The notes under the pieces: model-generated
The model's database searches: none
What the model was told of the DNA's origin: nothing
What the model saw: only the letters and a program-made list of their open reading frames with translations
Origin: Jeotgalibacillus aurantiacus
GTDB lineage: Bacteria > Bacillota > Bacilli > Bacillales > Jeotgalibacillaceae
Reading direction: 5' to 3'
DNA: 64,000 nt
Assembly (NCBI RefSeq): GCF_020595125.1
Contig: NZ_JACNMS010000004.1
Coordinates: forward strand, 1-64,000
Program-made: the position numbers and the translations under genes
In this document: in pieces, positions 1 to 64,000 of the stretch
Layout of the letters: each line of letters opens with the position of its first letter
Position numbering within the stretch: the stretch's first letter is position 1

Positions 1-46
1 TCTAGTGCCGCAAGGCGTGGGGGTTCAAGTCCCTCCACCCGCACCA
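1..46 (+). tRNA. tRNA-Leu, 3' part only (cut by window edge)
   Basis: Only the long variable arm, the T arm, the acceptor 3' strand and an encoded CCA (44-46) are present. A class II variable arm before a GGTTCAAGTCC T-arm, at this place in a trnB-like array, fits tRNA-Leu. The anticodon lies outside the window, so the isoacceptor is unknown. Confidence 0.8.
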
Positions 47-55
47 ATTCAATAT

Positions 56-127
56 GCGGGAGTAGTTCAGTGGTAGAACACCACCTTGCCAAGGTGGGGG
101 TCGCGAGTTCGAATCTCGTCTTCCGCT
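56..127 (+). tRNA. tRNA-Gly (GCC)
   Basis: Cloverleaf with acceptor GCGGGAG pairing CTTCCGC, anticodon GCC in a 7-nt loop and T loop GTTCGAATC. CCA is not encoded; TAC follows the discriminator base. Confidence 0.93.
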
Positions 128-138
128 TACTATATTTA

Positions 139-215
139 GCGCCCGTAGCTCAATTGGATAGAGCGTTTGACTACGGATCAAAAGGTTAGGGGTTCGACTC
201 CTCTCGGGCGCGCCA
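139..215 (+). tRNA. tRNA-Arg (ACG)
   Basis: Acceptor GCGCCCG pairs CGGGCGC. The anticodon is ACG, expected to be edited to ICG. CCA is encoded at 213-215. In the B. subtilis trnB order a second Leu gene would sit between Gly and Arg; it is absent here. Confidence 0.95.
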
Positions 216-241
216 TACATAGAATACCACATACTTTTTTT

Positions 242-318
242 CGGGGAGTAGCTCAGCTTGGTAGAGCACTTGGTTTGGGACCAAGGGGTCGCAGGTTCAA
301 ATCCTGTCTTCCCGACCA
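242..318 (+). tRNA. tRNA-Pro (TGG)
   Basis: Acceptor CGGGGAG pairs CTTCCCG, the anticodon loop carries TGG, and CCA is encoded at 316-318. Confidence 0.95.
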
Positions 319-326
319 TTTATTAA

Positions 327-402
327 GGGGCCTTAGCTCAGCTGGGAGAGCGCCTGCCTTGCACGCAGGAGGTCAGCGGTTCGATCCCGCTAGGCTCCAC
401 CA
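327..402 (+). tRNA. tRNA-Ala (TGC)
   Basis: Acceptor GGGGCCT pairs AGGCTCC with one G-U pair. Anticodon TGC; encoded CCA at 400-402. Confidence 0.95.
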
Positions 403-430
403 TATTTTTTGAAGGATACTTTATTTATTG

Positions 431-507
431 GGCGGCGTAGCTCAGCTGGCTAGAGCGTACGGTTCATACCCGTGAGGTCGGGGGTTCGATCCCCTCTGCC
501 GCCACCA
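431..507 (+). tRNA. tRNA-Met (CAT), elongator type
   Basis: Acceptor GGCGGCG pairs TGCCGCC with one G-U pair. Anticodon CAT; encoded CCA. Position 1 is paired, unlike the initiator at 733-806, so this is an elongator-class CAT tRNA. In trnB-like arrays this slot holds Met. Confidence 0.9.
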
Positions 508-517
508 ATATAATAAA

Positions 518-594
518 GGACCTTTAGCTCAGCTGGTTAGAGCAGACGGCTCATAACCGTCCGGTCGCAGGTTCGAGTCCTGCAAGGTCCACCA
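518..594 (+). tRNA. tRNA with CAT anticodon, probably tRNA-Ile2
   Basis: Acceptor GGACCTT pairs AAGGTCC; anticodon CAT; CCA encoded. By position, after Met and before Ser in a trnB-like order, it is probably the Ile2 tRNA whose C34 is changed to lysidine by TilS. Sequence alone does not exclude a second elongator Met. Confidence 0.85.
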
Positions 595-611
595 CTTTTA
601 TACAGATTCAT

Positions 612-704
612 GGAGGTATACCCAAGTCTGGCTGAAGGGATCGGTCTTGAAAACCGACAGGGGTGTAACAGCCCGCGGGGGTTCGAATCCCTCTACCTCC
701 TCCA
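612..704 (+). tRNA. tRNA-Ser (TGA)
   Basis: Class II tRNA with a long variable arm. Acceptor GGAGGTA pairs TACCTCC; the anticodon is TGA; CCA is at 702-704. Confidence 0.95.
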
Positions 705-732
705 TTTTAATTTAATGATGTTTATTTATCGT

Positions 733-806
<74 letters not shown>

Positions 807-814
807 TTACCTTT

Positions 815-890
815 GGTCCCGTGGTGTAGCGGTTAACATGCCTGCCTGTCACGCAGGAGATCGCCGGTTCGATCCCGGTCGGGACCGCCA
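815..890 (+). tRNA. tRNA-Asp (GTC)
   Basis: Acceptor GGTCCCG pairs CGGGACC, anticodon GTC, discriminator G, CCA at 888-890. Confidence 0.95.
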
Positions 891-900
891 TTTTTATTTT

Positions 901-976
901 GGCTTTGTAGCTCAGTTGGTAGAGCAATGGACTGAAAATCCATGTGTCGGCGGTTCGATTCCGTCCAAAGCCACCA
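901..976 (+). tRNA. tRNA-Phe (GAA)
   Basis: Acceptor GGCTTTG pairs CAAAGCC, anticodon GAA, CCA at 974-976. Confidence 0.95.
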
Positions 977-985
977 TTTTTCTAT

Positions 986-1062
986 GGCGATTGTGGCGAA
1001 GTGGTTAACGCACCGGATTGTGGTTCCGGCATTCGTGGGTTCGATTCCCATCAGTCGCCCCA
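986..1062 (+). tRNA. tRNA-His (GTG)
   Basis: Anticodon GTG. The extra G(-1) at 986 pairs with the C discriminator at 1059, the histidine identity element. CCA is at 1060-1062. Confidence 0.95.
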
Positions 1063-1072
1063 TACATTAACT

Positions 1073-1146
1073 GCGGGTGTAGTTTAGTGGTAAAACCTCA
1101 GCCTTCCAAGCTGATGTCGTGAGTTCGATTCTCATCACCCGCTCCA
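1073..1146 (+). tRNA. tRNA-Gly (TCC)
   Basis: Acceptor GCGGGTG pairs CACCCGC, anticodon TCC, CCA at 1144-1146. It is the second glycine isoacceptor of the array. Confidence 0.95.
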
Positions 1147-1165
1147 ACTTTATTAAATAAAGTAT

Positions 1166-1242
<77 letters not shown>

Positions 1243-1246
1243 TTAT

Positions 1247-1321
1247 TCCACAGTAGCTCAGTGGTAGAGCAATCGGCTGTTAACCGATCGGTCGTAGGTT
1301 CGAGTCCTACCTGTGGAGCCA
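1247..1321 (+). tRNA. tRNA-Asn (GTT)
   Basis: Acceptor TCCACAG pairs CTGTGGA, anticodon GTT, CCA ends at 1321. Only 4 nt separate it from tRNA-Ile. Confidence 0.95.
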
Positions 1322-1330
1322 TTTTTTTAT

Positions 1331-1418
1331 GGGGAAGTACTCAAGTGGCTGAAGAGGCGCCCCTGCTAAGGGTGTAGGTCGCGTAAGCGGCGCGAGGGTT
1401 CAAATCCCTCCTTCTCCG
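1331..1418 (+). tRNA. tRNA-Ser (GCT)
   Basis: Class II tRNA with a long variable arm and anticodon GCT. Acceptor GGGGAAG pairs CTTCTCC with one G-U pair. CCA is not encoded. Confidence 0.93.
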
Positions 1419-1425
1419 CTCTTTA

Positions 1426-1497
1426 GGCCCGTTGGTCAAGTGGTTAAGACACCGCCCTTTCACGGCGGTAACACGGGTTCGAATCCCGTACGGGTCA
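1426..1497 (+). tRNA. tRNA-Glu (TTC)
   Basis: Anticodon TTC. Acceptor GGCCCGT pairs ACGGGTC with one G-U pair. CCA is not encoded (TCC follows the discriminator). It is the last gene of the array, as in the B. subtilis trnB array. Confidence 0.93.
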
Positions 1498-1506
1498 TCC
1501 TTTTAA

Positions 1507-1535
1507 AACACACTTCATTACGAAGTGTGTTTTTT
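1507..1535 (+). terminator. terminator of the tRNA array
   Basis: A perfect 10-bp stem, AACACACTTC (1507-1516) with GAAGTGTGTT (1522-1531), and a T run lie directly after tRNA-Glu. Confidence 0.92.
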
Positions 1536-1738
1536 CTATTCTTCCATCTCTCAAAAAATAACAATCGAAGCTGGATTTTGTCTTCTATCTCCAAGGCAGT
1601 ATGGTAAACCCTATATAATGATTTCTCCTATCTCATTCCATGCCTGGTCATTACTTTGATTTAAGCGAATGGGGATAGTACATGTAATGAGTCAGGTAAA
1701 TTACCTTTTTTGCTATCAATCACTCGATGCCTTCTGTC

Positions 1739-1880
1739 GATAGCTGGCCAGTTGATGATGATAGACTGTTTCGGTAAGCCAGATTAGTTGAGTGTTCTGT
1801 AATTAATGTAGATAGACGTTTGATTTCTGTCGATAGTCGTTTGAATTTCGTTGATCACGTCAATGAAATAGTCGATAGCT
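1739..1880. repeat. 21-nt-period degenerate tandem repeat, GATAG type
   Basis: The gene-free stretch between the tRNA terminator and yteA holds GATAG-like motifs at 1739, 1760, 1782 (GATTAG), 1811, 1832, 1853 (GATCA) and 1874. Spacing is 21-22 nt apart from one 29-nt step. The rest of each unit is degenerate. Both flanking transcripts end here. Nothing else was recognised in 1536-1980. Confidence 0.7.
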
Positions 1881-1980
1881 AATTTCAACACCCTGATCTC
1901 AAAAAACTATCCAAGCGTATCATAAACAGATTTAAACGAAGGTATCTTTAGAAAAGAAGAATACGACGATTTTAGCGCAA

Positions 1981-2020
1981 AAAAGGAATACACCAGTTAA
2001 ATAGGTGCATTCCTTTTTTT
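1981..2020 (-). terminator. terminator of yteA
   Basis: Inverted repeat of about 13 bp (AAAAGGAATACACC with GGTGCATTCCTTTT) just downstream of the yteA stop. It is followed by a T run on the minus strand and is probably bidirectional. Confidence 0.85.
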
Positions 2021-2021
2021 A

Positions 2022-2630
2022 TTATTCTTTATCACTGTTTTTATAAATTTTTCTTTCGTCACCTTCGAGGTCTGTTCCGATTGTGTCTTCGTTTACATCT
2101 TCTTCGCTGTAGAGGTCATTATAGTCTCCGGATCCGTCAGCCATATCGGAAGGGGTTTCGGAAGTACCGTATCGTCCTACTTCGTCGAAACTGTTTTCGT
2201 AGTCACGGACTTCGCTTTCTTCTCCTCTGTATGGATGATCAGACGAAGGGGACAGGACCGATTCTTCGCTTGGTCTGGAGTGATCATTGCTGAATTGTTC
2301 AGCATGCTCCACGCATGTCAGTGCAGTAGGGATGGCTTCTAGACGTTCGTAAGGGATTTCTTCTCCGCTTACGGCACAGATCCCGTAAGTGCCTTCATCC
2401 ATGGCCTTCAATGCACGGTTAATATCGTCAAGTTCTTTTTGTGTATGTTCCTCGAGTGCCAGGTCTTTTTCTCTTTCAAAAAGATCCGTGGCATTGTCAG
2501 CAGGGTGATTATCGTAGTTTGATAGCTCTGTATTCGTGTTACCATCAGGTTTTTCGTTTTGTTCAATGATTTCTTTTTTTCTGGTGAGTAATTCATGTTT
2601 AAGGTATTGTTTTTGTTTATCTGTAATCAT
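2022..2630 (-). CDS. yteA: YteA family regulatory protein (TraR/DksA-like)
   Basis: About 202 residues, usual for YteA, a sporulation-associated DksA/TraR-like protein found in Bacillaceae. The N-terminal half is charged and helical (coiled-coil-like) and contains the family stretch ELSNYDNHPADNATD. It is followed by the TYGIC...ERLEAIP zinc-finger region and a long acidic, disordered C-terminus. The finger is degenerate: CAVS and CVEH replace the CxxC pairs, so the usual four-Cys site is not intact. The start at 2630 is chosen because an upstream in-frame ATG at 2639 abuts the AAGGAAGG Shine-Dalgarno, whereas 2630 has about 9 nt spacing. It has its own terminator and is not linked to menA. 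Confidence 0.85.
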   Translation of the reverse strand: MITDKQKQYLKHELLTRKKEIIEQNEKPDGNTNTELSNYDNHPADNATDLFEREKDLALEEHTQKELDDINRALKAMDEGTYGICAVSGEEIPYERLEAIPTALTCVEHAEQFSNDHSRPSEESVLSPSSDHPYRGEESEVRDYENSFDEVGRYGTSETPSDMADGSGDYNDLYSEEDVNEDTIGTDLEGDERKIYKNSDKE

Positions 2631-2727
2631 GCAAAACATCCTTCCTTCATCTAAGTCACTTCTTACAGTTTATCCTTCTCACAAAAATTGAAACCTAACA
2701 TTGTATTTCGCTGCCTTTCAAAAATTA

Positions 2728-2752
2728 AAAAAGACCCCCGGAGGAGTCTTTT
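2728..2752 (-). terminator. terminator of menA
   Basis: Short hairpin (AAGAC...GTCTT around a GC-rich core) at the end of menA, with T-rich sequence downstream on the minus strand. Confidence 0.7.
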
Positions 2753-3662
2753 AAAAGAAGTATCCAATTAAATAACCGATTGATAACAAAAAGCCGAAAA
2801 TAGTGTTGGTCTGTGCTGTTGCTTTCATTGCAGGCATCATCTGGATCGGCATTGTTTTCCCAATGAATCCTTTGGTTGCTCTGACAGCTTTAGGAATGCT
2901 GAACAGACTGATGAGCAGCCATGGTGATACTGTACCGGTGATCACGAGGACTACTACAAACCCGTATGATACGGTGAACATACCGGCGAGCAGATAAATC
3001 GCTTTCTGTCGACCGAGGAGAATAGCAATGGTTTTTCTGCCGTTTTCCTTGTCTCCGTCTAAATCACGGATGTTGTTGGCAAGAAGGATTGCACCCACCA
3101 GAATGGAAACCGGAATCGATACAAGCATTGCTACCGCATTTACCATGCCGGTCTGAATATAGAATGAGATCAGGATAATGACAAATCCCATGAAAAATCC
3201 GGCCGTTATTTCACCAAATGGTGTGTAGGCGATTGGGACTGGACCACCTGTGTAGAAATAGGCTGCTGCCATACAGACTAGTCCGATCACGGCGATCCAC
3301 CATGAACTGTTGGCACAAATATAGAGACCCAGCAGTAATGCTACACCGAACAGAATGAAGGCAAGGTTCAATACTGTCTTTGGCTTAACGCCATTTCTTA
3401 CGATTGCGCCTCCGATGCCGACAGACTTTTCGTTATCCAGGCCGCGTACGAAATCGTAATATTCGTTAATCATATTGGTTGCAGCCTGTATGAGTATGCT
3501 TGCAAGAAGCATAGCCAGAAACATTGGCCAGTTGAGGCTGCTGTAATCAAGTGCTAATACTGTTCCGAGTAATACGGGAACAAATGCTGCGGTCAATGTA
3601 TGCGGTCTGGTCAATTGCCACCAGATGCGCCATCCCTGATCGCGTTCAGGTTGTAAACTCAT
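2751..3662 (-). CDS. menA: 1,4-dihydroxy-2-naphthoate polyprenyltransferase
   Basis: 303-residue multi-pass membrane prenyltransferase (UbiA superfamily). It joins a polyprenyl chain to 1,4-dihydroxy-2-naphthoate to give demethylmenaquinone. The two Asp-rich diphosphate/Mg2+ sites are clear: N66-x3-D70-x5-D76 (NEYYDFVRGLD) and D200-x-D202-x-D204 (RDLDGDKENG). About eight or nine hydrophobic segments fill the rest. It is divergent from menF, so the two transcription units start from one intergenic region. It has a strong predicted promoter and its own terminator. Confidence 0.96.
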   Translation of the reverse strand: MSLQPERDQGWRIWWQLTRPHTLTAAFVPVLLGTVLALDYSSLNWPMFLAMLLASILIQAATNMINEYYDFVRGLDNEKSVGIGGAIVRNGVKPKTVLNLAFILFGVALLLGLYICANSSWWIAVIGLVCMAAAYFYTGGPVPIAYTPFGEITAGFFMGFVIILISFYIQTGMVNAVAMLVSIPVSILVGAILLANNIRDLDGDKENGRKTIAILLGRQKAIYLLAGMFTVSYGFVVVLVITGTVSPWLLISLFSIPKAVRATKGFIGKTMPIQMMPAMKATAQTNTIFGFLLSIGYLIGYFF

Positions 3663-3705
3663 GTTATTCTCTCCTAACTGTAGTAACGCAATAAAGCCAA
3701 CTTAA

Positions 3706-3734
3706 AGTGTATGAAACAGGAAGAACTGTGTCAA
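3706..3734 (-). promoter_or_regulatory. sigma-A promoter for menA
   Basis: On the minus strand TTGACA (3734-3729) is followed by a 17-nt spacer and TACACT (3711-3706), about 45 nt before the menA start. Confidence 0.75.
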
Positions 3735-3845
3735 TAAACTTTTCAAAAATCGACAAAGTTTCTACAGTTTCATTATATCTCTTTTTCCCTCTGTGAAAAA
3801 GTTGGTGATGGTTGTAAAATAGAACGTTTGCCGATGACGATTCAT

Positions 3846-3875
3846 TGACATCATTGTAAAAAGAAGTGTATCTTT
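3846..3875 (+). promoter_or_regulatory. candidate sigma-A promoter of the men operon
   Basis: TTGACA (3846-3851), an 18-nt spacer and TATCTT (3870-3875) lie about 50 nt before the menF start. The -35 is consensus; the -10 is imperfect. Confidence 0.55.
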
Positions 3876-3925
3876 AAGAGAGCAATTCAGATGGACGAAT
3901 GTGCGATTTTTGGAGGGGAAGCACA

Positions 3926-5329
3926 GTGAAAATCCTACACGAATCACAGGGGTTTACAGCATTTGAACGCGCTTTTGAAAGCGCTGAAAAAACAAATAAG
4001 AAAGTTTTATATAGCAAGGTAATGAAAATCGGCACAGTGGACCCACTTCAATTTTATGAAGCGGGTTATTCTATCTATCATGGTGAGCGCTCGTTCTGGG
4101 AGGATCCTAAGAGTGAAACAACACTGGTCGGGCTTGGAAATGCGGAGATCTTTTCTTCTGACAGAGAGGAAGCGCGCTTCAATGAGCTTCAAAAGCAGTG
4201 GTTTCAGTTTTTAGAAGACGCAGTGATAGAGGACAGAGCCGGGATGAGTACAGGCCCTGTTTTGATGGGCGGCTTTACATTTGATCCAAAGCAGGAGACA
4301 GCAATAGAGTGGTCTAATTTTTCAAAGGCTTATTTCCATCTGCCTTCTTTTATGTTGACTGTTGAGCATGATGGCAGTGCCTATCTGACGATGAATATTG
4401 TCTGTATGGAAGGTGATCTGGCAGCAGAGGTCTGGAACCGAATGCAGCTTACGAAAGAACGACTCATGACAGGACAGTCTACACATATTAAGGACATCAG
4501 CGTGGAAACGATTGATGAGATCAGACCGGAAGAGTGGAAAAATTCCCTGACATCTGTGGTGGAACGCATCAATCAGGGTGAGATGGAGAAGGTTGTCCTT
4601 GCAAGAAAGATCAAGATTGGCTTTAACGATAAGAAACGATCAGATTCAGTTCTGGAACGCCTTCGTGATGATCAGGCGGACAGCTTTATTTTTTCTTTTG
4701 AGGTGGCAGATTCCTGCTTTATTGGGGCCACTCCTGAAAGATTGGTTAGAAAACAGGGAAATGAAGTGCTCTCCACTTGCCTTGCGGGGTCTATTGCCCG
4801 CGGGAAAACGATTGATGAGGATGAACGGCTTGGACAGGAGTTGCTGAATGATCAGAAGAATCTCGATGAGCATGAGATTGTGGTCCGAATGATTTCAGAC
4901 AGTCTCGGGCAGTTATGTGAATCCATTAACGTGCCGTCAAAGCCTGGTCTTATGAAAATGAGAGATATACAGCACTTATATACACCGGTAAAAGGTTTCA
5001 CAGGCTCTGAAAAGACGATTGTTGATTTTGTTGAAAAACTTCATCCGACACCTGCGCTTGGCGGAACGCCTACAGAGAGAGCGCTTAAGGTCATCCGGGA
5101 AGAGGAGAAAATGAATCGTGGACTTTATGCAGCGCCTGTCGGCTGGATGAATGCAGATGGTGATGGGGAGTTTGCAGTGGCAATCCGTTCTGGCCTCCTT
5201 GTTCAGGATTATGCTTATTTGTATGCCGGGTGCGGGGTGGTCAAAGATTCAGTAGCTGAGAGTGAATACCAGGAAACATTAATCAAATTCCGCCCGATGT
5301 TAAGAGCCGTGGGAGGAACAATGAAATGA
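3926..5329 (+). CDS. menF: isochorismate synthase
   Basis: Converts chorismate to isochorismate, the committed step of menaquinone synthesis. About 467 residues; the C-terminal two thirds form a chorismate-binding domain, with HPTPALGGTPTERA, LYAAPVGWM and YAGCGVV as recognisable conserved blocks. The GTG start at 3926 is preferred because GGAGGGG lies 7-8 nt upstream; an in-frame ATG further up (3899) lacks a good ribosome site. It is the first gene of menF-menD-menH-menB(-menE-menC), and its stop overlaps the menD start (ATGA). Confidence 0.96.
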   Translation: MKILHESQGFTAFERAFESAEKTNKKVLYSKVMKIGTVDPLQFYEAGYSIYHGERSFWEDPKSETTLVGLGNAEIFSSDREEARFNELQKQWFQFLEDAVIEDRAGMSTGPVLMGGFTFDPKQETAIEWSNFSKAYFHLPSFMLTVEHDGSAYLTMNIVCMEGDLAAEVWNRMQLTKERLMTGQSTHIKDISVETIDEIRPEEWKNSLTSVVERINQGEMEKVVLARKIKIGFNDKKRSDSVLERLRDDQADSFIFSFEVADSCFIGATPERLVRKQGNEVLSTCLAGSIARGKTIDEDERLGQELLNDQKNLDEHEIVVRMISDSLGQLCESINVPSKPGLMKMRDIQHLYTPVKGFTGSEKTIVDFVEKLHPTPALGGTPTERALKVIREEEKMNRGLYAAPVGWMNADGDGEFAVAIRSGLLVQDYAYLYAGCGVVKDSVAESEYQETLIKFRPMLRAVGGTMK

Positions 5330-7044
5330 ATCATCAGGATCGATTGACTGAATATGTATCAACTTTTATAGAACAACTGTATCAAAGTGGGGTGAGAAGA
5401 GCTGTGATTAGTCCCGGCTCCCGCTCAACTCCACTTGCTTATTTACTTGAAGCCCACCCGCTGATTGAAACTCACATTAATGTGGATGAGCGATCAGCGG
5501 CTTTTTATGCGCTCGGTATGGCGAAAGCGAGCGGAAAACCGGTTGCGATTGTCTGTACATCAGGGACAGCAGCAGCGAATTATTTTCCGGCTGTTGTAGA
5601 AGCGAAGTATGCACGGGTACCACTGGTCGTGCTGACGGCGGACCGTCCGCATGAGCTGAGGGACAACGGAGCACCACAGGCGATTGATCAGATTCATTTA
5701 TTTGGTCATCATGTGAAATGGTTTTATGATATGCCGCTTCCTGAAGCTGAATCAGCTGTCCTGCGCTATACGGGTAGGATTGCGGCTAAGGCTGCAGCGA
5801 AAGCAGAATCACATCCGAAAGGGCCTGTTCACCTGAACTTTCCTTTCAGGGAGCCTTTAATTCCAAAGCTTGATTCCTACAGGGAAACGGCTGTTTTTGC
5901 AGATGTTTTCCACGGGGAAAAGCAGTTGTCTGATGAACAGCTTTCTGTTCTTGCAGATAAAATAGACCATTCCGCAAAAGGGCTGATTATTGCAGGACCG
6001 ATGGAGTCGGAACATACACTGGACGATCTGATTGTACTGGCAGAAAAAACGGGGTATCCCATTCTCGCTGATCCATTGAGCGGTTTGAGGGACAGCATGC
6101 AAAAGCATGACATGGTGATCGAAACGTATGATGCTTTTTTAAAGGATGGATCGGTAAAAGAAACACTGAATCCTGACCTGATTATCCGCGTTGGCGGCAT
6201 GCCTGTTTCAAAAGCACTCAGTCAGTATCTACAAGGGTGTAATGCTGAGCACTGGCTGTTTGATGAGGGAGCGGAGTGGAGAGATCCGATCTCGGCAGCT
6301 ACGTCGTATATTGAGAGCTCTATACAGAGATTCTCCGATGTTGCGGAGCGTCTGACAAAGCAGCCTAATGGTGATTGGTTAAAGGTATGGCAGGAGCTGA
6401 ACAGAGCTGCAGAACGTGTGATCAGCCAATATGTACTGGAGCAGAAGGATGAAGGGGCAGCAGTTGGTACGCTTTTGAAGGCTCTCCCTGCCGGAAGTCA
6501 CCTGGTGGCAGGCAACAGTATGCCGATCAGGGATGTCGACACCTTTTGGACGAGAGACACAAAAGACATACATCTTTGGGCGAATCGCGGTGCCAACGGC
6601 ATTGATGGCGTTGTCTCTACTGCACTTGGTATCGCTGCGGTGAAAGACGAACCGGTCTATTTGTTAATCGGTGATCTGTCGATGTTCCATGATCTGAATG
6701 GTCTGCTCGTAGCAAAACAGCATCGCAGCAAACTGCAGATTATCGTCATGAATAATAATGGTGGAGGGATCTTTTCCTTCCTACCTCAGGCAAAAGAACC
6801 GGCTCATTTTGAAACGCTGTTTGGCACGCCGCCATCTCTTAATTTTGAGCAGGCAGCCGCTTTTTACGGGCTTGATTATCAGCGCTGTGAAACGAAGGAC
6901 GAACTTAAAGCTGTATTGCATGAAGAGGCGGATCGTCTGAAACTGACTGAAGTGCTGACAAACCGTGACGAAAACGTAACGGCCCATCGTAAGCTCTGGC
7001 AGGACGTTGGAGCAGCGTGCCGGGCAGTATTGGAGAAGGTTTGA
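5326..7044 (+). CDS. menD: 2-succinyl-5-enolpyruvyl-6-hydroxy-3-cyclohexene-1-carboxylate synthase
   Basis: ThDP-dependent enzyme that adds a succinic semialdehyde unit from 2-oxoglutarate to isochorismate (SEPHCHC synthase). 572 residues, typical length. The N-terminal block has SPGSRSTPLAY (about residues 27-37) and the CTSGTAAANYFPAV region. The C-terminal ThDP/Mg2+ motif GDLSMFHDLNGL starts near residue 449, with NNNGGGIFSFLP near 476. The start overlaps the menF stop by 4 nt, and menH follows without a gap, so it is translationally coupled on both sides. Confidence 0.97.
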   Translation: MNHQDRLTEYVSTFIEQLYQSGVRRAVISPGSRSTPLAYLLEAHPLIETHINVDERSAAFYALGMAKASGKPVAIVCTSGTAAANYFPAVVEAKYARVPLVVLTADRPHELRDNGAPQAIDQIHLFGHHVKWFYDMPLPEAESAVLRYTGRIAAKAAAKAESHPKGPVHLNFPFREPLIPKLDSYRETAVFADVFHGEKQLSDEQLSVLADKIDHSAKGLIIAGPMESEHTLDDLIVLAEKTGYPILADPLSGLRDSMQKHDMVIETYDAFLKDGSVKETLNPDLIIRVGGMPVSKALSQYLQGCNAEHWLFDEGAEWRDPISAATSYIESSIQRFSDVAERLTKQPNGDWLKVWQELNRAAERVISQYVLEQKDEGAAVGTLLKALPAGSHLVAGNSMPIRDVDTFWTRDTKDIHLWANRGANGIDGVVSTALGIAAVKDEPVYLLIGDLSMFHDLNGLLVAKQHRSKLQIIVMNNNGGGIFSFLPQAKEPAHFETLFGTPPSLNFEQAAAFYGLDYQRCETKDELKAVLHEEADRLKLTEVLTNRDENVTAHRKLWQDVGAACRAVLEKV

Positions 7045-7860
7045 ATGAAGATCAGGATCAGAGACGGGTACTATCATTTACAGGTAAAAGGATCCGGCAG
7101 CGATCTGGTCGTGCTGCATGGTTTTACAGGCTCTGCCTGCAGCTGGTCCCGATTTCAGGACCAGCTGCAGGATCAGTTCCGTGTTATAGCTATTGATCTC
7201 CCAGGCCATGGTCAAACAGAGGTGCCTCTGAATGAGGACTATGTTTCGATGGAAATCGTGTGTGAAGATATCAAAGCTGTTCTGGACCATTTATCCATTG
7301 ATCAGGCAGCTTTCCTCGGCTATTCAATGGGGGGACGGACTGCACTTGCTTTTTCAATGCGTTACCCTGAGAGAGTCCCTTCACTCATCCTTGAAAGTGC
7401 GTCACCTGGTCTGAAGCTTTATGAAGAACGGACTAAGAGGCGTCTGCAGGATGAGGAACTGGCTGAATTTATTGAGCGGGAAGGCATTTGCGCCTTCACT
7501 GACAGGTGGGAAGCGATCCCGTTGTTTAATTCACAAAAAAACCTCCCTGAAAAACAGAAGAGAATGATCAGAGAGCAGCGGCTATCGAATGCTCCTGAGG
7601 GGCTCTCAGCGAGTCTAAAGTTTATGGGAACCGGTCATCAGGCTTCATACTGGGAGCGGCTGCCGGAGCTTCAGATGCCGGTGCTGCTGCTGACAGGTGA
7701 GTATGACACGAAGTTTGTCAATATTGCAGAAGAGATGAATAAATTACTGCCTAACAGTCGGCATGAAGTCATTTTGAGTGCAGGGCATGCAATTCAGGTG
7801 GAACAACCCGAAAAGTTTGATACAATAGTAAGGGAGTTTTTAATTCATACTTTGAATTAA
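7045..7860 (+). CDS. menH: 2-succinyl-6-hydroxy-2,4-cyclohexadiene-1-carboxylate synthase
   Basis: Alpha/beta-hydrolase fold enzyme that removes pyruvate from SEPHCHC to give SHCHC. 271 residues. The nucleophile elbow GYSMGG places Ser near residue 94; the probable Asp is in LTGEYD (about 222) and the His in SAGHAIQVEQP (about 249). The oxyanion stretch LHGFTGSACSW is near the N-terminus. The ATG directly follows the menD stop. The family is assigned from both the fold motifs and the operon position. Confidence 0.94.
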   Translation: MKIRIRDGYYHLQVKGSGSDLVVLHGFTGSACSWSRFQDQLQDQFRVIAIDLPGHGQTEVPLNEDYVSMEIVCEDIKAVLDHLSIDQAAFLGYSMGGRTALAFSMRYPERVPSLILESASPGLKLYEERTKRRLQDEELAEFIEREGICAFTDRWEAIPLFNSQKNLPEKQKRMIREQRLSNAPEGLSASLKFMGTGHQASYWERLPELQMPVLLLTGEYDTKFVNIAEEMNKLLPNSRHEVILSAGHAIQVEQPEKFDTIVREFLIHTLN

Positions 7861-7890
7861 AGCCCGATTACATAAAAGGAGGTTTCTTTC

Positions 7891-8709
7891 ATGACTCGTG
7901 AATGGGTACAGGAACGAAACTATGAAGATATTTTATACGAAACGTATAATGGGATTGCCAAAATCTCGATCAACCGTCCGGAAGTGCGTAATGCTTTCCG
8001 TCCGAAAACAGTAATGGAGTTAATTGATGCATTTGCTTATGCCCGTGACGATGCGAAAATTGGTGTCATCGTCCTTGCAGGTGTTGGCGATAAAGCATTT
8101 TGTTCAGGCGGAGATCAGAGTGTGCGTGGACACGGCGGATATGTAGGGGAAGACGAAATTCCGCGTCTGAACGTGCTGGACCTTCAGCGTCTGATCCGTG
8201 TGATTCCAAAACCGGTTATTGCGATGGTTTCAGGCTATGCAATCGGTGGCGGACACGTATTACACGTTGTGTGTGACCTGACAATTGCTGCTGATAATGC
8301 GATCTTCGGTCAGACAGGTCCAAAGGTTGGATCGTTTGATGCAGGTTATGGTTCAGGTTATCTGGCACGCATCGTTGGCCACAAGAAAGCACGTGAAATC
8401 TGGTTCCTATGCCGTCAGTATGACGCGAAGGAAGCGCTTGATATGGGCTTGGTCAATACAGTTGTGCCGCTTGATCAGCTGGAAGATGAAACGGTTAAAT
8501 GGTGTGAGGAAATGCTTGAGAAGAGCCCGACTGCACTACGTTTTATCAAAGCAGCGATGAATGCTGATACAGATGGCCTTGCAGGTCTTCAGCAGTTTGC
8601 AGGAGATGCAACGCTCCTTTATTACACAACAGATGAAGCGAAAGAGGGCCGTGACGCATTTAAAGAAAAGCGTTCACCGGACTTCGGACAATTCCCGCGT
8701 TTTCCTTAA
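7891..8709 (+). CDS. menB: 1,4-dihydroxy-2-naphthoyl-CoA synthase
   Basis: Crotonase-fold enzyme that closes the second ring of o-succinylbenzoyl-CoA. 272 residues, the standard MenB length. Visible blocks are [12 protein letters not shown] near the N-terminus, CSGGDQ (oxyanion region), [11 protein letters not shown] near residues 113-123 and [15 protein letters not shown]. An AAAGGAGG ribosome site lies about 8 nt before the ATG. It is 30 nt after menH and in the same operon; a strong hairpin follows the gene. Confidence 0.97.
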
Positions 8710-8721
8710 GCAGATGTTTCT

Positions 8722-8752
8722 AAGCCCATGGCATGGTCCATGGGCTTTTTTA
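8722..8752 (+). terminator. terminator/attenuator between menB and menE
   Basis: Perfect 10-bp stem AAGCCCATGG (8722-8731) with CCATGGGCTT (8738-8747) and a T run. It splits the men operon, so menE-menC expression needs read-through or another promoter. Confidence 0.85.
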
Positions 8753-8799
8753 TCGATCACAATACATACGAAGTCAATGAACAGAAAGAGGTGAACAGT

Positions 8800-10239
8800 A
8801 TGTCAACCTGGCTTGAGAAAAGAGCGTACCTGACGCCAAACAGGGTCGCACTTTATTTTGCAGATCAAACCTGGACATTTAAAGATTTGGAGACGGCATC
8901 ACAGGCGTTTGCAGCCAGATTGTCAGGCTTTATTGATTCAACTGACCCCGTTGCGCTTCTCTTGCAAAATCATCCGGATACGGTCATTGCCATTCACGCC
9001 ATTCAAAAGCTGGAGCTTCCTGTGCTGATGCTGAACAGCAGGCTCACCGCTGAAGAGTGGAATTTTCAGCTTCAGGACAGCGGAGCACAGCTTGTGATCA
9101 CGGATCATCACTCCGTTCCAGACCTCGATGCAGATGTAATCACAGCAGATGAGGTTAAGCTGGCTGATCCTGTCGATCTGACGACGTGGGGACACGCTGA
9201 ACTTTGTTCTATTATGTATACTTCAGGGACTACAGGTCATCCGAAAGGCGTTATGCAATCCTATGATAATCATTTTGCGAGCGCTTCGGCATCTGCGTTT
9301 AATATTGGATTGGACACGAAGGACATCTGGATGTGTGCCGTACCGTTATTTCATATCAGCGGATTTTCTATCCTGATGAGAAGTGTCATTTACGGGATCG
9401 GTGTCAGACTGTACGCTAAATTTGATGAGCGGGTCATCCATCAGGATCTGGCCAGTGGAAAAGGAACGATATTGTCAGTCGTCTCAGTCATGCTGCAGCG
9501 TCTCCTTGATGTGAAAGATTCTGCATATCATGCATCGTTCCGCTGTATGCTTCTGGGCGGAGGACCTGCGCCTGAATCGATGGTTGAGAAGTGCCATCAG
9601 CTGAACATACCGGTTTTTCAATCATATGGCATGACTGAAACGTGCTCTCAATTCACCACACTGTCACCCGAGGATGCGCCTTTTAAAATCGGTTCATCTG
9701 GCAAACCTCTTTTTCCTGGTGAATTAAAAATTGTGACTGAATCAGGAGAGACTGTTACCCAGAATGAGATTGGAGAAATTGCGCTGACAGGACCGTCTGT
9801 TACATCAGGCTATTTCCACAACCGCGAGGCTACGGATAAAGCACTGCAGCGCGGGTGGTTCAGGACAGGGGACCTCGGCTATCTTGATCCTGATGGATTT
9901 TTATATGTGGTTGATCGTCGTTCGGATTTGATTATTTCAGGTGGAGAGAACGTCTATCCGGCTGAAATTGAATCTGTCCTGATGAGTCATCCTGCTGTCA
10001 GGGAAGCCGGTGTGGCAGGGAAGAAGGACCGTGAGTGGGGGGAAGTGCCCGTCGCTTTTGTCGTGACGGATCAGCCGTGTACTGAGGAAGAACTGCTCAA
10101 CTATTGCCGGGAGCGATTAGCTGCTTACAAAACGCCAAAAAACATTAATTTTACAGACAGCCTGCCGCGTAATGCAGGTGGTAAGCTGATTCGCCGCTTT
10201 TTAAAAGAGGAAGTGAATGCAGACAATGAACATCGTTAA
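8800..10239 (+). CDS. menE: o-succinylbenzoate--CoA ligase
   Basis: Acyl-CoA synthetase of the AMP-forming (ANL) superfamily that activates o-succinylbenzoate for MenB. About 479 residues from the ATG at 8800 (SD AAAGAGGTG). Motifs are YTSGTTGHPKG near residue 139, QSYGMTETC, GWFRTGDLGYLDPDG and the C-terminal hinge RRSDLIISGGENVYP. The catalytic Lys is in GGKLIRR near the end. The reading frame extends upstream to 8728, but that part overlaps the menB terminator and has no ribosome site. menC overlaps the end of this gene. Confidence 0.96.
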   Translation: MSTWLEKRAYLTPNRVALYFADQTWTFKDLETASQAFAARLSGFIDSTDPVALLLQNHPDTVIAIHAIQKLELPVLMLNSRLTAEEWNFQLQDSGAQLVITDHHSVPDLDADVITADEVKLADPVDLTTWGHAELCSIMYTSGTTGHPKGVMQSYDNHFASASASAFNIGLDTKDIWMCAVPLFHISGFSILMRSVIYGIGVRLYAKFDERVIHQDLASGKGTILSVVSVMLQRLLDVKDSAYHASFRCMLLGGGPAPESMVEKCHQLNIPVFQSYGMTETCSQFTTLSPEDAPFKIGSSGKPLFPGELKIVTESGETVTQNEIGEIALTGPSVTSGYFHNREATDKALQRGWFRTGDLGYLDPDGFLYVVDRRSDLIISGGENVYPAEIESVLMSHPAVREAGVAGKKDREWGEVPVAFVVTDQPCTEEELLNYCRERLAAYKTPKNINFTDSLPRNAGGKLIRRFLKEEVNADNEHR

Positions 10240-11329
10240 AGCCGTCTTGCATGAAATCAGCATGACGCTGAAAAAACCGTTTAAAACGAGTCTTGGTACC
10301 GTGACAGAGCGAAGAGGTCTCGTGCTTGAGCTCCATGATAAAAAAGGTGTTATCGGACTCGGGGAGGGTGTCGCATTCTCTGAGCCATGGTATACAGAGG
10401 AAACCATTGACACGAGCCTGATCATGCTTCAGAAATACCTGCTGCCTGCTTTGTTAAAAGAGGATCTGCGTCATCCGGAAGAAGCAGCACGCGTGTATGG
10501 AGCGGTAAGGGGGAACCCAATGGCTAAAGCTGCAGTGGATATGGCGTTATGGGATTTATATGCGAGGCAGTCTCATAAACCGCTTTACGAGCTGATTGGT
10601 GGAACGAGAAAGAGAGCACTTGCGGGTGTAGCCATCGGATCGCAATCCATTGATGATCTTCTTGAACAGGCCAAAGAGGCGGTCAGTGAAGGCTACACGC
10701 GTGTAAAGGTTAAAATTATGCCGAGGTATGATATAAAGCCTCTGACAGCGCTCAGAAAAGCTTATCCGGAGTTGTCTATTCTGGCAGATGCAAACTCTGC
10801 GTACGAGGGAAAAGAGGATGAACTGCTGGCTATAGACGGACTTGGCCTGCAGATGATTGAACAGCCGTTATCACAAAAAGATCTTGCCAGGCACGCAGCG
10901 CTACAGAAACGTTTAAATACCCCGATCTGTCTGGATGAAAGCATTGATTCTTATGATGCAGCTGTAAACGCCATTGCACTTAATAGCTGTAAGGTAATCA
11001 ATATAAAAATAGGACGGGTAGGTGGTTTAACGGAAGCGCTGAAAATCGTCCGTTTATGTCAGGAGCATCATATTCAGGTCTGGTGCGGAGGGATGCTTGA
11101 GTTTGGCATTTCAAGAGCACATAATGTCGCGCTTTCCATGCTGCCGGGCTTTGACATCCCGGGAGATCTTTCATCGTCAAGCCGTTATTGGGAAGAAGAC
11201 ATTGCAATGCCTGATGTAATGGTCAGATCGGGAGAGATTGAACCGTTTAAAGGTCACGGAATCGGTGTTTCTCTGAATCGCAAAAGGCTTGAGGAAGTGA
11301 CCCTTCATTCATTTGATATAAAGAAATAG
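10217..11329 (+). CDS. menC: o-succinylbenzoate synthase
   Basis: Enolase-superfamily dehydratase that converts SHCHC to o-succinylbenzoate. 370 residues. The catalytic KxK is in RVKVKIMPRYD (about residues 160-170). Metal ligands are in DANSAYE (about 191), EQPL (about 215) and DES (about 241), and the second Lys is in NIKIGRVGG (about 263-271). The reading frame starts at 10217, with another ATG at 10226. Either start overlaps menE, so the two are coupled. A terminator follows at once, ending the men cluster. Confidence 0.95.
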   Translation: MQTMNIVKAVLHEISMTLKKPFKTSLGTVTERRGLVLELHDKKGVIGLGEGVAFSEPWYTEETIDTSLIMLQKYLLPALLKEDLRHPEEAARVYGAVRGNPMAKAAVDMALWDLYARQSHKPLYELIGGTRKRALAGVAIGSQSIDDLLEQAKEAVSEGYTRVKVKIMPRYDIKPLTALRKAYPELSILADANSAYEGKEDELLAIDGLGLQMIEQPLSQKDLARHAALQKRLNTPICLDESIDSYDAAVNAIALNSCKVINIKIGRVGGLTEALKIVRLCQEHHIQVWCGGMLEFGISRAHNVALSMLPGFDIPGDLSSSSRYWEEDIAMPDVMVRSGEIEPFKGHGIGVSLNRKRLEEVTLHSFDIKK

Positions 11330-11333
11330 TAAA

Positions 11334-11363
11334 AAATCCCGGACAAAGCTGTCCGGGATTTTA
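11334..11363 (+). terminator. terminator after menC
   Basis: AAAATCCCGGACA pairs TGTCCGGGATTTT around a 5-nt loop. It lies between the convergent menC and zinc-binding lipoprotein genes and is likely bidirectional. Confidence 0.9.
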
Positions 11364-11375
11364 CTTGTCTCCATA

Positions 11376-12629
11376 TTATTCAGCTTTCATAGCGGTTCTT
11401 AAGGATTCAATATTTCGCTCCATCAGTGTGAAGTACGTTTCTTCATTTTCAATATCTTCTTCTGTCAGAGTAGAGAGGTTATGCAATGGAAGTGCTTCTG
11501 CACCGATTTCTCCCTGAATCACATCTGTTAAACTCGATGAAACGTTTTGTTCCACCAGGATATGCTCCACATTTTGAGAGCGGGCAGATTCAACAATTTC
11601 AGTCAGTTCACGTTGTGATGGCTCATCAGTAGTGGATAGACCGGCAATCGCCTGCTGGTTTAATCCATAACGGCTTTCCCAGTAACCGAATGCTGCATGT
11701 GAAACAAAGAACTGATCTACAGTAACTGCAGCAGCAAGCTCTTCGAATTCATGGTTCAGTTCATCCAGCTGGGTAACAAGCTCTTCATAATTTTCATTGA
11801 AATAAGCTTCCTGCTCAGGCATCTTTTCTATAAGTGAGTCTTTGATCGATTCCGCAAGTGACTGGGATAAAACTGGATCGAGCCATAAGTGAGGATCTGT
11901 GTCTCCATGATCGTGTCCTTCATGACCCTCTTCACCTTCAGCATGTTCTTCTTCCTCATGCGCATGCTCTTCACCTTCAGCATGTTCTTCACCTTCAGCG
12001 TGTTCTTCTTCCTCATGAGCGTGCTCTTCACCTTCAGCATGTTCTTCTTCGCCATGTGCATGCTCTTCGCCTTCAGCGTGTTCTTCTTCCTCATGCGCAT
12101 GCTCTTCGCCTTCAGCGTGTTCTTCTTCGCCTTCAGCGTGCTCTTCTTCGTCATGTGCATGCTCTTCGCCTTCAGCGTGCTCTTCTTCGTCATGTGCATG
12201 CTCTTCGCCTTCAGCGTGTTCTTCTTCACCATGATTATGCCCGTCTCCGCCTTCACCAAGTTCAGCGTCAGACACATAATCTGCTGTCGCAACCATTGTG
12301 AGATCTTCACTTTGAAGAACGTCTGTGGCATTATCTACAAAACCTTCCAGACCAAGACCGATATAGAAAAATAAATCGCCTTCAGCCAAATCAATCATAT
12401 CGCGCTGGGAAGGTTCGAACGTATGCTCATCAGCACCCGGAGGATAAATGGCTTCTACATTTACATATTCTCCGCCAATTTCCTCAGCAAAATACTGAAG
12501 CGGATATACCGTTGTATAAACATCTAATGTATTTTCATTATTTTCACTGGATGAACCGTCTGATGAATTACAGGCAGCCAAAATCCAGGGAGCAGTAGCA
12601 GCTAGTAAAAGTAAAGCTTTCTTTTTCAT
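11376..12629 (-). CDS. zinc ABC transporter substrate-binding lipoprotein (ZnuA/AdcA-like)
   Basis: Cluster 9 (ZnuA/TroA-like) metal-binding protein, about 417 residues. The signal peptide ends in the lipobox LAAC with C20. The fold carries DEHTFEPSQRD, DPHLWLDPV, SHAAFGYW and the C-terminal VEQNVSS region, with His ligands in DEHTFE, DPHLW and SHAAF. The metal-site loop (about residues 128-241) is exceptionally long and made of repeating HAEGEEHAHxEEE-type units. The start at 12629 is chosen for GAGGTG spacing and the signal peptide; the frame continues 17 codons upstream. A Zur-like operator lies just upstream. No permease or ATPase gene is nearby, so the ABC partners must be elsewhere. Confidence 0.94.
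   Translation of the reverse strand: MKKKALLLLAATAPWILAACNSSDGSSSENNENTLDVYTTVYPLQYFAEEIGGEYVNVEAIYPPGADEHTFEPSQRDMIDLAEGDLFFYIGLGLEGFVDNATDVLQSEDLTMVATADYVSDAELGEGGDGHNHGEEEHAEGEEHAHDEEEHAEGEEHAHDEEEHAEGEEEHAEGEEHAHEEEEHAEGEEHAHGEEEHAEGEEHAHEEEEHAEGEEHAEGEEHAHEEEEHAEGEEGHEGHDHGDTDPHLWLDPVLSQSLAESIKDSLIEKMPEQEAYFNENYEELVTQLDELNHEFEELAAAVTVDQFFVSHAAFGYWESRYGLNQQAIAGLSTTDEPSQRELTEIVESARSQNVEHILVEQNVSSSLTDVIQGEIGAEALPLHNLSTLTEEDIENEETYFTLMERNIESLRTAMKAE
11905..12245 (-). repeat. in-gene tandem repeat coding the His/Glu-rich loop
   Basis: About 340 bp of nearly exact tandem units, mostly 39 nt (13 codons, HAEGEEHAHxEEE) mixed with shorter 18-21-nt units (HAEGEE or HAEGEEE). All unit lengths are multiples of three, so expansion or contraction keeps the frame. 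Nucleotide identity between units is high, which suggests recent slippage. Confidence 0.85.
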
Positions 12630-12648
12630 ATTTGCACCTCTTATTTTT

Positions 12649-12669
12649 AAATAGTAATAGTTACGATTT
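12649..12669 (-). promoter_or_regulatory. Zur-like operator upstream of the zinc lipoprotein gene
   Basis: The 21-bp imperfect palindrome (AAATAGTAAT-A-GTTACGATTT) has two mismatches to the recalled Bacillus Zur box AAATCGTAATNATTACGATTT. It lies 20 nt before the start codon, where a repressor would block transcription when zinc is plentiful. Confidence 0.82.
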
Positions 12670-12711
12670 ATAATCAACATATGCTACTTTACTACGGTTT
12701 AAAAAAGAAAG

Positions 12712-12750
12712 CAAGTAAAAACCGTCAGGAATTTTTTCTTCCTGACGGCC
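12712..12750 (-). terminator. terminator overlapping the yidD 3' end
   Basis: CCGTCAGGA (12722-12730) pairs TCCTGACGG (12740-12748), with T runs on both sides. The yidD stop codon is inside the hairpin. Confidence 0.8.
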
Positions 12751-12964
12751 ATTTTTCGGGCACCTGATCGACGCCACCCGGATGAAAAGGGTGACACTTT
12801 GAAATTCTGATAATCGTCATGATTCCGCCTTTAAATGCACCATGTTTTTGTATTGCTTCAAGCCCGTATTGAGAGCACGTCGGATAAAAGCGGCAGCTCG
12901 GTGGAGTTAAAGGGGATATTCCTTTCTGATAAAAACGGATAAACCCTAACATCAATCTTTTCAT
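12725..12964 (-). CDS. yidD: membrane protein insertion efficiency factor YidD
   Basis: 79-residue YidD family protein, the small membrane-associated factor linked to YidC/Oxa1-dependent insertion. Family blocks are [29 protein letters not shown] and [14 protein letters not shown], with the conserved cysteines at CRFYPTCS. The ATG overlaps the stop of the upstream small membrane gene (ATGA), so the two are coupled. B. subtilis pairs ytjA (yidD) with ytzI in the same way. Confidence 0.95.
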
Positions 12965-13116
12965 TGTTCACGTTCCTTGTCAGCTTCCTTTTCCTGATCC
13001 GGAAGAGGGTCCACCTTATGTTCATAGCCATAACCTTTATTAATAGCAATAAAAAACGGCGCTAAGACTAAAGCAATAACGACCAGTGAAATAATAATTA
13101 ACGTAGATAAAGCCAC
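12961..13116 (-). CDS. ytzI: YtzI-like small membrane protein
   Basis: 51-residue ORF starting at GTG (13116), with AAGGAG about 10 nt upstream. It has one N-terminal hydrophobic segment (about residues 2-24, ending [11 protein letters not shown]), then [15 protein letters not shown], a short charged tail. Its stop overlaps the yidD ATG. The length, single-helix layout and position next to yidD and dps match B. subtilis YtzI. The function is unknown. An alternative GTG three codons upstream lies too close to the Shine-Dalgarno. Confidence 0.8.
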
Positions 13117-13260
13117 TATGATCACACTCCTTATTTAAGTTTAGCACGGATGACCTTTCAAGCCGCATGATAAATGCTTAAATGTTTATAATATGACCTT
13201 GAGTGGTAAAAATATAGGTGTGAACAAACGGATCATTAATTTCGAAAGGATGATTTCAAA

Positions 13261-13707
13261 ATGAGTGCGAACCCTAACTTGGTGAAAAACGTGAACAAAC
13301 AAATTGCAAGCTGGACAGTATTATATACGAAGCTGCACAATTTTCATTGGTATGTGAAAGGGCATCAGTTCTTCACATTACACGAAAAATTCGAAGAGCT
13401 TTACAATGAAGCGGCCCTTCATATTGATGAACTTGCCGAGCGTCTTCTGGCACTAAAAGGAGAGCCGGTTGCCACCCTGAAGGAATCTCTTGAACTGTCA
13501 CTCGTAAAAGAAGCAAAAGGAAACGAGACAGCTGACCAGATGGTGGAGGCACTTTACGATGACTTTGAAACGCTTATGAATGATTTAAAAACAGGTATGG
13601 AGCTTGCACAGAAGGATGATGATGAAATGACCAGCGATATGCTGCTGTCCATTCACCAGAGTCTTGAGAAGCATGCCTGGATGTTAAGATCGTTTCTTGG
13701 TAAATAA
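13261..13707 (+). CDS. dps: Dps family ferritin-like DNA-protection protein
   Basis: 148-residue Dps/MrgA-type miniferritin, which oxidises and stores iron in a dodecamer and protects DNA. The ferroxidase-site signature is visible as LHNFHWYVKGHQFFTLHEKFEELY (about residues 24-47), then HIDELAERLLALKGEP (about 56-71). The C-terminal helix has KHAWMLRSFLG. It has a good SD (GAAAGGATG) and its own terminator, so it is monocistronic. A stress-sigma promoter was looked for but is not convincing. Confidence 0.95.
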   Translation: MSANPNLVKNVNKQIASWTVLYTKLHNFHWYVKGHQFFTLHEKFEELYNEAALHIDELAERLLALKGEPVATLKESLELSLVKEAKGNETADQMVEALYDDFETLMNDLKTGMELAQKDDDEMTSDMLLSIHQSLEKHAWMLRSFLGK

Positions 13708-13747
13708 AAATAGGCGGGACGCTCCAACGGAGCCTGTCCCGCCTATT
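13708..13747 (+). terminator. bidirectional terminator between dps and the DUF6154-like gene
   Basis: AATAGGCGGGAC (13709-13720) pairs GTCCCGCCTATT (13735-13746) between two convergent genes. Confidence 0.88.
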
Positions 13748-13752
13748 TCGTA

Positions 13753-13986
13753 TTAATGATAAAAAGAAGTATCATCTGCATATTTTTCCATACGGCCCTT
13801 TAATGATTCAACTATGTAAAGGCGTATGAAATAAGCAAGTTCCTCTTCCGGAAGCTCTTTGACCATATCAATCAGCTCGTTGTAATCCAGCTGCTCAAGA
13901 ATGGTAAAAGCAATAATATCAAAGTCCTCCTGAGTGCCGCGTATTTTTCCTTTATACATTTCAAAAATCTCGTCTACGAGTTTCAT
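13753..13986 (-). CDS. small acidic protein, DUF6154-like
   Basis: 77 residues, all-helical in appearance and acidic (KLVDEIFEMYKGKIRG at the start, KELPEEELAYFIRLYIVES in the middle). It resembles the short Bacillaceae family I recall as DUF6154. No catalytic motif or membrane segment is visible and the function is unknown. It converges on dps and is divergent from the next gene. Confidence 0.75.
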   Translation of the reverse strand: MKLVDEIFEMYKGKIRGTQEDFDIIAFTILEQLDYNELIDMVKELPEEELAYFIRLYIVESLKGRMEKYADDTSFYH

Positions 13987-14135
13987 TCAGTCGTCCCCAT
14001 TTCCTTTGATGTAATTAGTATGAGAGAGATCATGGGTGTCGTTTGTCTTAGAATAACTATACCCGGTCAAGTTGAAGATAATCATATTTTTAGCATACAG
14101 ATGTCTGGGCATACTTTCTTTATAGGAGGGATGAT

Positions 14136-14513
14136 ATGGAACAGGAGAAAAAAACGTATTATGTATCAGTTGCCAGAGGAGAAATACTGAGGAGCGGCAC
14201 GGATTCACCTTATGAATTTGTCGTTTATGCAACGGATGATGAAATTACGGAACTCAGAATGCTGTTTGATCGTGGGGAGGATGCCTCAATGGAAGGATTC
14301 GTGAGAGCACAGACCCCATTTGTACCGTACCATGACGATGAACCGAATATGAAGTCTGACTCATTGTTGATCCGCATATACAGACTGATCGGGGAAATAG
14401 GAGATGAGGAAGCAAGAAACCATATCAAATCGATGGGTCTAAAAGAACCGACTGCCGATCATCCTTATATCGGTGTTGGGGAAGAGGATCTGGAAGAAAA
14501 GCGTTCGGAATAA
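14136..14513 (+). CDS. conserved Bacillaceae protein of unknown function
   Basis: 125 residues, starting KKTYYVSVARGEILRSG and containing SPYEFVVYATDDEITELR and the tail MGLKEPTADHPYIG. Similar short proteins in Bacillus are often labelled hydrolase, but no catalytic triad or nucleotide-binding motif is visible, so that label is not supported. It has a good SD (TAGGAGGGATGAT) and its own terminator; it is a single-gene unit. Confidence 0.8.
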   Translation: MEQEKKTYYVSVARGEILRSGTDSPYEFVVYATDDEITELRMLFDRGEDASMEGFVRAQTPFVPYHDDEPNMKSDSLLIRIYRLIGEIGDEEARNHIKSMGLKEPTADHPYIGVGEEDLEEKRSE

Positions 14514-14519
14514 TCAATC

Positions 14520-14549
14520 ATCCCCTCTAAAAAAATTTTTAGAGGGGAT
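14520..14549 (+). terminator. bidirectional terminator
   Basis: ATCCCCTCTAAAAA pairs TTTTTAGAGGGGAT between convergent genes. Confidence 0.88.
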
Positions 14550-14565
14550 TCATCGTTTTTTGTTA

Positions 14566-15426
14566 TTACATTTCCATTTCTACAGCACTGTCCAATACTT
14601 CCTGCGGCACAGTAATTTCGTCAACTGTGTTATATTCTGTGTACTCGGACTCCAAGTGCTGTTTAATAGACATCGTTTCACCTTCCATGTCCATATTCAT
14701 TGTCATATCCAACACAAGAGACTCCATCAGATAATCATCTTTTGAGATGACGATTTCATATTTTACATCCTCAAATGTTGTCGTTTCAAACAGTTCTTCA
14801 ACAGACATCCCCATGCCCATCTCAGGCATCATTTCTCCTGCCTGATCAATCAGAAACTCACTAAACTTTTCTCCGGATGCATTGAGGGTTAAAATATAGG
14901 AAGAGTCGTTTTGCTCAAATGAGAAATCGTCCATGAACGGTTCAAGTGCTTCTATTTGAGCGGCTGGATCTGACTGTTGCTCACTCATTTGAAGAAATTG
15001 ATCAGACATTTCCTTAGGCAGTTTCATCCATTGTTCTGAGGCAGGATCATACATAAAGAACCCATCCTGTGTAATATAAGACTCCATCTCAGTTTCAGGC
15101 AGCATGGCTTCTTCAGCACCTTCACCGGACATGCTTGTTGTTGTGACCTGATACATCGCGAGTGGATCAGCAGTCATTTCCACATCAGAGCTGGATGTTG
15201 TGTCAAATGTCATATCTTCTCCACTGATTGTCATGGTCTGATCAATATTCATCGTGGATTTGAGGCTCGAAATGTCGTTACTAGCCTCAATGGATTTTTC
15301 AAATACTTCCTGCAGTGTCATATCAGATGCTTCTTCTGTGCCTTCTGTAGGCTCGGCAGATTCGGTACACGCTGCAAGTAATAAAGCTAATGAAGCAGAC
15401 GCAGCATAGATTGGCCATTTTTTCAT
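14566..15426 (-). CDS. DUF6612-type lipoprotein
   Basis: 286 residues. The signal peptide ends in the lipobox LLAAC near residue 20, so it should be exported and lipid-anchored. The mature part opens TLQEVFEKSIEASNDISSLKST and continues with alternating beta-strand-like segments, as in LolA/LppX-type fold proteins grouped as DUF6612. The ligand is unknown. It is very acidic and Met-rich near the C-terminus (MTMNMDMEGETMS). Single-gene unit with SD AGGAGATG. Confidence 0.85.
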   Translation of the reverse strand: MKKWPIYAASASLALLLAACTESAEPTEGTEEASDMTLQEVFEKSIEASNDISSLKSTMNIDQTMTISGEDMTFDTTSSSDVEMTADPLAMYQVTTTSMSGEGAEEAMLPETEMESYITQDGFFMYDPASEQWMKLPKEMSDQFLQMSEQQSDPAAQIEALEPFMDDFSFEQNDSSYILTLNASGEKFSEFLIDQAGEMMPEMGMGMSVEELFETTTFEDVKYEIVISKDDYLMESLVLDMTMNMDMEGETMSIKQHLESEYTEYNTVDEITVPQEVLDSAVEMEM

Positions 15427-15545
15427 CTTATATCATCTCCTGTAATGTTGTTATGTTTATCGTACAGTATAGATACGGGTATAAATAGATAAAGTTTCAT
15501 AAAAATCCTAAAAAATAGAATTTCCTGTCGAAAGTAGGTGCCTGA

Positions 15546-16028
15546 ATGTTTCGATTTCTGGATTATTATCAAAACAATGTTGATTTTTCATATGATCAAA
15601 ACCCGTTTTCCAGCACACCTGCACATGTCTGGATCGTGACGCGATACAAAGGTAAGTGGGTATTAACCAAACATAAAAAACGCGGCCTTGAGTTTCCTGG
15701 GGGTAAAGTGGAGCCGGGGGAAAATCCTGAACAGGCTGCACGAAGAGAGATCAGGGAAGAGCTTGGAGCAGAAGCAGGGGAATTACATTATATCGGACAA
15801 TATAAAGTACATCTTGATACACCGATCATCAAAAATGTTTTTTTTACAGAGCTTCAGTCCTTTTATGATCAGGACGACTTTCATGAGACAGAAGGGCCGG
15901 TGCTGACACAAGATGATCTCGTTGAAAAGCAGCAAGACGATGCCTACAGCTTTATCATGAAGGATGATGTGCTGAAGCACTCGCTGGCTTTCCTGAATCA
16001 GCTTGATAAAGGGAGAGCTAAAATATGA
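15546..16028 (+). CDS. ytkD: Nudix nucleoside triphosphatase YtkD
   Basis: 160-residue Nudix hydrolase. The Nudix box is complete (GGKVEPGENPEQAARREIREELG, about residues 57-79) with the catalytic REIREE helix. YtkD of Bacillus is an antimutator (8-oxo-dGTPase-like) and RNA pyrophosphohydrolase-related enzyme; the exact substrate cannot be read from sequence. It overlaps the following hydrolase by ATGA and heads a three-gene unit. Confidence 0.9.
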   Translation: MFRFLDYYQNNVDFSYDQNPFSSTPAHVWIVTRYKGKWVLTKHKKRGLEFPGGKVEPGENPEQAARREIREELGAEAGELHYIGQYKVHLDTPIIKNVFFTELQSFYDQDDFHETEGPVLTQDDLVEKQQDDAYSFIMKDDVLKHSLAFLNQLDKGRAKI

Positions 16029-16834
16029 ACGATGGTGTTGAATTAACCAGAAATCCCTATCCTTCACCGGTTGCCTCCGTCAAAATGCATGAAGTGATTT
16101 ACTGGTCAGACGGCCTTCGGGTAAAAGGACTTTTAGCTGAGCCTGCAGAAGAAGGGATATATGATGCGTTTCTCTACTTGCGTGGAGGGATCAAGGGAGT
16201 AGGTATGGTCAGACCCTCAAGAATTGCCCAGTTTGCCCAGCAGGGTTTCGTTGTTTTTGCCCCTTATTACCGGGGAAACAGAGGGGGAGAAGGCAACGAG
16301 GATTTTGCCGGGGAAGACCGTCATGACGTATTCTCAGCAGCTGCCTATTTACGAGATCATCCATCTGTAAACGGGCGGCTGCATATCTTCGGATTCTCCC
16401 GCGGAGGCGTCATGGCGCTGCAGGCAGCCGTAGAACTCGAACATGTCACTTCTTTGGTCACTTGGGGCGGCGTATCAGATATGGAACTGACGTATGATGA
16501 AAGAAAAGACATGAGAAGAATGATGAAAAGAGTCATTGGCGGTTCTCCTAAAACTCAGCCCGAATCTTATAAATGGCGAACACCGCTCTACGATGCAGAG
16601 CGTATTCAATGTCCGGTTCTGATTATACATGGCGTATTAGATACAAATGTAACTTTCGAACACGCCTTGAGACTTGAAAATCGTCTGAAGGAACTCGGTA
16701 AACACTGCGAAACGTGGTATTATGAACACTTCGATCATAATTTTCCACCGCTTGAAAACCTGGGAGTAGTAAGGAAATTAACGACATGGATGAAACAGCA
16801 GAAAGGAGTGAACGGTCATGGGGATGCCTCTTGA
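16025..16834 (+). CDS. alpha/beta-hydrolase (prolyl oligopeptidase-like)
   Basis: 269 residues. The fold is shown by the oxyanion stretch YLRGGIKGVG, the nucleophile elbow GFSRGGVMALQ (Ser near residue 124), an Asp in IIHGVLDTNV and a His in YEHFDHNFPP. The layout (N-terminal strands, then RPSRIAQFAQQGFVVFAPYYRG) is that of S9/dienelactone-hydrolase-like serine hydrolases. The substrate is unknown; a peptidase activity is not established. It is translationally coupled to ytkD. Confidence 0.88.
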   Translation: MNDGVELTRNPYPSPVASVKMHEVIYWSDGLRVKGLLAEPAEEGIYDAFLYLRGGIKGVGMVRPSRIAQFAQQGFVVFAPYYRGNRGGEGNEDFAGEDRHDVFSAAAYLRDHPSVNGRLHIFGFSRGGVMALQAAVELEHVTSLVTWGGVSDMELTYDERKDMRRMMKRVIGGSPKTQPESYKWRTPLYDAERIQCPVLIIHGVLDTNVTFEHALRLENRLKELGKHCETWYYEHFDHNFPPLENLGVVRKLTTWMKQQKGVNGHGDAS

Positions 16835-17060
16835 AATGAACACAATGATTGTCACAAAAGGAAAAGAAGTGCGTCAGCAGGAAAACTTTTTTCAGCTGGT
16901 CAAGGACGGATACAGGCTTTATCCAATGCATGTGCCTCTTGAAGTGCGCAAAACAATTGAAGGTGAACTAAAAGGAACCGCAGAAATACACCGCCTCGAA
17001 TGGCGCGACCAGGCAACGATTATTTCGTATGAACTTAAGACATTGCAGTCGAGTAACTAA
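16818..17060 (+). CDS. DUF2584 family protein
   Basis: 80 residues, starting GMPLEMNTMIVTKGKEVR and ending with the strand pattern EWRDQATIISYELKTLQS. This matches the short all-beta Bacillaceae family DUF2584. The function is unknown. It overlaps the hydrolase by 17 nt and has AAAGGAG upstream, so it is co-transcribed with ytkD. Confidence 0.85.
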   Translation: MGMPLEMNTMIVTKGKEVRQQENFFQLVKDGYRLYPMHVPLEVRKTIEGELKGTAEIHRLEWRDQATIISYELKTLQSSN

Positions 17061-17087
17061 AAAGAGTCCATAATTGGGCTCTTTTTA
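17059..17087 (+). terminator. terminator after the ytkD unit
   Basis: AAAAAGAGTCC pairs GGGCTCTTTTT immediately after the DUF2584 gene stop. Confidence 0.85.
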
Positions 17088-17112
17088 ACTAGAAGGTAGT
17101 TTTCGAAAGCCG

Positions 17113-17408
17113 TGCCGGGACATTCCTCATACCTAGAAGAAGATAGAAAAAACCGGGCTGGGGGACATCCTCCGCTTTCCATGGCCGGGCGGTGAACCCC
17201 TTGCGCTTCGCACAAGGTTTTCACCTGTCCCTTTCCGCCATAGGAGTCTGCGGATGTCCCCCAGCCCTCATACAGTTTTTATAGTCTCTTTGGTTTGTGC
17301 ACTTCGAGTTGTATTCCTAAATGATTTGATAATTTTAAAAATTGTGCAGAAAGTTTGCTAGTCCCTGCCTGTCACATCTAGACAAAGGAGCGAAGGAATG
17401 TCCCGGCA
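17113..17408. repeat. palindromic intergenic element, outer copy holding an inner copy
   Basis: Outer arms TGCCGGGACATTCCT (17113-17127) and AGGAATGTCCCGGCA (17394-17408) are perfectly complementary. Inside lies a complete inner element, 17155-17267, with its own perfect 16-bp arms GGGCTGGGGGACATCC and GGATGTCCCCCAGCCC, in reverse orientation. The rest of the outer interior (17268-17390) is not recognisable. This fills the DUF2584-pckA gap. Confidence 0.88.
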
Positions 17409-17431
17409 GGTTTCGTAGAATAACAAGCATT

Positions 17432-17462
17432 AAAAAAGAGCCCTGTTAAGGACTCTTTTTTT
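17432..17462 (-). terminator. terminator of pckA
   Basis: AAAAAAGAGCCC pairs GGACTCTTTTT, 35 nt after the pckA stop on the minus strand. Confidence 0.85.
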
Positions 17463-17497
17463 CTATGTGTACGTTCGTTGATTGACCCCAATCAGTA

Positions 17498-19090
17498 TTA
17501 AATAACTGGACCGCCAAGCTCAGCGATTTTTTCATCAACGGTCGTAAACTTCTTAAAGTTTTCTTTGAATTTCTGTGCAAGCTCCATTGCTTTTGCTTCA
17601 TAAGCTTCCTCGCTCGGCCATGCAAAACGTGGAACGAGTACATCATCCGGAACACCTGGAACGTGAAGCGGTGTTTCAAGACCAAATAGTCCGTTTTTCG
17701 TTGTTTCAGCGTTTCTCAGTTCACCGTGAAGGGCTGCACGGACCATGGCTCTTGTGTAAGCAAGTTTCATGCGGGATCCGGTTCCGTAGGCGCCACCTGT
17801 CCAGCCAGTGTTAACGAGAAACACTTCTACATCATGAGCTTCCATTTTCTTACCTAGCATTTCAGCATAAACGGTTGGTTTCAATGGCAGAAACGGTGAG
17901 CCGAAGCAGGTTGAGAATGTTGCTTCCGGTTCAGTGATGCCACGCTCTGTTCCGGCAAGCTTTGATGTATATCCGCTTAGGAAATGATACATCGCCTGTT
18001 CTTTCGTTAATTTCGAAATCGGAGGCAGTACGCCAAACGCATCAGCTGTCAGGAAAATGATCGTATTTGGATGTCCCGCTCTGCTTGGGTCCACGATATT
18101 ATCCATTGCCTGTAGCGGGTAAGCGGCACGCGTATTTTCTGTCAGTGATGAATCATCGTAATCAGGTTCTTTCGTATCAGGATCCAGCACAACGTTTTCA
18201 AGTACGGATCCGAAGCGGATCGCGTTATAAATCTGTGGCTCTTTTTCCTTTGAAAGCTGGATGCACTTTGCGTAGCAGCCGCCTTCAATATTGAACACGC
18301 CGTTATCAGACCAGCCGTGCTCATCGTCCCCGATTAAGCGGCGGTCAGCGTCTGCCGACAGCGTTGTTTTTCCTGTACCGGAAAGTCCGAAGAACAGGGC
18401 AACATCACCTTCAGCTCCAACATTGGCTGAGCAGTGCATCGGCATAATATCCTTTTGCGGAAGCAGGTAGTTCATGACAGAGAAGATTGACTTTTTCATT
18501 TCTCCGGCATATTCCGTTCCGCCGATCAGGATGGTACGCTGCTCAAATGAAACGACGATAAATGTTTCAGAACGGGTGCCGTCTTTAGCCGGATCGGCTT
18601 TTAAAGACGGAGCGGACAAAATGGTAAATGGTGACTCTGTCGGGCTGCTCCAGCTCTCATCTTTTTTCGGGCGGATAAAGAGCTGATGGGCAAACAGGTT
18701 ATGCCACGCGCGCTCATTTACGACACGGATTGGTAATCTTGAATCAAGATCGGCACCGGCAAACCCTTCAAATACGAAGAGCTCTTCTTTTTCTGACAGA
18801 TGTGCAAGAACCTTTTCATATAGACGCTCGAAAGATTCCTGTGAAATTGGCTGGTTGACATTGCCCCAGTCAATCTGATCACGTACAGACGGCTCATCAA
18901 CGATGAATTTATCTTTAGGTGAGCGGCCGGTATATGTACCTGTTTCGGCACGGACTGCTCCGGTTGAGGTTAATGTTCCTTCTTCACGCATAAGGACTTT
19001 TTCAGTCAGCTGAGGAACAGATAAGTTTTTATGAACATTGTTCCCTGCAAGAAGTTCCTGAAGGTCTGATGAATTCCGGATTGTTGTCAT
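17498..19090 (-). CDS. pckA: phosphoenolpyruvate carboxykinase (ATP)
   Basis: 530 residues, the normal length of the ATP-dependent enzyme that turns oxaloacetate into PEP in gluconeogenesis. The kinase-1a P-loop [13 protein letters not shown] is near residue 236, the metal/kinase-2 block GDDEHGW follows, and the substrate loop [11 protein letters not shown] is near residue 53. The C-terminal part shows [10 protein letters not shown] and the adenine-site region. Single-gene unit with its own terminator, divergent from metK as in B. subtilis. Confidence 0.97.
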
Positions 19091-19354
19091 TGCATTCCCA
19101 CCCTTTTTTAAAAATGGTTATCCCTTTGTTCGAAATTAGTATAACACATTAACTTAAATAGTCTATACTAATTAATCGAATTTACAGGATTGTCACAGAA
19201 AAAGTTCCTGGTTGCTTAAGTAAAAATACTTCACCTATTAAACATAACATTTTCCAGCCCTGAATTGAAAGCCCTTACATTATAATGAAATAAAGAAGAA
19301 ATCTGTTCGTATTTTCTGACATTTATCGTGACTCTGTTTCTGAAAAAGTAAGTG

Positions 19355-19383
19355 TTGACATCACCCGGCTGTTTCCGTATGAT
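19355..19383 (+). promoter_or_regulatory. sigma-A promoter of metK
   Basis: Consensus TTGACA (19355-19360), a 17-nt spacer and TATGAT (19378-19383), ending 16 nt before the SAM riboswitch aptamer. Confidence 0.85.
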
Positions 19384-19399
19384 TGTTCTTTGAACGGAT

Positions 19400-19546
19400 A
19401 CTCTTATCCCGAGCTGGTGGAGGGACAGGCCCTATGAAACCCAGCAACCTGCTCTGCAAAAAAGCGAACAGCTTTTGCGGTAAAACCATCACTTGAGCGA
19501 AGGTGCTAACCTGTAGCAAGACGAACTTGTCTTGAACGATAAGAGT
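19400..19546 (+). promoter_or_regulatory. SAM-I (S-box) riboswitch aptamer for metK
   Basis: P1 is formed by ACTCTTATC (19400-19408) and GATAAGAGT (19538-19546). The S-box core is present: GAGCTGGTGGAGGGAC, then GGCCCTATGAAACCC, AGCAACCTGC, and AAGGTGCTAACCTG. SAM binding should favour the downstream terminator and lower metK expression. Confidence 0.97.
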
Positions 19547-19566
19547 GAAAGGCGATCTGACGAATG

Positions 19567-19604
19567 AACCTTTCCTCACAAACATGGGGAGAGGTTTCTT
19601 TTAT
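19567..19604 (+). terminator. riboswitch-controlled terminator upstream of metK
   Basis: AACCTTTCCTC pairs GGGGAGAGGTT (with G-U pairs) and is followed by TTCTTTTATTTT. It is the expression platform of the S-box. The 19605-19685 stretch before the metK ribosome site has no further recognisable feature. Confidence 0.9.
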
Positions 19605-19701
19605 TTTGGCCGATACTTGGAAGATCATAAAAGGTTAACGTTCGATCTCTAAGGGTAATGAGTACCGTCGACTATATACGCTTCACAAGGAGGAGACTTT
19701 C

Positions 19702-20901
19702 ATGTCAACAAAACGTCATCTTTTTACATCCGAGTCCGTAACGGAGGGACATCCGGATAAAATTTGTGACCAGATTTCTGATTCAATTCTTGATGCCATT
19801 TTAAAGGATGATCCGAATGCCCGCGTGGCTTGTGAAACATCTGTAACGACGGGTCTTGTACTCGTAGCCGGAGAAATTTCAACATCTACTTATGTTGATA
19901 TCCCGAAAATCGTGCGCGAAACGATTCGTGAAATCGGCTATACACGTGCAAAATACGGCTTTGACGCTGAAACATGTGCAGTACTGACATCAATCGATGA
20001 GCAGTCAGCTGACATTGCAGCAGGTGTTGACCGTGCCCTTGAAGATCGTGAAAGCAATATGACTGACGCTGAAATTGAATCAATCGGAGCGGGTGACCAG
20101 GGGCTGATGTTCGGCTTTGCCTGCAACGAAACAGAAGAGCTTATGCCTCTTCCAATCTCACTTGCACATAAACTATCCCGACGCCTGACAGAAGTACGTA
20201 AAGAAGACGTTCTTCCTTACCTTCGTCCGGACGGTAAAACACAGGTAACGGTTGAGTATGATGAAAATAACCAGCCTGTACGCATCGATACAATCGTTAT
20301 TTCAACTCAGCACCACCCTGAAGTAAGCCTGGACCGTATCCAGCGCAATCTGAAGGAGCATGTCATCAAGCCGGTTGTGCCTGCACACCTGATCGATGAC
20401 AATACAAAGTATTTCATCAACCCGACTGGCCGCTTCGTAATCGGAGGACCTCAGGGAGATGCAGGTCTTACAGGACGTAAGATCATCGTTGACACATACG
20501 GCGGTTATGCACGTCACGGCGGTGGCGCATTCTCTGGTAAGGATGCAACAAAGGTTGACCGCTCAGGTGCTTATGCAGCCCGTTACGTAGCGAAAAACAT
20601 CGTAGCAGCAGGCCTTGCTGACAAATGTGAAGTACAGCTTGCCTACGCAATTGGCGTAGCACAGCCTGTATCTATTTCAATCGACACATTCGGAACAGGA
20701 ACAGCAGATGAAGAAAAGCTGATCGAAGTCGTTCGCAACAACTTCGACCTTCGCCCGGCCGGCATCATCAAAATGCTTGACCTGCGCCGTCCAATCTACA
20801 AGCAGACAGCAGCATACGGACACTTCGGACGTAATGATCTTGACCTTCCATGGGAAAGAACAGACAAAGCTGACGTGCTTAAAGCGGAAGTAAACGCGTA
20901 A
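19702..20901 (+). CDS. metK: S-adenosylmethionine synthetase
   Basis: 399 residues. Makes SAM from methionine and ATP. The N-terminal [11 protein letters not shown] motif (residues 10-20), the ATP-binding [10 protein letters not shown] hexapeptide region near residue 133, and the P-loop-like [19 protein letters not shown] near residue 272 are all intact. SD AAGGAGGAG lies about 8 nt before the ATG. Regulated by the S-box leader; monocistronic, with a terminator at 20919-20954. Confidence 0.98.
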
Positions 20902-20918
20902 TCATTTGTAAATAATGA

Positions 20919-20954
20919 ACCGGGACCTGACTTGTGCAGGTTCCGGTTTTTTAG
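20919..20954 (+). terminator. terminator after metK
   Basis: GAACCGGGACCTG pairs CAGGTTCCGGTTT, followed by a T run. Confidence 0.88.
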
Positions 20955-20986
20955 TTTTATGCGTCTTTGTGTGGGGATGGAGGAAT

Positions 20987-21153
20987 TGTACTGTTTCAGA
21001 GATTAATTAAATCGATCTAAAATTTATTTTAATCGTTTCAAATTTTTATTGTTATGTTCACCTTGTAAATGACTTTATTTGTCATGTTCCGATTGTGATT
21101 TGTATCGTTCTGCGGACCGAATTGTACTGTTCTAACAAATAAATGTATCGAAT
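20987..21153. repeat. 21-nt-period degenerate tandem repeat, TGTAYYGTTC type
   Basis: Related 10-11-nt motifs start at 20987 (TGTACTGTTTC), 21008, 21029 (TTAATCGTTTC), 21050 (TGTTATGTTC), 21080 (TGTCATGTTC), 21101 (TGTATCGTTC), 21123 (TGTACTGTTC) and 21144 (TGTATCGAAT). Steps are 21, 21, 21, 30, 21, 22 and 21 nt. The tract lies in the metK-topB gap, after the metK terminator. Confidence 0.72.
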
Positions 21154-21238
21154 ATTCCCGTTTTCATCTCAAAGGTCCGGGACCGGTTTTCCCATCACTT
21201 ATTTCAATCAATAAGATTGTAGAAAACAGCTCAAAGGG

Positions 21239-21472
21239 CTGGGGGCATCCGTAGACTCCTACTGCAGAGAAGCGACAGGTGAGACAGCGTAGCGCAAAGC
21301 GCTAGCTGGCTCACCGCGCGGCCTTAGAAAAGCGGAGGCGACTCGTCCAGCCCCGACAAGCATAAGACGAAAATGAAACGAGGGTTGCTCTTTACCCTCG
21401 TTCATTTTTGACTTATGACCTCGAGGGGCTAGTCGCCGCAGCTAGACAAAAGAAAGCGAAGGATGCTCCCAG
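21239..21472 (+). repeat. palindromic intergenic element, composite copy with inserted second palindrome
   Basis: Outer arms CTGGGGGCATCC (21239-21250) and GGATGCTCCCAG (21461-21472) have one mismatch. After the common core (GACAGGTGAGACAGCGTA, GGCTCACCGCGCGGCC) a second palindrome of about 115 bp is inserted at about 21336-21447. Its arms contain GCGACTCGTCCAGCCCC and GGGGCTAGTCGCCGC, around AAGCATAAGAC and GACTTATGACC. The same composite occurs inverted at 27548-27789. Confidence 0.88.
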
Positions 21473-21624
21473 TCCGGTTTATACAAACATACTCCTATAC
21501 TTTTCACAACATCAACCCACTCTCCGAATAAACGTTCGCATTCCATCCCCAACAATGATAAAATAAAACAATCCGCAGCACTCCCCAAACAAATCCCCTC
21601 AAAAACAACTTAGGAGGAATTCCC

Positions 21625-23739
21625 TTGTACACAGTCATCCTTGCTGAAAAACCATCACAGGCAAAAAGCTACGCGGATGCTTTTTCATCCGCTAAAAAAA
21701 GCAATGGCTATTATGAAATCTCCGATCCGCTTTTTCCGGGTGGTGCCGCCATTACCTGGGGATTCGGACATCTCGTATCATTGGAGGAGCCACATGCCTA
21801 CAAAAAAGAATGGAAGCGCTGGCGGCTTGATCTGCTGCCGATTATTCCGGATGAATTCAAATTTACAGTCCCATACGCAAAACGGGCTCAATTTAACATC
21901 ATAAAAGGCCTTTTAAGAAAAGCGAATCAGATTATCGTGGCAACAGACAGTGACCGTGAAGGGGAAAATATTGCCCGCTCTATTATTGAACAGGCTAATA
22001 TGATGCATAAACCGACGAAACGTTTATGGATTAATTCGCTTGAAAAAGACGTGATCCGTCGAGGATTTCAGGAGCTCCGGGATGGGGAGGATTATCTGTC
22101 TCTGTATGACGAAGCGCAAACGAGACAGCTGAGTGACTGGCTTGTCGGTATGAATATGTCGAGGCTGTATACGTTGCTGCTTCAGGAAAAAGGAATTGAC
22201 GGACCATTCAGCGTTGGCCGCGTTCAGACACCAACGCTTTATATGATCTGGCAGCGGCAGCATGAGATCGAAAACTTTAAGCCTGAGCCGTTTTTCCAGC
22301 TGCTCGCTGATCATCAGGCAAAAGAAATCAACTTTCAGACGAAACATAAAGAATCGTTTAAAACGTCAGAAGATGCTGCACAGATCCTTTCAAAACATCA
22401 AATTGAAGAAGGAAAAACGCTCTTCGGTAACGTTTCTAAAGCAGAAAAGAAGCAGAAGAAAATGCAGGCACCAAGTCTGCACAGTCTCTCAACTCTGCAG
22501 GCGAAGCTGAACAGGAGATTTAAGTACAGTCCTTCAAATGTATTAAAAACGGTTCAGGATCTGTATGAGAAAAAACTCGTGTCTTATCCAAGAACCGACT
22601 GTCCGTTTATTACAAGGAATGAATTTAACTATTTGGCGGCACAGGTTGAAAAAATGAAAGAATCAGTAGGCGCTTCATTTGATGTAAAGCATTCACGCCC
22701 AAGGCCAAAATATGTTCAGGATCAGAAAGTACAGGAGCACTATGCCATCATCCCGACGAGAAAGCTGCTGACAAAAGACCGTCTTGAAAAACTGAAGCCG
22801 ATGGAGCGGAATGTTTACGAGGAAATCGTTAACAGCACACTGGCAATGTTTCATGAGGATTATCACTATGAGGAAACCGTCATCGAAGTGGATATAAACG
22901 GACTTCCATTTATCGCAAAAGGAACTGTGGAAAAAATTCGCGGATGGAAAGAGCTGTTTAATGAGACAAATAAAAAGGACGCGATCCTGCCAAATGTAAC
23001 GGTGGGGGATACGCTGCCGAGTAAGGTAACCGTGAAAGAGGACGTGACCAAGCCGCCAAAGCCCTATACAGAAGGTCAGCTGATCTTAATGATGAAAACA
23101 GCGGGTAAACTGCTGGAAGACGAACAGGATCAGGCTGTGTTAAAGGAAGTGGAAGGGATTGGTACGGAAGCAACCCGCGCGTCCATTATTGATACGCTGA
23201 AAAAACAGAAGTATATTACGATTGCGAAAAACATCGTAAGTGTGACGGATAAGGGAGTCACACTTTGCAAAGTCATTGAAGGAACGCTTTTGAGCAGCCC
23301 GGAGATGACCGCGAAATGGGAGGCTTATCTGAAAAAAATAGGAAGACGGCAGGGGAGTCAGGAAGCTTTTCTGAAAAATATCGGATCATTTATTGATCAT
23401 ATGATGCAGACAGCTCCAGAGAAAATGGGCGCGATTCCAAAAGGTCAAGGCGGCACAGGGACCAAGAAAAGATCCTCATCTCTCGCTGAATGTCCAGCGT
23501 GTAAAAAAGGTAAAATGGTAGATAAAGGCGGATTCTACGGCTGTAATGAATACAAAAACGGCTGCCGTCAGACACTGCCGAAAATATTATTATCAAAAAA
23601 ACTGTCAGATGCGCAAATTAAAGCCCTCTGTGAAAAAGGGCAGACTGCTCTATTAAAGGGCTTTAAAAGTAAAAATGGGAAAACATTCAGTGCAAGGCTC
23701 GTGCTGAGGGACGGTAAGATTGAAATGGATTTTAAATGA
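21625..23739 (+). CDS. topB: DNA topoisomerase III
   Basis: 704 residues, type IA topoisomerase of the TopB family; relaxes and decatenates DNA. The N-terminal TOPRIM domain starts TVILAEKPSQAKSYADAF and has the metal motif ATDSDREGENIA near residue 110. The active-site Tyr is in SYPRTDCPFI near residue 320. The C-terminus has a single zinc-ribbon-like region (CPACKKGKM...GCNEYKNGC, from about residue 621). SD TAGGAGG lies before a TTG start. The preceding 720-nt gap holds two repeat elements and no gene. Confidence 0.97.
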   Translation: MYTVILAEKPSQAKSYADAFSSAKKSNGYYEISDPLFPGGAAITWGFGHLVSLEEPHAYKKEWKRWRLDLLPIIPDEFKFTVPYAKRAQFNIIKGLLRKANQIIVATDSDREGENIARSIIEQANMMHKPTKRLWINSLEKDVIRRGFQELRDGEDYLSLYDEAQTRQLSDWLVGMNMSRLYTLLLQEKGIDGPFSVGRVQTPTLYMIWQRQHEIENFKPEPFFQLLADHQAKEINFQTKHKESFKTSEDAAQILSKHQIEEGKTLFGNVSKAEKKQKKMQAPSLHSLSTLQAKLNRRFKYSPSNVLKTVQDLYEKKLVSYPRTDCPFITRNEFNYLAAQVEKMKESVGASFDVKHSRPRPKYVQDQKVQEHYAIIPTRKLLTKDRLEKLKPMERNVYEEIVNSTLAMFHEDYHYEETVIEVDINGLPFIAKGTVEKIRGWKELFNETNKKDAILPNVTVGDTLPSKVTVKEDVTKPPKPYTEGQLILMMKTAGKLLEDEQDQAVLKEVEGIGTEATRASIIDTLKKQKYITIAKNIVSVTDKGVTLCKVIEGTLLSSPEMTAKWEAYLKKIGRRQGSQEAFLKNIGSFIDHMMQTAPEKMGAIPKGQGGTGTKKRSSSLAECPACKKGKMVDKGGFYGCNEYKNGCRQTLPKILLSKKLSDAQIKALCEKGQTALLKGFKSKNGKTFSARLVLRDGKIEMDFK

Positions 23740-23740
23740 T

Positions 23741-23766
23741 AAAAAACCGGCAGATGCCGGTTTTTA
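23741..23766 (+). terminator. bidirectional terminator between topB and ytoA
   Basis: AAAAAACCGGCA pairs TGCCGGTTTTT between convergent genes. Confidence 0.9.
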
Positions 23767-23769
23767 TGC

Positions 23770-24309
23770 TTAATTTGAATGGTGCTTGTTCATATAATCA
23801 ACTTCAGCTTTTTTATATAGCTGAGCTTTTTCAGCATATTCTCTGCTGATCCGCTCCATATCAAGCCGGTCTTCATCGGTCACTTCCCGGATCACTTTTG
23901 CGGGTCTGCCGAAAGCCATCATGCCGGCAGGAATTTTTTTGCCTGGCGGTACGAGGCTGCCTGCACCTATAAAGGCGCCTTCTCCAATCTCCGCTCCATC
24001 AAGAATGACAGATGCCATCCCGATTAATGCTTTTTTTCTGATGATACAGCTATGTAGTGTAACCTGGTGACCAACTGTTACGTCATCTTCAATGATCAGT
24101 GGATGATCCGGACTTTGATGAAGCACAGACAAATCCTGTATATTGACCTTTTCTCCAATGATGGTTGGAGAAACATCTCCCCGGATCACACTGCCCGGCC
24201 AGACGCTTGAATGTGCCCCGATTGTCACATCTCCGGAAACCATTGCAGAGTCTGATATGTAGACGCTTTCGTGTAGCTTTGGGTGGTGAGTTTTGTAGGG
24301 GATGATCAT
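23770..24309 (-). CDS. ytoA: gamma-carbonic anhydrase-like hexapeptide protein YtoA
   Basis: 179 residues of left-handed beta-helix hexapeptide repeats (VSGDVTIGAHSSVWPGSVIRGD and following). The positions of the metal His residues of the gamma-carbonic anhydrase family are kept in LHQSPDHP and VGHQVTLHSC. The C-terminus ends in a helix. Enzyme activity is unproven for most Bacillus homologues. Single gene between topB (convergent) and ytpA (divergent). Confidence 0.9.
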   Translation of the reverse strand: MIIPYKTHHPKLHESVYISDSAMVSGDVTIGAHSSVWPGSVIRGDVSPTIIGEKVNIQDLSVLHQSPDHPLIIEDDVTVGHQVTLHSCIIRKKALIGMASVILDGAEIGEGAFIGAGSLVPPGKKIPAGMMAFGRPAKVIREVTDEDRLDMERISREYAEKAQLYKKAEVDYMNKHHSN

Positions 24310-24429
24310 GTTATCGCTCCTTTAATCAGTCTTTATTATGTTATAGTTTAGTGTATCACAGTCACGATTTAAAACTGAAAATATAGGCTTTTACACAGTA
24401 AACAGAGTCAGAAAGAGAGGAATCCGGTC

Positions 24430-25233
24430 ATGTGGAAATGGGAAACGGAACATGCAGCTCATGGCGTGATCGTGATCATTCATGGAGAATTTGAACATCA
24501 CGTACGTTACGGCTGGCTGATAGAAATGTGGAGGTCGAAAGGTTATCATGTCGTTATGGGAGATCTGCCCGGACAGGGAATGGTGAAGCGCACAGAAAGA
24601 GGTCACATTGATTCATTTAAAGAATATGAAGCGGCAGTGAATGAATGGATTGAAGCGGCTTACCTGTTTGATTTACCTGTTTTTTTACTCGGCCATGGTC
24701 TGGGTGGTTTAATCGCGGTCCGGATGCTACAGAAGGTGAACAAGGAAATAGCAGGTCTGATTCTCTCTAATCCAAGCTTCGCCTATAAATACACTCCATC
24801 TAAAACAACCCAGCTTTTATCAGGAAGCTTAAATAAATTGTCTCCGGAACATCGTTTTTCTTTTGGATTTCCAATTACAGATGCTACGCGAAATGAAGAA
24901 ATAATTGAACTGGATATTGAGGATCCGATCTACATCTCCAGAGTGTCCGTCAGGTGGTATCGGGAGGTTCTTCAGGCAATGAAGAATGTTACAATGGATG
25001 GTAAGGTGTTTCCGGATATTCCGGTGTTGTTGATGCAGAGCGGTGACAACAGACTGGTGGATAGTGCACCGGCAAGAAAGTGGCTTCTTCAGCTGCCATT
25101 GACAGAGATGCAGGTAAAGGAATGGCCACAGTGCTATCACGAACTATTTAACGAACCGGAAAGAGAAGAAGTATTTCATTATGCGGAGTCGTTCGCACGT
25201 AACAGACTCCGGTCGATTGGCTATGATGTATAA
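24430..25233 (+). CDS. ytpA: YtpA-like alpha/beta-hydrolase lacking the nucleophile Ser
   Basis: 267 residues. It resembles B. subtilis YtpA, a lysophospholipase-like hydrolase linked to bacilysocin formation: IIHGEFEHHVRYGWLIEMWR near the N-terminus, GYHVVMGDLPGQG, and the C-terminal Asp (SGDNRLVD) and His (CYHELFNEPERE). The nucleophile elbow, however, reads LGHGLGG. Residue 90, where GHSxGG serine hydrolases carry Ser, is Gly (codon GGT, 24697-24699). If correct, classical serine hydrolysis is not possible. It is 15 nt before ytpB and co-transcribed, as in B. subtilis. Confidence 0.87.
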   Translation: MWKWETEHAAHGVIVIIHGEFEHHVRYGWLIEMWRSKGYHVVMGDLPGQGMVKRTERGHIDSFKEYEAAVNEWIEAAYLFDLPVFLLGHGLGGLIAVRMLQKVNKEIAGLILSNPSFAYKYTPSKTTQLLSGSLNKLSPEHRFSFGFPITDATRNEEIIELDIEDPIYISRVSVRWYREVLQAMKNVTMDGKVFPDIPVLLMQSGDNRLVDSAPARKWLLQLPLTEMQVKEWPQCYHELFNEPEREEVFHYAESFARNRLRSIGYDV

Positions 25234-25248
25234 AAAGAGGTGATCAGG

Positions 25249-26343
25249 ATGGCAATACCGAATGAACCGCTTTTTTTAATGAATCAGGTATATCGAAAAG
25301 TATTTCCGATTGTTCACAGGGAATTGGCTTACTGGAAAGAGAAAGCTGTTCTTATTGACAACGAAGAGCTTAGAAAACAGGCGCTCGACAGCCTTCATGA
25401 TAAAACCTTTCACTGTGAAGGTGGAGGGATCATGGGGCTTTTGGCGCTGCATGGAAAACGTGATGCCATGGAGTTTATTGTGGCGTATCAGACGATTAGT
25501 GATTACCTTGATAATCTTTGTGATCGCAGTACCTCACTCGATCCTGAAGATTTTGCCTGTCTTCATCGTGCCATGGAGGATGCATTAACGGTCGGTGCGG
25601 TGCCTGGTAATTACTATGAATGCAGAGAGGATCAGGAGCCCGGTTACTTAACATCACTCGTCCTGCGCTGTCAGGAGGTATTGTCAAGGATACCTAATTA
25701 TCCACTTATCAAAGATGAACTTCTCCATCTATCCCGCCTGTATTGTGATCTGCAAATACATAAGCACGTCCGGGAAAATGAACGGGAACAAAGGCTTCAG
25801 CAGTGGTTCAACGATCACCGTAAAGACTTTCCAGGAATGGAATGGTATGAGTTTTCAGCATGTACCGGATCCACGCTCGGTATTTTCTGTCTCGTAGCTT
25901 ATTCACTGAGACCAGATTTTAAAAAAGAACATGCCAAAATGATTCAGGAAGGCTATTTTCCGTATATTCAAGGGCTGCATATCCTGCTCGATTATTTTAT
26001 TGATCAGGAAGAGGACCGTGCAGAAGGGGATTTGAACTTCTGTTTTTATTATCCGGATCACGATGCTCTTTTTAACAGACTTCAGCATTTTGTAAAACAA
26101 GCGGATCTGCACACCGGTAAACTTCCTCACAGCCGTTTTCATAAGCTGATCAACCGTGGACTTCTCGGTGTATATCTTTCAGATGAAAAAGTCCATAAAC
26201 AGAGCGATGTAAAAAAACTTGCCTGGAAAATGATCCGTTCAAGCGGACCCGTCAGTTTTTTCTTCTATTTAAACGGTCGCGCTTACCGCAACGTCACCAG
26301 GATTTTTTCTGCCAGAACCTTTGATAAAAAGACAATTTCATGA
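25249..26343 (+). CDS. ytpB: tetraprenyl-beta-curcumene synthase YtpB
   Basis: 364 residues, DUF2600 family. YtpB cyclises heptaprenyl diphosphate to tetraprenyl-beta-curcumene, which a squalene-hopene-type cyclase can turn into sesquarterpenes such as sporulenol. All-helical, with Asp-rich segments SDYLDNLCDR (about residue 84) and LDYFIDQEEDR (about 246), probable diphosphate/Mg2+ sites. ATG 25249 has AAGAGG 8 nt upstream; an in-frame GTG at 25240 sits on that site. No cyclase gene is in the window. Confidence 0.93.
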   Translation: MAIPNEPLFLMNQVYRKVFPIVHRELAYWKEKAVLIDNEELRKQALDSLHDKTFHCEGGGIMGLLALHGKRDAMEFIVAYQTISDYLDNLCDRSTSLDPEDFACLHRAMEDALTVGAVPGNYYECREDQEPGYLTSLVLRCQEVLSRIPNYPLIKDELLHLSRLYCDLQIHKHVRENEREQRLQQWFNDHRKDFPGMEWYEFSACTGSTLGIFCLVAYSLRPDFKKEHAKMIQEGYFPYIQGLHILLDYFIDQEEDRAEGDLNFCFYYPDHDALFNRLQHFVKQADLHTGKLPHSRFHKLINRGLLGVYLSDEKVHKQSDVKKLAWKMIRSSGPVSFFFYLNGRAYRNVTRIFSARTFDKKTIS

Positions 26344-26358
26344 TCGTGATCAACCTTT

Positions 26359-26396
26359 ACCGGAAATCCTGTTTTTGTGGAAATTCCGGTTTTTTG
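26359..26396 (+). terminator. terminator after ytpB
   Basis: ACCGGAAATCC and GGAAATTCCGGT form an imperfect stem followed by TTTTTT. Confidence 0.75.
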
Positions 26397-26474
26397 ATTG
26401 ACTACACATTGAGCAGTATTCTTGCTTTCACGCCTGTACCTGAAGAATAATGTAAGGGCAAAGGAGTGACCGGA

Positions 26475-27479
26475 ATGACATTAAAATTAAGTATATTAGA
26501 CCAATCGTCCATTGCTGAGGGAAGCACAGCAGAAGAAGGGCTTAAACAGACAGTAGAATTGGCGAAAATCGCAGATGAACTTGGATTCACCCGCTTCTGG
26601 GTGTCGGAGCATCACGATGCCCCGACCCTTGCAGGATCTTCACCCGAGGTACTGATTGCGCATCTCGCTTCCAAAACAGAGCGGATCAAAGTAGGCTCTG
26701 GCGGCGTTATGCTGCCACATTACAGCTCCTATAAAGTAGCAGAGAATTTCAAAGTGCTTGAAGGGTTAACTCCCGGAAGAATTGATCTCGGAATCGGGCG
26801 GGCACCGGGTGGAATGCCGCGTGCTTCTTACGCACTTGGTGACGGTAAACCACGCGATATCAACCGTTATCCCGAGCAGATTGATGAACTTCTTCAATAT
26901 CTGCATGACGACGTGCCGGCTGATCATCCATACGGAAACATCAAAGCAACGCCTGTCACACAGACCGTTCCGGATGTATGGGTGCTCGGATCAAGTCCTT
27001 CATCGGCCCTGACCGCAGCTGAAAAAGGTCTGCCATACACGTTTGCCCTATTTATCAATGGAGAAGGCGGCCCTCTCTACACTAAACGCTATAAAGAGAG
27101 ATTTGCGCCATCAGATTATTATAAAGAGCCACAAAACACTGTAGCGGTTTTTGCGATCTGCGGAGAAACAATGGAGGATGCTGAGCGGATCGCTTCAAGT
27201 CTTGACCTTTCCATGGTTATGCTGGAACAGGGCATGCCGTCAAAAGGTACCCCAAGTCCCGAAAAGGCGATGAGCTATGAGTATACGCCTTATGAAATGA
27301 TGAGGGTGCAGGAAAATCGCAAGCGTATGATTATCGGTGATATTGACCATATCGAAAAAGAATTGTACCGCCTGTCGGAAGAGTATGGTACAGATGAGAT
27401 CATGCTGACGACGATTACGTATGATTTTGAGGATAAAGTAAATTCGTTTAAACGAATAGCGGAGCGCATGCTTAAATAA
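26475..27479 (+). CDS. LLM-class flavin-dependent oxidoreductase
   Basis: 334 residues of the bacterial luciferase-like TIM-barrel family. Seen are LSILDQSSIAEGSTAEEGL at the start, FWVSEHHDAPTLAGSSPEVLI (a typical His-rich flavin site, about residues 42-62), VGSGGVMLPHYSSYKVAENF and the LGIGRAPGGMPRA block. It most resembles the subgroup that works as a stand-alone monooxygenase with reduced flavin supplied by a separate reductase. Substrate unknown. ATG 26475 has AAGGAG 8 nt upstream, so an in-frame GTG at 26466 was rejected. Confidence 0.92.
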   Translation: MTLKLSILDQSSIAEGSTAEEGLKQTVELAKIADELGFTRFWVSEHHDAPTLAGSSPEVLIAHLASKTERIKVGSGGVMLPHYSSYKVAENFKVLEGLTPGRIDLGIGRAPGGMPRASYALGDGKPRDINRYPEQIDELLQYLHDDVPADHPYGNIKATPVTQTVPDVWVLGSSPSSALTAAEKGLPYTFALFINGEGGPLYTKRYKERFAPSDYYKEPQNTVAVFAICGETMEDAERIASSLDLSMVMLEQGMPSKGTPSPEKAMSYEYTPYEMMRVQENRKRMIIGDIDHIEKELYRLSEEYGTDEIMLTTITYDFEDKVNSFKRIAERMLK

Positions 27480-27480
27480 A

Positions 27481-27512
27481 AAATCAGGGCCTTTATGGGT
27501 CCTGGTTTTTTA
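27481..27512 (+). terminator. terminator after the LLM oxidoreductase gene
   Basis: AAATCAGGGCC pairs GGTCCTGGTTTT, followed by a T run. Confidence 0.85.
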
Positions 27513-27547
27513 ATCTTTAGGGGGATTAGAAAAGTTTTAAGAGAAGC

Positions 27548-27789
27548 GGTCCGGGACGCATCCTCCGCTTTCTTTTGTCTAGCTGCGGCGGCTAGCCCCT
27601 CGAGGTCATAAGTCAAAGCTGAACGAGGGCGAAGGTCAGCCCTCTTTTCATCTTCGCCTTATGCTTGTCGGGGCTGGACGAGCCGCCTCCGCTTTTCTAA
27701 GGCCGCGCGGTGAGCCAGCTAATGCTTCGCATTACGCTGTCTCACCTGTCGCTCCTCTGCCACAGGAGTCTGCGGATGCGTCCCGGACC
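27548..27789 (-). repeat. palindromic intergenic element, composite copy (inverted relative to 21239-21472)
   Basis: Perfect 16-bp arms GGTCCGGGACGCATCC (27548-27563) and GGATGCGTCCCGGACC (27774-27789). The inner sequence is the reverse of the 21.2-kb composite and keeps the second palindrome (GGCTAGCCCCTCGAGGTC, then GTCGGGGCTGGACGAGCC). The outer arms differ from those of the other composite although the inserts match. Confidence 0.9.
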
Positions 27790-28020
27790 TCTGGATGAAG
27801 TTGGGTATGCTTTTTATTTTTGGTTGAAAAAATAAAAGGAAACCGGGCCGAACTCATGATTATATAAAGAAAAATATCTCAAATGATAGACTTGCATGTT
27901 TCTACGGTACTGCTAATCAATTAATATAAACGCGCCATGAATTGTTAATCAATCTTTATAAAGAGGAATTTAATTAGGTTTGTTGAATAGAGGAATATGC
28001 GTTGATTGAGTATAAAAGCA
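27790..28020. other. AT-rich gap, no gene recognised
   Basis: Contains AAACCGGGCCGAACTCATGA at 27841-27860, which looks like a stranded left end of the palindromic element. The rest is AT-rich and carries no convincing ORF or hairpin. A promoter for the small ORF at 28037 should lie here but is not clear. Confidence 0.4.
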
Positions 28021-28036
28021 AATAGGAGGGGTTTAA

Positions 28037-28246
28037 CTGGACAATAAGGATAAAAGGGGTAAGAAGAAAAAAGAAGGCTGGAAACTATGGGATACTATTT
28101 TCACCTCAGGGATCCTTTCATTTTTAAATGATGCAGAAGAAGCACGTAAAGATGACCGGAAGTTTAAACAGATTCTGCTGCAGGCGTTGTTTGGTATTAT
28201 TTTTTGTTTTATTTTGTTTGCTGTTGGCTTTTGGATACTTGATTAA
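28037..28246 (+). CDS. small membrane protein with an apparent CTG start
   Basis: 69 codons read DNKDKRGKKKKEGWKLWD, then SGILSFLNDAEEARKDDRKFKQ, then a hydrophobic helix (LFGIIFCFILFAVGFWIL) and a final Asp. That gives a basic N-terminus, an amphipathic middle and one C-terminal membrane anchor. AGGAGGGG (28025-28031) lies 5 nt before CTG 28037. A stop codon (TAA) immediately precedes that CTG in frame and no ATG, GTG or TTG follows near the N-terminus. So either CTG starts translation or the gene is the remnant of a longer one. I do not recognise the family. Confidence 0.55.
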   Translation: MDNKDKRGKKKKEGWKLWDTIFTSGILSFLNDAEEARKDDRKFKQILLQALFGIIFCFILFAVGFWILD

Positions 28247-28336
28247 AAATTAGGATTTATTATAGAAAGTCGATTTAACAACTCTGCAGGGTTATTTGCC
28301 GGGGTTTTCTTAATCAGAGATATAAAATTTTAAAAA

Positions 28337-28450
28337 GGACCAGACAAACCCGGAGACTCCTGTGGCAGGAAGGGACAGGTGAGACACCAGCGTGCGAAGC
28401 ACGTGGTGGCTCACCGCCCGGCCACGGAAAGCGCAGGGTTTGTCTGGTCC
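28337..28450 (+). repeat. palindromic intergenic element
   Basis: Perfect 15-bp arms GGACCAGACAAACCC (28337-28351) and GGGTTTGTCTGGTCC (28436-28450) enclose the common core (GACTCCTGTGGCAGG, GACAGGTGAGACA, GGCTCACCGCCCGGCCACGG). The right arm runs into GGTTTTTAC, so it could end transcription of the small membrane ORF; it is convergent with mnmM. Confidence 0.92.
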
Positions 28451-28461
28451 GGTTTTTACTC

Positions 28462-29034
28462 TTATCTTTTCTCAATCGCGATAATAAAAGGCGAAGGCGT
28501 CTGGTTATTAATGAACTGATAACGCAGCACATGCGCCTCCATGCCATCAATCTGTTCGGCAAAACGCAGCAGGTAATCACGCTCCACTGCACCCTCTGGA
28601 TGACCGTGATACACAACAAGCACCATCATCCCGCCAGGCTTCATTACACGCAGGCACTGCTCCACAGCAGAAATCGTCGTGCGCGGACGTGTCACGATCG
28701 TTTCATCTCCGCCAGGAAGATAACCGAGGTTAAAGACAACCCCTGCTACTTTTCCGTGATGAACAGGAGGCAGGGTATCTTCTATCGTTTCATGTCCCTG
28801 GTTGAAAAGAAGAACGCGGTTTTTCAGCTCGTGTTCCTCGAGTTTTGTCATGGTCTCGTCAATCGCTTCTTTTTGAATATCAAAGCCGTAAACCCGGCCG
28901 TGTTCCCCGACTAATCTTGCTAAAAACAGTGTGTCGTTGCCGTTTCCAACCGTTGCGTCAATGACGACCTCACCGGGAGAGACCGCTCTCTCCAGCAGTT
29001 GTCTTGTATACGGCAGAATACGATCCAGTTTCAT
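28462..29034 (-). CDS. mnmM: tRNA 5-aminomethyl-2-thiouridine methyltransferase MnmM (YtqB)
   Basis: 190-residue class I SAM-dependent methyltransferase. Motif I is DATVGNGNDTLFLA (about residues 25-38), followed by VYGFDIQKEAI, FNLGYLPGGDE (motif IV region) and VVYHGHPEGAVERD. This is the YtqB family; established work names it MnmM, which methylates nm5s2U34 to mnm5s2U34 in tRNA. The start shares a TAATG with the ytqA stop, so the two are co-translated, which supports a joint role in wobble-uridine modification. Confidence 0.92.
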   Translation of the reverse strand: MKLDRILPYTRQLLERAVSPGEVVIDATVGNGNDTLFLARLVGEHGRVYGFDIQKEAIDETMTKLEEHELKNRVLLFNQGHETIEDTLPPVHHGKVAGVVFNLGYLPGGDETIVTRPRTTISAVEQCLRVMKPGGMMVLVVYHGHPEGAVERDYLLRFAEQIDGMEAHVLRYQFINNQTPSPFIIAIEKR

Positions 29035-29993
29035 TACAATTGCACCTCACTATGATAACGGCTGCCCTGACAGGATTCCCGTTTGATCAGTTCACGGTCA
29101 ATATCCGTGAGTACTTCCCATTTGTTCACGCTCCACATTGGTCCAACCATAAGATCGATCGGTCCGTCACCGGTAATACGGTGGATGATCATCTCCGGAG
29201 GAAGAATTTCGAGCTGATCGCAGACGAGTTGAACATACTCCTCCTGTGTTAAAAACTCAAGATGGCCTTTTTCATACTGTTTAACCATCGGTGTTCCTTT
29301 TAGCAGGTGAAGCAGATGGATTTTGATTCCCTGTACATCAAGGTTGGCCACAGCTTTTGCTGTTTCCATCATCATGTCCCGGTCTTCACCCGGCAGGCCG
29401 TTAATGATGTGTGAGCATACACGGATGCCGCGGTCGCGCAGCTTCTTTACTCCCTCTTTGTAGCATTCGAAATCATGGGCTCTGTTGATCAGGTCAGCGG
29501 TTGATTCGTGAACTGTCTGTAACCCGAGCTCTACCCATAGATAGGTGCGCTCGTTCAGCTCAGCCAGATAATCAACGACATCATCAGGCAGGCAGTCCGG
29601 GCGTGTAGCGATCGACAGTCCGACCACATCTTCAAAGCCGAGCACTGTTTCATATTTTTCACGCAGAACCTCAACAGGCGCATGCGTATTCGTAAATGCC
29701 TGGAAGTAGGCCATGTATTTACCTTCCTTCCATTTACGATGCATCCGGGTTTTGACGTCATTGAACTGCTTTTCAAGCGGATCCACACGGTTTCCCGCGA
29801 AATCCCCGGACCCTGCGGCGCTGCAGAATGTACAGCCCCCGTGTGCAACAGTGCCGTCACGGTTCGGGCAGTCGAAGCCGCCATCGAGTGCGACTTTAAA
29901 TACTTTATGTCCAAAATGGTTACGTAAGTGATAATTCCATGTATGGTAGCGTTTATTATCCGCTGCGTACTGGAATGGATTGTTGATTGTCAA
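29034..29993 (-). CDS. ytqA: TIGR01212-type radical SAM protein YtqA
   Basis: 319 residues. The [4Fe-4S] cysteines are C42, C54 and C57 (DCPNRDGTVAHGGCTFC), the C-x11-C-x2-C spacing of the YhcC/YtqA group rather than the usual CxxxCxxC. Later blocks are SIATRPDCLPDD, ELGLQTVHEST and IINGLPGEDRDMM. It precedes mnmM in the same operon and probably acts in the same wobble-uridine pathway; that link is from context and recent literature on ytqA/ytqB. Confidence 0.93.
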   Translation of the reverse strand: MTINNPFQYAADNKRYHTWNYHLRNHFGHKVFKVALDGGFDCPNRDGTVAHGGCTFCSAAGSGDFAGNRVDPLEKQFNDVKTRMHRKWKEGKYMAYFQAFTNTHAPVEVLREKYETVLGFEDVVGLSIATRPDCLPDDVVDYLAELNERTYLWVELGLQTVHESTADLINRAHDFECYKEGVKKLRDRGIRVCSHIINGLPGEDRDMMMETAKAVANLDVQGIKIHLLHLLKGTPMVKQYEKGHLEFLTQEEYVQLVCDQLEILPPEMIIHRITGDGPIDLMVGPMWSVNKWEVLTDIDRELIKRESCQGSRYHSEVQL

Positions 29994-30189
29994 AAGGGTG
30001 AACCTCCTTATGTTAAAACAGCTGTTCTGTCTCCTGTTCGAATTCTATCATGAGACACAATATTGAACCAGCCGAAAGAGACTGTTTTATAGGAAAAGGT
30101 TATCTTGTCACAGGGACGATTGTCCGGTAAAATGATTTGGTGCCCGAAATAAATACACATACAGTGAAATAGGGAAATGAGGGAGTACA

Positions 30190-31374
30190 GTGCCGCGATC
30201 TTTATGGTTTTTAGTCATTGGTATGATGATTAATGTGACCGGGGCTTCTTTTTTATGGCCGCTTAATACGATTTACATAAGCGGAGAGCTTGGGAAATCG
30301 CTCACAACGGCAGGTCTTGTCCTGATGGCAAATGCCGGTGCGAGTGTGCTTGGAAATCTTCTTGGCGGTGTACTTTTCGATAAAATCGGCGGTTACCGCT
30401 CGATCATGTCGGGAATCGTGATTACACTCGCAGCAGTAGCAGGTCTGACGGTGTGGCACGGATGGCCGCATTATGTCTTCTTTATGGTCATCATCGGCTT
30501 TGGATCCGGAATTGTGTTTCCATCCATGTATGCCATGGCCGGTTCTGTCTGGCCGGAAGGTGGAAGAAGAGCGTTTAATGCCATTTACCTTGCAACCAAT
30601 GTCGGGGTGGCAACAGGCGCTGCGCTTGGTGGATTTGTTGCGTCATTTTCATTCGAATATATTTTTATCGCAAATTTGATCATGTATATTGTGTTCTTTT
30701 TCATTGCGCTTTTAACCTATAAAAACATAGAGCTTCAGCCGAATATCCAGACGAATGTTTTGCAGGAAAGAGGAAAGATTAAAAGTAAAGCTGCATTTAA
30801 CGCGCTGCTCATTTTATGTGGAGGATATCTGCTGTGCTGGGTAGGCTACGTTCAATGGCAAAGCACCATCGCTGATTATACGCAGCAGATTAATATCCCG
30901 CTTGAACAGTACAGCCTGCTCTGGACGGTTAATGGACTGTTAATCGTTGCCGGGCAGCCGTTGATCAAACCGATTGTAAAACGCTTTGAGCATAATCTGA
31001 AAATCCAGATGACAATTGGCACCGTGATTTTTATGTTTTCATTCGGAATCACGGCCTATGCAGGAGACTTTATGGGCTTTTTAGCAGCGATGATCGTCTT
31101 AACGATCGGTGAGATGCTGATCTGGCCGGCGGTTCCGACGATTGCAAGCCGCCTTGCGCCGAAGGGAAGAGAAGGCTTTTATCAGGGGATCGTCAACAGT
31201 ACGGCAACTGGAGGCCGCATGATCGGCCCGTTGCTCGGCGGAATCATGGTCGATCTGTACGGAATGCCGGCCCTGTTTATGTTGTTAATTGTGCTTCTCG
31301 TATTTTCGATTGGTTTGACGCTTTTATACGATCGTCCTTTAAGAGCGGAGGAGCCGGTTGCATCCGTTTCATAA
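30190..31374 (+). CDS. yttB: MFS transporter YttB
   Basis: 394 residues with about twelve hydrophobic segments. The MFS signature loop between helices 2 and 3 reads GGVLFDKIGGYR (about residues 59-70). B. subtilis has yttB at the same place, just before leuS. The substrate is unknown; drug-efflux-like members are common in this branch. The GTG start at 30190 has GAGGGAG upstream. It is divergent from ytqA and is followed by the leuS leader. Confidence 0.9.
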   Translation: MPRSLWFLVIGMMINVTGASFLWPLNTIYISGELGKSLTTAGLVLMANAGASVLGNLLGGVLFDKIGGYRSIMSGIVITLAAVAGLTVWHGWPHYVFFMVIIGFGSGIVFPSMYAMAGSVWPEGGRRAFNAIYLATNVGVATGAALGGFVASFSFEYIFIANLIMYIVFFFIALLTYKNIELQPNIQTNVLQERGKIKSKAAFNALLILCGGYLLCWVGYVQWQSTIADYTQQINIPLEQYSLLWTVNGLLIVAGQPLIKPIVKRFEHNLKIQMTIGTVIFMFSFGITAYAGDFMGFLAAMIVLTIGEMLIWPAVPTIASRLAPKGREGFYQGIVNSTATGGRMIGPLLGGIMVDLYGMPALFMLLIVLLVFSIGLTLLYDRPLRAEEPVASVS

Positions 31375-31379
31375 AAGAC

Positions 31380-31408
31380 TTGCAAGCCTATACACATTTG
31401 CATACAAT
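31380..31408 (+). promoter_or_regulatory. promoter of the leuS T-box transcript
   Basis: TTGCAA (31380-31385), a 17-nt spacer and TACAAT (31403-31408) lie about 20 nt before stem I of the T-box leader. Confidence 0.65.
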
Positions 31409-31424
31409 AAGGAAATAGATTGAA

Positions 31425-31655
31425 TAAGTTGACGCTGAGAAGGATTAGTAGCAGGATAGCGGCTGAATGTAGAGAATCTGCGGTTGGTGAAAGCAGATCG
31501 GCAGCACTGTGAACTCACCTTTGAGTCGATGATGTGAAAGTCATTAGCATCATCCGTTTTCCGCGATAAGGATTGAGCGCGTGTACACGAATTTGGGTGG
31601 TACCGCGGGAGTGTTAATTACCTCCCGTCCCATATATGGGGCGGGAGTTTTTTGT
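31425..31655 (+). promoter_or_regulatory. T-box leader of leuS (Leu specifier CTC)
   Basis: A leader with the stem I AG-rich start, a specifier bulge GAACTCACC giving CTC (31514-31516, Leu), and the T-box sequence TGGGTGGTACCGCGG (31594-31608). The TGGT there pairs the 3' end of uncharged tRNA-Leu (discriminator A). The terminator CTCCCGTCCC...GGGGCGGGAG with a T run is at 31622-31654. Uncharged tRNA-Leu should switch to the antiterminator and raise LeuS synthesis. Confidence 0.97.
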
Positions 31656-31692
31656 TTATTTTAGGTAAATTTTTACATTAGGAGGAACCGAC

Positions 31693-34104
31693 ATGAGCTT
31701 TGATCATCAGTCGATCGAAAAGAAATGGCAGCAACACTGGCTAAACGAAAAAACATTTAAAACAAAAGAAGATCTTTCCCAAAAGAAATTCTATGCACTG
31801 GATATGTTCCCTTATCCATCCGGAGCGGGTCTGCACGTTGGACACCCTGAAGGTTATACAGCAACAGATATCCTTTCCCGTTACAAGCGTATGCAGGGCT
31901 ATAACGTTCTTCACCCAATGGGCTGGGATGCGTTTGGTCTTCCTGCTGAGCAGTATGCGCTCGACACAGGAAATGATCCGGCTGACTTTACAAAGAAAAA
32001 TATCGATACATTCCGCCGTCAGATTCAGGAGCTTGGTTTCTCTTATGACTGGGATCGTGAAATCAGCACGACGGATCCTGAGTACTACAAATGGACACAG
32101 TGGATCTTCCTGAAGCTTTATGAAAAAGGACTTGCTTATGTGGATGAGGTAGCGGTGAACTGGTGCCCGGCACTTGGAACCGTCCTTGCAAATGAAGAAA
32201 TCATTGACGGTAAAAGTGAACGTGGGGGACACCCGGTTGAGCGCCGTCCGATGAAGCAGTGGGTGCTGAAGATTACAGCTTACGCGGACCGCCTGATTGA
32301 TGATCTGGATGATCTGGACTGGCCTGAAAGCATTAAGGACATGCAGCGCAACTGGGTTGGACGTTCTGAAGGAGCGGAAATCAACTTCCAGATTGACGGA
32401 ACGAATGAAACGTTCGATGTGTTTACAACACGTCCGGATACCCTGTTTGGCGCAACGTATGCAGTCCTCGCACCGGAGCATCCGCTTGTAGCGAAAATCA
32501 CAACAGATGACCAGAAGACTGCAGTTGATGCTTACATTGACACGATCAAATCTAAAAGTGACCTTGAAAGAACGGACCTTGCGAAGGATAAATCAGGGGT
32601 GTTCACAGGCGCATATGCAATTAATCCGGTTAATGACGAAAAAATGCCGATCTGGATTGCTGATTACGTTCTGATGAGCTACGGAAGCGGTGCGATTATG
32701 GCCGTGCCTGCGCATGATGAGCGTGATTACGAATTCGCGAAAAAATTCGAGCTGCCAATTAAAGAGGTTGTAGAAGGCGGAGACATTTCAACAGAAGCCT
32801 ATACAGGTGAAGGTAAACACGTGAACTCCGGCTTCCTTGATGGACTTGGCAAAGATGAAGCGATCTCAAAAGCGATTGAATGGCTTGAAGAAAAGCAGCT
32901 TGGTACGAAGAAAATCACGTATCGTCTGCGTGACTGGCTGTTCAGCCGTCAGCGTTATTGGGGAGAGCCGATTCCAATCATTCATTGGGAAGACGGTACA
33001 ACAACAGGCGTACCGGAGTCAGAGCTGCCGCTTGAGCTTCCAAAGACAACAAATATCAAACCTTCAGGCACAGGCGAATCGCCACTTGCGAATATTGATG
33101 AGTGGGTAAACGTGACTCATCCTGAAACAGGCATGAAGGGACGCCGCGAAACGAATACAATGCCACAATGGGCGGGCAGCTGCTGGTATTACCTGCGCTA
33201 TATTGATCCTGATAATACAGATGCACTGGCGGATCCGGAAAAGATCAAGCACTGGCTTCCGGTAGATATTTATATCGGTGGAGCCGAGCATGCCGTTCTT
33301 CACCTGCTTTATGCACGTTTCTGGCACAAGGTGCTTTATGATATTGGGGTTGTCCCAACAAAAGAGCCGTTCCAGAAGCTGTTTAACCAGGGGATGATTC
33401 TTGGTGAAAACAATGAAAAGATGAGTAAATCAAAAGGCAATGTCGTCAATCCGGACGAAATTATCCGTTCGCACGGTGCCGATACACTGCGCGTCTATGA
33501 AATGTTCATGGGTCCACTTGAAGCATCCGTTGCCTGGTCTGAAAACGGTCTTGATGGAGCACGCCGATTCCTTGACCGCGTATGGCGCCTGCTGGTTACT
33601 GAAAACGGAGAGCTCTCCGCTAAAGTAACCAACGCACCTAACGCTGATCTTGAAAAAGTGTACCACCAGACAGTGAAAAAGGTGACAGAGGATATCGAAG
33701 GCATCCGCTTTAACACAGCGATCTCTCAGCTGATGGTATTTGTCAATGATGCATATAAAGCGGATACGATCCCTGCTGAGTATGTAAAAGGGTTCGTACA
33801 GATGTTGTCGCCATTTGCGCCTCACCTTGCTGAAGAGCTTTGGGAAAAGGTTGGATCAGGTGAGCTGAGCTACGCTGCATGGCCAACATTTGACGAATCA
33901 AAGCTTGTGGATAACGAGGTTGAGATTGTCGTACAAATTAATGGTAAGCTGAAGCAGAAGATGATGATCGCCCGCGACGCATCACGTGAAGACATGGAAA
34001 AGATTGCGCTTGAAGAAGAAGCGATCAAAGCAGCTGTTGAAGGCAAAACGATTCGCAAAGTCATTGCCGTGCCAGGCAAGCTTGTGAATATTGTGGCGAA
34101 TTGA
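31693..34104 (+). CDS. leuS: leucyl-tRNA synthetase
   Basis: 803 residues, class I aminoacyl-tRNA synthetase that charges tRNA-Leu. The HIGH-type motif is in [20 protein letters not shown] (about residues 38-57). The CP1 editing domain includes [12 protein letters not shown], and [13 protein letters not shown] (KMSKS, about 577) is intact. The leucine-specific insertion precedes KMSKS ([19 protein letters not shown]). SD TAGGAGGAA. Controlled by the T-box leader; monocistronic. Confidence 0.98.
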
Positions 34105-34113
34105 TTTAATAAA

Positions 34114-34218
34114 CCGGGCCGGGTCGCACCCTTCGCTTTCCACGGCCGCGCGGTGAGCCCATTGTGCTTCGCACATCTGTTTTTCCGCCATAAGAATCTT
34201 TCGGGTGAATTGAGCCCT
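34114..34218 (-). repeat. decayed palindromic intergenic element
   Basis: Starts 10 nt after the leuS stop. The left part (GGGCCGGGTCGCACCCTTCG, CACGGCCGCGCGGTGAGCC) fits the reverse-orientation family; the right part (CCGCCATAAGAATC, CGGGTGAATTGAGCCC) has drifted and lost internal bases. Arms pair only partly. Confidence 0.75.
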
Positions 34219-34389
34219 TTCTATATGAATCATTTCCTAATCATGATAGGAAAAGAAATTTTGAAAAATATATTTGCAGCAATTTTTCAGTTTGCTCGAT
34301 TTCGGAAGAGGGAAGTTGCGGTTATGTTTTTCCTTTGGTCCTTTTTTGATATAATGAAAAAAGTTCAATGATAGAAAGGGTGCTGGATC

Positions 34390-34704
34390 ATGTCAGAATT
34401 GAAAACATTAACAGCAAAAGAAGTTCAGGAAAAGCTTGAAGCGGGAGAGTCCCTTCACCTGATTGATGTGCGTGAGGATGATGAGGTTGCGGAAGGAATG
34501 ATTCCTCAGGCAACACATATTCCGATGGGAGATATCTCGATGCATCTGGATGAGCTGGATACTGAAACAGAATATGTTCTCATTTGCCGCTCAGGCAGAC
34601 GCAGTGAAAATGTAGGCTGGTTCCTGCATGACCACGGCTACAAAGTCGTCAATATGACAGGCGGCATGCTTGAATATCAGGGCGAAACGAAGCCGAAAGC
34701 GTAA
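34390..34704 (+). CDS. ytwF: rhodanese-like domain protein
   Basis: 104 residues, one rhodanese domain. The active-site loop is CRSGRRS, with the persulfide Cys at about residue 66; the N-terminal LHLIDVREDDEVAEGMIPQA block is typical. It may carry sulfane sulfur for tRNA or cofactor thiolation; the acceptor is not known. It lies downstream of leuS as ytwF does in B. subtilis. Own SD (AGAAAGGGTG) and terminator. Confidence 0.92.
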   Translation: MSELKTLTAKEVQEKLEAGESLHLIDVREDDEVAEGMIPQATHIPMGDISMHLDELDTETEYVLICRSGRRSENVGWFLHDHGYKVVNMTGGMLEYQGETKPKA

Positions 34705-34707
34705 TTT

Positions 34708-34744
34708 AAAAAGCCGGATTCCTTACGAAGGAGTCCGGTTTTTC
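34708..34744 (+). terminator. terminator after ytwF
   Basis: AAAAGCCGGATTCC pairs GGAGTCCGGTTTTT around a short loop. Confidence 0.9.
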
Positions 34745-34747
34745 TGT

Positions 34748-34912
34748 TTGTAAAAAGCATCAAGTGCACCCGGTCTGCGCCGGGGTTTTGGGATAGAGTG
34801 GTTAAATAAGGAGGGAGAGTGGTCAAATAACCTGAAAGAGTGGTTGAATCACGCAAAAGAGTGGTTAAATAACCTAGAAAAGTGGTCGAATCATCACGAA
34901 AAGTGGTCAAAT
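34748..34912. repeat. direct repeat, left copy (brackets the NERD gene); includes a 21-nt-period tract
   Basis: About 165 bp nearly identical to 36183-36348. It begins TTGTAAAAAGCATCAAGTG, has the small hairpin CCCGGTCTGCGCCGGGG, then units GAGTGGTYRAATNACC starting at 34796, 34817, 34838, 34859, 34880 and 34901, exactly every 21 nt. Confidence 0.85.
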
Positions 34913-35043
34913 AACCAGACGAAATATTTTAAACTCACTAAATAAAGTTCGAAAGCAATGGATATAATTTGGATTCAGTCATTAGTTTAGATATATTTCC
35001 AAATGCAGATGTGATATTCTTACAAAAAAGGAGGAATCAAAAA

Positions 35044-36009
35044 TTGGAAAGAAAAAAACCTCTTGATCTGCTTACCCTAGAAAGGTTGATAGCAAGGTTA
35101 GACAGAAATCACCCGAATCTCTCTTATCTCGAAGAAGAATTAAGACGACTCCAAGCAGGCTATAAAGGTGAGTGCTACCTGGACTCTTTGACAGACCCAT
35201 TTATGACTTCGAATTTCTCCACCATTAAAAACCTCACAGTACCCTCTTATTTTGAAACTATTCAGTACGATCAAATTCATATTACTCCCTCATTTATTCT
35301 TATCATTGAATGTAAAAACATCATTGGAAAACTGACATTTCAACCAGAGGCTAGCTCTTTGAAAAGAGAGATTAATGGTGTTGAGAATTATTTCAGGGAT
35401 CCGCTCTGGCAACTCCATAGGCAAGTGGAGGGAATGAAAAAAATCCTCACTGAGCTGGGATTAAATATTCCTGTACTTGGCTACATCGTATTTACCTCTA
35501 CAAATAGCAGTTTACACACTACTACTCACCAGCAAATGAAACTCGAAAAAGTGATTAAAAGTGAGCAATTGACTTCTCAAATCAGGAAGCTTGAAAAAGA
35601 TTATCAAACGAAATACCTCAATTGTGAGCAAATCCAAGCGCTCACTTCTTCCTTAAAGAATCTCTCAGTTCAATTATCATGGAAAGACCCTTTAATAAAA
35701 TATAATATTTTGGTTGATGAATTAAGTTTGGGAATGCAATGTCCTAAATGCGGGAAGTTTAAATTGAAAAAAGAAAGATTTAAGTGGAAATGTGAAAACT
35801 GTCTTGGTTTGCTGCAAAAAATTGAAAAAGAACAGTTCATTGATTATTTTCTATTGTTAAATAGAAAGGCAAAATTAAAGGATTTGTGTGCATTTTATCT
35901 TGTGGATAATTCTAGAAATTTGAAGTACGCTTTACTATCGTCAGGTATTGAAATTTTTGGGAACACGAAGTCGGCTGAGTATGTTAGTTGGCTTCATGCA
36001 TCAGATTGA
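35044..36009 (+). CDS. NERD nuclease-related-domain protein with C-terminal zinc ribbon
   Basis: About 321 residues. The NERD region is about 38-150 (GYKGECYLDSL, then HITPSFILIIECKN, with the conserved Glu and ECK core). A C-terminal zinc ribbon follows (CPKC near 233 and CENC near 250), then a helical tail. TTG 35044 is chosen because AAGGAGG (35028-35034) lies 9 nt upstream; the frame stays open to 34969 without a ribosome site. The function is unknown; NERD proteins are predicted nucleases. Base composition looks more AT-rich than neighbouring genes. The gene sits between two near-identical 165-bp direct repeats, a sign of insertion or recombination. Confidence 0.85.
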   Translation: MERKKPLDLLTLERLIARLDRNHPNLSYLEEELRRLQAGYKGECYLDSLTDPFMTSNFSTIKNLTVPSYFETIQYDQIHITPSFILIIECKNIIGKLTFQPEASSLKREINGVENYFRDPLWQLHRQVEGMKKILTELGLNIPVLGYIVFTSTNSSLHTTTHQQMKLEKVIKSEQLTSQIRKLEKDYQTKYLNCEQIQALTSSLKNLSVQLSWKDPLIKYNILVDELSLGMQCPKCGKFKLKKERFKWKCENCLGLLQKIEKEQFIDYFLLLNRKAKLKDLCAFYLVDNSRNLKYALLSSGIEIFGNTKSAEYVSWLHASD

Positions 36010-36060
36010 GGACAGATACATTCAGATGCTTGTGGTAGCTATTTAGTGAATGTCCAAGTT

Positions 36061-36172
36061 TGGTTAAATGAAGGGGGAGTGGTCAAATAACAAGAAAGAA
36101 TGGTTGAATCATCCAAAAGAGTGGTTAAATAACCTAAAAGAGTGGTCGAATAACCAAAAAAGTGGTCAAATC
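36061..36172. repeat. 21-nt-period tract, third copy of the GTGGTYRAAT type
   Basis: GGTYRAAT-type motifs begin at about 36061, 36080, 36101, 36122, 36143 and 36163 (steps 19, 21, 21, 21, 20). It is related to, but more drifted than, the two direct-repeat copies, and directly precedes the right-hand one. Confidence 0.7.
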
Positions 36173-36182
36173 GGTTTTCAGA

Positions 36183-36348
36183 TTGTAAAAAGCATCAAGT
36201 GTCCCCGGTCTACGCCGGGGTTTTTGGGATAGAGTGGTTAAATAAGGAGGGAGAGTGGTCAAATAACCTGAAAGAGTGGTTGAATCATGTAAAAGAGTGG
36301 TTAAATAACCCGTAAAAGTAGTCGAATCATCACAAAAAGTGGTCAAAT
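36183..36348. repeat. direct repeat, right copy; includes a 21-nt-period tract
   Basis: Matches 34748-34912 over about 165 bp with few differences. Units start at 36232, 36253, 36274, 36295, 36316 and 36337, every 21 nt. It also carries the small CCCCGGTCTACGCCGGGG hairpin. Confidence 0.85.
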
Positions 36349-36376
36349 CACCCTCTACTTGCCCTACACGCTCAAA

Positions 36377-36408
36377 TAAAAAACCGGAGCATCAAGCCCC
36401 GGTTATTT
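36377..36408 (-). terminator. terminator of ytfP
   Basis: AAAAACCGGAGC pairs GCCCCGGTTATTT, overlapping the ytfP stop; T-rich on the minus strand downstream. Confidence 0.8.
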
Positions 36409-37659
36409 CTCCGCCGCATTCGTCCCTGCAAGTCGTCCGGTTACGAGTGCTGACGTAATATTGTAGCCGCCTGTATATCCATGGATATCGAGCAGTTCTC
36501 CGCATAAAAATAATCCTTCGCATTTTTTTGAAGCCATCGTTTTCGGTTCGATTTCTTTTACGGAAACGCCGCCGCCTGTGACGAAGGCTTTTTCGATAGA
36601 CTGGGTTCCGTTGACCTTCATTTCAAAACCGGTTAAGGCTTTGGCCATTCCTCTTATTTTTTCAGAAGAAATCGTACCGGCCTGCTGATCCGGGTCGATT
36701 TCATTGACCTCCATTATGAAGTGCAGGTAGCGTTCCGGGGCGAGCCCTTTCCATGTGTTTTTGACTGCTTTTTTTGCTTCATCTTTTGCGAGTTTGAACA
36801 GCATTTGAAAAGCGGATTCTGCGTTTTGATCCGGCATGACACTGATATGCATCGTAACCGGTGCACCTTTTTGCTTTTTCATTTCCTTCACTACATACTG
36901 ACTGCAGCGTAAAATGGCTGGTCCGGATAGTCCGAAATGGGTGAAAAGCATGTCCATCTGATGGGTCACGATGGTTTTGCCTTTTTTATTTATCACACTG
37001 ACTGCAGCATCACGCAGTGCGAGTCCCTGCAGTGATTTATTCTGAATGAAGGGTTCGGATGACAGCAGGGGAACCTCTGTCGGGAACAGGTCCGTAACAG
37101 TGTGCCCGGCTTTTTCCACCCACGGATAGCCATCACCCGTGGAGCCTGTCTGCGGTACAGACTTTCCGCCTACAGCTAAAACGACTGCATCAGCGTTAAT
37201 GCGGTCACCTGTTTCAGTTTCAATTCCTGTAACGGATCCATCTTCAATCAGCAATTCCTTCACAGGTGCATTTGTGCGGATTTCGACTTTCAGTTCCCCG
37301 AGCCTGCGCAGCAGTGCATCCACCACCGACTGGGCTTTATCAGAGACAGGGAACATCCGGCCGTGATCCTCTTCTTTTAATGCCACGCCGAGTCCTTCGA
37401 AAAAGCGGATAATATCTTCGTTGTTAAAGACTGAAAACGCACTGTACAGAAAGCGTCCGTTTCCGGGGATATGTTTAATGATTTCATCAATCGGAAGACG
37501 GTTTGTGACGTTACATCTGCCGCCTCCTGAAATCGCGAGCTTACGTCCAAGTTTGTTTCCTTTATCAATAAGAAGAACGCGTTCCTTCTTCTCACCGGCT
37601 GCAATGGCAGCCATTAAACCGGATGGGCCACCACCCACCACGATGACATCGTATTTCAT
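36403..37659 (-). CDS. ytfP: HI0933-like FAD-dependent oxidoreductase YtfP
   Basis: About 418 residues of the BaiN/HI0933-like flavoprotein family. The Rossmann FAD motif is [17 protein letters not shown] at the N-terminus, followed by [17 protein letters not shown], a family signature, and [18 protein letters not shown]. The C-terminal FAD contact is [18 protein letters not shown]. The substrate is unknown. The second ATG (37659) has better spacing from AAAGAG than the first at 37668. Single-gene unit, divergent from ytgP. Confidence 0.92.
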
Positions 37660-37843
37660 TCGTTTCATCTCTTTTCTGCATCAATTCCAAATGACATGCG
37701 TATGAACTCCATCTATTCTAGCGTGATATCCCCGACAATTCAATGAATTACCCGAGTTATTCATTGTCATCGACACGACTGAGTAGTACACTACGAATAG
37801 TGTCAAAATTTTGTTTTAAGGATCGGGAAGTGAAAATAACCAG

Positions 37844-39460
37844 ATGTCAACTTCAACACTAGTCAGAGGGACGTTTATTCTGACGTTGGGTACCTTTATT
37901 TCTAAGTTTCTTGGACTGTTTTATGTAATCCCGTTTAATGAGCTGGTAAAGGGAGAGCCGGGAGCACTTGCCTTGTATCAGTACGGATATCTTCCATATA
38001 CGATTTTCCTTTCGATTGCGACTGCGGGGGTACCGCTCGCAGTGTCGAAATTTATATCAAAATATAATGCGTTAGAGGAATATGAGGTTGGGAGGAAGCT
38101 TTTCCGATCAGGCCTTGTATTAATGTCACTGACAGGCATTCTGGCCTTTTTAATTATGTATTTATTTGCACCAGTTTTTGCGGAAATGGTCATAGAGTCT
38201 GATGAGCAGAAAGTCAGTGTGGAGCAGGTTATCTCAGTAATCAGGGCTGTCAGCTTTGCATTAATTGTCATTCCTGTCATGAGTCTGATCAGGGGGTTTT
38301 TCCAGGGATATCAGTCGATGGGGCCAACTGCTGTATCCAATGTGATAGAACAGATTGTCCGAATCGTCTTTTTGCTTGCTGGCGTATATGTCGTGTTATT
38401 TGTCATGGAAGGTTCCATGACAGAGGCGATCGGCGTGGCCACTTTTGCTGCATTTGTCGGGGGAGTTGCCAGTCTTGCACTGCTTGTGTTTTATTTCCTG
38501 AAACGCAAACCCTATCTGGATAAAACGCGCGATCAGGGTAAAAACGAAATGGACATTTCCATTAAGGATATGTATAAGGAGATCATTCTTTATTCCATTC
38601 CGTTTGTACTTGTAGGGGTAGCCAATCCGTTATTCCAATTGGTTGATACACTGACATTTAACAAAGCGATGGTCAGCATAGGGCTCGCAGCCGTCACGGA
38701 TCTGCAGCTTGAAATATTAAATTTTACAACCCATAAGCTTGTCATCATCCCGGTGTCACTCGCAACCGCATTTGCGATGACGCTCATTCCGGTTATTACG
38801 TCCAGTTTTTCTAAAGGGAACTGGAGCAATTTAAACCGCCAGATTGATCAGACGTTTCAAATTCTGCTGTTTCTGACGATGCCGGCTGCAATCGGCTTGT
38901 CTTTACTGGCGGAGCCTGCGTACACAGTTTTTTACGGAGCGGATCAGCTTGGAACTGAAGTGCTTAGAACGTATGCGCCGGTCGCGATCCTGTTTGCTGT
39001 TTATACTGTAACGGCCGCAATGATGCAGGGAATCAATGAACAGCGCTGGAGTGTGCTTAGCCTCCTTGTCGGTCTGTTAGTAAAGCTGGCTTTGAATATT
39101 CCGCTTGTCCAGCTAATGGAAGTGCAGGGCGCTGTGTTATCAACAAGTATTGGGTATGTGGCGGCGATTGTCATCAACCTGATTGTCATCAGGCATTTTG
39201 CTGCTTATAAATACAGAATGGTTGTCAAACGAACGATGCTCATGCTGATTTTTAATGTCATCATGGCAGTGCCTGTTTTGGTGCTGTATTACGGACTGGG
39301 TCTCGTACTTGATCCTGAGAGCCGACTGCAGGCGATCCTCATTCTTGTCGTTTGCGGCTCAGTCGGTGCTTTTGTATACGCAGTGCTGAGCATGAAATCA
39401 AGGCTCGCTGACCGCTTGTTCGGTGACCGGATTACAAGACTGCGTAATCGATTTTCTTAA
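37844..39460 (+). CDS. ytgP: MurJ-like polysaccharide/lipid II flippase YtgP
   Basis: 538 residues with about fourteen membrane helices, of the MVF/MOP flippase superfamily. It begins STSTLVRGTFILTLGTFISKFLG, the usual YtgP/SpoVB-type N-terminus, and has a charged loop at KRKPYLDKTRDQGKNEMD. YtgP of B. subtilis acts as a MurJ-type lipid II flippase in peptidoglycan synthesis. It is 16 nt before ytzG and probably co-transcribed. SpoVB paralogues look similar, but the ytzG link favours YtgP. Confidence 0.9.
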   Translation: MSTSTLVRGTFILTLGTFISKFLGLFYVIPFNELVKGEPGALALYQYGYLPYTIFLSIATAGVPLAVSKFISKYNALEEYEVGRKLFRSGLVLMSLTGILAFLIMYLFAPVFAEMVIESDEQKVSVEQVISVIRAVSFALIVIPVMSLIRGFFQGYQSMGPTAVSNVIEQIVRIVFLLAGVYVVLFVMEGSMTEAIGVATFAAFVGGVASLALLVFYFLKRKPYLDKTRDQGKNEMDISIKDMYKEIILYSIPFVLVGVANPLFQLVDTLTFNKAMVSIGLAAVTDLQLEILNFTTHKLVIIPVSLATAFAMTLIPVITSSFSKGNWSNLNRQIDQTFQILLFLTMPAAIGLSLLAEPAYTVFYGADQLGTEVLRTYAPVAILFAVYTVTAAMMQGINEQRWSVLSLLVGLLVKLALNIPLVQLMEVQGAVLSTSIGYVAAIVINLIVIRHFAAYKYRMVVKRTMLMLIFNVIMAVPVLVLYYGLGLVLDPESRLQAILILVVCGSVGAFVYAVLSMKSRLADRLFGDRITRLRNRFS

Positions 39461-39476
39461 TTAAAGGAGACGCACT

Positions 39477-40187
39477 ATGCGATTAGATAAACTGCTGTCA
39501 AACATGGGATTTGGCAGCCGGAAAGAAATGAAAAAGTGGCTGAAATCAGGGGCTGTCACAGTGGATGGTGTCCATGCAAAAGACGGCAAGCTGCAGGTGA
39601 ACCCTGAATTGCAGGTTGTTGAAGTAAATGGAGAACAGGTTCATTACAGAGAATTCATTTATCTGATGATGAATAAGCCGCAGGGCGTTATTTCTGCAAC
39701 GGAAGACAATCTTCATCAAACGGTGCTTGATCTGATTGATACAGAATTGCATTTGTTTGAGCCTTTTCCGGTCGGTCGTCTTGATAAGGATACAGAAGGA
39801 TTTCTCCTGCTGACCAACGACGGTGTCCTTGCCCACGAATTACTGTCACCAAAAAAGCACGTCGATAAAACGTATTATGCCAAAATTGACGGGCGTGTCA
39901 CCGATGAGGACGTAAAAGCGTTTGATCAGGGAGTTACACTTGATGACGGATACGAAACGAAACCAGGTAAGCTCGTGATCCTCGAAAGCGCAGAAACCTC
40001 AGAAATCGAATTAACGATCACAGAAGGCAAGTTCCATCAGGTCAAACGGATGTTTCAGACTGTTGAAAAAGAAGTCGTGTTTCTAAAGCGGCTCTCAATG
40101 GGTCCGCTGTCTCTTGATCCTGAACTCAGCCCTGGAGAGTACCGCGAGCTGACAGAAGAGGAAGTTCACCTTCTGAAGAATCGATAA
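39477..40187 (+). CDS. ytzG: RsuA-family rRNA pseudouridine synthase YtzG
   Basis: 236 residues. An N-terminal S4 RNA-binding domain (MRLDKLLSNMGFGSRKEMKK, about residues 1-60) is followed by the RsuA/RluB catalytic domain with GRLDKDTEGFLLLTNDG holding the catalytic Asp (about residue 104). The probable target is a small-subunit rRNA uridine as for RsuA, but the site is not read from sequence. AAAGGAGACG gives a good SD. Confidence 0.93.
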   Translation: MRLDKLLSNMGFGSRKEMKKWLKSGAVTVDGVHAKDGKLQVNPELQVVEVNGEQVHYREFIYLMMNKPQGVISATEDNLHQTVLDLIDTELHLFEPFPVGRLDKDTEGFLLLTNDGVLAHELLSPKKHVDKTYYAKIDGRVTDEDVKAFDQGVTLDDGYETKPGKLVILESAETSEIELTITEGKFHQVKRMFQTVEKEVVFLKRLSMGPLSLDPELSPGEYRELTEEEVHLLKNR

Positions 40188-40211
40188 AAAACCGGACTGA
40201 TGGTTTTTTTA
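40186..40211 (+). terminator. weak terminator after ytzG
   Basis: A short AAAACCGGACTGATGGTTTTTTT stem-like sequence, only 5-6 bp, overlaps the ytzG stop. Confidence 0.45.
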
Positions 40212-40269
40212 GGGTTCAACTTGCTAGAAAGGGTAGATTTTCAGGTTTAAATATTTCTTCTATACAAAA

Positions 40270-40384
40270 GTGCCAGGTCATTCCGTAGACTTCTGCGGCA
40301 GAGGAGCGACAGGTGAGACAGCGTAATGCGGAGCATTAGCTGGCTCACCGCGCGGCCGCGAAAAGCGCAGGAATGACCTGGCAC
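40270..40384 (+). repeat. palindromic intergenic element
   Basis: Perfect 15-bp arms GTGCCAGGTCATTCC (40270-40284) and GGAATGACCTGGCAC (40370-40384) with a complete core (GTAGACTTCTGCGGCAGAG, GACAGGTGAGACAGCG, GGCTCACCGCGCGGCC). It lies between convergent ytzG and ytzE. Confidence 0.93.
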
Positions 40385-40410
40385 GGTTTATAGGTTCATT
40401 CAATATGAGA

Positions 40411-40438
40411 AAAAACCGGACATCAGTCCGGTCTTTTT
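40411..40438 (+). terminator. terminator hairpin
   Basis: AAAAACCGGAC pairs GTCCGGTCTTTTT with a 4-nt loop. It follows the repeat element in the ytzG-ytzE gap. Confidence 0.85.
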
Positions 40439-40451
40439 GTGCGTAAAAATA

Positions 40452-40483
40452 AAGAAGAGGGCCAAAGCCCTCTTCAAAAAAGT
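40452..40483 (-). terminator. terminator of ytzE
   Basis: AAGAAGAGGGC pairs GCCCTCTTC around CAAA, T-rich downstream on the minus strand. Confidence 0.85.
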
Positions 40484-40486
40484 TCA

Positions 40487-40705
40487 TTATGAAATTTTTA
40501 CTTTCTTTTGTGTCGTTGTCCATTTGCCCCGACTAGGACTTGTCACTAAATCGTTATAGGCTAACACATTCAAATCTCTTTGAATGGTGCGAGGTGTAAT
40601 GCCGAATTCGTCTACCAGATCATTCGTTGTTACCGTTCCATTTTCCTTAATGAACATGTAAACCGATTTGATCCGGGTCAGCATTCTGTTCGTAGTTGGT
40701 TTCAA
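40487..40705 (-). CDS. ytzE: DeoR-type helix-turn-helix regulator YtzE
   Basis: 72 residues, almost only a winged HTH: NRMLTRIKSVYMFIKENGTV, then TTNDLVDEFGITPRTIQRDLN (recognition helix), then the wing VTSPSRGKW. This is the DeoR HTH without the sugar-binding domain, as in B. subtilis YtzE. The target is unknown. It starts at TTG 40705 with GAGGGA about 10 nt upstream. Single gene. Confidence 0.9.
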   Translation of the reverse strand: MKPTTNRMLTRIKSVYMFIKENGTVTTNDLVDEFGITPRTIQRDLNVLAYNDLVTSPSRGKWTTTQKKVKIS

Positions 40706-41239
40706 AAAACCACTCCCTCATCTTTTTTCCATGGCAAGGACGACAGGTGACAGGTTAAAGTTCACGAGTAAGATTAAAATTGGATGCCTCACGACAGCCC
40801 CTTTTCATTCTATTTCGACAAACGATATTGTCTGACAATTTCATTGTACAATTATTCTTTTGTTTTTTCTAGTGTTTTGATGCTTTTTACATACTATTTA
40901 CAATATTGAAAGGTTAATGTTCGCATTATCATAATCTTGTATACGCTTTCATAAAAATAAAATTTATTGATTTCATAAGTCCAATTTGCGTATTAATTGA
41001 TTAAATGAAGGTTTATTCATTATTGTGCTTTTATATGAATGTTCGACATTATGGTTTGGATTATCTATTATATCAACACGATTCTTATGTGATGTCATAA
41101 AACTGATCTTTTGATGAAAGATCATCGTTTTACTTATAAAGATTCTTATCAATGTTTTGTGACTAATCCGAATTGCATGGTGATTCCCGATTTAAAATAG
41201 TCTATAATAGGACCATTATCAACAGTTGAGGTGAATGCT
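40706..41239. other. 534-nt AT-rich gap before pepV, no gene seen
   Basis: No ORF with a ribosome site, no strong hairpin and no clear 21-nt periodicity was found. It is markedly AT-rich from about 40800. TCTATAATAG at 41201-41210 is a plausible -10 region for pepV, with no good -35. Confidence 0.5.
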
Positions 41240-42655
41240 GTGACAATTCAATGGAAACAGGAAGCCGAAAAGAGACGGGATGAGATCATTCAGGAGCTGC
41301 AGGGATTGATTGCGATTCCAAGTGTGCTCAATGAAGATGATGCCACGGAGGATGCGCCGCTTGGGACAGAAGTAAAGCGCGCATTATCTTATCTGCTTGA
41401 TGCAGGAGAGCGCGATGGATTTACAGCTAAAAATGTTGGGAATCTGGCAGGACATCTGGAAATGGGACAGGGAGATGATCTTCTTGGGATCCTCTGTCAT
41501 GTGGACGTGGTGCCTGCAGGAAATGGATGGACTTACGATCCTTTTGAGGGAGCGGTTCACGACGGTAAGCTTTTTGGACGAGGCGCTATTGATGACAAAG
41601 GCCCGACCATTGCTGCCTATTTTGCGATGAAAATGATTCAAGAGCTTAATTTAACATTGAATAAACGTGTAAGGATGATTATCGGCACGGACGAAGAAAG
41701 TGACTGGCGCTGTGTGGAGCATTACTTCAAGCACGAGGAGATGCCTTCAATCGGATTTGCACCGGATGCTGATTTTCCAATTATTCATGCGGAAAAAGGC
41801 ATCACAGACTTTAATCTTCATCTGACCCGATTTAAGGAAGATGAGCGTGCGCCTAAAATTGAAGTGAAGACATTATATTCCGGCGAGCGTTACAATATGG
41901 TTCCTGATTACGTAAAGGCTGAACTGATTGTTCATGCTGAACAGACGTATTTACTTCAGGAGTTTGAAGAGTTTTTAAAGGAACAGGATGTAAAAGGCGA
42001 ATTTTATGTGGACAGAGGGCTTTTGACGCTTGAACTGCATGGGAAATCTGCCCATGCAATGGAGCCTGACAATGGCATCAATGCAGGACTGCTTCTTGTG
42101 AAATTCCTGTGCCGATTTGAATGTGATGCCAGGGCAAAAACCTATCTTTCATTTGCCAAAAAGTATTTATATGGTGATTCACGGGCGATTGCACTTGGTC
42201 TTTCCGGCAGTGACGAGATCAGTGGAGATCTGACACTGAATACAGGGGTCATGCGTTACAGCGAAAAGGAAGCGTATGTCGGGCTGAACGTCCGATATCC
42301 TGTCACATATGATATGGATGAAAGACGTACCGATCTTCAGGAAGAAATGGATGCGCTTGGCGTTACGTTAGAGCTGCTGAATGATTCGAAGCCGCATCAT
42401 GTTGATGGGGATGATCCGTTTGTTCAGACACTGCTTTCCATTTATGAAAAACAGACGGGTGAGCCAGGTAAGCTGCTGGCCATTGGCGGCGGTACATATG
42501 CCCGCTCTCTAAAAAAGGGTGTAGCATTTGGGGCGCTCTTTCCGGGTAAGGAAGATGTAGCCCATCAGAAGGATGAATATATTGATATTGAAGATCTATT
42601 GAGTGCAACAGCCATTTACGCAGAAGCCATTTATGAGCTTGCCTGCGAAAAATAA
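41240..42655 (+). CDS. pepV: dipeptidase PepV (Sapep/M20 family)
   Basis: About 471 residues, a two-zinc M20 metallopeptidase that cleaves N-terminal amino acids from dipeptides. Metal and catalytic motifs are ILCHVDVVPAGNGW (His and Asp), GRGAIDDKGPTIA, GTDEESDWRCVEHY (the general base Glu and metal Glu) and the late GGTYARSLKKGVAFG. The GTG at 41240 has GAGG 8 nt upstream, preferred over the in-frame GTG at 41231. It is followed 22 nt later by dat, a pairing common in Bacillus relatives. Confidence 0.93.
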   Translation: MTIQWKQEAEKRRDEIIQELQGLIAIPSVLNEDDATEDAPLGTEVKRALSYLLDAGERDGFTAKNVGNLAGHLEMGQGDDLLGILCHVDVVPAGNGWTYDPFEGAVHDGKLFGRGAIDDKGPTIAAYFAMKMIQELNLTLNKRVRMIIGTDEESDWRCVEHYFKHEEMPSIGFAPDADFPIIHAEKGITDFNLHLTRFKEDERAPKIEVKTLYSGERYNMVPDYVKAELIVHAEQTYLLQEFEEFLKEQDVKGEFYVDRGLLTLELHGKSAHAMEPDNGINAGLLLVKFLCRFECDARAKTYLSFAKKYLYGDSRAIALGLSGSDEISGDLTLNTGVMRYSEKEAYVGLNVRYPVTYDMDERRTDLQEEMDALGVTLELLNDSKPHHVDGDDPFVQTLLSIYEKQTGEPGKLLAIGGGTYARSLKKGVAFGALFPGKEDVAHQKDEYIDIEDLLSATAIYAEAIYELACEK

Positions 42656-42677
42656 TGTAATGAGGGGGAAGATCAGA

Positions 42678-43541
42678 ATGGGTACAATTCTTGTTAATGA
42701 TCAGTTTCTAGATCGTGAAAACGGGTCAGTGGATATAGAGGACCGCGGTTATCAGTTTGGTGATGGTGTGTATGAAGTCGTCCGCGTTTATGGCGGAAAC
42801 ATGTTTACAGCAAAAGAGCATCTCGAGCGGTTATTCGAGTCAGCTGAAAAAATTCATCTGACACTTCCATTTACGTACGATGAGCTTGTTGCCAGACTTG
42901 AGAAGCTGATGGAGGTCAATCAGCTTGATACCGGCATTATTTATCTGCAGGTTACGAGAGGATCATCTGCCAGACAGCATCATTTTCCCGAGCAGACAAA
43001 AGCCGTGCTGACCGCTTATACAAAAGAAGTAGCACGTCCTGTGGCAGATATGACTGCAGGGGTGAAGGCGATTATTACCGATGATGTGCGTTGGCTGCGC
43101 TGTGATATTAAGAGTCTGAACCTTCTCGGAAATCTGCTTGCTAAACAGGAAGCTGTTTCAAAAGGTGGATTTGAAGCCGTTCTTCACCGTGATGGGACCG
43201 TAACGGAGGGCTCTTCTTCCAATGTGTTTATTATTTCAGGCGACACATTATATACTCATCCTGCTACGAACCTGATTTTAAATGGGATCACACGCAGGGA
43301 GATTCTAAAGCTTTGTAAAGAAATCGGGCTTTCGGTGGCTGAACAGGCATTTACACTTGAGGCTCTGGCGAATGCAGACGAAGTGTTTATGGCCAGTACG
43401 ACAGCGGAAGTCATGCCGCTTGTTCAACTGGATGAAACACCGGTTGGAAACGGCAAGCCTGGTGAGTGGACGCAAAAATTGCAGGCAGCGTTTGAAGAAG
43501 CTGTCCAGAAGCAGTGCGGATCACTTGCACAAACCATTTAA
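42678..43541 (+). CDS. dat: D-amino-acid aminotransferase
   Basis: 287 residues, fold-type IV PLP enzyme that makes D-glutamate and D-alanine for cell wall synthesis. Seen are YQFGDGVYEVVRVYGG at the N-terminus, the PLP Lys in CDIKSLNLLGN near residue 145, EAVLHRDGTVTEGSSSNVF and GITRREILKL. ATG 42678 has AGGGGGAAG upstream; the frame extends into pepV, but that part is not used. Co-transcribed with pepV and followed by a strong terminator. Confidence 0.94.
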   Translation: MGTILVNDQFLDRENGSVDIEDRGYQFGDGVYEVVRVYGGNMFTAKEHLERLFESAEKIHLTLPFTYDELVARLEKLMEVNQLDTGIIYLQVTRGSSARQHHFPEQTKAVLTAYTKEVARPVADMTAGVKAIITDDVRWLRCDIKSLNLLGNLLAKQEAVSKGGFEAVLHRDGTVTEGSSSNVFIISGDTLYTHPATNLILNGITRREILKLCKEIGLSVAEQAFTLEALANADEVFMASTTAEVMPLVQLDETPVGNGKPGEWTQKLQAAFEEAVQKQCGSLAQTI

Positions 43542-43556
43542 TCCTGAATTTTTCTG

Positions 43557-43587
43557 ACCCCCGGGACACATTCTCCCGGGGGTTTTT
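43557..43587 (+). terminator. terminator after pepV-dat
   Basis: ACCCCCGGGA pairs TCCCGGGGGT, followed by TTTT. Confidence 0.9.
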
Positions 43588-43628
43588 GGCATGTTCGTGC
43601 TACGATAAAAGCTACAGGAGGGATGAAG

Positions 43629-44585
43629 ATGAATACATATCAAACAGTCATTGTCGGTGCAGGTTTAACCGGGATTACCGCTGCCAGACAGCTTCAGCAT
43701 AAAGGGGAAAACATTCTATTAATTGATAAAAGCAGGAGTGTCGGCGGCAGGATGGCTACACGTCGGGTGGATGGTGGTAAAGCCGATCACGGTGCCCAGT
43801 TCTTCACAACAAGAACAGAAGCATTTAAACAGATCACCGCCGAATGGCTTGAGAAAGGCTGGGTTAAGCACTGGTTCGGAGACGATCATCCCCGTTACGC
43901 GTCTGTTGATGGGATGAATGCGCTGATGAAACGTTATGCAGAAAATCTTCCTGCTGTGCTCGATAAAAGAATCACAGGGCTGAAAAAGGTTGACCGCGGA
44001 TATGAGCTGACGGACGAAGAAGGGCAATCTGTTGCAATAGCAGAGAAGGTCATTCTCACAATGCCGATACCGCAGATAACAGATCTGCTGGAGGGGAACG
44101 CAATAGATGTTCCTACCGATTTGAAAAATGTAGACATGACACCTGTTGTTGCGGGATTGTTCTCTTTTGAAACAGCTCCGTCTTCTGAAAAAGGCTTAAT
44201 CACCGGTGACTTTCATGAAGGAATCGACCGGATCATTGAACATAAAGAAAAAGGGATATCAGACACTCCGGTTGCAACGGTTTATATGACAGGAGAGTGG
44301 TCTAAAAAGCACTTTGATCATGACCAGGAAGAGACATTGTCATTCATCGAAAAGCAGGCAGCTCCGTTTTTCGGAGAGGCATCGATCAGAACGCGCCAGC
44401 TTAAAAAATGGCGTTACGCCGAAACAGTTAACCCGCTTAACACTTCAACGCTCAAGCTTGGTGATGGACTATGGGCAGCAGGTGATTCCTTTCTACGTCC
44501 AGACGACGAAGCAGGCACAACACGGTGTGAAAGTGCTTATTTGTCAGGGCTGGATGTGGCAGAAGCGGTTTTGGGGGAGCGGTAG
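43629..44585 (+). CDS. FAD-dependent amine oxidase-like (renalase-type) protein
   Basis: About 318 residues. The N-terminal FAD motif is VIVGAGLTGITAARQLQ, then DKSRSVGGRMATRR, HGAQFFTTR and the C-terminal WAAGDSFLRPDDEAGTTRCESAY loop that holds the flavin. Layout and length match bacterial renalase-like NAD(P)/FAD oxidoreductases; the substrate is unknown. The second ATG (43629) is preferred because AGGAGG directly abuts the first (43623). Single-gene unit. Confidence 0.88.
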   Translation: MNTYQTVIVGAGLTGITAARQLQHKGENILLIDKSRSVGGRMATRRVDGGKADHGAQFFTTRTEAFKQITAEWLEKGWVKHWFGDDHPRYASVDGMNALMKRYAENLPAVLDKRITGLKKVDRGYELTDEEGQSVAIAEKVILTMPIPQITDLLEGNAIDVPTDLKNVDMTPVVAGLFSFETAPSSEKGLITGDFHEGIDRIIEHKEKGISDTPVATVYMTGEWSKKHFDHDQEETLSFIEKQAAPFFGEASIRTRQLKKWRYAETVNPLNTSTLKLGDGLWAAGDSFLRPDDEAGTTRCESAYLSGLDVAEAVLGER

Positions 44586-44614
44586 GCAGGAACTGTAGTG
44601 GGGGCGTGCGGAGC

Positions 44615-44740
44615 TTGGTCACTTTTGGGCTTTGTTTGGTCACTTGCTGATGTTCTTTGGACACATTTCGACCGAACTTGGTCACTTTGCCGTATTACTT
44701 AGTCACCTTTCACCGGAACTTGGACACTTTAGTGAAAATC
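44615..44740. repeat. 21-nt-period degenerate tandem repeat, TTGGTCAC type
   Basis: TTGGTCAC or a close variant starts at 44615, 44636, 44657, 44678, 44699 and 44720, exactly 21 nt apart six times. The other 13 positions vary freely. It is located between the convergent flavoprotein and cysteine synthase genes. Confidence 0.82.
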
Positions 44741-44783
44741 TCTTTTCTGAAACCCGATTGGTTTATGTATTAACGCTAAAAAA

Positions 44784-44820
44784 GGGTCGGATGCCTCTAG
44801 ACTTCTACGGCATCCGACCC
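44784..44820. terminator. bidirectional terminator, minimal form of the palindromic element
   Basis: Perfect 12-bp arms GGGTCGGATGCC (44784-44795) and GGCATCCGACCC (44809-44820). The loop CTCTAGACTTCTACGG includes the TAGACTTCT-GCGG motif found at the left end of full-size repeat elements. It ends the cysteine synthase transcript. Confidence 0.8.
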
Positions 44821-44830
44821 GGTTATTATA

Positions 44831-45766
44831 TTACTCCTCAAATCTAAAAACATCACTCGATAAATAACGTTCCCCTGTATCACAGGCAATAAAGATCACG
44901 ATGGAATCCTCCGGCAGTGTCTCAGCCACCTTCAAAGCGGCATAGCAGGCAGCACCTGATGACGGACCGACAAGGATCCCTTCCTCGCGCGCAAGTCTGC
45001 GTGTGATGTCATAAGCATCATCATCTTCAATTTTATGAATTTCATCATAAACATCCTGATTTAAAATATCAGGAATAAATCCCGGGCTTGTGCCGACCAG
45101 TTTATGTTTTCCGGGTTTTCCTCCTGAAAGGACCGGTGATCCGGCAGGCTCAACGACGTGTACCTGGACGCTGTCGTATTTTTCTTTTAATGTTTCGCCA
45201 GTACCTGTAATCGTTCCGCCGGTTCCAGCTGTTGCGACAAAGGCACCAAGCGGTTTTCCGATCTGTTCAACAGCTTCAATGATTTCGAGTGCTGTTGATG
45301 TTCGGTGCGCATCGGGGTTTGCGAAGTTTTCAAACTGCATTGGGACAAAGCTTCCTTCAATTTGCCCGGCCAGTTCATTCGCTTTTTTAATCGCGCCCGG
45401 CATTTTCTCGTCACCCGGCGTTAATACGACTTCTGCCCCGTAAGCTTTCAGCAGGTTAATGCGTTCAGCGGTCATCGTATCAGGCATGACAAGGATGGAA
45501 CGGTAGCCTCTTGCGGCAGCATTCATGGCAATTCCGATTCCTGTATTTCCGCTTGTCGGCTCAATAATGGTAGAGCCGGGCTTTAACATTCCTGATTTTT
45601 CAGCTTCAACAATCATATTAAATGCAGCGCGGTCTTTTACACTTTTGCTTGGATTGTAAAATTCAAGCTTTGCATAGACCGTTGCGCCTTTTTCAGGCTG
45701 CAGCCTGTTTAGTTTAACAAATGGAGTATCTCCAATTAATTCAGCGATATTATTTACAACTCTCAT
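44831..45766 (-). CDS. cysK: O-acetylserine sulfhydrylase (cysteine synthase)
   Basis: About 311 residues, PLP-dependent fold-type II enzyme. The PLP Lys is in NPSKSVKDRAAFNMI (about residues 38-52). SGNTGIG binds the substrate carboxylate, TAGTGGTITGTG holds the phosphate, and VGPSSGAACYA is near the C-terminus. The start at 45766 is chosen for the family N-terminus (RVVNNIAELIGDTPFVKL) and AAAGGA spacing; the frame runs 21 codons further up. B. subtilis has a paralogue (ytkP) that this may correspond to. Monocistronic. Confidence 0.93.
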   Translation of the reverse strand: MRVVNNIAELIGDTPFVKLNRLQPEKGATVYAKLEFYNPSKSVKDRAAFNMIVEAEKSGMLKPGSTIIEPTSGNTGIGIAMNAAARGYRSILVMPDTMTAERINLLKAYGAEVVLTPGDEKMPGAIKKANELAGQIEGSFVPMQFENFANPDAHRTSTALEIIEAVEQIGKPLGAFVATAGTGGTITGTGETLKEKYDSVQVHVVEPAGSPVLSGGKPGKHKLVGTSPGFIPDILNQDVYDEIHKIEDDDAYDITRRLAREEGILVGPSSGAACYAALKVAETLPEDSIVIFIACDTGERYLSSDVFRFEE

Positions 45767-45919
45767 CACGGTCATCCTTTCAACTGCACGTTGTGGTTTT
45801 ATTCTACATTTAACGTCAGCGGGATTCAATGATCAGGCATTCATCATGATTGCTATTCCTTCCGGGTTGATCGTTGTATAATAACGGTAATGATCAAGGT
45901 GAAGAGTGGTAAAATAAAC

Positions 45920-45943
45920 TGTCCGCAAAGATCGGACTTTTTT
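45920..45943 (+). terminator. small hairpin with T run upstream of thpR
   Basis: TGTCCG pairs CGGAC with a 7-nt loop and TTTTTT, between cysK and thpR. With no gene before it on this strand it could be an attenuator; the leader is short and this is uncertain. Confidence 0.5.
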
Positions 45944-45996
45944 GCCGATAATAAAAGGAAAGAGCGTTGCAGCAAATGAGAATGGAGCGTGTATGC

Positions 45997-46554
45997 ATGG
46001 AGCCTCATTATTTTCTGGCAGTCAGCCTGACGCAACCTGCAGAGGAGCATCTCGCTTTACAGCAGGAGCAATGGAAGAAAATATACGCATTTAAAAAATG
46101 GACCCACCCTGAGGATTTTCATCTTACACTGAGCTTTCTCGGGTCTGCTGATTCAAGCTTTCTTGAGCAGTTTAAAACCTGTTTACAGGAAAAATTGCCG
46201 GTTCATCACTCATTTGAAGTTGAAGTACGGGAAGTGGGTACTTTCGGACATTCGCTTAAGCCCAGGATTTTATGGGCAGGACCTGAAGCTTCTGACTCGC
46301 TTGAGCAGCTGTATGAGGATGTGCAGCTGTGTCTTGAAGAGGCCGGAAGAAAACGTGAAAACAGGCCGTTCAGGCCCCATATTACGGTGGCAAAGAAATG
46401 GGATCATCAGGAACCGATTGCCCTTAAGCAGGATCTTTTGCCATTTATACTCGAGGTGAAAGACATTGTTTTATATCAGATCTTCCCTGAGAAAACGCCA
46501 AAATATAAAGGGGTTTGGACATATGAACTTACGAGTAAAGAAGGAGGAGATTAA
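45997..46554 (+). CDS. thpR: RNA 2',3'-cyclic phosphodiesterase (2H family)
   Basis: About 185 residues. The two HxTx motifs of the 2H phosphoesterase fold are FHLTLSFLG (about residue 45) and RPHITVAKK (about 127). It corresponds to B. subtilis YtlP and the 2'-5' RNA ligase-like ThpR family. ATG 45997 has GGAG about 9 nt upstream and gives the family start EPHYFLAVSL; the frame stays open to a TTG at 45967. The stop abuts the ytlQ start, so the unit is thpR-ytlQ-ytlR. Confidence 0.9.
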   Translation: MEPHYFLAVSLTQPAEEHLALQQEQWKKIYAFKKWTHPEDFHLTLSFLGSADSSFLEQFKTCLQEKLPVHHSFEVEVREVGTFGHSLKPRILWAGPEASDSLEQLYEDVQLCLEEAGRKRENRPFRPHITVAKKWDHQEPIALKQDLLPFILEVKDIVLYQIFPEKTPKYKGVWTYELTSKEGGD

Positions 46555-47538
46555 GTGGCTCAGCTGATTAAGCTTCAGGATTACGTATCAAGATATGAAA
46601 GAGATATGATCCGCTATCCTTCACAGTACGTTAGGTTGAAAAAACAGCAGTGGAACAAGCTGAAGGAACAATGGGAAGACGGCGGGATTTTTTTAAACGA
46701 AGATGAATTCAATCAGTTCAAAGAAGAGGTTGAGGGCAAAAGTACGCTGTTTGACCGCTTCAAGAAGATATGGGTGAAAAATGAATCTCATGAGGAAGTG
46801 GAGGGGGAGCCTGCACCTGAGGATGATGATTCCTTCCGTTTTGAGCCTTCTGTCTATTACCGCCCAGAAACGATCGAGGACCTGAAGCACCTTTATCTCG
46901 ATCAGCTGTTTCATTTTCAGTTAAAATGGGCGAGCTCCACCTTAACTGAAAAATCATACATAGATGCGAAATATACAAGAGATGAAAAGCTGAAATTCTT
47001 TTTACAGCGCTTCCCTGATACGTTTTTACTGATGTATGAACCGGTTATGCTGTTGAAAAAAGCACCGGTTGAACTGGAGGTTCTGTTATTTACCCCGACG
47101 GATCTGTGGTGTATCTCTATTCTTGAGGAGGCGAATGATGCCGTATTTGTCGGATCAATGGACCGATTCTGGAAAGTGAAGCATGGTGATAAGGAGCGCT
47201 CATTGCTCAGTCCGATGCTGTCATTAGACCGGACAGAATCTATTATTAAAACGATTTTTGCCAAAGCAGAAGTAGACTTTTCAGTTAAGAAAGCTATCAT
47301 GTCAAGAAACGGTTATCTTGATTTCCCTGATGTACCTTATGGCTATCGTCTTCTTGATAAACGAACCGTCAACCAGTGGCATGAAGCCCAGAAAAACATG
47401 GGTTCTCCATTTAAGCACATGCAGATGAAAGCAGCAAAAGCGCTGGTCGACTTTACACAGACAACCTCTGTCAGAAGAATGCAGTGGAGTGAGTCAGAAC
47501 AGGATGAAAACGACCTGCTGATGGATCCGGAAGAATGA
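46555..47538 (+). CDS. ytlQ: YtlQ-like conserved protein of unknown function
   Basis: 327 residues, starting at GTG directly after thpR. It begins AQLIKLQDYVSRYERDMIRYPSQ, has an acidic linker (HEEVEGEPAPEDDDS) near residue 80, and a C-terminal half with FLQRFPDTFLLMYEPVML and DLWCISILEE. No membrane segment. The strand-rich central part could be nuclease-like (NERD-type proteins look similar), but I cannot support a catalytic core. Named by position between ytlP and ytlR homologues. Confidence 0.78.
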   Translation: MAQLIKLQDYVSRYERDMIRYPSQYVRLKKQQWNKLKEQWEDGGIFLNEDEFNQFKEEVEGKSTLFDRFKKIWVKNESHEEVEGEPAPEDDDSFRFEPSVYYRPETIEDLKHLYLDQLFHFQLKWASSTLTEKSYIDAKYTRDEKLKFFLQRFPDTFLLMYEPVMLLKKAPVELEVLLFTPTDLWCISILEEANDAVFVGSMDRFWKVKHGDKERSLLSPMLSLDRTESIIKTIFAKAEVDFSVKKAIMSRNGYLDFPDVPYGYRLLDKRTVNQWHEAQKNMGSPFKHMQMKAAKALVDFTQTTSVRRMQWSESEQDENDLLMDPEE

Positions 47539-48473
47539 AAACGATCTTTGTTTTAAATCCACAGGCAGGTGGAGGAAAGGCGGGTCCTGCTTTTCTGGAG
47601 GTGCTTAACCGCTATCAGAATGAGTCTGTCGAAATCTGGGTGACTACATCAGCTGGAGACGCCAGGAAACGGACAGAAGCCTGGTGCCGTTTGAACCGGG
47701 AGACTGAAGTGCTTTTTGCCGTGATGGGCGGAGACGGGACGATGAATGAGGTTTTTGACGGGTCATCCATACATAACGAGGCTTACTTTACCTCTGTTCT
47801 AGCAGGATCGGGAAATGATTTTGCGAGATATTTCAGTGGGGTACCTCTTTCTGAAACGGGGATCAAGAGAATCATAGAGTGGGATGAAACGTCAACGTCC
47901 CATGAATCGATTGCATTTCAGGCTAATGAAAACGGGTATGCGGTCAGCAATCTCGGTGCGGGTTTTGATGCTGAAGTAGCCTGGCTTGCCAATCGGTCAA
48001 AGCTGAAAAAACAGCTGAACCGGCTTTCGCTAGGGAAGCTAGTCTATGTCGTATTTTTAATCCGTTGTCTGTTTACATTTAAGCCATTTACATTGAAAGC
48101 GAAACTTGATGGACAGCCTTTCTCATTTGAAAAAGTCTGGTTCGTCACGATTTCCAATCAGCCTTACTTTGGTGGAGGGATGCGGATTGCACCGAAGGCA
48201 GATTCCATGGATGGGGAGCTTGACGTGACCATTGTTCACGGTCTGTCAGTCATCAAATTTCTAACGGTGTTTTTGAGTGTTTTCAAAGGCGAACATATCC
48301 GTTTTAAAGAAGTACATACAGCAAAAGTGAAGAGAATTGAACTGACTCCCTCCCATTATGTACGTCTTCATGCAGATGGTGAGGATAAAGGGAAAATTGG
48401 ACCGGATGCCAAGCTTTTCGCACAGGTGGCTGCAAAAACGTTGAAAATAGCGGATTTCAGAGATGGGTCTTGA
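47535..48473 (+). CDS. ytlR: diacylglycerol kinase-family lipid kinase YtlR
   Basis: 312 residues of the DAGK catalytic family. Motifs are NPQAGGGKAGPAF at the start, VMGGDGTMNEVFDG (the GGDGT nucleotide site, about residue 63) and VLAGSGNDFARYF. The C-terminal beta domain has GGGMRIAPKADSMDGELDV. It phosphorylates a lipid or sphingosine-like alcohol; which one is unknown. It overlaps ytlQ by ATGA. Confidence 0.93.
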   Translation: MKTIFVLNPQAGGGKAGPAFLEVLNRYQNESVEIWVTTSAGDARKRTEAWCRLNRETEVLFAVMGGDGTMNEVFDGSSIHNEAYFTSVLAGSGNDFARYFSGVPLSETGIKRIIEWDETSTSHESIAFQANENGYAVSNLGAGFDAEVAWLANRSKLKKQLNRLSLGKLVYVVFLIRCLFTFKPFTLKAKLDGQPFSFEKVWFVTISNQPYFGGGMRIAPKADSMDGELDVTIVHGLSVIKFLTVFLSVFKGEHIRFKEVHTAKVKRIELTPSHYVRLHADGEDKGKIGPDAKLFAQVAAKTLKIADFRDGS

Positions 48474-48506
48474 CGAAACCCATCAATTAACGATAAAATC
48501 TGCATA

Positions 48507-48545
48507 AGATAGCTATTGTTTATGTAAGCAGCAGCTATCTTTTTC
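48507..48545 (+). terminator. terminator after ytlR
   Basis: AGATAGCT pairs AGCTATCT around a long loop, followed by TTTTT. Confidence 0.7.
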
Positions 48546-48596
48546 TGTTCTGTAAAACGAGTAAAAGAAATGACTCAACATTAGTAGGTGAGTGAA

Positions 48597-49400
48597 TTGG
48601 AACATCTGTTTGATCAGGAATGGGAGATTATGTCCGCTGGTGGAGCGTCGGGTGAAGCTTTTTTCGCACGCTATCACGAGCAGAAGTTATTTCTTAAGCG
48701 CAATTCATCCCCTTTTCTTGCCGTGTTATCTGCTGAAGGAATTGTTCCCCGGCTGAAATGGACAAAGAGGCTTGAAAATGGCGATGTCATTACGGCTCAG
48801 CATTGGCTAAACGGCCGTGAGTTAAAAGCGCAGGAGATGAATGGTCCCCGTATCGCAAAAATGCTGAAAAAAATTCATAGCTCCAAGCCGTTAACCTCTA
48901 TGCTGCGTCGTTTAGGAAAAGAACCGTATGCCCCTTCTTTAATGCTTGAAGAGGTGGTATCCACACTGGACACGGAATTAACGTTTTTAAAGCCGGTCAG
49001 GGAAGCACTCGACTTTTTAAACCGGCACATAGATGATCTAACAACGGAGAATTTTGCTGTTTGTCACGGAGATGTCAACCACAATAACTGGCTGCTCTCT
49101 GAAATTGACGAACTGTTTTTGATTGACTGGGATGGTGCGATGCTTGCAGATCCTGCAGTCGATGTTGGAATGCTGCTATACTGGTATGTGCCCGAAGTTG
49201 AATGGGCAGATTGGATGGCTGACTACGGAGAAGAACTGACAGATGAATTCCGTCTTCGTATGAAATGGTATGTCGTATGCCAGGCCCTCATTATGCTCCA
49301 GTGGCAAAAAGATAAAGGCCGGCTTCATGACGTCACGAAATGGATGAATTTCCTACAGCGCTGTTTCCAGACAGCCTGGGTTCATGAAAATAAAAAATAG
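48597..49400 (+). CDS. ytmP: aminoglycoside phosphotransferase/choline kinase-like protein YtmP
   Basis: About 267 residues. The kinase-like core has the Brenner motif CHGDVNHNNWLLS (about residues 157-169) and the metal Asp in LIDWDGAMLADPAVDVG. The N-terminal lobe has KLFLKRNSSPFLAVLSAEGI. No substrate is established; aminoglycoside resistance should not be inferred. TTG 48597 with AGGTG 6 nt upstream gives the family N-terminus (EHLFDQEWEI). It is 100 nt before trmB. Confidence 0.88.
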   Translation: MEHLFDQEWEIMSAGGASGEAFFARYHEQKLFLKRNSSPFLAVLSAEGIVPRLKWTKRLENGDVITAQHWLNGRELKAQEMNGPRIAKMLKKIHSSKPLTSMLRRLGKEPYAPSLMLEEVVSTLDTELTFLKPVREALDFLNRHIDDLTTENFAVCHGDVNHNNWLLSEIDELFLIDWDGAMLADPAVDVGMLLYWYVPEVEWADWMADYGEELTDEFRLRMKWYVVCQALIMLQWQKDKGRLHDVTKWMNFLQRCFQTAWVHENKK

Positions 49401-49501
49401 CCTGGTGCCTTTCTGGGAAACTGGAAATCATCAAGGCTATTTTTTATGCACAGCTTTTTATAAAAAAATGCTGAAATCAGCAATTGGATAAGGAGAAAGC
49501 A

Positions 49502-50143
49502 ATGAGAACACGTAATAAACCATGGGCAAAAGACCGTTTAGATGAATTTCCTTCTATTGTTCCGGCTATTCCTCAGGAACACAAAGGAAAATGGAATGCC
49601 GTTTTTGGTAACGACAATCCGATCCATATCGAGGTTGGTATGGGGAAAGGCCAATTCATTACAGGAATGGCCGTGCAAAATCCGGACGTCAACTATATCG
49701 GCATTGAGCTGTCTGAAAGTGTTGCGGTTGTGGCATTGGACAAAATGATTGAAGCTGATGTGCCAAACGTAAAGCTTCTGACGATCAACGCTGAAATCCT
49801 GGCTGACGTATTTGAGCCGGGTGAGGTTGACCGAGTGTATCTTAACTTTTCAGATCCATGGCCAAAAACCCGTCATGAGAAACGCCGTCTGACATTTAAG
49901 AAGTTTCTTGATTTGTATAAAACGGTGCTTCCTGAAAATGGAGAGATTCATTTTAAGACAGATAATCGCGGACTATTTGAGTATTCGCTTTGGAGTTTTT
50001 CGCAGTATGGCATGCTGCTCAAATATGTAAGTCTGGATCTTCATAAGAGTGATTTTGAGGGTAATATTATGACAGAGTATGAAGAGAAGTTTTCGGCTAA
50101 AGGTCAGCCGATTTACCGTTGTGAAGTGCAGTATCAAGAATAA
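49502..50143 (+). CDS. trmB: tRNA (guanine-N7-)-methyltransferase
   Basis: About 213 residues. SAM site [12 protein letters not shown] (about residues 44-55), then the TrmB signature [17 protein letters not shown] (about 118-134). It makes m7G46 in tRNAs, several of which are encoded at the left end of the window. ATG 49502 with AAGGAGA upstream is clear. Single gene, followed within 7 nt by a repeat element. Confidence 0.96.
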
Positions 50144-50149
50144 AGAACC

Positions 50150-50264
50150 GGGCCGGACTCATCCTTCGCTTTCCGCGGCCGCGCGGTGAGCCAACTTGCG
50201 CTTCGCGCTACGTTGTCTCACCTGTCGCTTTTCTGCCGCAGGAGTCTACGGATGAGTCCGGCCC
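50150..50264 (-). repeat. palindromic intergenic element
   Basis: Perfect 15-bp arms GGGCCGGACTCATCC (50150-50164) and GGATGAGTCCGGCCC (50250-50264), full reverse-orientation core. It starts 7 nt after the trmB stop and may end that transcript. Confidence 0.93.
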
Positions 50265-50310
50265 TTTGGTTTGTATAAAACCTCATTCTTTTTTTATATA
50301 TAGAGAAAAA

Positions 50311-50366
50311 ATCGGGCTCGACTAATCCCTCGCTTCCATCATAGGAGTGTACGGGTGAGTCGGGTT
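50311..50366 (-). repeat. short decayed palindromic element
   Basis: ATCGGGCTCGACTAATCCCT and ACGGGTGAGTCGGGTT flank CGCTTCCATCATAGGAGTGT. Both ends of the family are recognisable while the central core is deleted. Confidence 0.7.
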
Positions 50367-50451
50367 ATTTATATATGAGCAACTGAGCAAGCGCTCATTT
50401 TTCATACTGTTTATGTTAAAATGAAAACGTATACATAAGGAGGGGATGGAG

Positions 50452-51306
50452 TTGGATTCTTTTACTTTTGGTGATTGGACTTTGTATTGGCTTGATGGGG
50501 GTATTACAAACATGGACGGAGGTGCGATGTTTGGGGTTGTGCCAAAGCCGCTTTGGTCACGAAAATACCCGGTTAATGAGCTTAATCAGATCGAGCTTGT
50601 GACAGAGCCGTTACTGATCCGAACAGGTGAACGGAATCTGCTGATTGATTCAGGCGTCGGATACGGTAAGCTCGATGACAAGAAAAAAAGGAATTACGGG
50701 GTTACCAGGGAAGCTGCTTTGGATCAATCATTGAAGGAGCTGGGGCTTACGCTTGAGGATATTGATACGGTTTTAATGACACATATGCATTTTGATCATG
50801 CAGGCGGTTTAACCGGCATTACTGATGGTCACCTGAATTCAGTGTTCCCGAATGCGGATATTTACACATCAGAGATAGAATGGAATGAATTGAGAAATCC
50901 GAATATTAGATCACGTAATACATATTGGAAAGAAAACTGGGAGCCGGTTCAGGATCAGGTGAAAACTTTTGAAAAAGAGATAGAGATTTTGACCGGCATC
51001 AAAATGATCCATACAGGCGGACACAGTGACGGACACTCCATCGTTGTTCTTGAACAGCAGGGAGAAACCATTGTTCATATGGCTGATCTCATGCCAACCC
51101 ACGCCCACCAGAACCCTTTATGGGTGCTTGCCTATGACGATTACCCAATGACCAGCGTCTTCGCTAAAGAACACTGGGTGAAAAAAGGACTGGCAGAAGG
51201 CTGGTGGTTCAGCTTCTACCACGACGCCATCTACCGCATGATCAAATGGGATCCATCAGGCAAAGAAGTAGCAGACTCCCTAAAAAGGACTGCTTTCAAG
51301 GATTAA
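50452..51306 (+). CDS. ytnP: metallo-beta-lactamase-fold hydrolase YtnP
   Basis: About 284 residues. The zinc motif [13 protein letters not shown] (about residues 109-121) is intact, with later His at GGHSDGHS and an Asp in ADLMPTH. The N-terminal [14 protein letters not shown] block matches B. subtilis YtnP, described as a lactonase-type quorum-quenching enzyme. Whether this protein acts on a lactone is not shown here. TTG 50452 is preferred, since AAGGAGG lies 8 nt upstream and the ATG at 50446 is only 2 nt away. Confidence 0.9.
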
Positions 51307-51380
51307 TAGATCTTTTTAACAAATAGACTGAACAGCGCGCTTTGTTCTTATTGTTTTTTTTTCTGGAAATAATAATCAGA

Positions 51381-51493
51381 GGGACGGGTCGCATCCGAAG
51401 ACTCCTATGGCGGAAAGGGACAGGTGAACCCATTGTGCGCAGCACAAGAGGTTCACCGCCCGGCCATGGAAAGCGAAGGATGCGACCCGTCCC
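51381..51493 (+). repeat. palindromic intergenic element
   Basis: Perfect 16-bp arms GGGACGGGTCGCATCC (51381-51396) and GGATGCGACCCGTCCC (51478-51493), then a T run. The centre reads CAGGTGAACC...GGTTCACCGC, so the inner stem also covaries relative to GTGAGACAGC...GCTGGCTCAC copies. Confidence 0.93.
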
Positions 51494-51530
51494 GTTTTTG
51501 CTTCATAATGTTTGTTAGCGCTAATCAGGT

Positions 51531-51575
51531 GCGGGATCGCCTGGCCACGGAAAGCGCAGGATGAGTCTTAGCCCG
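51531..51575 (+). repeat. right-half fragment of the palindromic element
   Basis: ATCGCCTGGCCACGGAAAGC and GCAGGATGAGTCTTAGCCCG match only the right half of the family. It abuts the complete copy upstream and has no left partner. Confidence 0.75.
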
Positions 51576-51601
51576 TTTTTTAAGAATCTTCTCAAACTCA
51601 A

Positions 51602-51634
51602 AAAGAGACTGGAACAAACCGTTCCAGTCTCTTT
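51602..51634 (-). terminator. terminator of ytzB
   Basis: AAAGAGACTGGAAC pairs GTTCCAGTCTCTTT around AAACC; bidirectional, between convergent units. Confidence 0.92.
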
Positions 51635-51639
51635 AGCAT

Positions 51640-51954
51640 TTATGAGATCTTGTAAATATCCATCACTGTACCGGTTTTTGAGTCCGCAATAAACTCAAAC
51701 TGCTCAAGATCACTTCCCTGATGACGGGAAATGCCCCCACGGTAGACTTTATTTTTTACACCCATCACTTCATGCTCTTCAGGATTCATCTGAATCCAGG
51801 AGCCATCGATTGGGCCCTGCTTCTTAAATTGTGTTTTTACATCATTCAACACTTTGTCAGCAGATACTGAAACGGTTTGAGCAGCGCTTTTACTGATAAG
51901 AACACCTGCTGCCAGCCCAACTGCTGCACCAATTGATACATCTTTCCAGTTCAT
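51640..51954 (-). CDS. ytzB: YtzB-like small PepSY-type protein
   Basis: About 104 residues. A hydrophobic N-terminal segment (VSIGAAVGLAAGVLISKSA) may anchor or export it; the rest resembles one PepSY-like unit (LNDVKTQFKKQGPIDGSWI...EFIADSKTGTVMDIYKI). Function unknown. It lies between ytnP and ytoP as ytzB does in B. subtilis. GTG starts at 51960 and 51966 are also possible relative to GGAGG; ATG 51954 gives the usual short N-terminus. Confidence 0.82.
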   Translation of the reverse strand: MNWKDVSIGAAVGLAAGVLISKSAAQTVSVSADKVLNDVKTQFKKQGPIDGSWIQMNPEEHEVMGVKNKVYRGGISRHQGSDLEQFEFIADSKTGTVMDIYKIS

Positions 51955-52127
51955 GTTCACTTTCACCTCCGGACCGTTCTTTTATCAGTATAGCGGATCG
52001 GCTCTTTATCTGCATCTCTCTTTTCCAATTTTGACAAATTAGTTGTTCCATTGTGGCAAGAGGAGTGAAAGTTCTGTAAAATAAACGTTAGTTGTTTCGA
52101 CACACGACAGAAAGGAAGTTATACATA

Positions 52128-53201
52128 ATGAATCAGGATACATTATCTCTATTTAAAACGTTAACAGAATTACCCGGCGCACCCGGAAATGAGCATGCAA
52201 TCCGCAAGTTTATGAAACAGGAACTCTCCAAGTATTCAGATGAAATCGTTCAGGACGGTCTTGGCAGTATTTTTGGACTGAAAAAAGGACCTGAAGATGG
52301 ACCGGTTGTCATGGCGGCAGGCCACATGGATGAAGTTGGGTTCATGGTGACAGGTATTACCGAAAACGGGATGATCCGTTTCCAGACACTCGGCGGCTGG
52401 TGGAGTCAGGTTTTACTGGCACAGCGCGTTGAAATTGTGGCAGAAGATAAAAAAATCATTGGTGTGATCGGATCAATTCCACCTCATCTTTTAAGCGAAG
52501 AAAAACGGGCAAAGCCGATGGAAATAAAAAATATGCTGATTGATGTTGGGGCAGACGATAAGGCAGATGCTGAATCAATGGGCATCCGTCCAGGTCAGCA
52601 GATTGTACCGGTTTGTCCATTCACGCCTATGGAAAACAATAAAAAAATCCTAGCCAAAGCATGGGACAACCGTTATGGCTGTGGAATTTCAGTCGAGCTA
52701 CTGAAAGAGCTGAAGGATGAAAAACTGCCTAATACGCTGTACAGTGGTGCAACCGTGCAGGAGGAAGTCGGCTTGAGAGGGGCACAAACAGCTGCCAACC
52801 TGATTAAACCGGATATTTTCTTTGCCATGGATGCAAGTCCTGCCAATGATATGACAGGCGATAAAAATGAATTCGGTCAGCTCGGAAAAGGAACGCTCCT
52901 GCGTATTTTAGACCGCAGTATGGTGACACACCGCGGTATGCGTGAATTCGTTCTGGATACAGCAGAAACGAACAACATTCCGTATCAGTATTTTGTTTCT
53001 GCGGGTGGTACCGATGCAGGCCGCGTCCACATTTCGAACGAAGGGGTTCCAAGTGCGGTTGTCGGTATCTGTTCACGCTATATCCACACGGCAGCTTCCA
53101 TGATCCATATCGATGACTATGCAGCTGCAAAAGAGCTGCTCGTTAAACTCGTAAAGGCAAGTGATCGTTCAACGGTCGAATCGATCCGTCAGGGTTCATA
53201 A
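52128..53201 (+). CDS. ytoP: M42 family glutamyl aminopeptidase-like metallopeptidase YtoP
   Basis: About 357 residues, M42 two-zinc aminopeptidase. Motifs are [12 protein letters not shown] (metal His and Asp, about residue 66), AWDNRYGCG (about 184), [10 protein letters not shown] (catalytic and metal Glu, about 212) and [10 protein letters not shown]. The late [11 protein letters not shown] and [13 protein letters not shown] blocks complete the site. ATG 52128 has AAAGGAAG upstream; the frame stays open to 52092. The DUF84 gene follows at once, so they form a unit. Confidence 0.93.
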
Positions 53202-53202
53202 A

Positions 53203-53712
53203 ATGAAAGCAGCAGTCGGTACACTGAACAAATCGAAATTAAAAGCTGTTGAAACCGCCTGGCAGATTGGTGATGTTCAAGGATTTGATATTCCCTCAGG
53301 TGTCAGTGATCAGCCATTTGGACACGAGGAAACAATCGAAGGCGCGGTGAACAGGGCAAAAGGAGCAGCAGAAAAGCTTCCCGGAGCCGTTGGTATTGGT
53401 CTTGAAGGTGGTGTAACAGAGACACCGCACGGACTTTTTATTTGTAACTGGGGAGCGCTTGTGACACCTGATGGCAGAGAGCCGTTTATCGCTGCAGGTG
53501 CGAGTTTCAGGCTGCCGGACGAACTGGCTGAACCGCTCAGACAGGGGGAAGAACTTGGTCCGCTGATGAGGACATACAGTCATAACAAAAACATCAGTCA
53601 GGAAGAAGGGGCGGTTGGTTTTTTTACAAACCACAGGATTACCCGTGATCAGATGTTTGAACATATTTTGGAGCTGCTGATTGGTCAGTGGGAGTTTTCA
53701 AAGAGAACATAA
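53203..53712 (+). CDS. DUF84 family (YjjX-like) non-canonical NTP phosphatase
   Basis: About 169 residues. VGTLNKSKLKAVETAW at the N-terminus, PFGHEETIEGAVNRAKGA and GIGLEGGVTETPHGLF fit the DUF84/YjjX inosine-xanthosine triphosphatase family, which cleans damaged purine nucleotides. The activity is inferred from family. The ATG lies 1-2 nt after the ytoP stop, so it is translationally coupled. Terminator follows. Confidence 0.88.
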   Translation: MKAAVGTLNKSKLKAVETAWQIGDVQGFDIPSGVSDQPFGHEETIEGAVNRAKGAAEKLPGAVGIGLEGGVTETPHGLFICNWGALVTPDGREPFIAAGASFRLPDELAEPLRQGEELGPLMRTYSHNKNISQEEGAVGFFTNHRITRDQMFEHILELLIGQWEFSKRT

Positions 53713-53742
53713 AAAAATCCGGCAGAAATGCCGGATTTTTTA
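53711..53742 (+). terminator. terminator after ytoP-DUF84
   Basis: AAAAAATCCGGCA pairs TGCCGGATTTTTT around GAAA. Confidence 0.92.
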
Positions 53743-53768
53743 AGTAAATGTATTATCAAAACTATGAG

Positions 53769-53890
53769 AGTTGTTTAATAACGATCTAAAGTTGTCAAAT
53801 AACCTAGGAAAGTTGTCAAATAAAGCTAAAGAGTAGTCAAATAATTCAACAGACAGCTTTGTTAAATACTCAAAAATAGTTGTCTAATTC
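53769..53890. repeat. 21-nt-period degenerate tandem repeat, AGTTGTCAAATAA type
   Basis: Motifs start at 53769, 53790, 53811, 53832 and 53853 (steps of 21), with a drifted one at 53878. AGTTGTCAAATAACC is close to the AGTGGTCAAATAACC units around the NERD gene, 18 kb away. Located between convergent DUF84 and ytoQ genes. Confidence 0.75.
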
Positions 53891-53897
53891 GTGTGTT

Positions 53898-53986
53898 ATA
53901 TAGCCCGTTTCCACTTTTCTGTGGCCGAGCGTTGAGTCAGCTGGCACTTTTTTGCTCCAAAGGAGTCTTCGGATGTCACCGGCACT
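53898..53986 (-). repeat. decayed palindromic element
   Basis: GTGGCCGAGCGTTGAGTCAGC and CCAAAGGAGTCTTCGGATGTC are recognisable as the reverse-orientation family. Arms barely pair (TAGCCCG against CCGGCAC). 53987-54060 shows nothing else. Confidence 0.65.
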
Positions 53987-54074
53987 CAAAAGTATAGTCA
54001 TTCATGTCCTTCTATTTAGGCGTGAAAACAGACATCTCTTTTTTCATTCGTACAAGAGTATAAAAATAGTCGTT

Positions 54075-54521
54075 TTATTCCTCTTCAAATATATAAGAAA
54101 CGGCTTTTAGTGCCTGGTCAGGTGTTTCGACTGTGACGGTTGCTTTTCTTGAGAGTTCCTTTAATGCGTGATGAAGCTTTTCCGGTCGAATCAGTATCAG
54201 TGGTTTTCCGGCTGTTAAGGCAGCGGAAGCGTCCATTGCGGTGTTCCACTGTTTATATTGTTCACCGAAAAGCGCGATGACCAGGTCTGCCTTTTGCATA
54301 AGTACCTGTGTACGGAGATTATTAAAAGCAGATGCAGCATCATCTTTGAAAACAGGTGAAGGCTGCTCACCGAGTATTTCCTCCCCGATCTGATCCGAGC
54401 GCTCGTGATTTTCCATCGGACCTGTGAAATGAAGAGTGTACGGCAGTTCCTTCGCTTTTTCCTTTAACTGTTTCCGCCAGTCACTGTGAATTTCTCCCGC
54501 AAGATAAATCGTCAGTTCCAT
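54075..54521 (-). CDS. ytoQ: YtoQ family protein
   Basis: 148 residues, Rossmann-like pattern: TIYLAGEIHSDWRKQL at the start, FTGPMENHERSD, LMQKADLVIALFGEQYKQWNTAMDA in the middle and KPLILIRPEKL late. This resembles nucleoside 2-deoxyribosyltransferase-like folds, and homologues are filed as YtoQ. No activity is known. Single-gene unit between the DUF84 gene (convergent) and a lipoprotein gene (divergent). Confidence 0.87.
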   Translation of the reverse strand: MELTIYLAGEIHSDWRKQLKEKAKELPYTLHFTGPMENHERSDQIGEEILGEQPSPVFKDDAASAFNNLRTQVLMQKADLVIALFGEQYKQWNTAMDASAALTAGKPLILIRPEKLHHALKELSRKATVTVETPDQALKAVSYIFEEE

Positions 54522-54672
54522 CTACATTCCTCCTCAAAATATGTCGCAATAGTCAAAGTATATCACGATAAAAAATAGGCTGGAAATAAGTTGCTCTTCC
54601 CAGGGGTTGTCAAAAGCCTCTATGAACAGTATGATGTTAAACGAATGCTTTAAAATTTCAGGAGGAAATACC

Positions 54673-55179
54673 ATGAAGAAATTCAGTTTATTAATCCTAT
54701 TACTCGCCCTTTCAGCTGTATTGGCAGCTTGTAATACAACTATAGAGGAACAAAGAGACAAGACACTTGAAGAAGTAGAGGCTGTATTTAATGCAGACCC
54801 TGAACGTGCGAACGAAGAAGCACAGGATCTCGAGTTCCACATTCCTTATTTCGCAGAAGTCGCTGAAGAAGCTGATCACAACATCGTCATTGAAAAAAGC
54901 AATGAAACCTACGTTCTTTTTCATCACCTGAACGAAGAAGCAGGCCAGGATGCGATCTATACAATGACAGAAGCCTCATCTGAAGAGTGGCTCGTCAACG
55001 AAACGTTCGAAGCCAACGACCAATTTGGCTACGTACTGCTCAGACAGATTGACGAAGAAGAATACGAACTTGTGACAGGCGTAAACCACGTAAAAGTCAC
55101 CACCGTAACAGACCTTCAAAACATCGCTGACAATGCCGAATGGATGATGGAAACAGCCCGTTCTGCCCAGTGGAAATAA
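54673..55179 (+). CDS. small lipoprotein of unknown function
   Basis: 168 residues. The signal peptide (MKKFSLLILLLALSAVL) ends in the lipobox AAC. The mature part is acidic: a helix (EEQRDKTLEEVEAVFNADPE), then strands with YVLFHHLNEEAG and FGYVLLRQIDEEEYELV. I do not recognise the family. GGAGGAAATACC precedes ATG 54673; the frame is open upstream to 54607 without a ribosome site. Own terminator. Confidence 0.82.
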   Translation: MKKFSLLILLLALSAVLAACNTTIEEQRDKTLEEVEAVFNADPERANEEAQDLEFHIPYFAEVAEEADHNIVIEKSNETYVLFHHLNEEAGQDAIYTMTEASSEEWLVNETFEANDQFGYVLLRQIDEEEYELVTGVNHVKVTTVTDLQNIADNAEWMMETARSAQWK

Positions 55180-55189
55180 CCATTCAAAG

Positions 55190-55226
55190 GAAAATGCCCA
55201 AAACCATTGGGCATTTTCTTTTTTTA
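55190..55226 (+). terminator. terminator after the small lipoprotein gene
   Basis: GAAAATGCCCA pairs TGGGCATTTTC, followed by TTTTTTT. Confidence 0.9.
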
Positions 55227-55351
55227 TTGCCCGATAACCAAAATAACCACAATAGAATCATCATGGTTCAGGGATCATAAAAACTTATCAGTCTGACTGC
55301 CGCTCGATTCAACCTGAATTTTAAAAAACATATAATAATAAACAAACCCGA

Positions 55352-55466
55352 GGGCCGACCTCATCCGAAGACTCCTGCGGCAGAGAAGCGACAGGTGAGA
55401 CAGCGTATTGCGTAGCAATAGCTGGCTCACCGCGCGGCCGCGGAAAGCGAAGGATGAGGACGGCCC
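55352..55466 (+). repeat. palindromic intergenic element
   Basis: 15-bp arms GGGCCGACCTCATCC (55352-55366) and GGATGAGGACGGCCC (55452-55466) with one mismatch; full core. 55227-55345 carries nothing recognisable. Confidence 0.92.
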
Positions 55467-55553
55467 GACTGCATATGAAAAATCATAAAGCCACCACTTT
55501 ACAAAACAAACAACTGTCTTTACACTAGTAAAAGTGTAAAGGAGAGGGCATTC

Positions 55554-56564
55554 GTGAAATGGCTTAGAAAAAAAGGAGTTTCATTATCCCTTAAAATATA
55601 CTTAATTGACGGCCTCAGTTACATGGCACTTGGGCTTTTCAGTTCCCTCATCATCGGACTCATAATCCAGACAATAGGAAATCAATTCTCTATTCCCTTT
55701 TTAACAGAAATGGGGACGCTTGCGATAACTCTTGCCGGTCCTGCCATTGGCGCAGCTGTTGCATATGGTCTAAAAGCGCCGCCACTAGTGCTGTTTGCCG
55801 CAGTTGTTACGGGAGCGGCAGGCTATTCACTTGGTGGTCCTGCCGGATCCTATGTGGCGGCACTTGTATCTGTTGAGATCGGTAAAATGGTCAGTCAGAC
55901 AACAAAGCTTGATATCGTCGTGACCCCATTCATTACGATTGCAACAGGGTATATCATTTCGGCGTTTGTTGGACCGGAGATTAATGAATTCATGCAGTCG
56001 ATCGGCAGCTGGATCAGCTGGGCAACGGAACAGCGTCCGATTGTAATGGGCATGCTTGTGGCCGGCATCATGGGACTTGCTCTTACAGCGCCAATTTCAA
56101 GTGCTGCGATTGCTCTGATGCTTGGACTCGATGGCCTTGCTGCAGGTGCTGCAACGATTGGATGCAGCGCGCAGATGATCGGTTTTGCAGTGGCGAGTTA
56201 TAAAGAGAATAAATGGGGTGGCCTGGTTGCACAGGGGCTTGGGACATCTATGCTTCAGGTTCCGAACATTATCCGAAATCCGCTCATCTGGATCCCTCCA
56301 ACCGTTGCAGGTGTTCTACTCGCACCGATTGGAACCGTTATTTTCCAAATGGAGAATTCACCTGAAGGAGCAGGAATGGGGACGAGTGGGCTCGTTGGGC
56401 AGATCATGACTTTTAATACGATGGGTTTTTCATTTCCCGTACTCGGTCAGGTTCTCCTGTTGCATATTATTGGACCTGCCGTTATAACCCTGTTACTATC
56501 TCATTACATGAGAAAAGCCCGTCTGATTAAAGAAGGTCAGATGAGGATTCATACAGGAGGATGA
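55554..56564 (+). CDS. PTS sugar transporter subunit IIC-like membrane protein
   Basis: 336 residues with about nine or ten hydrophobic segments and Gly-rich loops (GPAIGAAVAYGLKAPPLVLF, GAAGYSLGGPAGSYVAALVSVE). It belongs to the PTS_IIC_2-type family of stand-alone IIC proteins. No IIA or IIB gene is nearby, and transport by a classical PTS route is unproven. GTG start with AAAGGAGAGG upstream. Its stop precedes the better ytpP start by 5 nt, so the two are probably in one mRNA. Confidence 0.83.
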   Translation: MKWLRKKGVSLSLKIYLIDGLSYMALGLFSSLIIGLIIQTIGNQFSIPFLTEMGTLAITLAGPAIGAAVAYGLKAPPLVLFAAVVTGAAGYSLGGPAGSYVAALVSVEIGKMVSQTTKLDIVVTPFITIATGYIISAFVGPEINEFMQSIGSWISWATEQRPIVMGMLVAGIMGLALTAPISSAAIALMLGLDGLAAGAATIGCSAQMIGFAVASYKENKWGGLVAQGLGTSMLQVPNIIRNPLIWIPPTVAGVLLAPIGTVIFQMENSPEGAGMGTSGLVGQIMTFNTMGFSFPVLGQVLLLHIIGPAVITLLLSHYMRKARLIKEGQMRIHTGG

Positions 56565-56569
56565 AAAGA

Positions 56570-56887
56570 ATGAAAAAGCTTGAATCAATGGAGCAATTTA
56601 ATGAGTTGAAAAATAATGGTAAGCACATTTTTATGTTCTCAGCTGACTGGTGCCCGGATTGCCGTGTGATTGAACCGATTCTCCCTGAAGTGGAAGAAAA
56701 GTTTTCATCATTCACATTTGTTTACGTAGATCGTGATGATTTTATTGATCTATGTGCCGACCTTAGTGTTTTCGGTATTCCAAGCTTTGTAGCCTTTGAA
56801 AACGGTGAAGAGACGGGCCGTTTTGTGAGTAAGGACCGCAAGACGCAGGAAGAAATCGAGCATTTTGTAGAGAGTCTTCCTGCATAA
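56570..56887 (+). CDS. ytpP: thioredoxin-like protein YtpP
   Basis: About 105 residues, single thioredoxin fold. The redox site is FSADWCPDCRVIEPIL (CPDC, about residues 27-30), and the cis-Pro loop is FGIPSFVAFENG. CPDC differs from the CGPC of housekeeping thioredoxin. The ATG at 56570 has AGGAGG 9 nt upstream; an in-frame ATG at 56561 abuts that site. It follows the IIC-like gene and matches B. subtilis ytpP in gene order with ytpQ and ytpR. Confidence 0.9.
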   Translation: MKKLESMEQFNELKNNGKHIFMFSADWCPDCRVIEPILPEVEEKFSSFTFVYVDRDDFIDLCADLSVFGIPSFVAFENGEETGRFVSKDRKTQEEIEHFVESLPA

Positions 56888-56909
56888 ACAGATCATCGCC
56901 ATAAAAAAG

Positions 56910-56954
56910 TAAAGCCTGACGCAAAATGAATTCCTTTAGCGTCAGGCTTTTTTC
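56910..56954 (+). terminator. terminator after ytpP
   Basis: AAAGCCTGACGC pairs GCGTCAGGCTTT, followed by TTT. Confidence 0.9.
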
Positions 56955-57004
56955 ATGTACAATAGAATGCGGAGAAAAACCTGTTCAACTATTGGAGGGT
57001 TATC

Positions 57005-57814
57005 ATGGCAGAAAAAATGGACTCATTGAAAATGAGAAATAAATTGAAGGAACGACTTGAGCATCCGGTTCGTGTCATCACGTACGACCGTGAAAAGGAC
57101 CAGCTCAGAGTTGAAGATAAAGAAACGAAAAAAGGAATCGAAATTTCAATTCCGAGTGTCATCGGCAAATGGAATCAGAAAAAGGACCAGGCAGTTGAAG
57201 AAACCGCCTATTATGTTGAAGAAGCGCTTGCAGTGATGGGAAGAAAAGCGGCTGTTCAAAACCCTGAAAAGCATGTCCTGCCCGTGATTCGCTCGACTTC
57301 TTTCCCGACAGAAGCAAAAGAAGGCGTTTCATTTGTATTTGATGAGCATACTGCAGAAACGAGAATCTTTTATGCGATGGATCTTGGGAAAACATACCGG
57401 CTGATTGATGAACCATTCCTGAAAGATCAGGGCTGGACACATGCCCAAATGAAGGAAATGGCACTATTCAATGTCCGTTCCCTTCCAGCAGAGATGAAAC
57501 GGGATGAAGTGGCAGAGAATGTATTCTATTTCCTGAACTCGAATGACGGATATGATGCCAGCAGAATCTTAAATGACTCGTTTTTAAAAGAGATGGCTGA
57601 TAAAATAGAAGGCGAAATGACGGTTGCCGTTCCTCATCAGGACGTTCTGATCATTGGTGACATCCGCAATGAAACAGGGTATGATGTACTGGCTCAAATG
57701 GCCATGTCCTTCTTTGCAGCAGGGCATGTACCGATCACAGCTTTATCTTTCATGTACGAAGAAGGAGAACTGGAGCCGGTCTTTATCTTAGGAAAAAATA
57801 AACGCAGGGAATAA
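57005..57814 (+). CDS. ytpQ: DUF1444 family protein YtpQ
   Basis: 269 residues, soluble. It starts [17 protein letters not shown] and contains [34 protein letters not shown] and [19 protein letters not shown]. This is the DUF1444 family. No catalytic motif is known. ATG has GGAGGG 6 nt upstream. It is 12 nt before ytpR, so the pair is co-transcribed. Confidence 0.9.
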
Positions 57815-57826
57815 GGAGACAATCTG

Positions 57827-58438
57827 ATGAACGTATTTTATAACAAGCATGGTATTGGTGATGTAGTCCTCATTAAACTGAATGACACGCCACGTCATTC
57901 CAAAGCCTTTGAAAGAAAAGGCAATGTTGTTCAAATTAAAAACAATGAAACAAATGAAGTGACAGGCTATAACATTTTTGAAGCATCTTCAACTTTTTCA
58001 TACGATGCAGAAGGCGTAGTTGACATGGACGCTGAAAAACTTAAGCAAATCAATGAAGTGATCCAGCAGGCCGGATTTGACCATCAGATTGAGGCTGACT
58101 TCACACCGAAATTTGTTGTTGGCTACGTTGAAGAGATGGAAAAACACCCGAACGCTGACAAACTCAACGTTTGTCAGGTGAATGTAGGAGAAGAAAAGCT
58201 ACAGATCGTCTGCGGCGCACCAAACGTTGAAGCAGGTCAAAAAGTGGTTGTAGCCAAGCCGGGCGCTGTAATGCCGAGTGGCATGATCATTAAAGATGCA
58301 GAACTGCGCGGCGTTCCATCAAGCGGCATGATCTGTTCAGCCAAAGAACTTGCACTGCCTGACGCACCGGACAAAAAAGGAATCCTCGTACTCGAAGACT
58401 CCTACGAACCCGGTCAGGCATTCCCGTTGTCTAACTAA
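57827..58438 (+). CDS. ytpR: tRNA-binding-domain protein YtpR
   Basis: 203 residues. N-terminal DUF4479-type region (about 1-90) followed by an EMAP/tRNA-binding OB domain ([20 protein letters not shown], then [38 protein letters not shown]). It resembles the stand-alone tRNA-binding domain of PheT. A role in translation is probable but not proven. Forms an operon with ytpQ and ends in a strong terminator. Confidence 0.93.
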
Positions 58439-58462
58439 AGTATTGTAAATTTTACTGCTGAT

Positions 58463-58499
58463 AAAGCCGGCTGGTGTAAATCTACACCGGCCGGCTTTT
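58463..58499 (+). terminator. terminator after ytpQ-ytpR
   Basis: AAAGCCGGCTGGTGTA pairs TACACCGGCCGGCTTT around AATC. Confidence 0.93.
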
Positions 58500-58522
58500 C
58501 TAATGACATTATTTTGTGGTCT

Positions 58523-58601
58523 ATCAACATATTGCTTAGTCCCATCAACATTTCAGCCCGGGTTTAATTATGTATCGACAGTATCATGAATATGATCAAT
58601 A
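58523..58601. repeat. possible 21-nt-period tract, ATCAACA type
   Basis: ATCAACA or ATCGACA/ATCAATA-like motifs start at 58523, 58544, 58574 and 58595 (steps 21, 30, 21). The 30-nt step matches the step in the 20987-21153 tract. Short, so the weakest case. Confidence 0.45.
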
Positions 58602-58718
58602 CATTCTATAAAACAATATTAATCGGGAAAATCCCCTATTCATCTTCAGTATTCTGTAACTTTTTCCACCTATTTCCGTCCAATGCATATAAAATAAGGA
58701 ATGAGGGAGGTTAGTTAA

Positions 58719-59834
58719 ATGAAAAAGCGTTTATTTTGTATAGGCCTAATTTTAATGCTGGCAGGATGTGGTCAATCTGTTCAAAACAACACTAATGGCA
58801 GTAATGAGGCTGTCGATGAGAAAGTGAATATAAATCCTACTGAGTTCGAGACAATTGAAGTGATTGATGGCAAAGCAGTCATTGGAGAACTTGAGGATAC
58901 GGGTAAAGTACCGGAGCAACCGGTCGAAATGATAGATGTCAGTGTTCTTTTAGGTGAATACTTTGAGGGTGAAACAGAGCGTAATCGTGCAGGGATCATT
59001 TATAACAAAAATGATGGGCCCAGACAAGGTATTTGGGTAGGTTTAAAAGAACCGGAAAAGTACTTAGAGCCACTAACAACTTATATGCAGAACTACGTTG
59101 ATCAGGGGAAAGTGCCATATGATGCAATACATTTTTATTATACCCCTTTTACACAGGAAGAATTAATTGAGCAAACAAATAGGGTAGCAGATGAACTTGA
59201 TAAAATAATCACTCAATATGAGAGTGCTAGTTATTCTATTAGTTCAGACATTGACACAGCAGAAACAATCATATGGCATAATTTTATCAGTGAAGAGGAT
59301 CAGAAAAAATTACAGTCACTTTTCCCTGATATTGAGATTGTGTTTGAAATTGAAGGAGAACCTGTCCCAGAAAATCCAGAAGACGCAGTCGTATGGCCTG
59401 AATCATTAGTTACTGAAGATCCTTCGTTAAAAGGGGAATATATATTCGAAGTAAATGAGGGATCGTTTTATGCAGTGGAGGTTGGCACTGTTGCTGGTGA
59501 ATTTTTCGGTGCAGTGGATTGGGTTTTCCCGAGAGCTGCTGAACAGCTTGAAGTCGGTCAGCGTGTTGAAGTGGCTAGTACAGGAATGATTCAAGAATCT
59601 TATCCTGGGAGCGGATCAGCAGTGGTCGTGACTGTTCTGCCTACCTATCACCCAAAAAATGCCGATAAAGCTGAAGCACAAGTCGTAAAAGAACTCGTTG
59701 ATGAAGCGTTACTGACAGAATTCCCGGTCAAAACAATCTCAGAGGTTAAATATGATGAAACAACTGATGAATGGACTGTGACAGTATTAAATAGCGATAA
59801 CGAAGAAGAATCTGTATTCATTATAAAGGATTGA
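58719..59834 (+). CDS. lipoprotein with C-terminal DUF3221-like domain
   Basis: 371 residues. The signal peptide ends LMLAGC near residue 17. The middle region (about 60-215) is unrecognised. From about residue 240 the pattern GSFYAVEVGTVAG, QLEVGQRVEVASTGMIQESYPGSGS fits the DUF3221 (YobA-like) beta domain. A further C-terminal part (KNADKAEAQVVKELVDEALL) is unknown. SD GGGAGG. It lies between ytpR and sftA and has no counterpart I know there in B. subtilis. Confidence 0.78.
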   Translation: MKKRLFCIGLILMLAGCGQSVQNNTNGSNEAVDEKVNINPTEFETIEVIDGKAVIGELEDTGKVPEQPVEMIDVSVLLGEYFEGETERNRAGIIYNKNDGPRQGIWVGLKEPEKYLEPLTTYMQNYVDQGKVPYDAIHFYYTPFTQEELIEQTNRVADELDKIITQYESASYSISSDIDTAETIIWHNFISEEDQKKLQSLFPDIEIVFEIEGEPVPENPEDAVVWPESLVTEDPSLKGEYIFEVNEGSFYAVEVGTVAGEFFGAVDWVFPRAAEQLEVGQRVEVASTGMIQESYPGSGSAVVVTVLPTYHPKNADKAEAQVVKELVDEALLTEFPVKTISEVKYDETTDEWTVTVLNSDNEEESVFIIKD

Positions 59835-60086
59835 TATCGAAGTTGAGAATTTTCTGCGTATATTCAAATCGCAGAGTCAGGTAAAGAGTAATTTCATTTA
59901 TTTAAGAACAAAACTCCTTGTCTTCTCAAGTTAGGGTCCAGTTTCATTCATATACACATGCAATCTTCTACAAAAAGAAACACTAAAATTATCGGCAGTA
60001 ATTTTTATCTTAATTACAGATTAATTGTAGCTTTTCAAATCAAGCTTCCAATTTTAGTATTTAATAATGATTGATACTATTGACCA
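59835..60086. other. 252-nt AT-rich gap, nothing recognised
   Basis: No ORF with a ribosome site, no strong stem and no clear periodicity was seen after the DUF3221 lipoprotein gene up to the repeat element. Confidence 0.5.
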
Positions 60087-60088
60087 AA

Positions 60089-60192
60089 GGGCTGGGACGC
60101 ATCCGCAGACTCCTGTGGAGGTGAAACCGACTGTGCGAAGCGCAGACGGGTTCACCGCCCGGCCACGGAAAGCGGAGGATGCGTCCCAGCCC
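60089..60192 (+). repeat. palindromic intergenic element
   Basis: Perfect 16-bp arms GGGCTGGGACGCATCC (60089-60104) and GGATGCGTCCCAGCCC (60177-60192), followed by GTTTTTT. The centre reads GTGAAACCGACTG...AGACGGGTTCACCGC, one of the shorter complete copies. Confidence 0.93.
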
Positions 60193-60219
60193 GTTTTTTA
60201 AAAAGCATATCATCATCCC

Positions 60220-60252
60220 ACCGCTCAGCCCAAAACCAGAGCGGTTTTTTAT
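60220..60252 (+). terminator. terminator hairpin upstream of sftA
   Basis: ACCGCTC pairs GAGCGGT with a 12-nt loop, followed by TTTTT. Confidence 0.7.
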
Positions 60253-60446
60253 TTTTCCAGATGACAATAGACACCCGAATACGAAACAAGTCACGCTCAC
60301 CCGTCATCCGATTTAACTAAATCATCAATTTCGACACGATTGTAGAGTAAAACCTGCTAAAATAGGGGAAGTGAGTGGATAGAACATCACATTTATACAA
60401 TAAAAAATCCTACTAAAAAGTAAGTAAGAAAAGAGTGGTTGTAAAG

Positions 60447-63044
60447 ATGAATTGGATTAAAAAAATATTATCAATCATTCAAAGCGATGAGGATGAATCT
60501 GTACAGGAACATAAGCCTGTTCACCCGCAACAGCGTATACAGCAAAAGGAATTAACGACAAGAATGACCTATCAGTATCCAAAAGGGGAGTTCCGTTTCC
60601 CGCTAATACCTGACGAGTCTTCTGTTAAAAGAACGCAGCCTGAGCGTAAATCTCAGCAGCAAAAGCAGGAGGCGGTCAAACCGGAACAGGAGCGGCCAAG
60701 AAAAGTTGAAAAAAGCCCAAATGCAGGACCTTTTCAGCCGACAGACGTACCTTCTCCTATTTATGGATTCAGGGAGCGTCCGAAGAAAAAGCCGGTGACT
60801 ATACATAGCGAGGAAATTGAATATGAGATTTCTTCTTTCAGCAAACATAAGGATCGCCCGGTTTCAGAGGACAAGCAGAATAAGGTGATTCACCTGAATG
60901 AGCAGAAAAAGGAACGGTCTTTGCATACACTGGTGAAACAGGAGTCTGATGTTAAAGACAATGCTGGAAATCAAGCCGAATCCTCAATGGAAGCGGAAGA
61001 GCCAGCTTCAGCACAAGAAACCGATGTTGAAACAAACCGTCCGGATATCGTGCTGCAGCACACTCAGACAGGAGCCGTGATGGTTGAGCGCAAAACTGAA
61101 GAAGCAGATTCAACGGATATAACAGAAGCAATTGAAATAGCAGATACGGTAGATAAGGCAGAAACAAACGAAATTGCAGATATAACAGAAAAAGCTGAAA
61201 CAACCGAAACAACCGAAACTGGTGAGGTTACTGACATTTCAGCGGAAACAACCGAAAACAATCCAGTTGCCGTACAAGAAACGGAATCAGAGAATAAGCT
61301 GGAAATCGTTTATGATGAGACGCAACATGACCTGAGTCATTCAGCTCAAGAAGCGAAAGAAGAACCAGAACCGGTTGCAAACACTGAATCAGCAACTGAA
61401 AAAACGGATACCAAAGATGAAAGGCCAAGAAGAAGGTCGGTGCCGTTTAATGTCATGATGCTGAATCAGGATCGCAGAAAGCAGACTCAAAAGCCGGCAG
61501 AGCCTGTCAGTCAGCCAGTGGCTGAGGAAAAGACGCCTGAAGCTCAGGAAGAAGCGCAACCTGTTTCAGAATCAGTGATTCAGCAGAGTGAAGAACAGGA
61601 TCAGGATCTTCCGTATTACGCTTTCCCATCGCAGGATCTTTTGCTTCCGCCCGTATTTAAAGAACGTGATGAAGAATGGCTGAATGCTCAGGCAGAGCTT
61701 TTAGATGAGACTTTGTTCCATTTCAATGTGAATGCCAAAGTGAAACATGTGACACAGGGACCATCCGTTACGAGGTTTGAATTGTTTCCTGAAAAAGGAG
61801 TTAAAGTCAGTAAAATTACGAGCTTAACCGATGATATTAAGCTCGGACTCGCAGCCAGAGATATCCGGATGGAAGCACCGATACCGGGGAAAATGGCTGT
61901 TGGCATTGAAATACCGAATCCGACGAGCCGTCCGGTTGCCTTAAGGGAGATTTTAGCCGATCCAGCTTTTACGCAATCGGACGCGACCCTGCCGGTAGCA
62001 CTTGGCCTTGATATTGAGGGTCAGCCGGTCGTAACGGATATCGGGAAAATGCCGCATGGTCTGATAGCCGGAGCTACCGGTTCAGGTAAAAGTGTATGTA
62101 TTAATTCCATTCTGGTAAGTCTTCTGTATCATTCTTCACCAGATGATTTGAAAATGTTATTAATTGACCCTAAAATGGTAGAGTTGGCACCATATAATCA
62201 TATTCCGCATCTGGTCAGCCCGGTTATTACAGATGTAAAAGCAGCAACGGCTGCACTAAAATGGGCTGTTGAAGAAATGGAAAGACGTTATCAGCTGTTT
62301 GCCCATTCAGGTGTCCGTGATATTAAGCGATATAATCAAAAAGTCAAAGAAGCCGGACATTATTCGCAAAAGCTGCCTTATCTCGTCATCGTCATTGATG
62401 AGCTGGCTGATTTGATGATGATGTCACCGGCAGACGTTGAAGAAGCCATTTGCCGAATTGCCCAAAAAGCGAGAGCGTGCGGTATTCATTTGCTGATCGC
62501 AACGCAAAGACCTTCTGTGGATGTCATCACCGGACTGATCAAGGCAAACGTACCAACCCGGATTGCGTTTTCTGTGAGCTCTCAGGTTGATTCACGTACA
62601 ATTATTGATTCATCCGGAGCGGAGCGTCTGCTCGGAAGGGGAGATATGCTGTTTCTTGAAAATGGTGCGTCAAAACCTGTCCGGCTTCAGGGCACCTTCG
62701 TTTCAGACGATGAAATTGATCAGGTAGTGGCACACGTACGTAATGAGAGAAAGGTATCGTACTTATTTGAGCAGGAAGAGCTTCTGGCGAAAGTTGATAT
62801 TCAGGACGAAGAAGATGAATTATTGCTTGAAGCCTGTGAATTTGTGATGAGTCATGGGGGAGCTTCCACATCGCTTTTACAGCGCCATTTTAGAATCGGC
62901 TATAACCGTGCTGCCAGATTGATTGATCAGATGGAAAAGCACGGCTGGATCTCTGAAGCAAAAGGAAGCCGTCCACGTGATGTCATGATGACAGGTGAAG
63001 ATCTGGAGCAGCTTCAGGAAACGGGTACAGGAAAGCAGCTATAA
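60447..63044 (+). CDS. sftA: DNA translocase SftA (FtsK/SpoIIIE family)
   Basis: About 865 residues. Unlike FtsK or SpoIIIE it has no N-terminal membrane helices. Residues 1 to about 390 are charged and disordered, with an acidic Thr/Glu/Ala/Ile repeat stretch near 225-275 (KAETNEIADITEKAETTET). The motor has Walker A GATGSGKSVCINS (about 541), Walker B VIVIDELADLMMM (about 650), and the C-terminal gamma winged helix (FVMSHGGASTSLLQRHFRIG) for DNA polarity reading. SftA clears DNA from the closing septum. Start set at ATG 60447; GTG 60435 is in frame. Confidence 0.95.
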   Translation: MNWIKKILSIIQSDEDESVQEHKPVHPQQRIQQKELTTRMTYQYPKGEFRFPLIPDESSVKRTQPERKSQQQKQEAVKPEQERPRKVEKSPNAGPFQPTDVPSPIYGFRERPKKKPVTIHSEEIEYEISSFSKHKDRPVSEDKQNKVIHLNEQKKERSLHTLVKQESDVKDNAGNQAESSMEAEEPASAQETDVETNRPDIVLQHTQTGAVMVERKTEEADSTDITEAIEIADTVDKAETNEIADITEKAETTETTETGEVTDISAETTENNPVAVQETESENKLEIVYDETQHDLSHSAQEAKEEPEPVANTESATEKTDTKDERPRRRSVPFNVMMLNQDRRKQTQKPAEPVSQPVAEEKTPEAQEEAQPVSESVIQQSEEQDQDLPYYAFPSQDLLLPPVFKERDEEWLNAQAELLDETLFHFNVNAKVKHVTQGPSVTRFELFPEKGVKVSKITSLTDDIKLGLAARDIRMEAPIPGKMAVGIEIPNPTSRPVALREILADPAFTQSDATLPVALGLDIEGQPVVTDIGKMPHGLIAGATGSGKSVCINSILVSLLYHSSPDDLKMLLIDPKMVELAPYNHIPHLVSPVITDVKAATAALKWAVEEMERRYQLFAHSGVRDIKRYNQKVKEAGHYSQKLPYLVIVIDELADLMMMSPADVEEAICRIAQKARACGIHLLIATQRPSVDVITGLIKANVPTRIAFSVSSQVDSRTIIDSSGAERLLGRGDMLFLENGASKPVRLQGTFVSDDEIDQVVAHVRNERKVSYLFEQEELLAKVDIQDEEDELLLEACEFVMSHGGASTSLLQRHFRIGYNRAARLIDQMEKHGWISEAKGSRPRDVMMTGEDLEQLQETGTGKQL

Positions 63045-63053
63045 ACGCTTTAT

Positions 63054-63081
63054 TTGTTGAAATGATGAAACATGCTATAAT
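63054..63081 (+). promoter_or_regulatory. promoter of murC
   Basis: TTGTTG (63054-63059), a 16-nt spacer and a perfect TATAAT (63076-63081), 80 nt before murC. A small inverted repeat TCATCTG...CAGATGA (63120-63142) lies in the leader. Confidence 0.7.
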
Positions 63082-63160
63082 AAGAAAATATGTGCGATTT
63101 TGAATGATAATTTAACACTGTCATCTGCGTATAAATCAGATGACTGCTGGAGGTTCAATA

Positions 63161-64000
63161 ATGACAAGTTTTCACTTTGTAGGAATCAAGGGTTCAGGTA
63201 TGAGTCCCCTTGCACAGATCCTTCACGATATGGGACACGATGTACAGGGCTCAGATATAGAGAAGCGTTTTTTCACTCAGGTTCCGCTTGAAGAGCGTGG
63301 CATTACAATCCTGCCTTTTGACCGAAATAATATTAAACCTGGAATGACAGTTATTGCTGGAAATGCATTCCCGGATGAACATGAGGAAATTGATGAAGCA
63401 CTGAAACAGGGCGTTGAAACAATCCGTTATCATAAGTTCCTTGGCGACTTTATGCATAACTATATCTCTGTTGGCGTTTCGGGTGCGCATGGTAAAACAT
63501 CTACAACCGGCCTTCTTGCTCATGTGATGCAGGGAGGGGCAGATACCTCTTACCTGATCGGTGATGGTACCGGTAAAGGATATGAAGACAGTAAATATTT
63601 TGTATTTGAAGCGTGTGAGTACAGAAGACATTTTCTGTCCTATTCACCTGATTATATGATCATGACTAACATTGATTTTGACCATCCGGATTATTTTGCT
63701 GATATTGACGATGTTTTCTCTGCTTTTCAGGATATGGCGAAGCAGGTTAACAAAGGCATTATCGCCTGTGGTGATGATGAGTATCTTCAGAAGATGGTTG
63801 CCAATGTGCCGGTTCTTTTCTACGGTTTTAATGAAGAGAACGATTTCCAGGCCCGAAATGTAACGACTTCAACAGAAGGAACGTCATTTGATGTGTTTGT
63901 CAGAAATGAATACTTTGCTTCATTCCAGATCCCGACATACGGTGATCATACGATCTTAAATGCACTTTCTGTCATTGCGCTGTGCCATTATGAAGGCATC
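63161..64000 (+). CDS. murC: UDP-N-acetylmuramate--L-alanine ligase, 5' part (runs off the window)
   Basis: The first 280 codons are present and the frame is open to the window end. It adds L-Ala to UDP-MurNAc in peptidoglycan synthesis. The N-terminal Rossmann part is [19 protein letters not shown], and the ATP loop is [17 protein letters not shown] (P-loop-like GAHGKT, about residues 108-113). The central-domain blocks [13 protein letters not shown] and [10 protein letters not shown] follow. SD GGAGGTTC. It lies 116 nt after sftA with its own promoter. Confidence 0.96.

Follow-up and report, generated by a model that had tools for sequence, protein, structure and literature searches.

Phased arrays in the window

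The window, i.e., the whole 64,000-nt stretch of a Jeotgalibacillus genome analyzed here, carries short arrays of repeated motifs between its genes (Table 1). One of these lies between a cluster of tRNA genes and a dksA/traR-like gene in convergent orientation, another lies immediately 3′ of the metK terminator, and those starting at 44614 and 53768 have convergent genes on either side. An extra gene at 34969-36009 is flanked by two array types. The array at 36232..36348 is a near copy of the one at 34796, hairpin included, and the stretch 36061-36357, which an earlier note on this DNA had described as a single tract, in fact holds two arrays.

The start positions confirm the 21-nt spacing reported earlier for the named tracts, and the single 29-30-nt step claimed for three of them is present as one 30-nt step in each of the tracts starting at 1735, 20986 and 58522. 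In these three (listed earlier at 1739, 20987 and 58523), in-phase starts were picked visually, using the sequence and the hits listed; these tracts are weak when taken alone, and our acceptance of them rests on families F and G, in which their motifs and the 30-nt step are seen again elsewhere. A scan of the window for clusters of four units, with two coding minisatellites masked beforehand, found five clusters at period 21, three at 18, three at 42 (a harmonic), two at 36, and 0-1 at every other period, with the tracts at 20987 and 58523 falling below its threshold.

Table 1. Arrays and associated hairpins in the window (numbers in brackets are the step to the following start)
Feature	Position	Strand	Sites	Starts and steps (bp)
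Family F array (TGTYRATAG)	1735..1879	+	~7	1735, 1756, (30) 1786, 1807, 1828, 1849, 1870; other steps 21
Family G array (TTGTAYYGTTC)	20986..21153	+	~8	20986, 21007, 21028, 21049, (30) 21079, 21100, (22) 21122, 21143
Terminator-like hairpin and T-run, just ahead of the array at 34796; read from the sequence	34769..34789	+		
Family A array (GAGTGGTYRAAT)	34796..34912	+	six	34796-34901, every step 21
Family A array	36058..36171	+	~six	36077-36140 at 21; edge steps 19-20
Family A array	36232..36348	+	six	36232-36337, every step 21
Family B array (TTGGWCACTTT)	44614..44732	+	six	44615-44720, every step 21
Terminator hairpin and T-run, ahead of the array at 53768; read from the sequence	53718..53741	+		
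A-variant array (AGTTGTYRAAT)	53768..53888	+	six	53768-53831 at 21, then 25, then 21
Probable short or decayed family F array (TATCAACA)	58522..58580	+	three	58522, 58543, (30) 58573

Period and motif families across the genome

Beyond the window, we observe that this genome contains many short arrays, each of about six near-identical sites, with a step of two helix turns and located mainly 3′ of genes. In a motif-blind scan of 459 kb of the genome, period 21 yielded 44 non-coding clusters; of the other periods from 15 to 63, only 42 (4 clusters) and 43 (1 cluster) yielded any. The excess at 21 nt, proposed earlier as a check, is strong; eight of the stretches sampled from this genome were chosen for arrays already known there, and C1:300001-540000, though contiguous, was also picked for hits within it. 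Throughout, genes were taken as the longest open reading frames, uncurated, and score cut-offs were set by the analyst. Within the window, as within a 240-kb stretch, there is about one array per 8 kb. The earlier observation is real, partly confirmed, and wider in extent than first described.

In the rescanned arrays, steps of exactly 21 make up 516 of the 579 motif steps of up to 45 bp; since the arrays were originally found by their period, these statistics are informative only in their exceptions, which are family-specific. All 11 steps of exactly 30 occur in families E, F and G; family D accounts for 15 of the 20 steps measuring 20 bp, and family E for 9 of the 10 measuring 22 bp. Six units per array are found, with orthologues in the two species both counted, in 22 of 30 arrays of family A, 25 of 32 of family B and 9 of 10 of family C.

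About seven motif families (A-G) are common to multiple loci, and motifs described earlier as tract-specific proved to be shared: a BLAST search of the genome matched the family A query at 24 places and the family B query at 11. Motif columns are near-fixed between loci (mostly 1.6-2.0 bits), the freest columns of A and B carry 0-0.6 bits, and the flanks of these two families 0.2-0.3 bits. In family A some conservation extends to about 16 of 21 columns, so that the "free spacer" there amounts to about five columns only, and in families C and D one side of the array carries a conserved cap, with 0.6 bits over 40-60 bp. Between this genome and its nearest relative (G004), with alignment gaps (122) set aside, 139 of 1671 motif positions and 143 of 869 spacer positions differ (Fisher p 1.5e-9); with 577 of 3645 flank positions differing, spacers diverge at a flank-like rate. 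These comparisons support selection on the motif sequence.

Placement beside genes and turnover among relatives

Placement was counted by gap, the earlier note having put most tracts where genes end or converge. A gene 3′ end is present in the gap for 95 of 107 arrays, compared with 198 of 275 gaps of at least 150 bp (two species, orthologues counted twice), and for 49 of 53 arrays, compared with 108 of 146 gaps, in the Jeotgalibacillus genome alone, where divergent gaps are avoided (4 of 53 arrays vs 38 of 146 gaps, p 0.005). A predicted terminator lies ahead of the array at 80 of the 109 gene 3′ ends facing one (orthologues counted twice); the corresponding count within array-free gaps, over matched lengths, is 83 of 226. 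A fixed orientation of arrays relative to genes was rejected, since both arrangements occur: in tandem gaps, co-directed and opposed cases number 7 and 8 for family A, 18 and 5 for B, 2 and 5 for D, 1 and 5 for E, and 0 and 4 for F (orthologues counted twice). Of the earlier picture of a dispersed system of locus-specific periodic sites, dispersal stands, with the 21-bp excess beyond the window, the selection on motifs and the place past terminators, whereas locus specificity does not, the families being shared.

Orthologous gaps, which the earlier note had named as a check, gave a divided answer in G004. At the seven window gaps, a same-family array is present in four (weakly at 58523), a family E array replaces the B array at 44615, and no array was found at the equivalents of 1739 and 20987 (2 of 7). 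For 26 of the 54 arrays of the Jeotgalibacillus genome, the G004 stretches contain the sequences flanking the array on either side, and all but two of the 26 (24; one D and one B are missing) have a same-family, same-orientation counterpart, a proportion biased upward because those stretches were chosen for known arrays; the unchosen window gives 4 of 7. Gain and loss of arrays are frequent. Some relatives contain arrays with different motifs, four species of the genus had no array in the 277 kb sampled, and the distribution is patchy and extends to distant genera, with some Sporosarcina stretches likewise chosen for arrays known there. One period-21 hit each in the relatives G006, G008 and G011 is apparently a coding or simple repeat, and single clusters at other periods do occur in non-carriers and in other genera.

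Candidate functions and comparison with known systems

Our preferred reading, to which we assign a probability of roughly 0.4, is that the arrays are binding tracks for putative DNA-binding proteins at the borders of transcription units, with about six protomers per track and a local role at the border. Some six copies of a sequence-specific protein would align, perhaps cooperatively, on the same side of the helix, with a site every two turns, on a track situated in the gap beyond the terminator. Each family would be read by its own protein, the readers perhaps being related, and the protein-DNA block so formed, about 126 bp long, would most likely act locally as a border between adjacent units, e.g., by halting RNA polymerase that has read through the terminator or by constraining supercoils. 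A polar roadblock would fit poorly, since array orientation relative to neighbouring genes is mixed. In favour of binding tracks are the isolation of period 21 in non-coding DNA, the family-specific exceptions to it, the usual six units, the conservation of motif columns between loci and species, the predicted terminators ahead of arrays and the avoidance of divergent gaps. Several results count against them: no array-binding protein was found, arrays are often gained and lost, a predicted terminator precedes the array at only 3 of 9 gene ends in family F and 1 of 4 in family G, and 7 of 24 orthologous pairs have a motif that has diverged at least a little further than its spacer. Two candidates were considered and set aside. 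The RsfA regulator drew attention because D arrays sit next to its gene, but it has matches in 12 of 12 species and so cannot account for the presence or absence of arrays, and the arm-type integrase domain has one match in the Jeotgalibacillus genome and none in G004. In a broader form that we hold to be somewhat doubtful, DNA-binding proteins of related type, each recognising a 21-bp-phased code of its own, would form short filaments in untranscribed gaps to mark unit borders, and the codes would drift with their readers, such that relatives carry another code, sometimes in the same gap.

The earlier idea that the sites are architectural is plausible. In the version where they serve a nucleoid or condensin-loading factor, acting chromosome-wide and over long distances and not on adjoining genes, we consider it unlikely: the high density and the place beyond terminators would fit, as would the orientation of family A, which in 23 of its 30 arrays goes with the local GC skew, but that bias is absent in family B (18 of 32; orthologues counted twice in both), several unrelated motif families per genome are unexpected for a single factor, and redundant architectural sites should individually be under weak selection. 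Transposases of the IS21, Mu and Tn7 types likewise recognise multiple direct repeats with a spacing of about two turns, and the A and B motifs appear to resemble IS21 end motifs. Solo transposon ends, spread as non-autonomous copies into gaps where they do little harm, would also explain the duplicated arrays (tandem copies, and the pair at 34796 and 36232, where the hairpin is duplicated too), the patchy distribution reaching distant genera, and the two array types around the extra gene. We judge this origin improbable to about the same degree. IS21 ends, promising by motif, are disfavoured because array-rich genomes lack a transposase above the curated cut-off (best 20.8 and 21 bits in the Jeotgalibacillus genome and G004, against a cut-off of 160; none above it in two Gracilibacillus genomes). 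Loci of about 3.9 kb around real IS21 genes, with element ends located approximately, contain single motif-like strings and no period-21 array, which probably points the same way. Moreover, A and B flanks are unconserved, and neutral solo ends would not hold their motif better than their spacer, as the arrays do.

A role in transcripts, or as heptad-repeat peptides (21 nt being seven codons), is very improbable. Some frames run through arrays without a stop, in one B array as many as 5 of 6, but 8 of 30 family A and 5 of 10 family E arrays have no open frame, steps of 20, 22 and 25 bp disrupt any frame, most arrays lie past a predicted terminator, and none of the 18 Rfam matches in the window falls at a tract; we rejected coding heptads and RNA elements on these grounds. 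Most improbable of all is that the arrays mimic iterons and serve as immunity or titration sites, drawing off the replication initiators that invading plasmids bring in. Iterons come in small groups of asymmetric direct repeats, some 19-22 bp each, and several array families would fit several plasmid types, but searches with A and B yielded no useful plasmid, phage or viral link: idealised arrays gave one weak partial match among 72,556 plasmids (30% of the query, E 0.9) and none among 50,697 phages, and in viral contigs pattern A was not found and pattern B occurred in four whose tracts are dissimilar. A Pfam search detected no replication initiator among ten genes beside the window tracts.

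If the arrays are binding tracks at borders, hundreds of conserved non-coding arrays at gene borders have so far been overlooked in some Gram-positive bacteria, and they would offer a direct handle on the insulation of adjacent genes in bacterial chromosomes and a natural example of several DNA-binding codes evolving in parallel. Even as relics of mobile DNA, their retention of motifs amid spacer drift needs explaining.

Among the matches listed in the open-licence literature we found no description of such arrays; in the single bacterial paper within one set of matches (20 listed of 48), the letters occur in mutagenesis primers. Like the arrays, plasmid iterons form small sets of asymmetric direct repeats with a spacing of about two helical turns; unlike iterons, the arrays are chromosomal, occupy many loci, comprise several families, and have no replication gene among the ten window-tract neighbours checked. 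Nor do the lengths of array units and motifs point to CRISPR. The REP/BIME elements of enterobacteria, palindromic copies spread by an enzyme and candidate sites for gyrase or nucleoid proteins, also occupy many loci past gene ends, whereas array motifs are asymmetric direct repeats with spacers that vary between loci. BldC and AraC/XylS are head-to-tail regulators whose asymmetric protomers bind phased direct repeats at promoters, an analogy of working only, as the arrays avoid promoter-only gaps. The ends of IS21, Mu and Tn7 resemble the arrays in having several direct repeats per protein about two turns apart, although IS21 ends carry two repeats per end 23 bp apart (PMC10122671), compared with six per array at 21 bp. 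BrickBuilt, a minisatellite MITE of Porphyromonas, likewise has units of similar length repeated in tandem between genes at many loci; these are 23 nt long and adjoin directly with no spacer, and the element ends in inverted repeats (PMC4596501), whereas in the arrays the motif alone is conserved and A and B flanks are not. The TAACTGA repeats of Beggiatoaceae, of unknown function, are also short and direct, and many intergenic loci carry two to six copies, but they consist of one heptamer placed mostly right before start codons (PMC4679880), while the arrays have several motifs and lie past gene 3′ ends.

The 21-bp period and its excess in non-coding DNA

By inspecting the sequence and measuring the steps, we confirmed a 21-nt period in all of the window tracts named in the earlier note, together with the claim that three tracts include one longer step, which measures 30 nt in those beginning at 1739, 20987 and 58523. 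The tract beginning at 36061 keeps the period but is not the single tract proposed, since it comprises two family A arrays, the second of which nearly duplicates the array at 34796 and its preceding hairpin. The excess of this period was also found to extend beyond the window. A motif-blind scan (any 10-column motif, five units, each period from 15 to 63) was run over 459 kb, made up of the window, one uninterrupted 240-kb piece of contig C1, and eight stretches picked around known arrays, and identified 44 clusters at period 21 in the 78,339 non-coding bases, with 4 at period 42, 1 at 43 and 0 elsewhere. Coding clusters occurred at several periods, with 10 at period 21, some of which are arrays beneath spurious ORFs. 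The window alone contains 5 clusters at period 21, and at most 3 at every other period. The 240-kb stretch of C1 contains 29 assigned arrays (approximately one per 8 kb), a density similar to that of the window; by extrapolation only, and from this non-random stretch, the whole 3.5-Mb genome would contain approximately 400 arrays.

Rescanning all arrays with family profiles, and keeping steps of ≤45 bp (n = 579), gave 516 steps of 21 bp, 20 of 20 bp (15 in family D, 5 in A), 10 of 22 bp (9 in E), 11 of 30 bp (in E, F and G), a single step of 19 bp, and 21 of 41 or 42 bp, which represent one missed unit. As the arrays were selected by period 21, information comes only from how rare, and how family-specific, the exceptional steps are. 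Six units predominate in A, B and C; arrays of families D, E and F mostly contain five units over the cut-off, with extra units at the array edges.

Coordinates of features in the window and on other stretches (L, single sequence stretches; G000, own genome; G004, nearest relative)
Position	Feature	Remarks
56-1497	16 clustered tRNA genes	
11929-12230	In-frame repeats, 39-nt and longer periods	Within a 434-aa ORF, minus strand
19401-19545	SAM riboswitch	Ahead of metK
31426-31635	T-box leader	Ahead of leuS
34969-36009	NERD-domain gene	Flanked by A arrays in both G000 and G004
36061-36357	Two family A arrays	
L179:3020-3850	Tandem of four B arrays	Own terminator-like hairpin each, ~200 bp per module
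L189:360-860	Tandem of three D arrays	183-bp interval
G000:C1:380302-380464	D array directly ahead of rsfA-family regulator gene	Two arrays there in G004; regulator family matched in all 12 species of the genus
L211:17189	Arthrobacter 21-bp array	Further motif ACTGTAAGAG

Motif families and conservation of their units

The motifs, described in the earlier note as tract-specific, instead form families common to several loci. For example, one A array of the window used as a query identified 24 places in its own genome and 19 in Jeotgalibacillus sp. R-1-5s-1 (G004), with no match in 19 other relatives, and a B array identified 11 and 18 places, respectively, with no match in 11 other relatives.

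Motif families, with arrays assigned in the own genome (n = 54; the G array of the window scored under the cut-off), arrays with six units, and facing gene 3′ ends with a predicted terminator before the array
Family	Motif	Own genome	Six units	Terminator before array
A	AGTGGTYRAAT (variant AGTTGTYRAAT)	15	22/30	25/31
B	TTGGWCACTTT	10	25/32	20/25
C	ATYCTGCGAAC	9	9/10	9/12
D	CTSACRAAC	9		13/15
E	ATTCCTTC	5		9/13
F	TATCRACAG	5		3/9
G	TTGTAYYGTTC	1		1/4

Read on the AGTG-first strand, A (AGTGGTYRAAT), B (AGTGWCCAAGT) and E (AGTGAAGGAAT) have common fixed ends and a variable middle, and C and D have in common both CGAAC and a cap near GGTCAAATnTCACT ahead of the first unit, a cap which also precedes C-like arrays in relatives. 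These common elements suggest that the readers of the families, i.e., the putative DNA-binding proteins recognizing each motif, are related.

Across loci within a family, most motif columns contain 1.6-2.0 bits; in A and B the freest columns contain 0-0.6 bits, and the flanks 0.2-0.3 bits. In 24 array pairs aligned between G000 and G004, differences occurred at 139 of 1671 motif, 143 of 869 spacer and 577 of 3645 flank positions (motif versus spacer, Fisher p = 1.5e-9), so that on average motifs are kept while spacers drift like flanks, with exceptions among arrays; of the 24 pairs, 16 diverge more in the spacer and 7 in the motif, with one tie. At position eight of the A motif, the 86 G000 units have C 62 times and A 16 times, and the 85 G004 units have C 44 times and A 35 times (C against A, Fisher p = 0.002, with orthologue units non-independent), as if the preference of the reader had shifted between the two at this single position.

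Location of arrays in this and related genomes

The 107 arrays with both neighbours known lie in 63 tandem, 32 convergent and 12 divergent gaps, with gaps of at least 150 bp in the same DNA numbering 137, 61 and 77, respectively. In G000 only (31, 18 and 4 arrays; 74, 34 and 38 gaps), arrays are depleted in divergent gaps (p = 0.005). At 109 gene 3′ ends with an array within 400 bp, we scored a predicted terminator before the array at 80, after it at 24 and inside it at 6; in array-free gaps, over matched lengths, one was predicted in 83 of 226, a comparison whose p value is too small, as duplicated arrays have gene ends in common. By family, A-E arrays are therefore mostly beyond a predicted terminator, where little transcription would be expected. 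Of the 32 B arrays, 10 have a terminator-like hairpin at a distance of exactly 9 bp from their last unit. Several B arrays (L044, L064, L075) have a repeated element, ACCTCGAGGGGCTAG.CGCCG.AGCTGGACA, directly ahead of them. For 23 of the 30 A arrays of G000 and G004, the AGTG orientation tracks local GC skew; for B the figure is 18 of 32 (numbers for the other families small; orthologues counted twice).

Within the genus, a four-unit scan at period 21 identified 4 clusters in 60 kb of G004, 1 in 20 kb of G005, 3 in 33 kb of G006, 6 in 120 kb of G007, 2 in 82 kb of G008, and 1 in 40 kb of each of G009 and G011, with one cluster each in G006, G008 and G011 being coding- or simple-repeat-like; G001, G002, G003 and G010 contained none in 277 kb together. 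The metK gap contains a G array in G000, C-like arrays (TTCTnnGAAC) in G006, G007, G008 and G009, and no array in G004, G002 and G003 (G001 and G010 being outside this comparison). The gap at 44615 contains a B array in G000 and an E array in G004. Between DUF84 and ytoQ, the gap measures 31-35 bp in G006, G007, G009 and G011 and consists of a terminator alone; in G000 and G004 it is longer than 300 bp and includes an array as well as the terminator. At the rhodanese/HI0933-like gap, CGGGTCACATT arrays are present in G006 and G007, where the two flanking genes face one another across a single array, and A arrays surround an extra NERD gene in G000 and G004, so that a gene gain or loss accompanies array duplication. 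As arrays occupy roughly a third of gaps, positions common to species may partly be chance.

Outside the genus, 100 kb scanned in each of G013, G017 and G020 contained no 21-bp array, and 180 kb of G015 contained one. Of the 397 genomes sampled from the order, three contain pattern B in triplicate: G000, G004, and a third in which it is a simple repeat. A wider collection yielded TTGGACAC arrays in Gracilibacillus (six units, filling the whole gap), Sporosarcina, Ureibacillus and one Arthrobacter, and many other matches were near-identical minisatellites in unrelated bacteria. Sporosarcina BP05 contains 5 period-21 clusters in 100 kb (stretches partly chosen) and the Arthrobacter 1 in 80 kb, with a different motif; none was found in 80 kb of Sporosarcina JAI121 or 40 kb of Ureibacillus.

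Nature of the arrays

The arrays combine short asymmetric motifs in a fixed two-turn phase with six units, spacers that drift and a location past the terminator, and these features point to tracks of putative protein-binding sites, recognized on one face of the helix. A protein reading DNA would fit better than RNA pairing, since at the degenerate W of B and S of D the alternative bases belong to one pair class. As individual arrays are conserved locus by locus and placed at the ends of transcription units, our best guess is that they act as borders of these units; a chromosome-wide role and a mobile origin are possible alternatives. Among the matches listed in open-licence literature, we found no description of such arrays, and the nearest described cases (IS21 ends, BrickBuilt and TAACTGA repeats) are unlike the arrays in unit, place and flanks.
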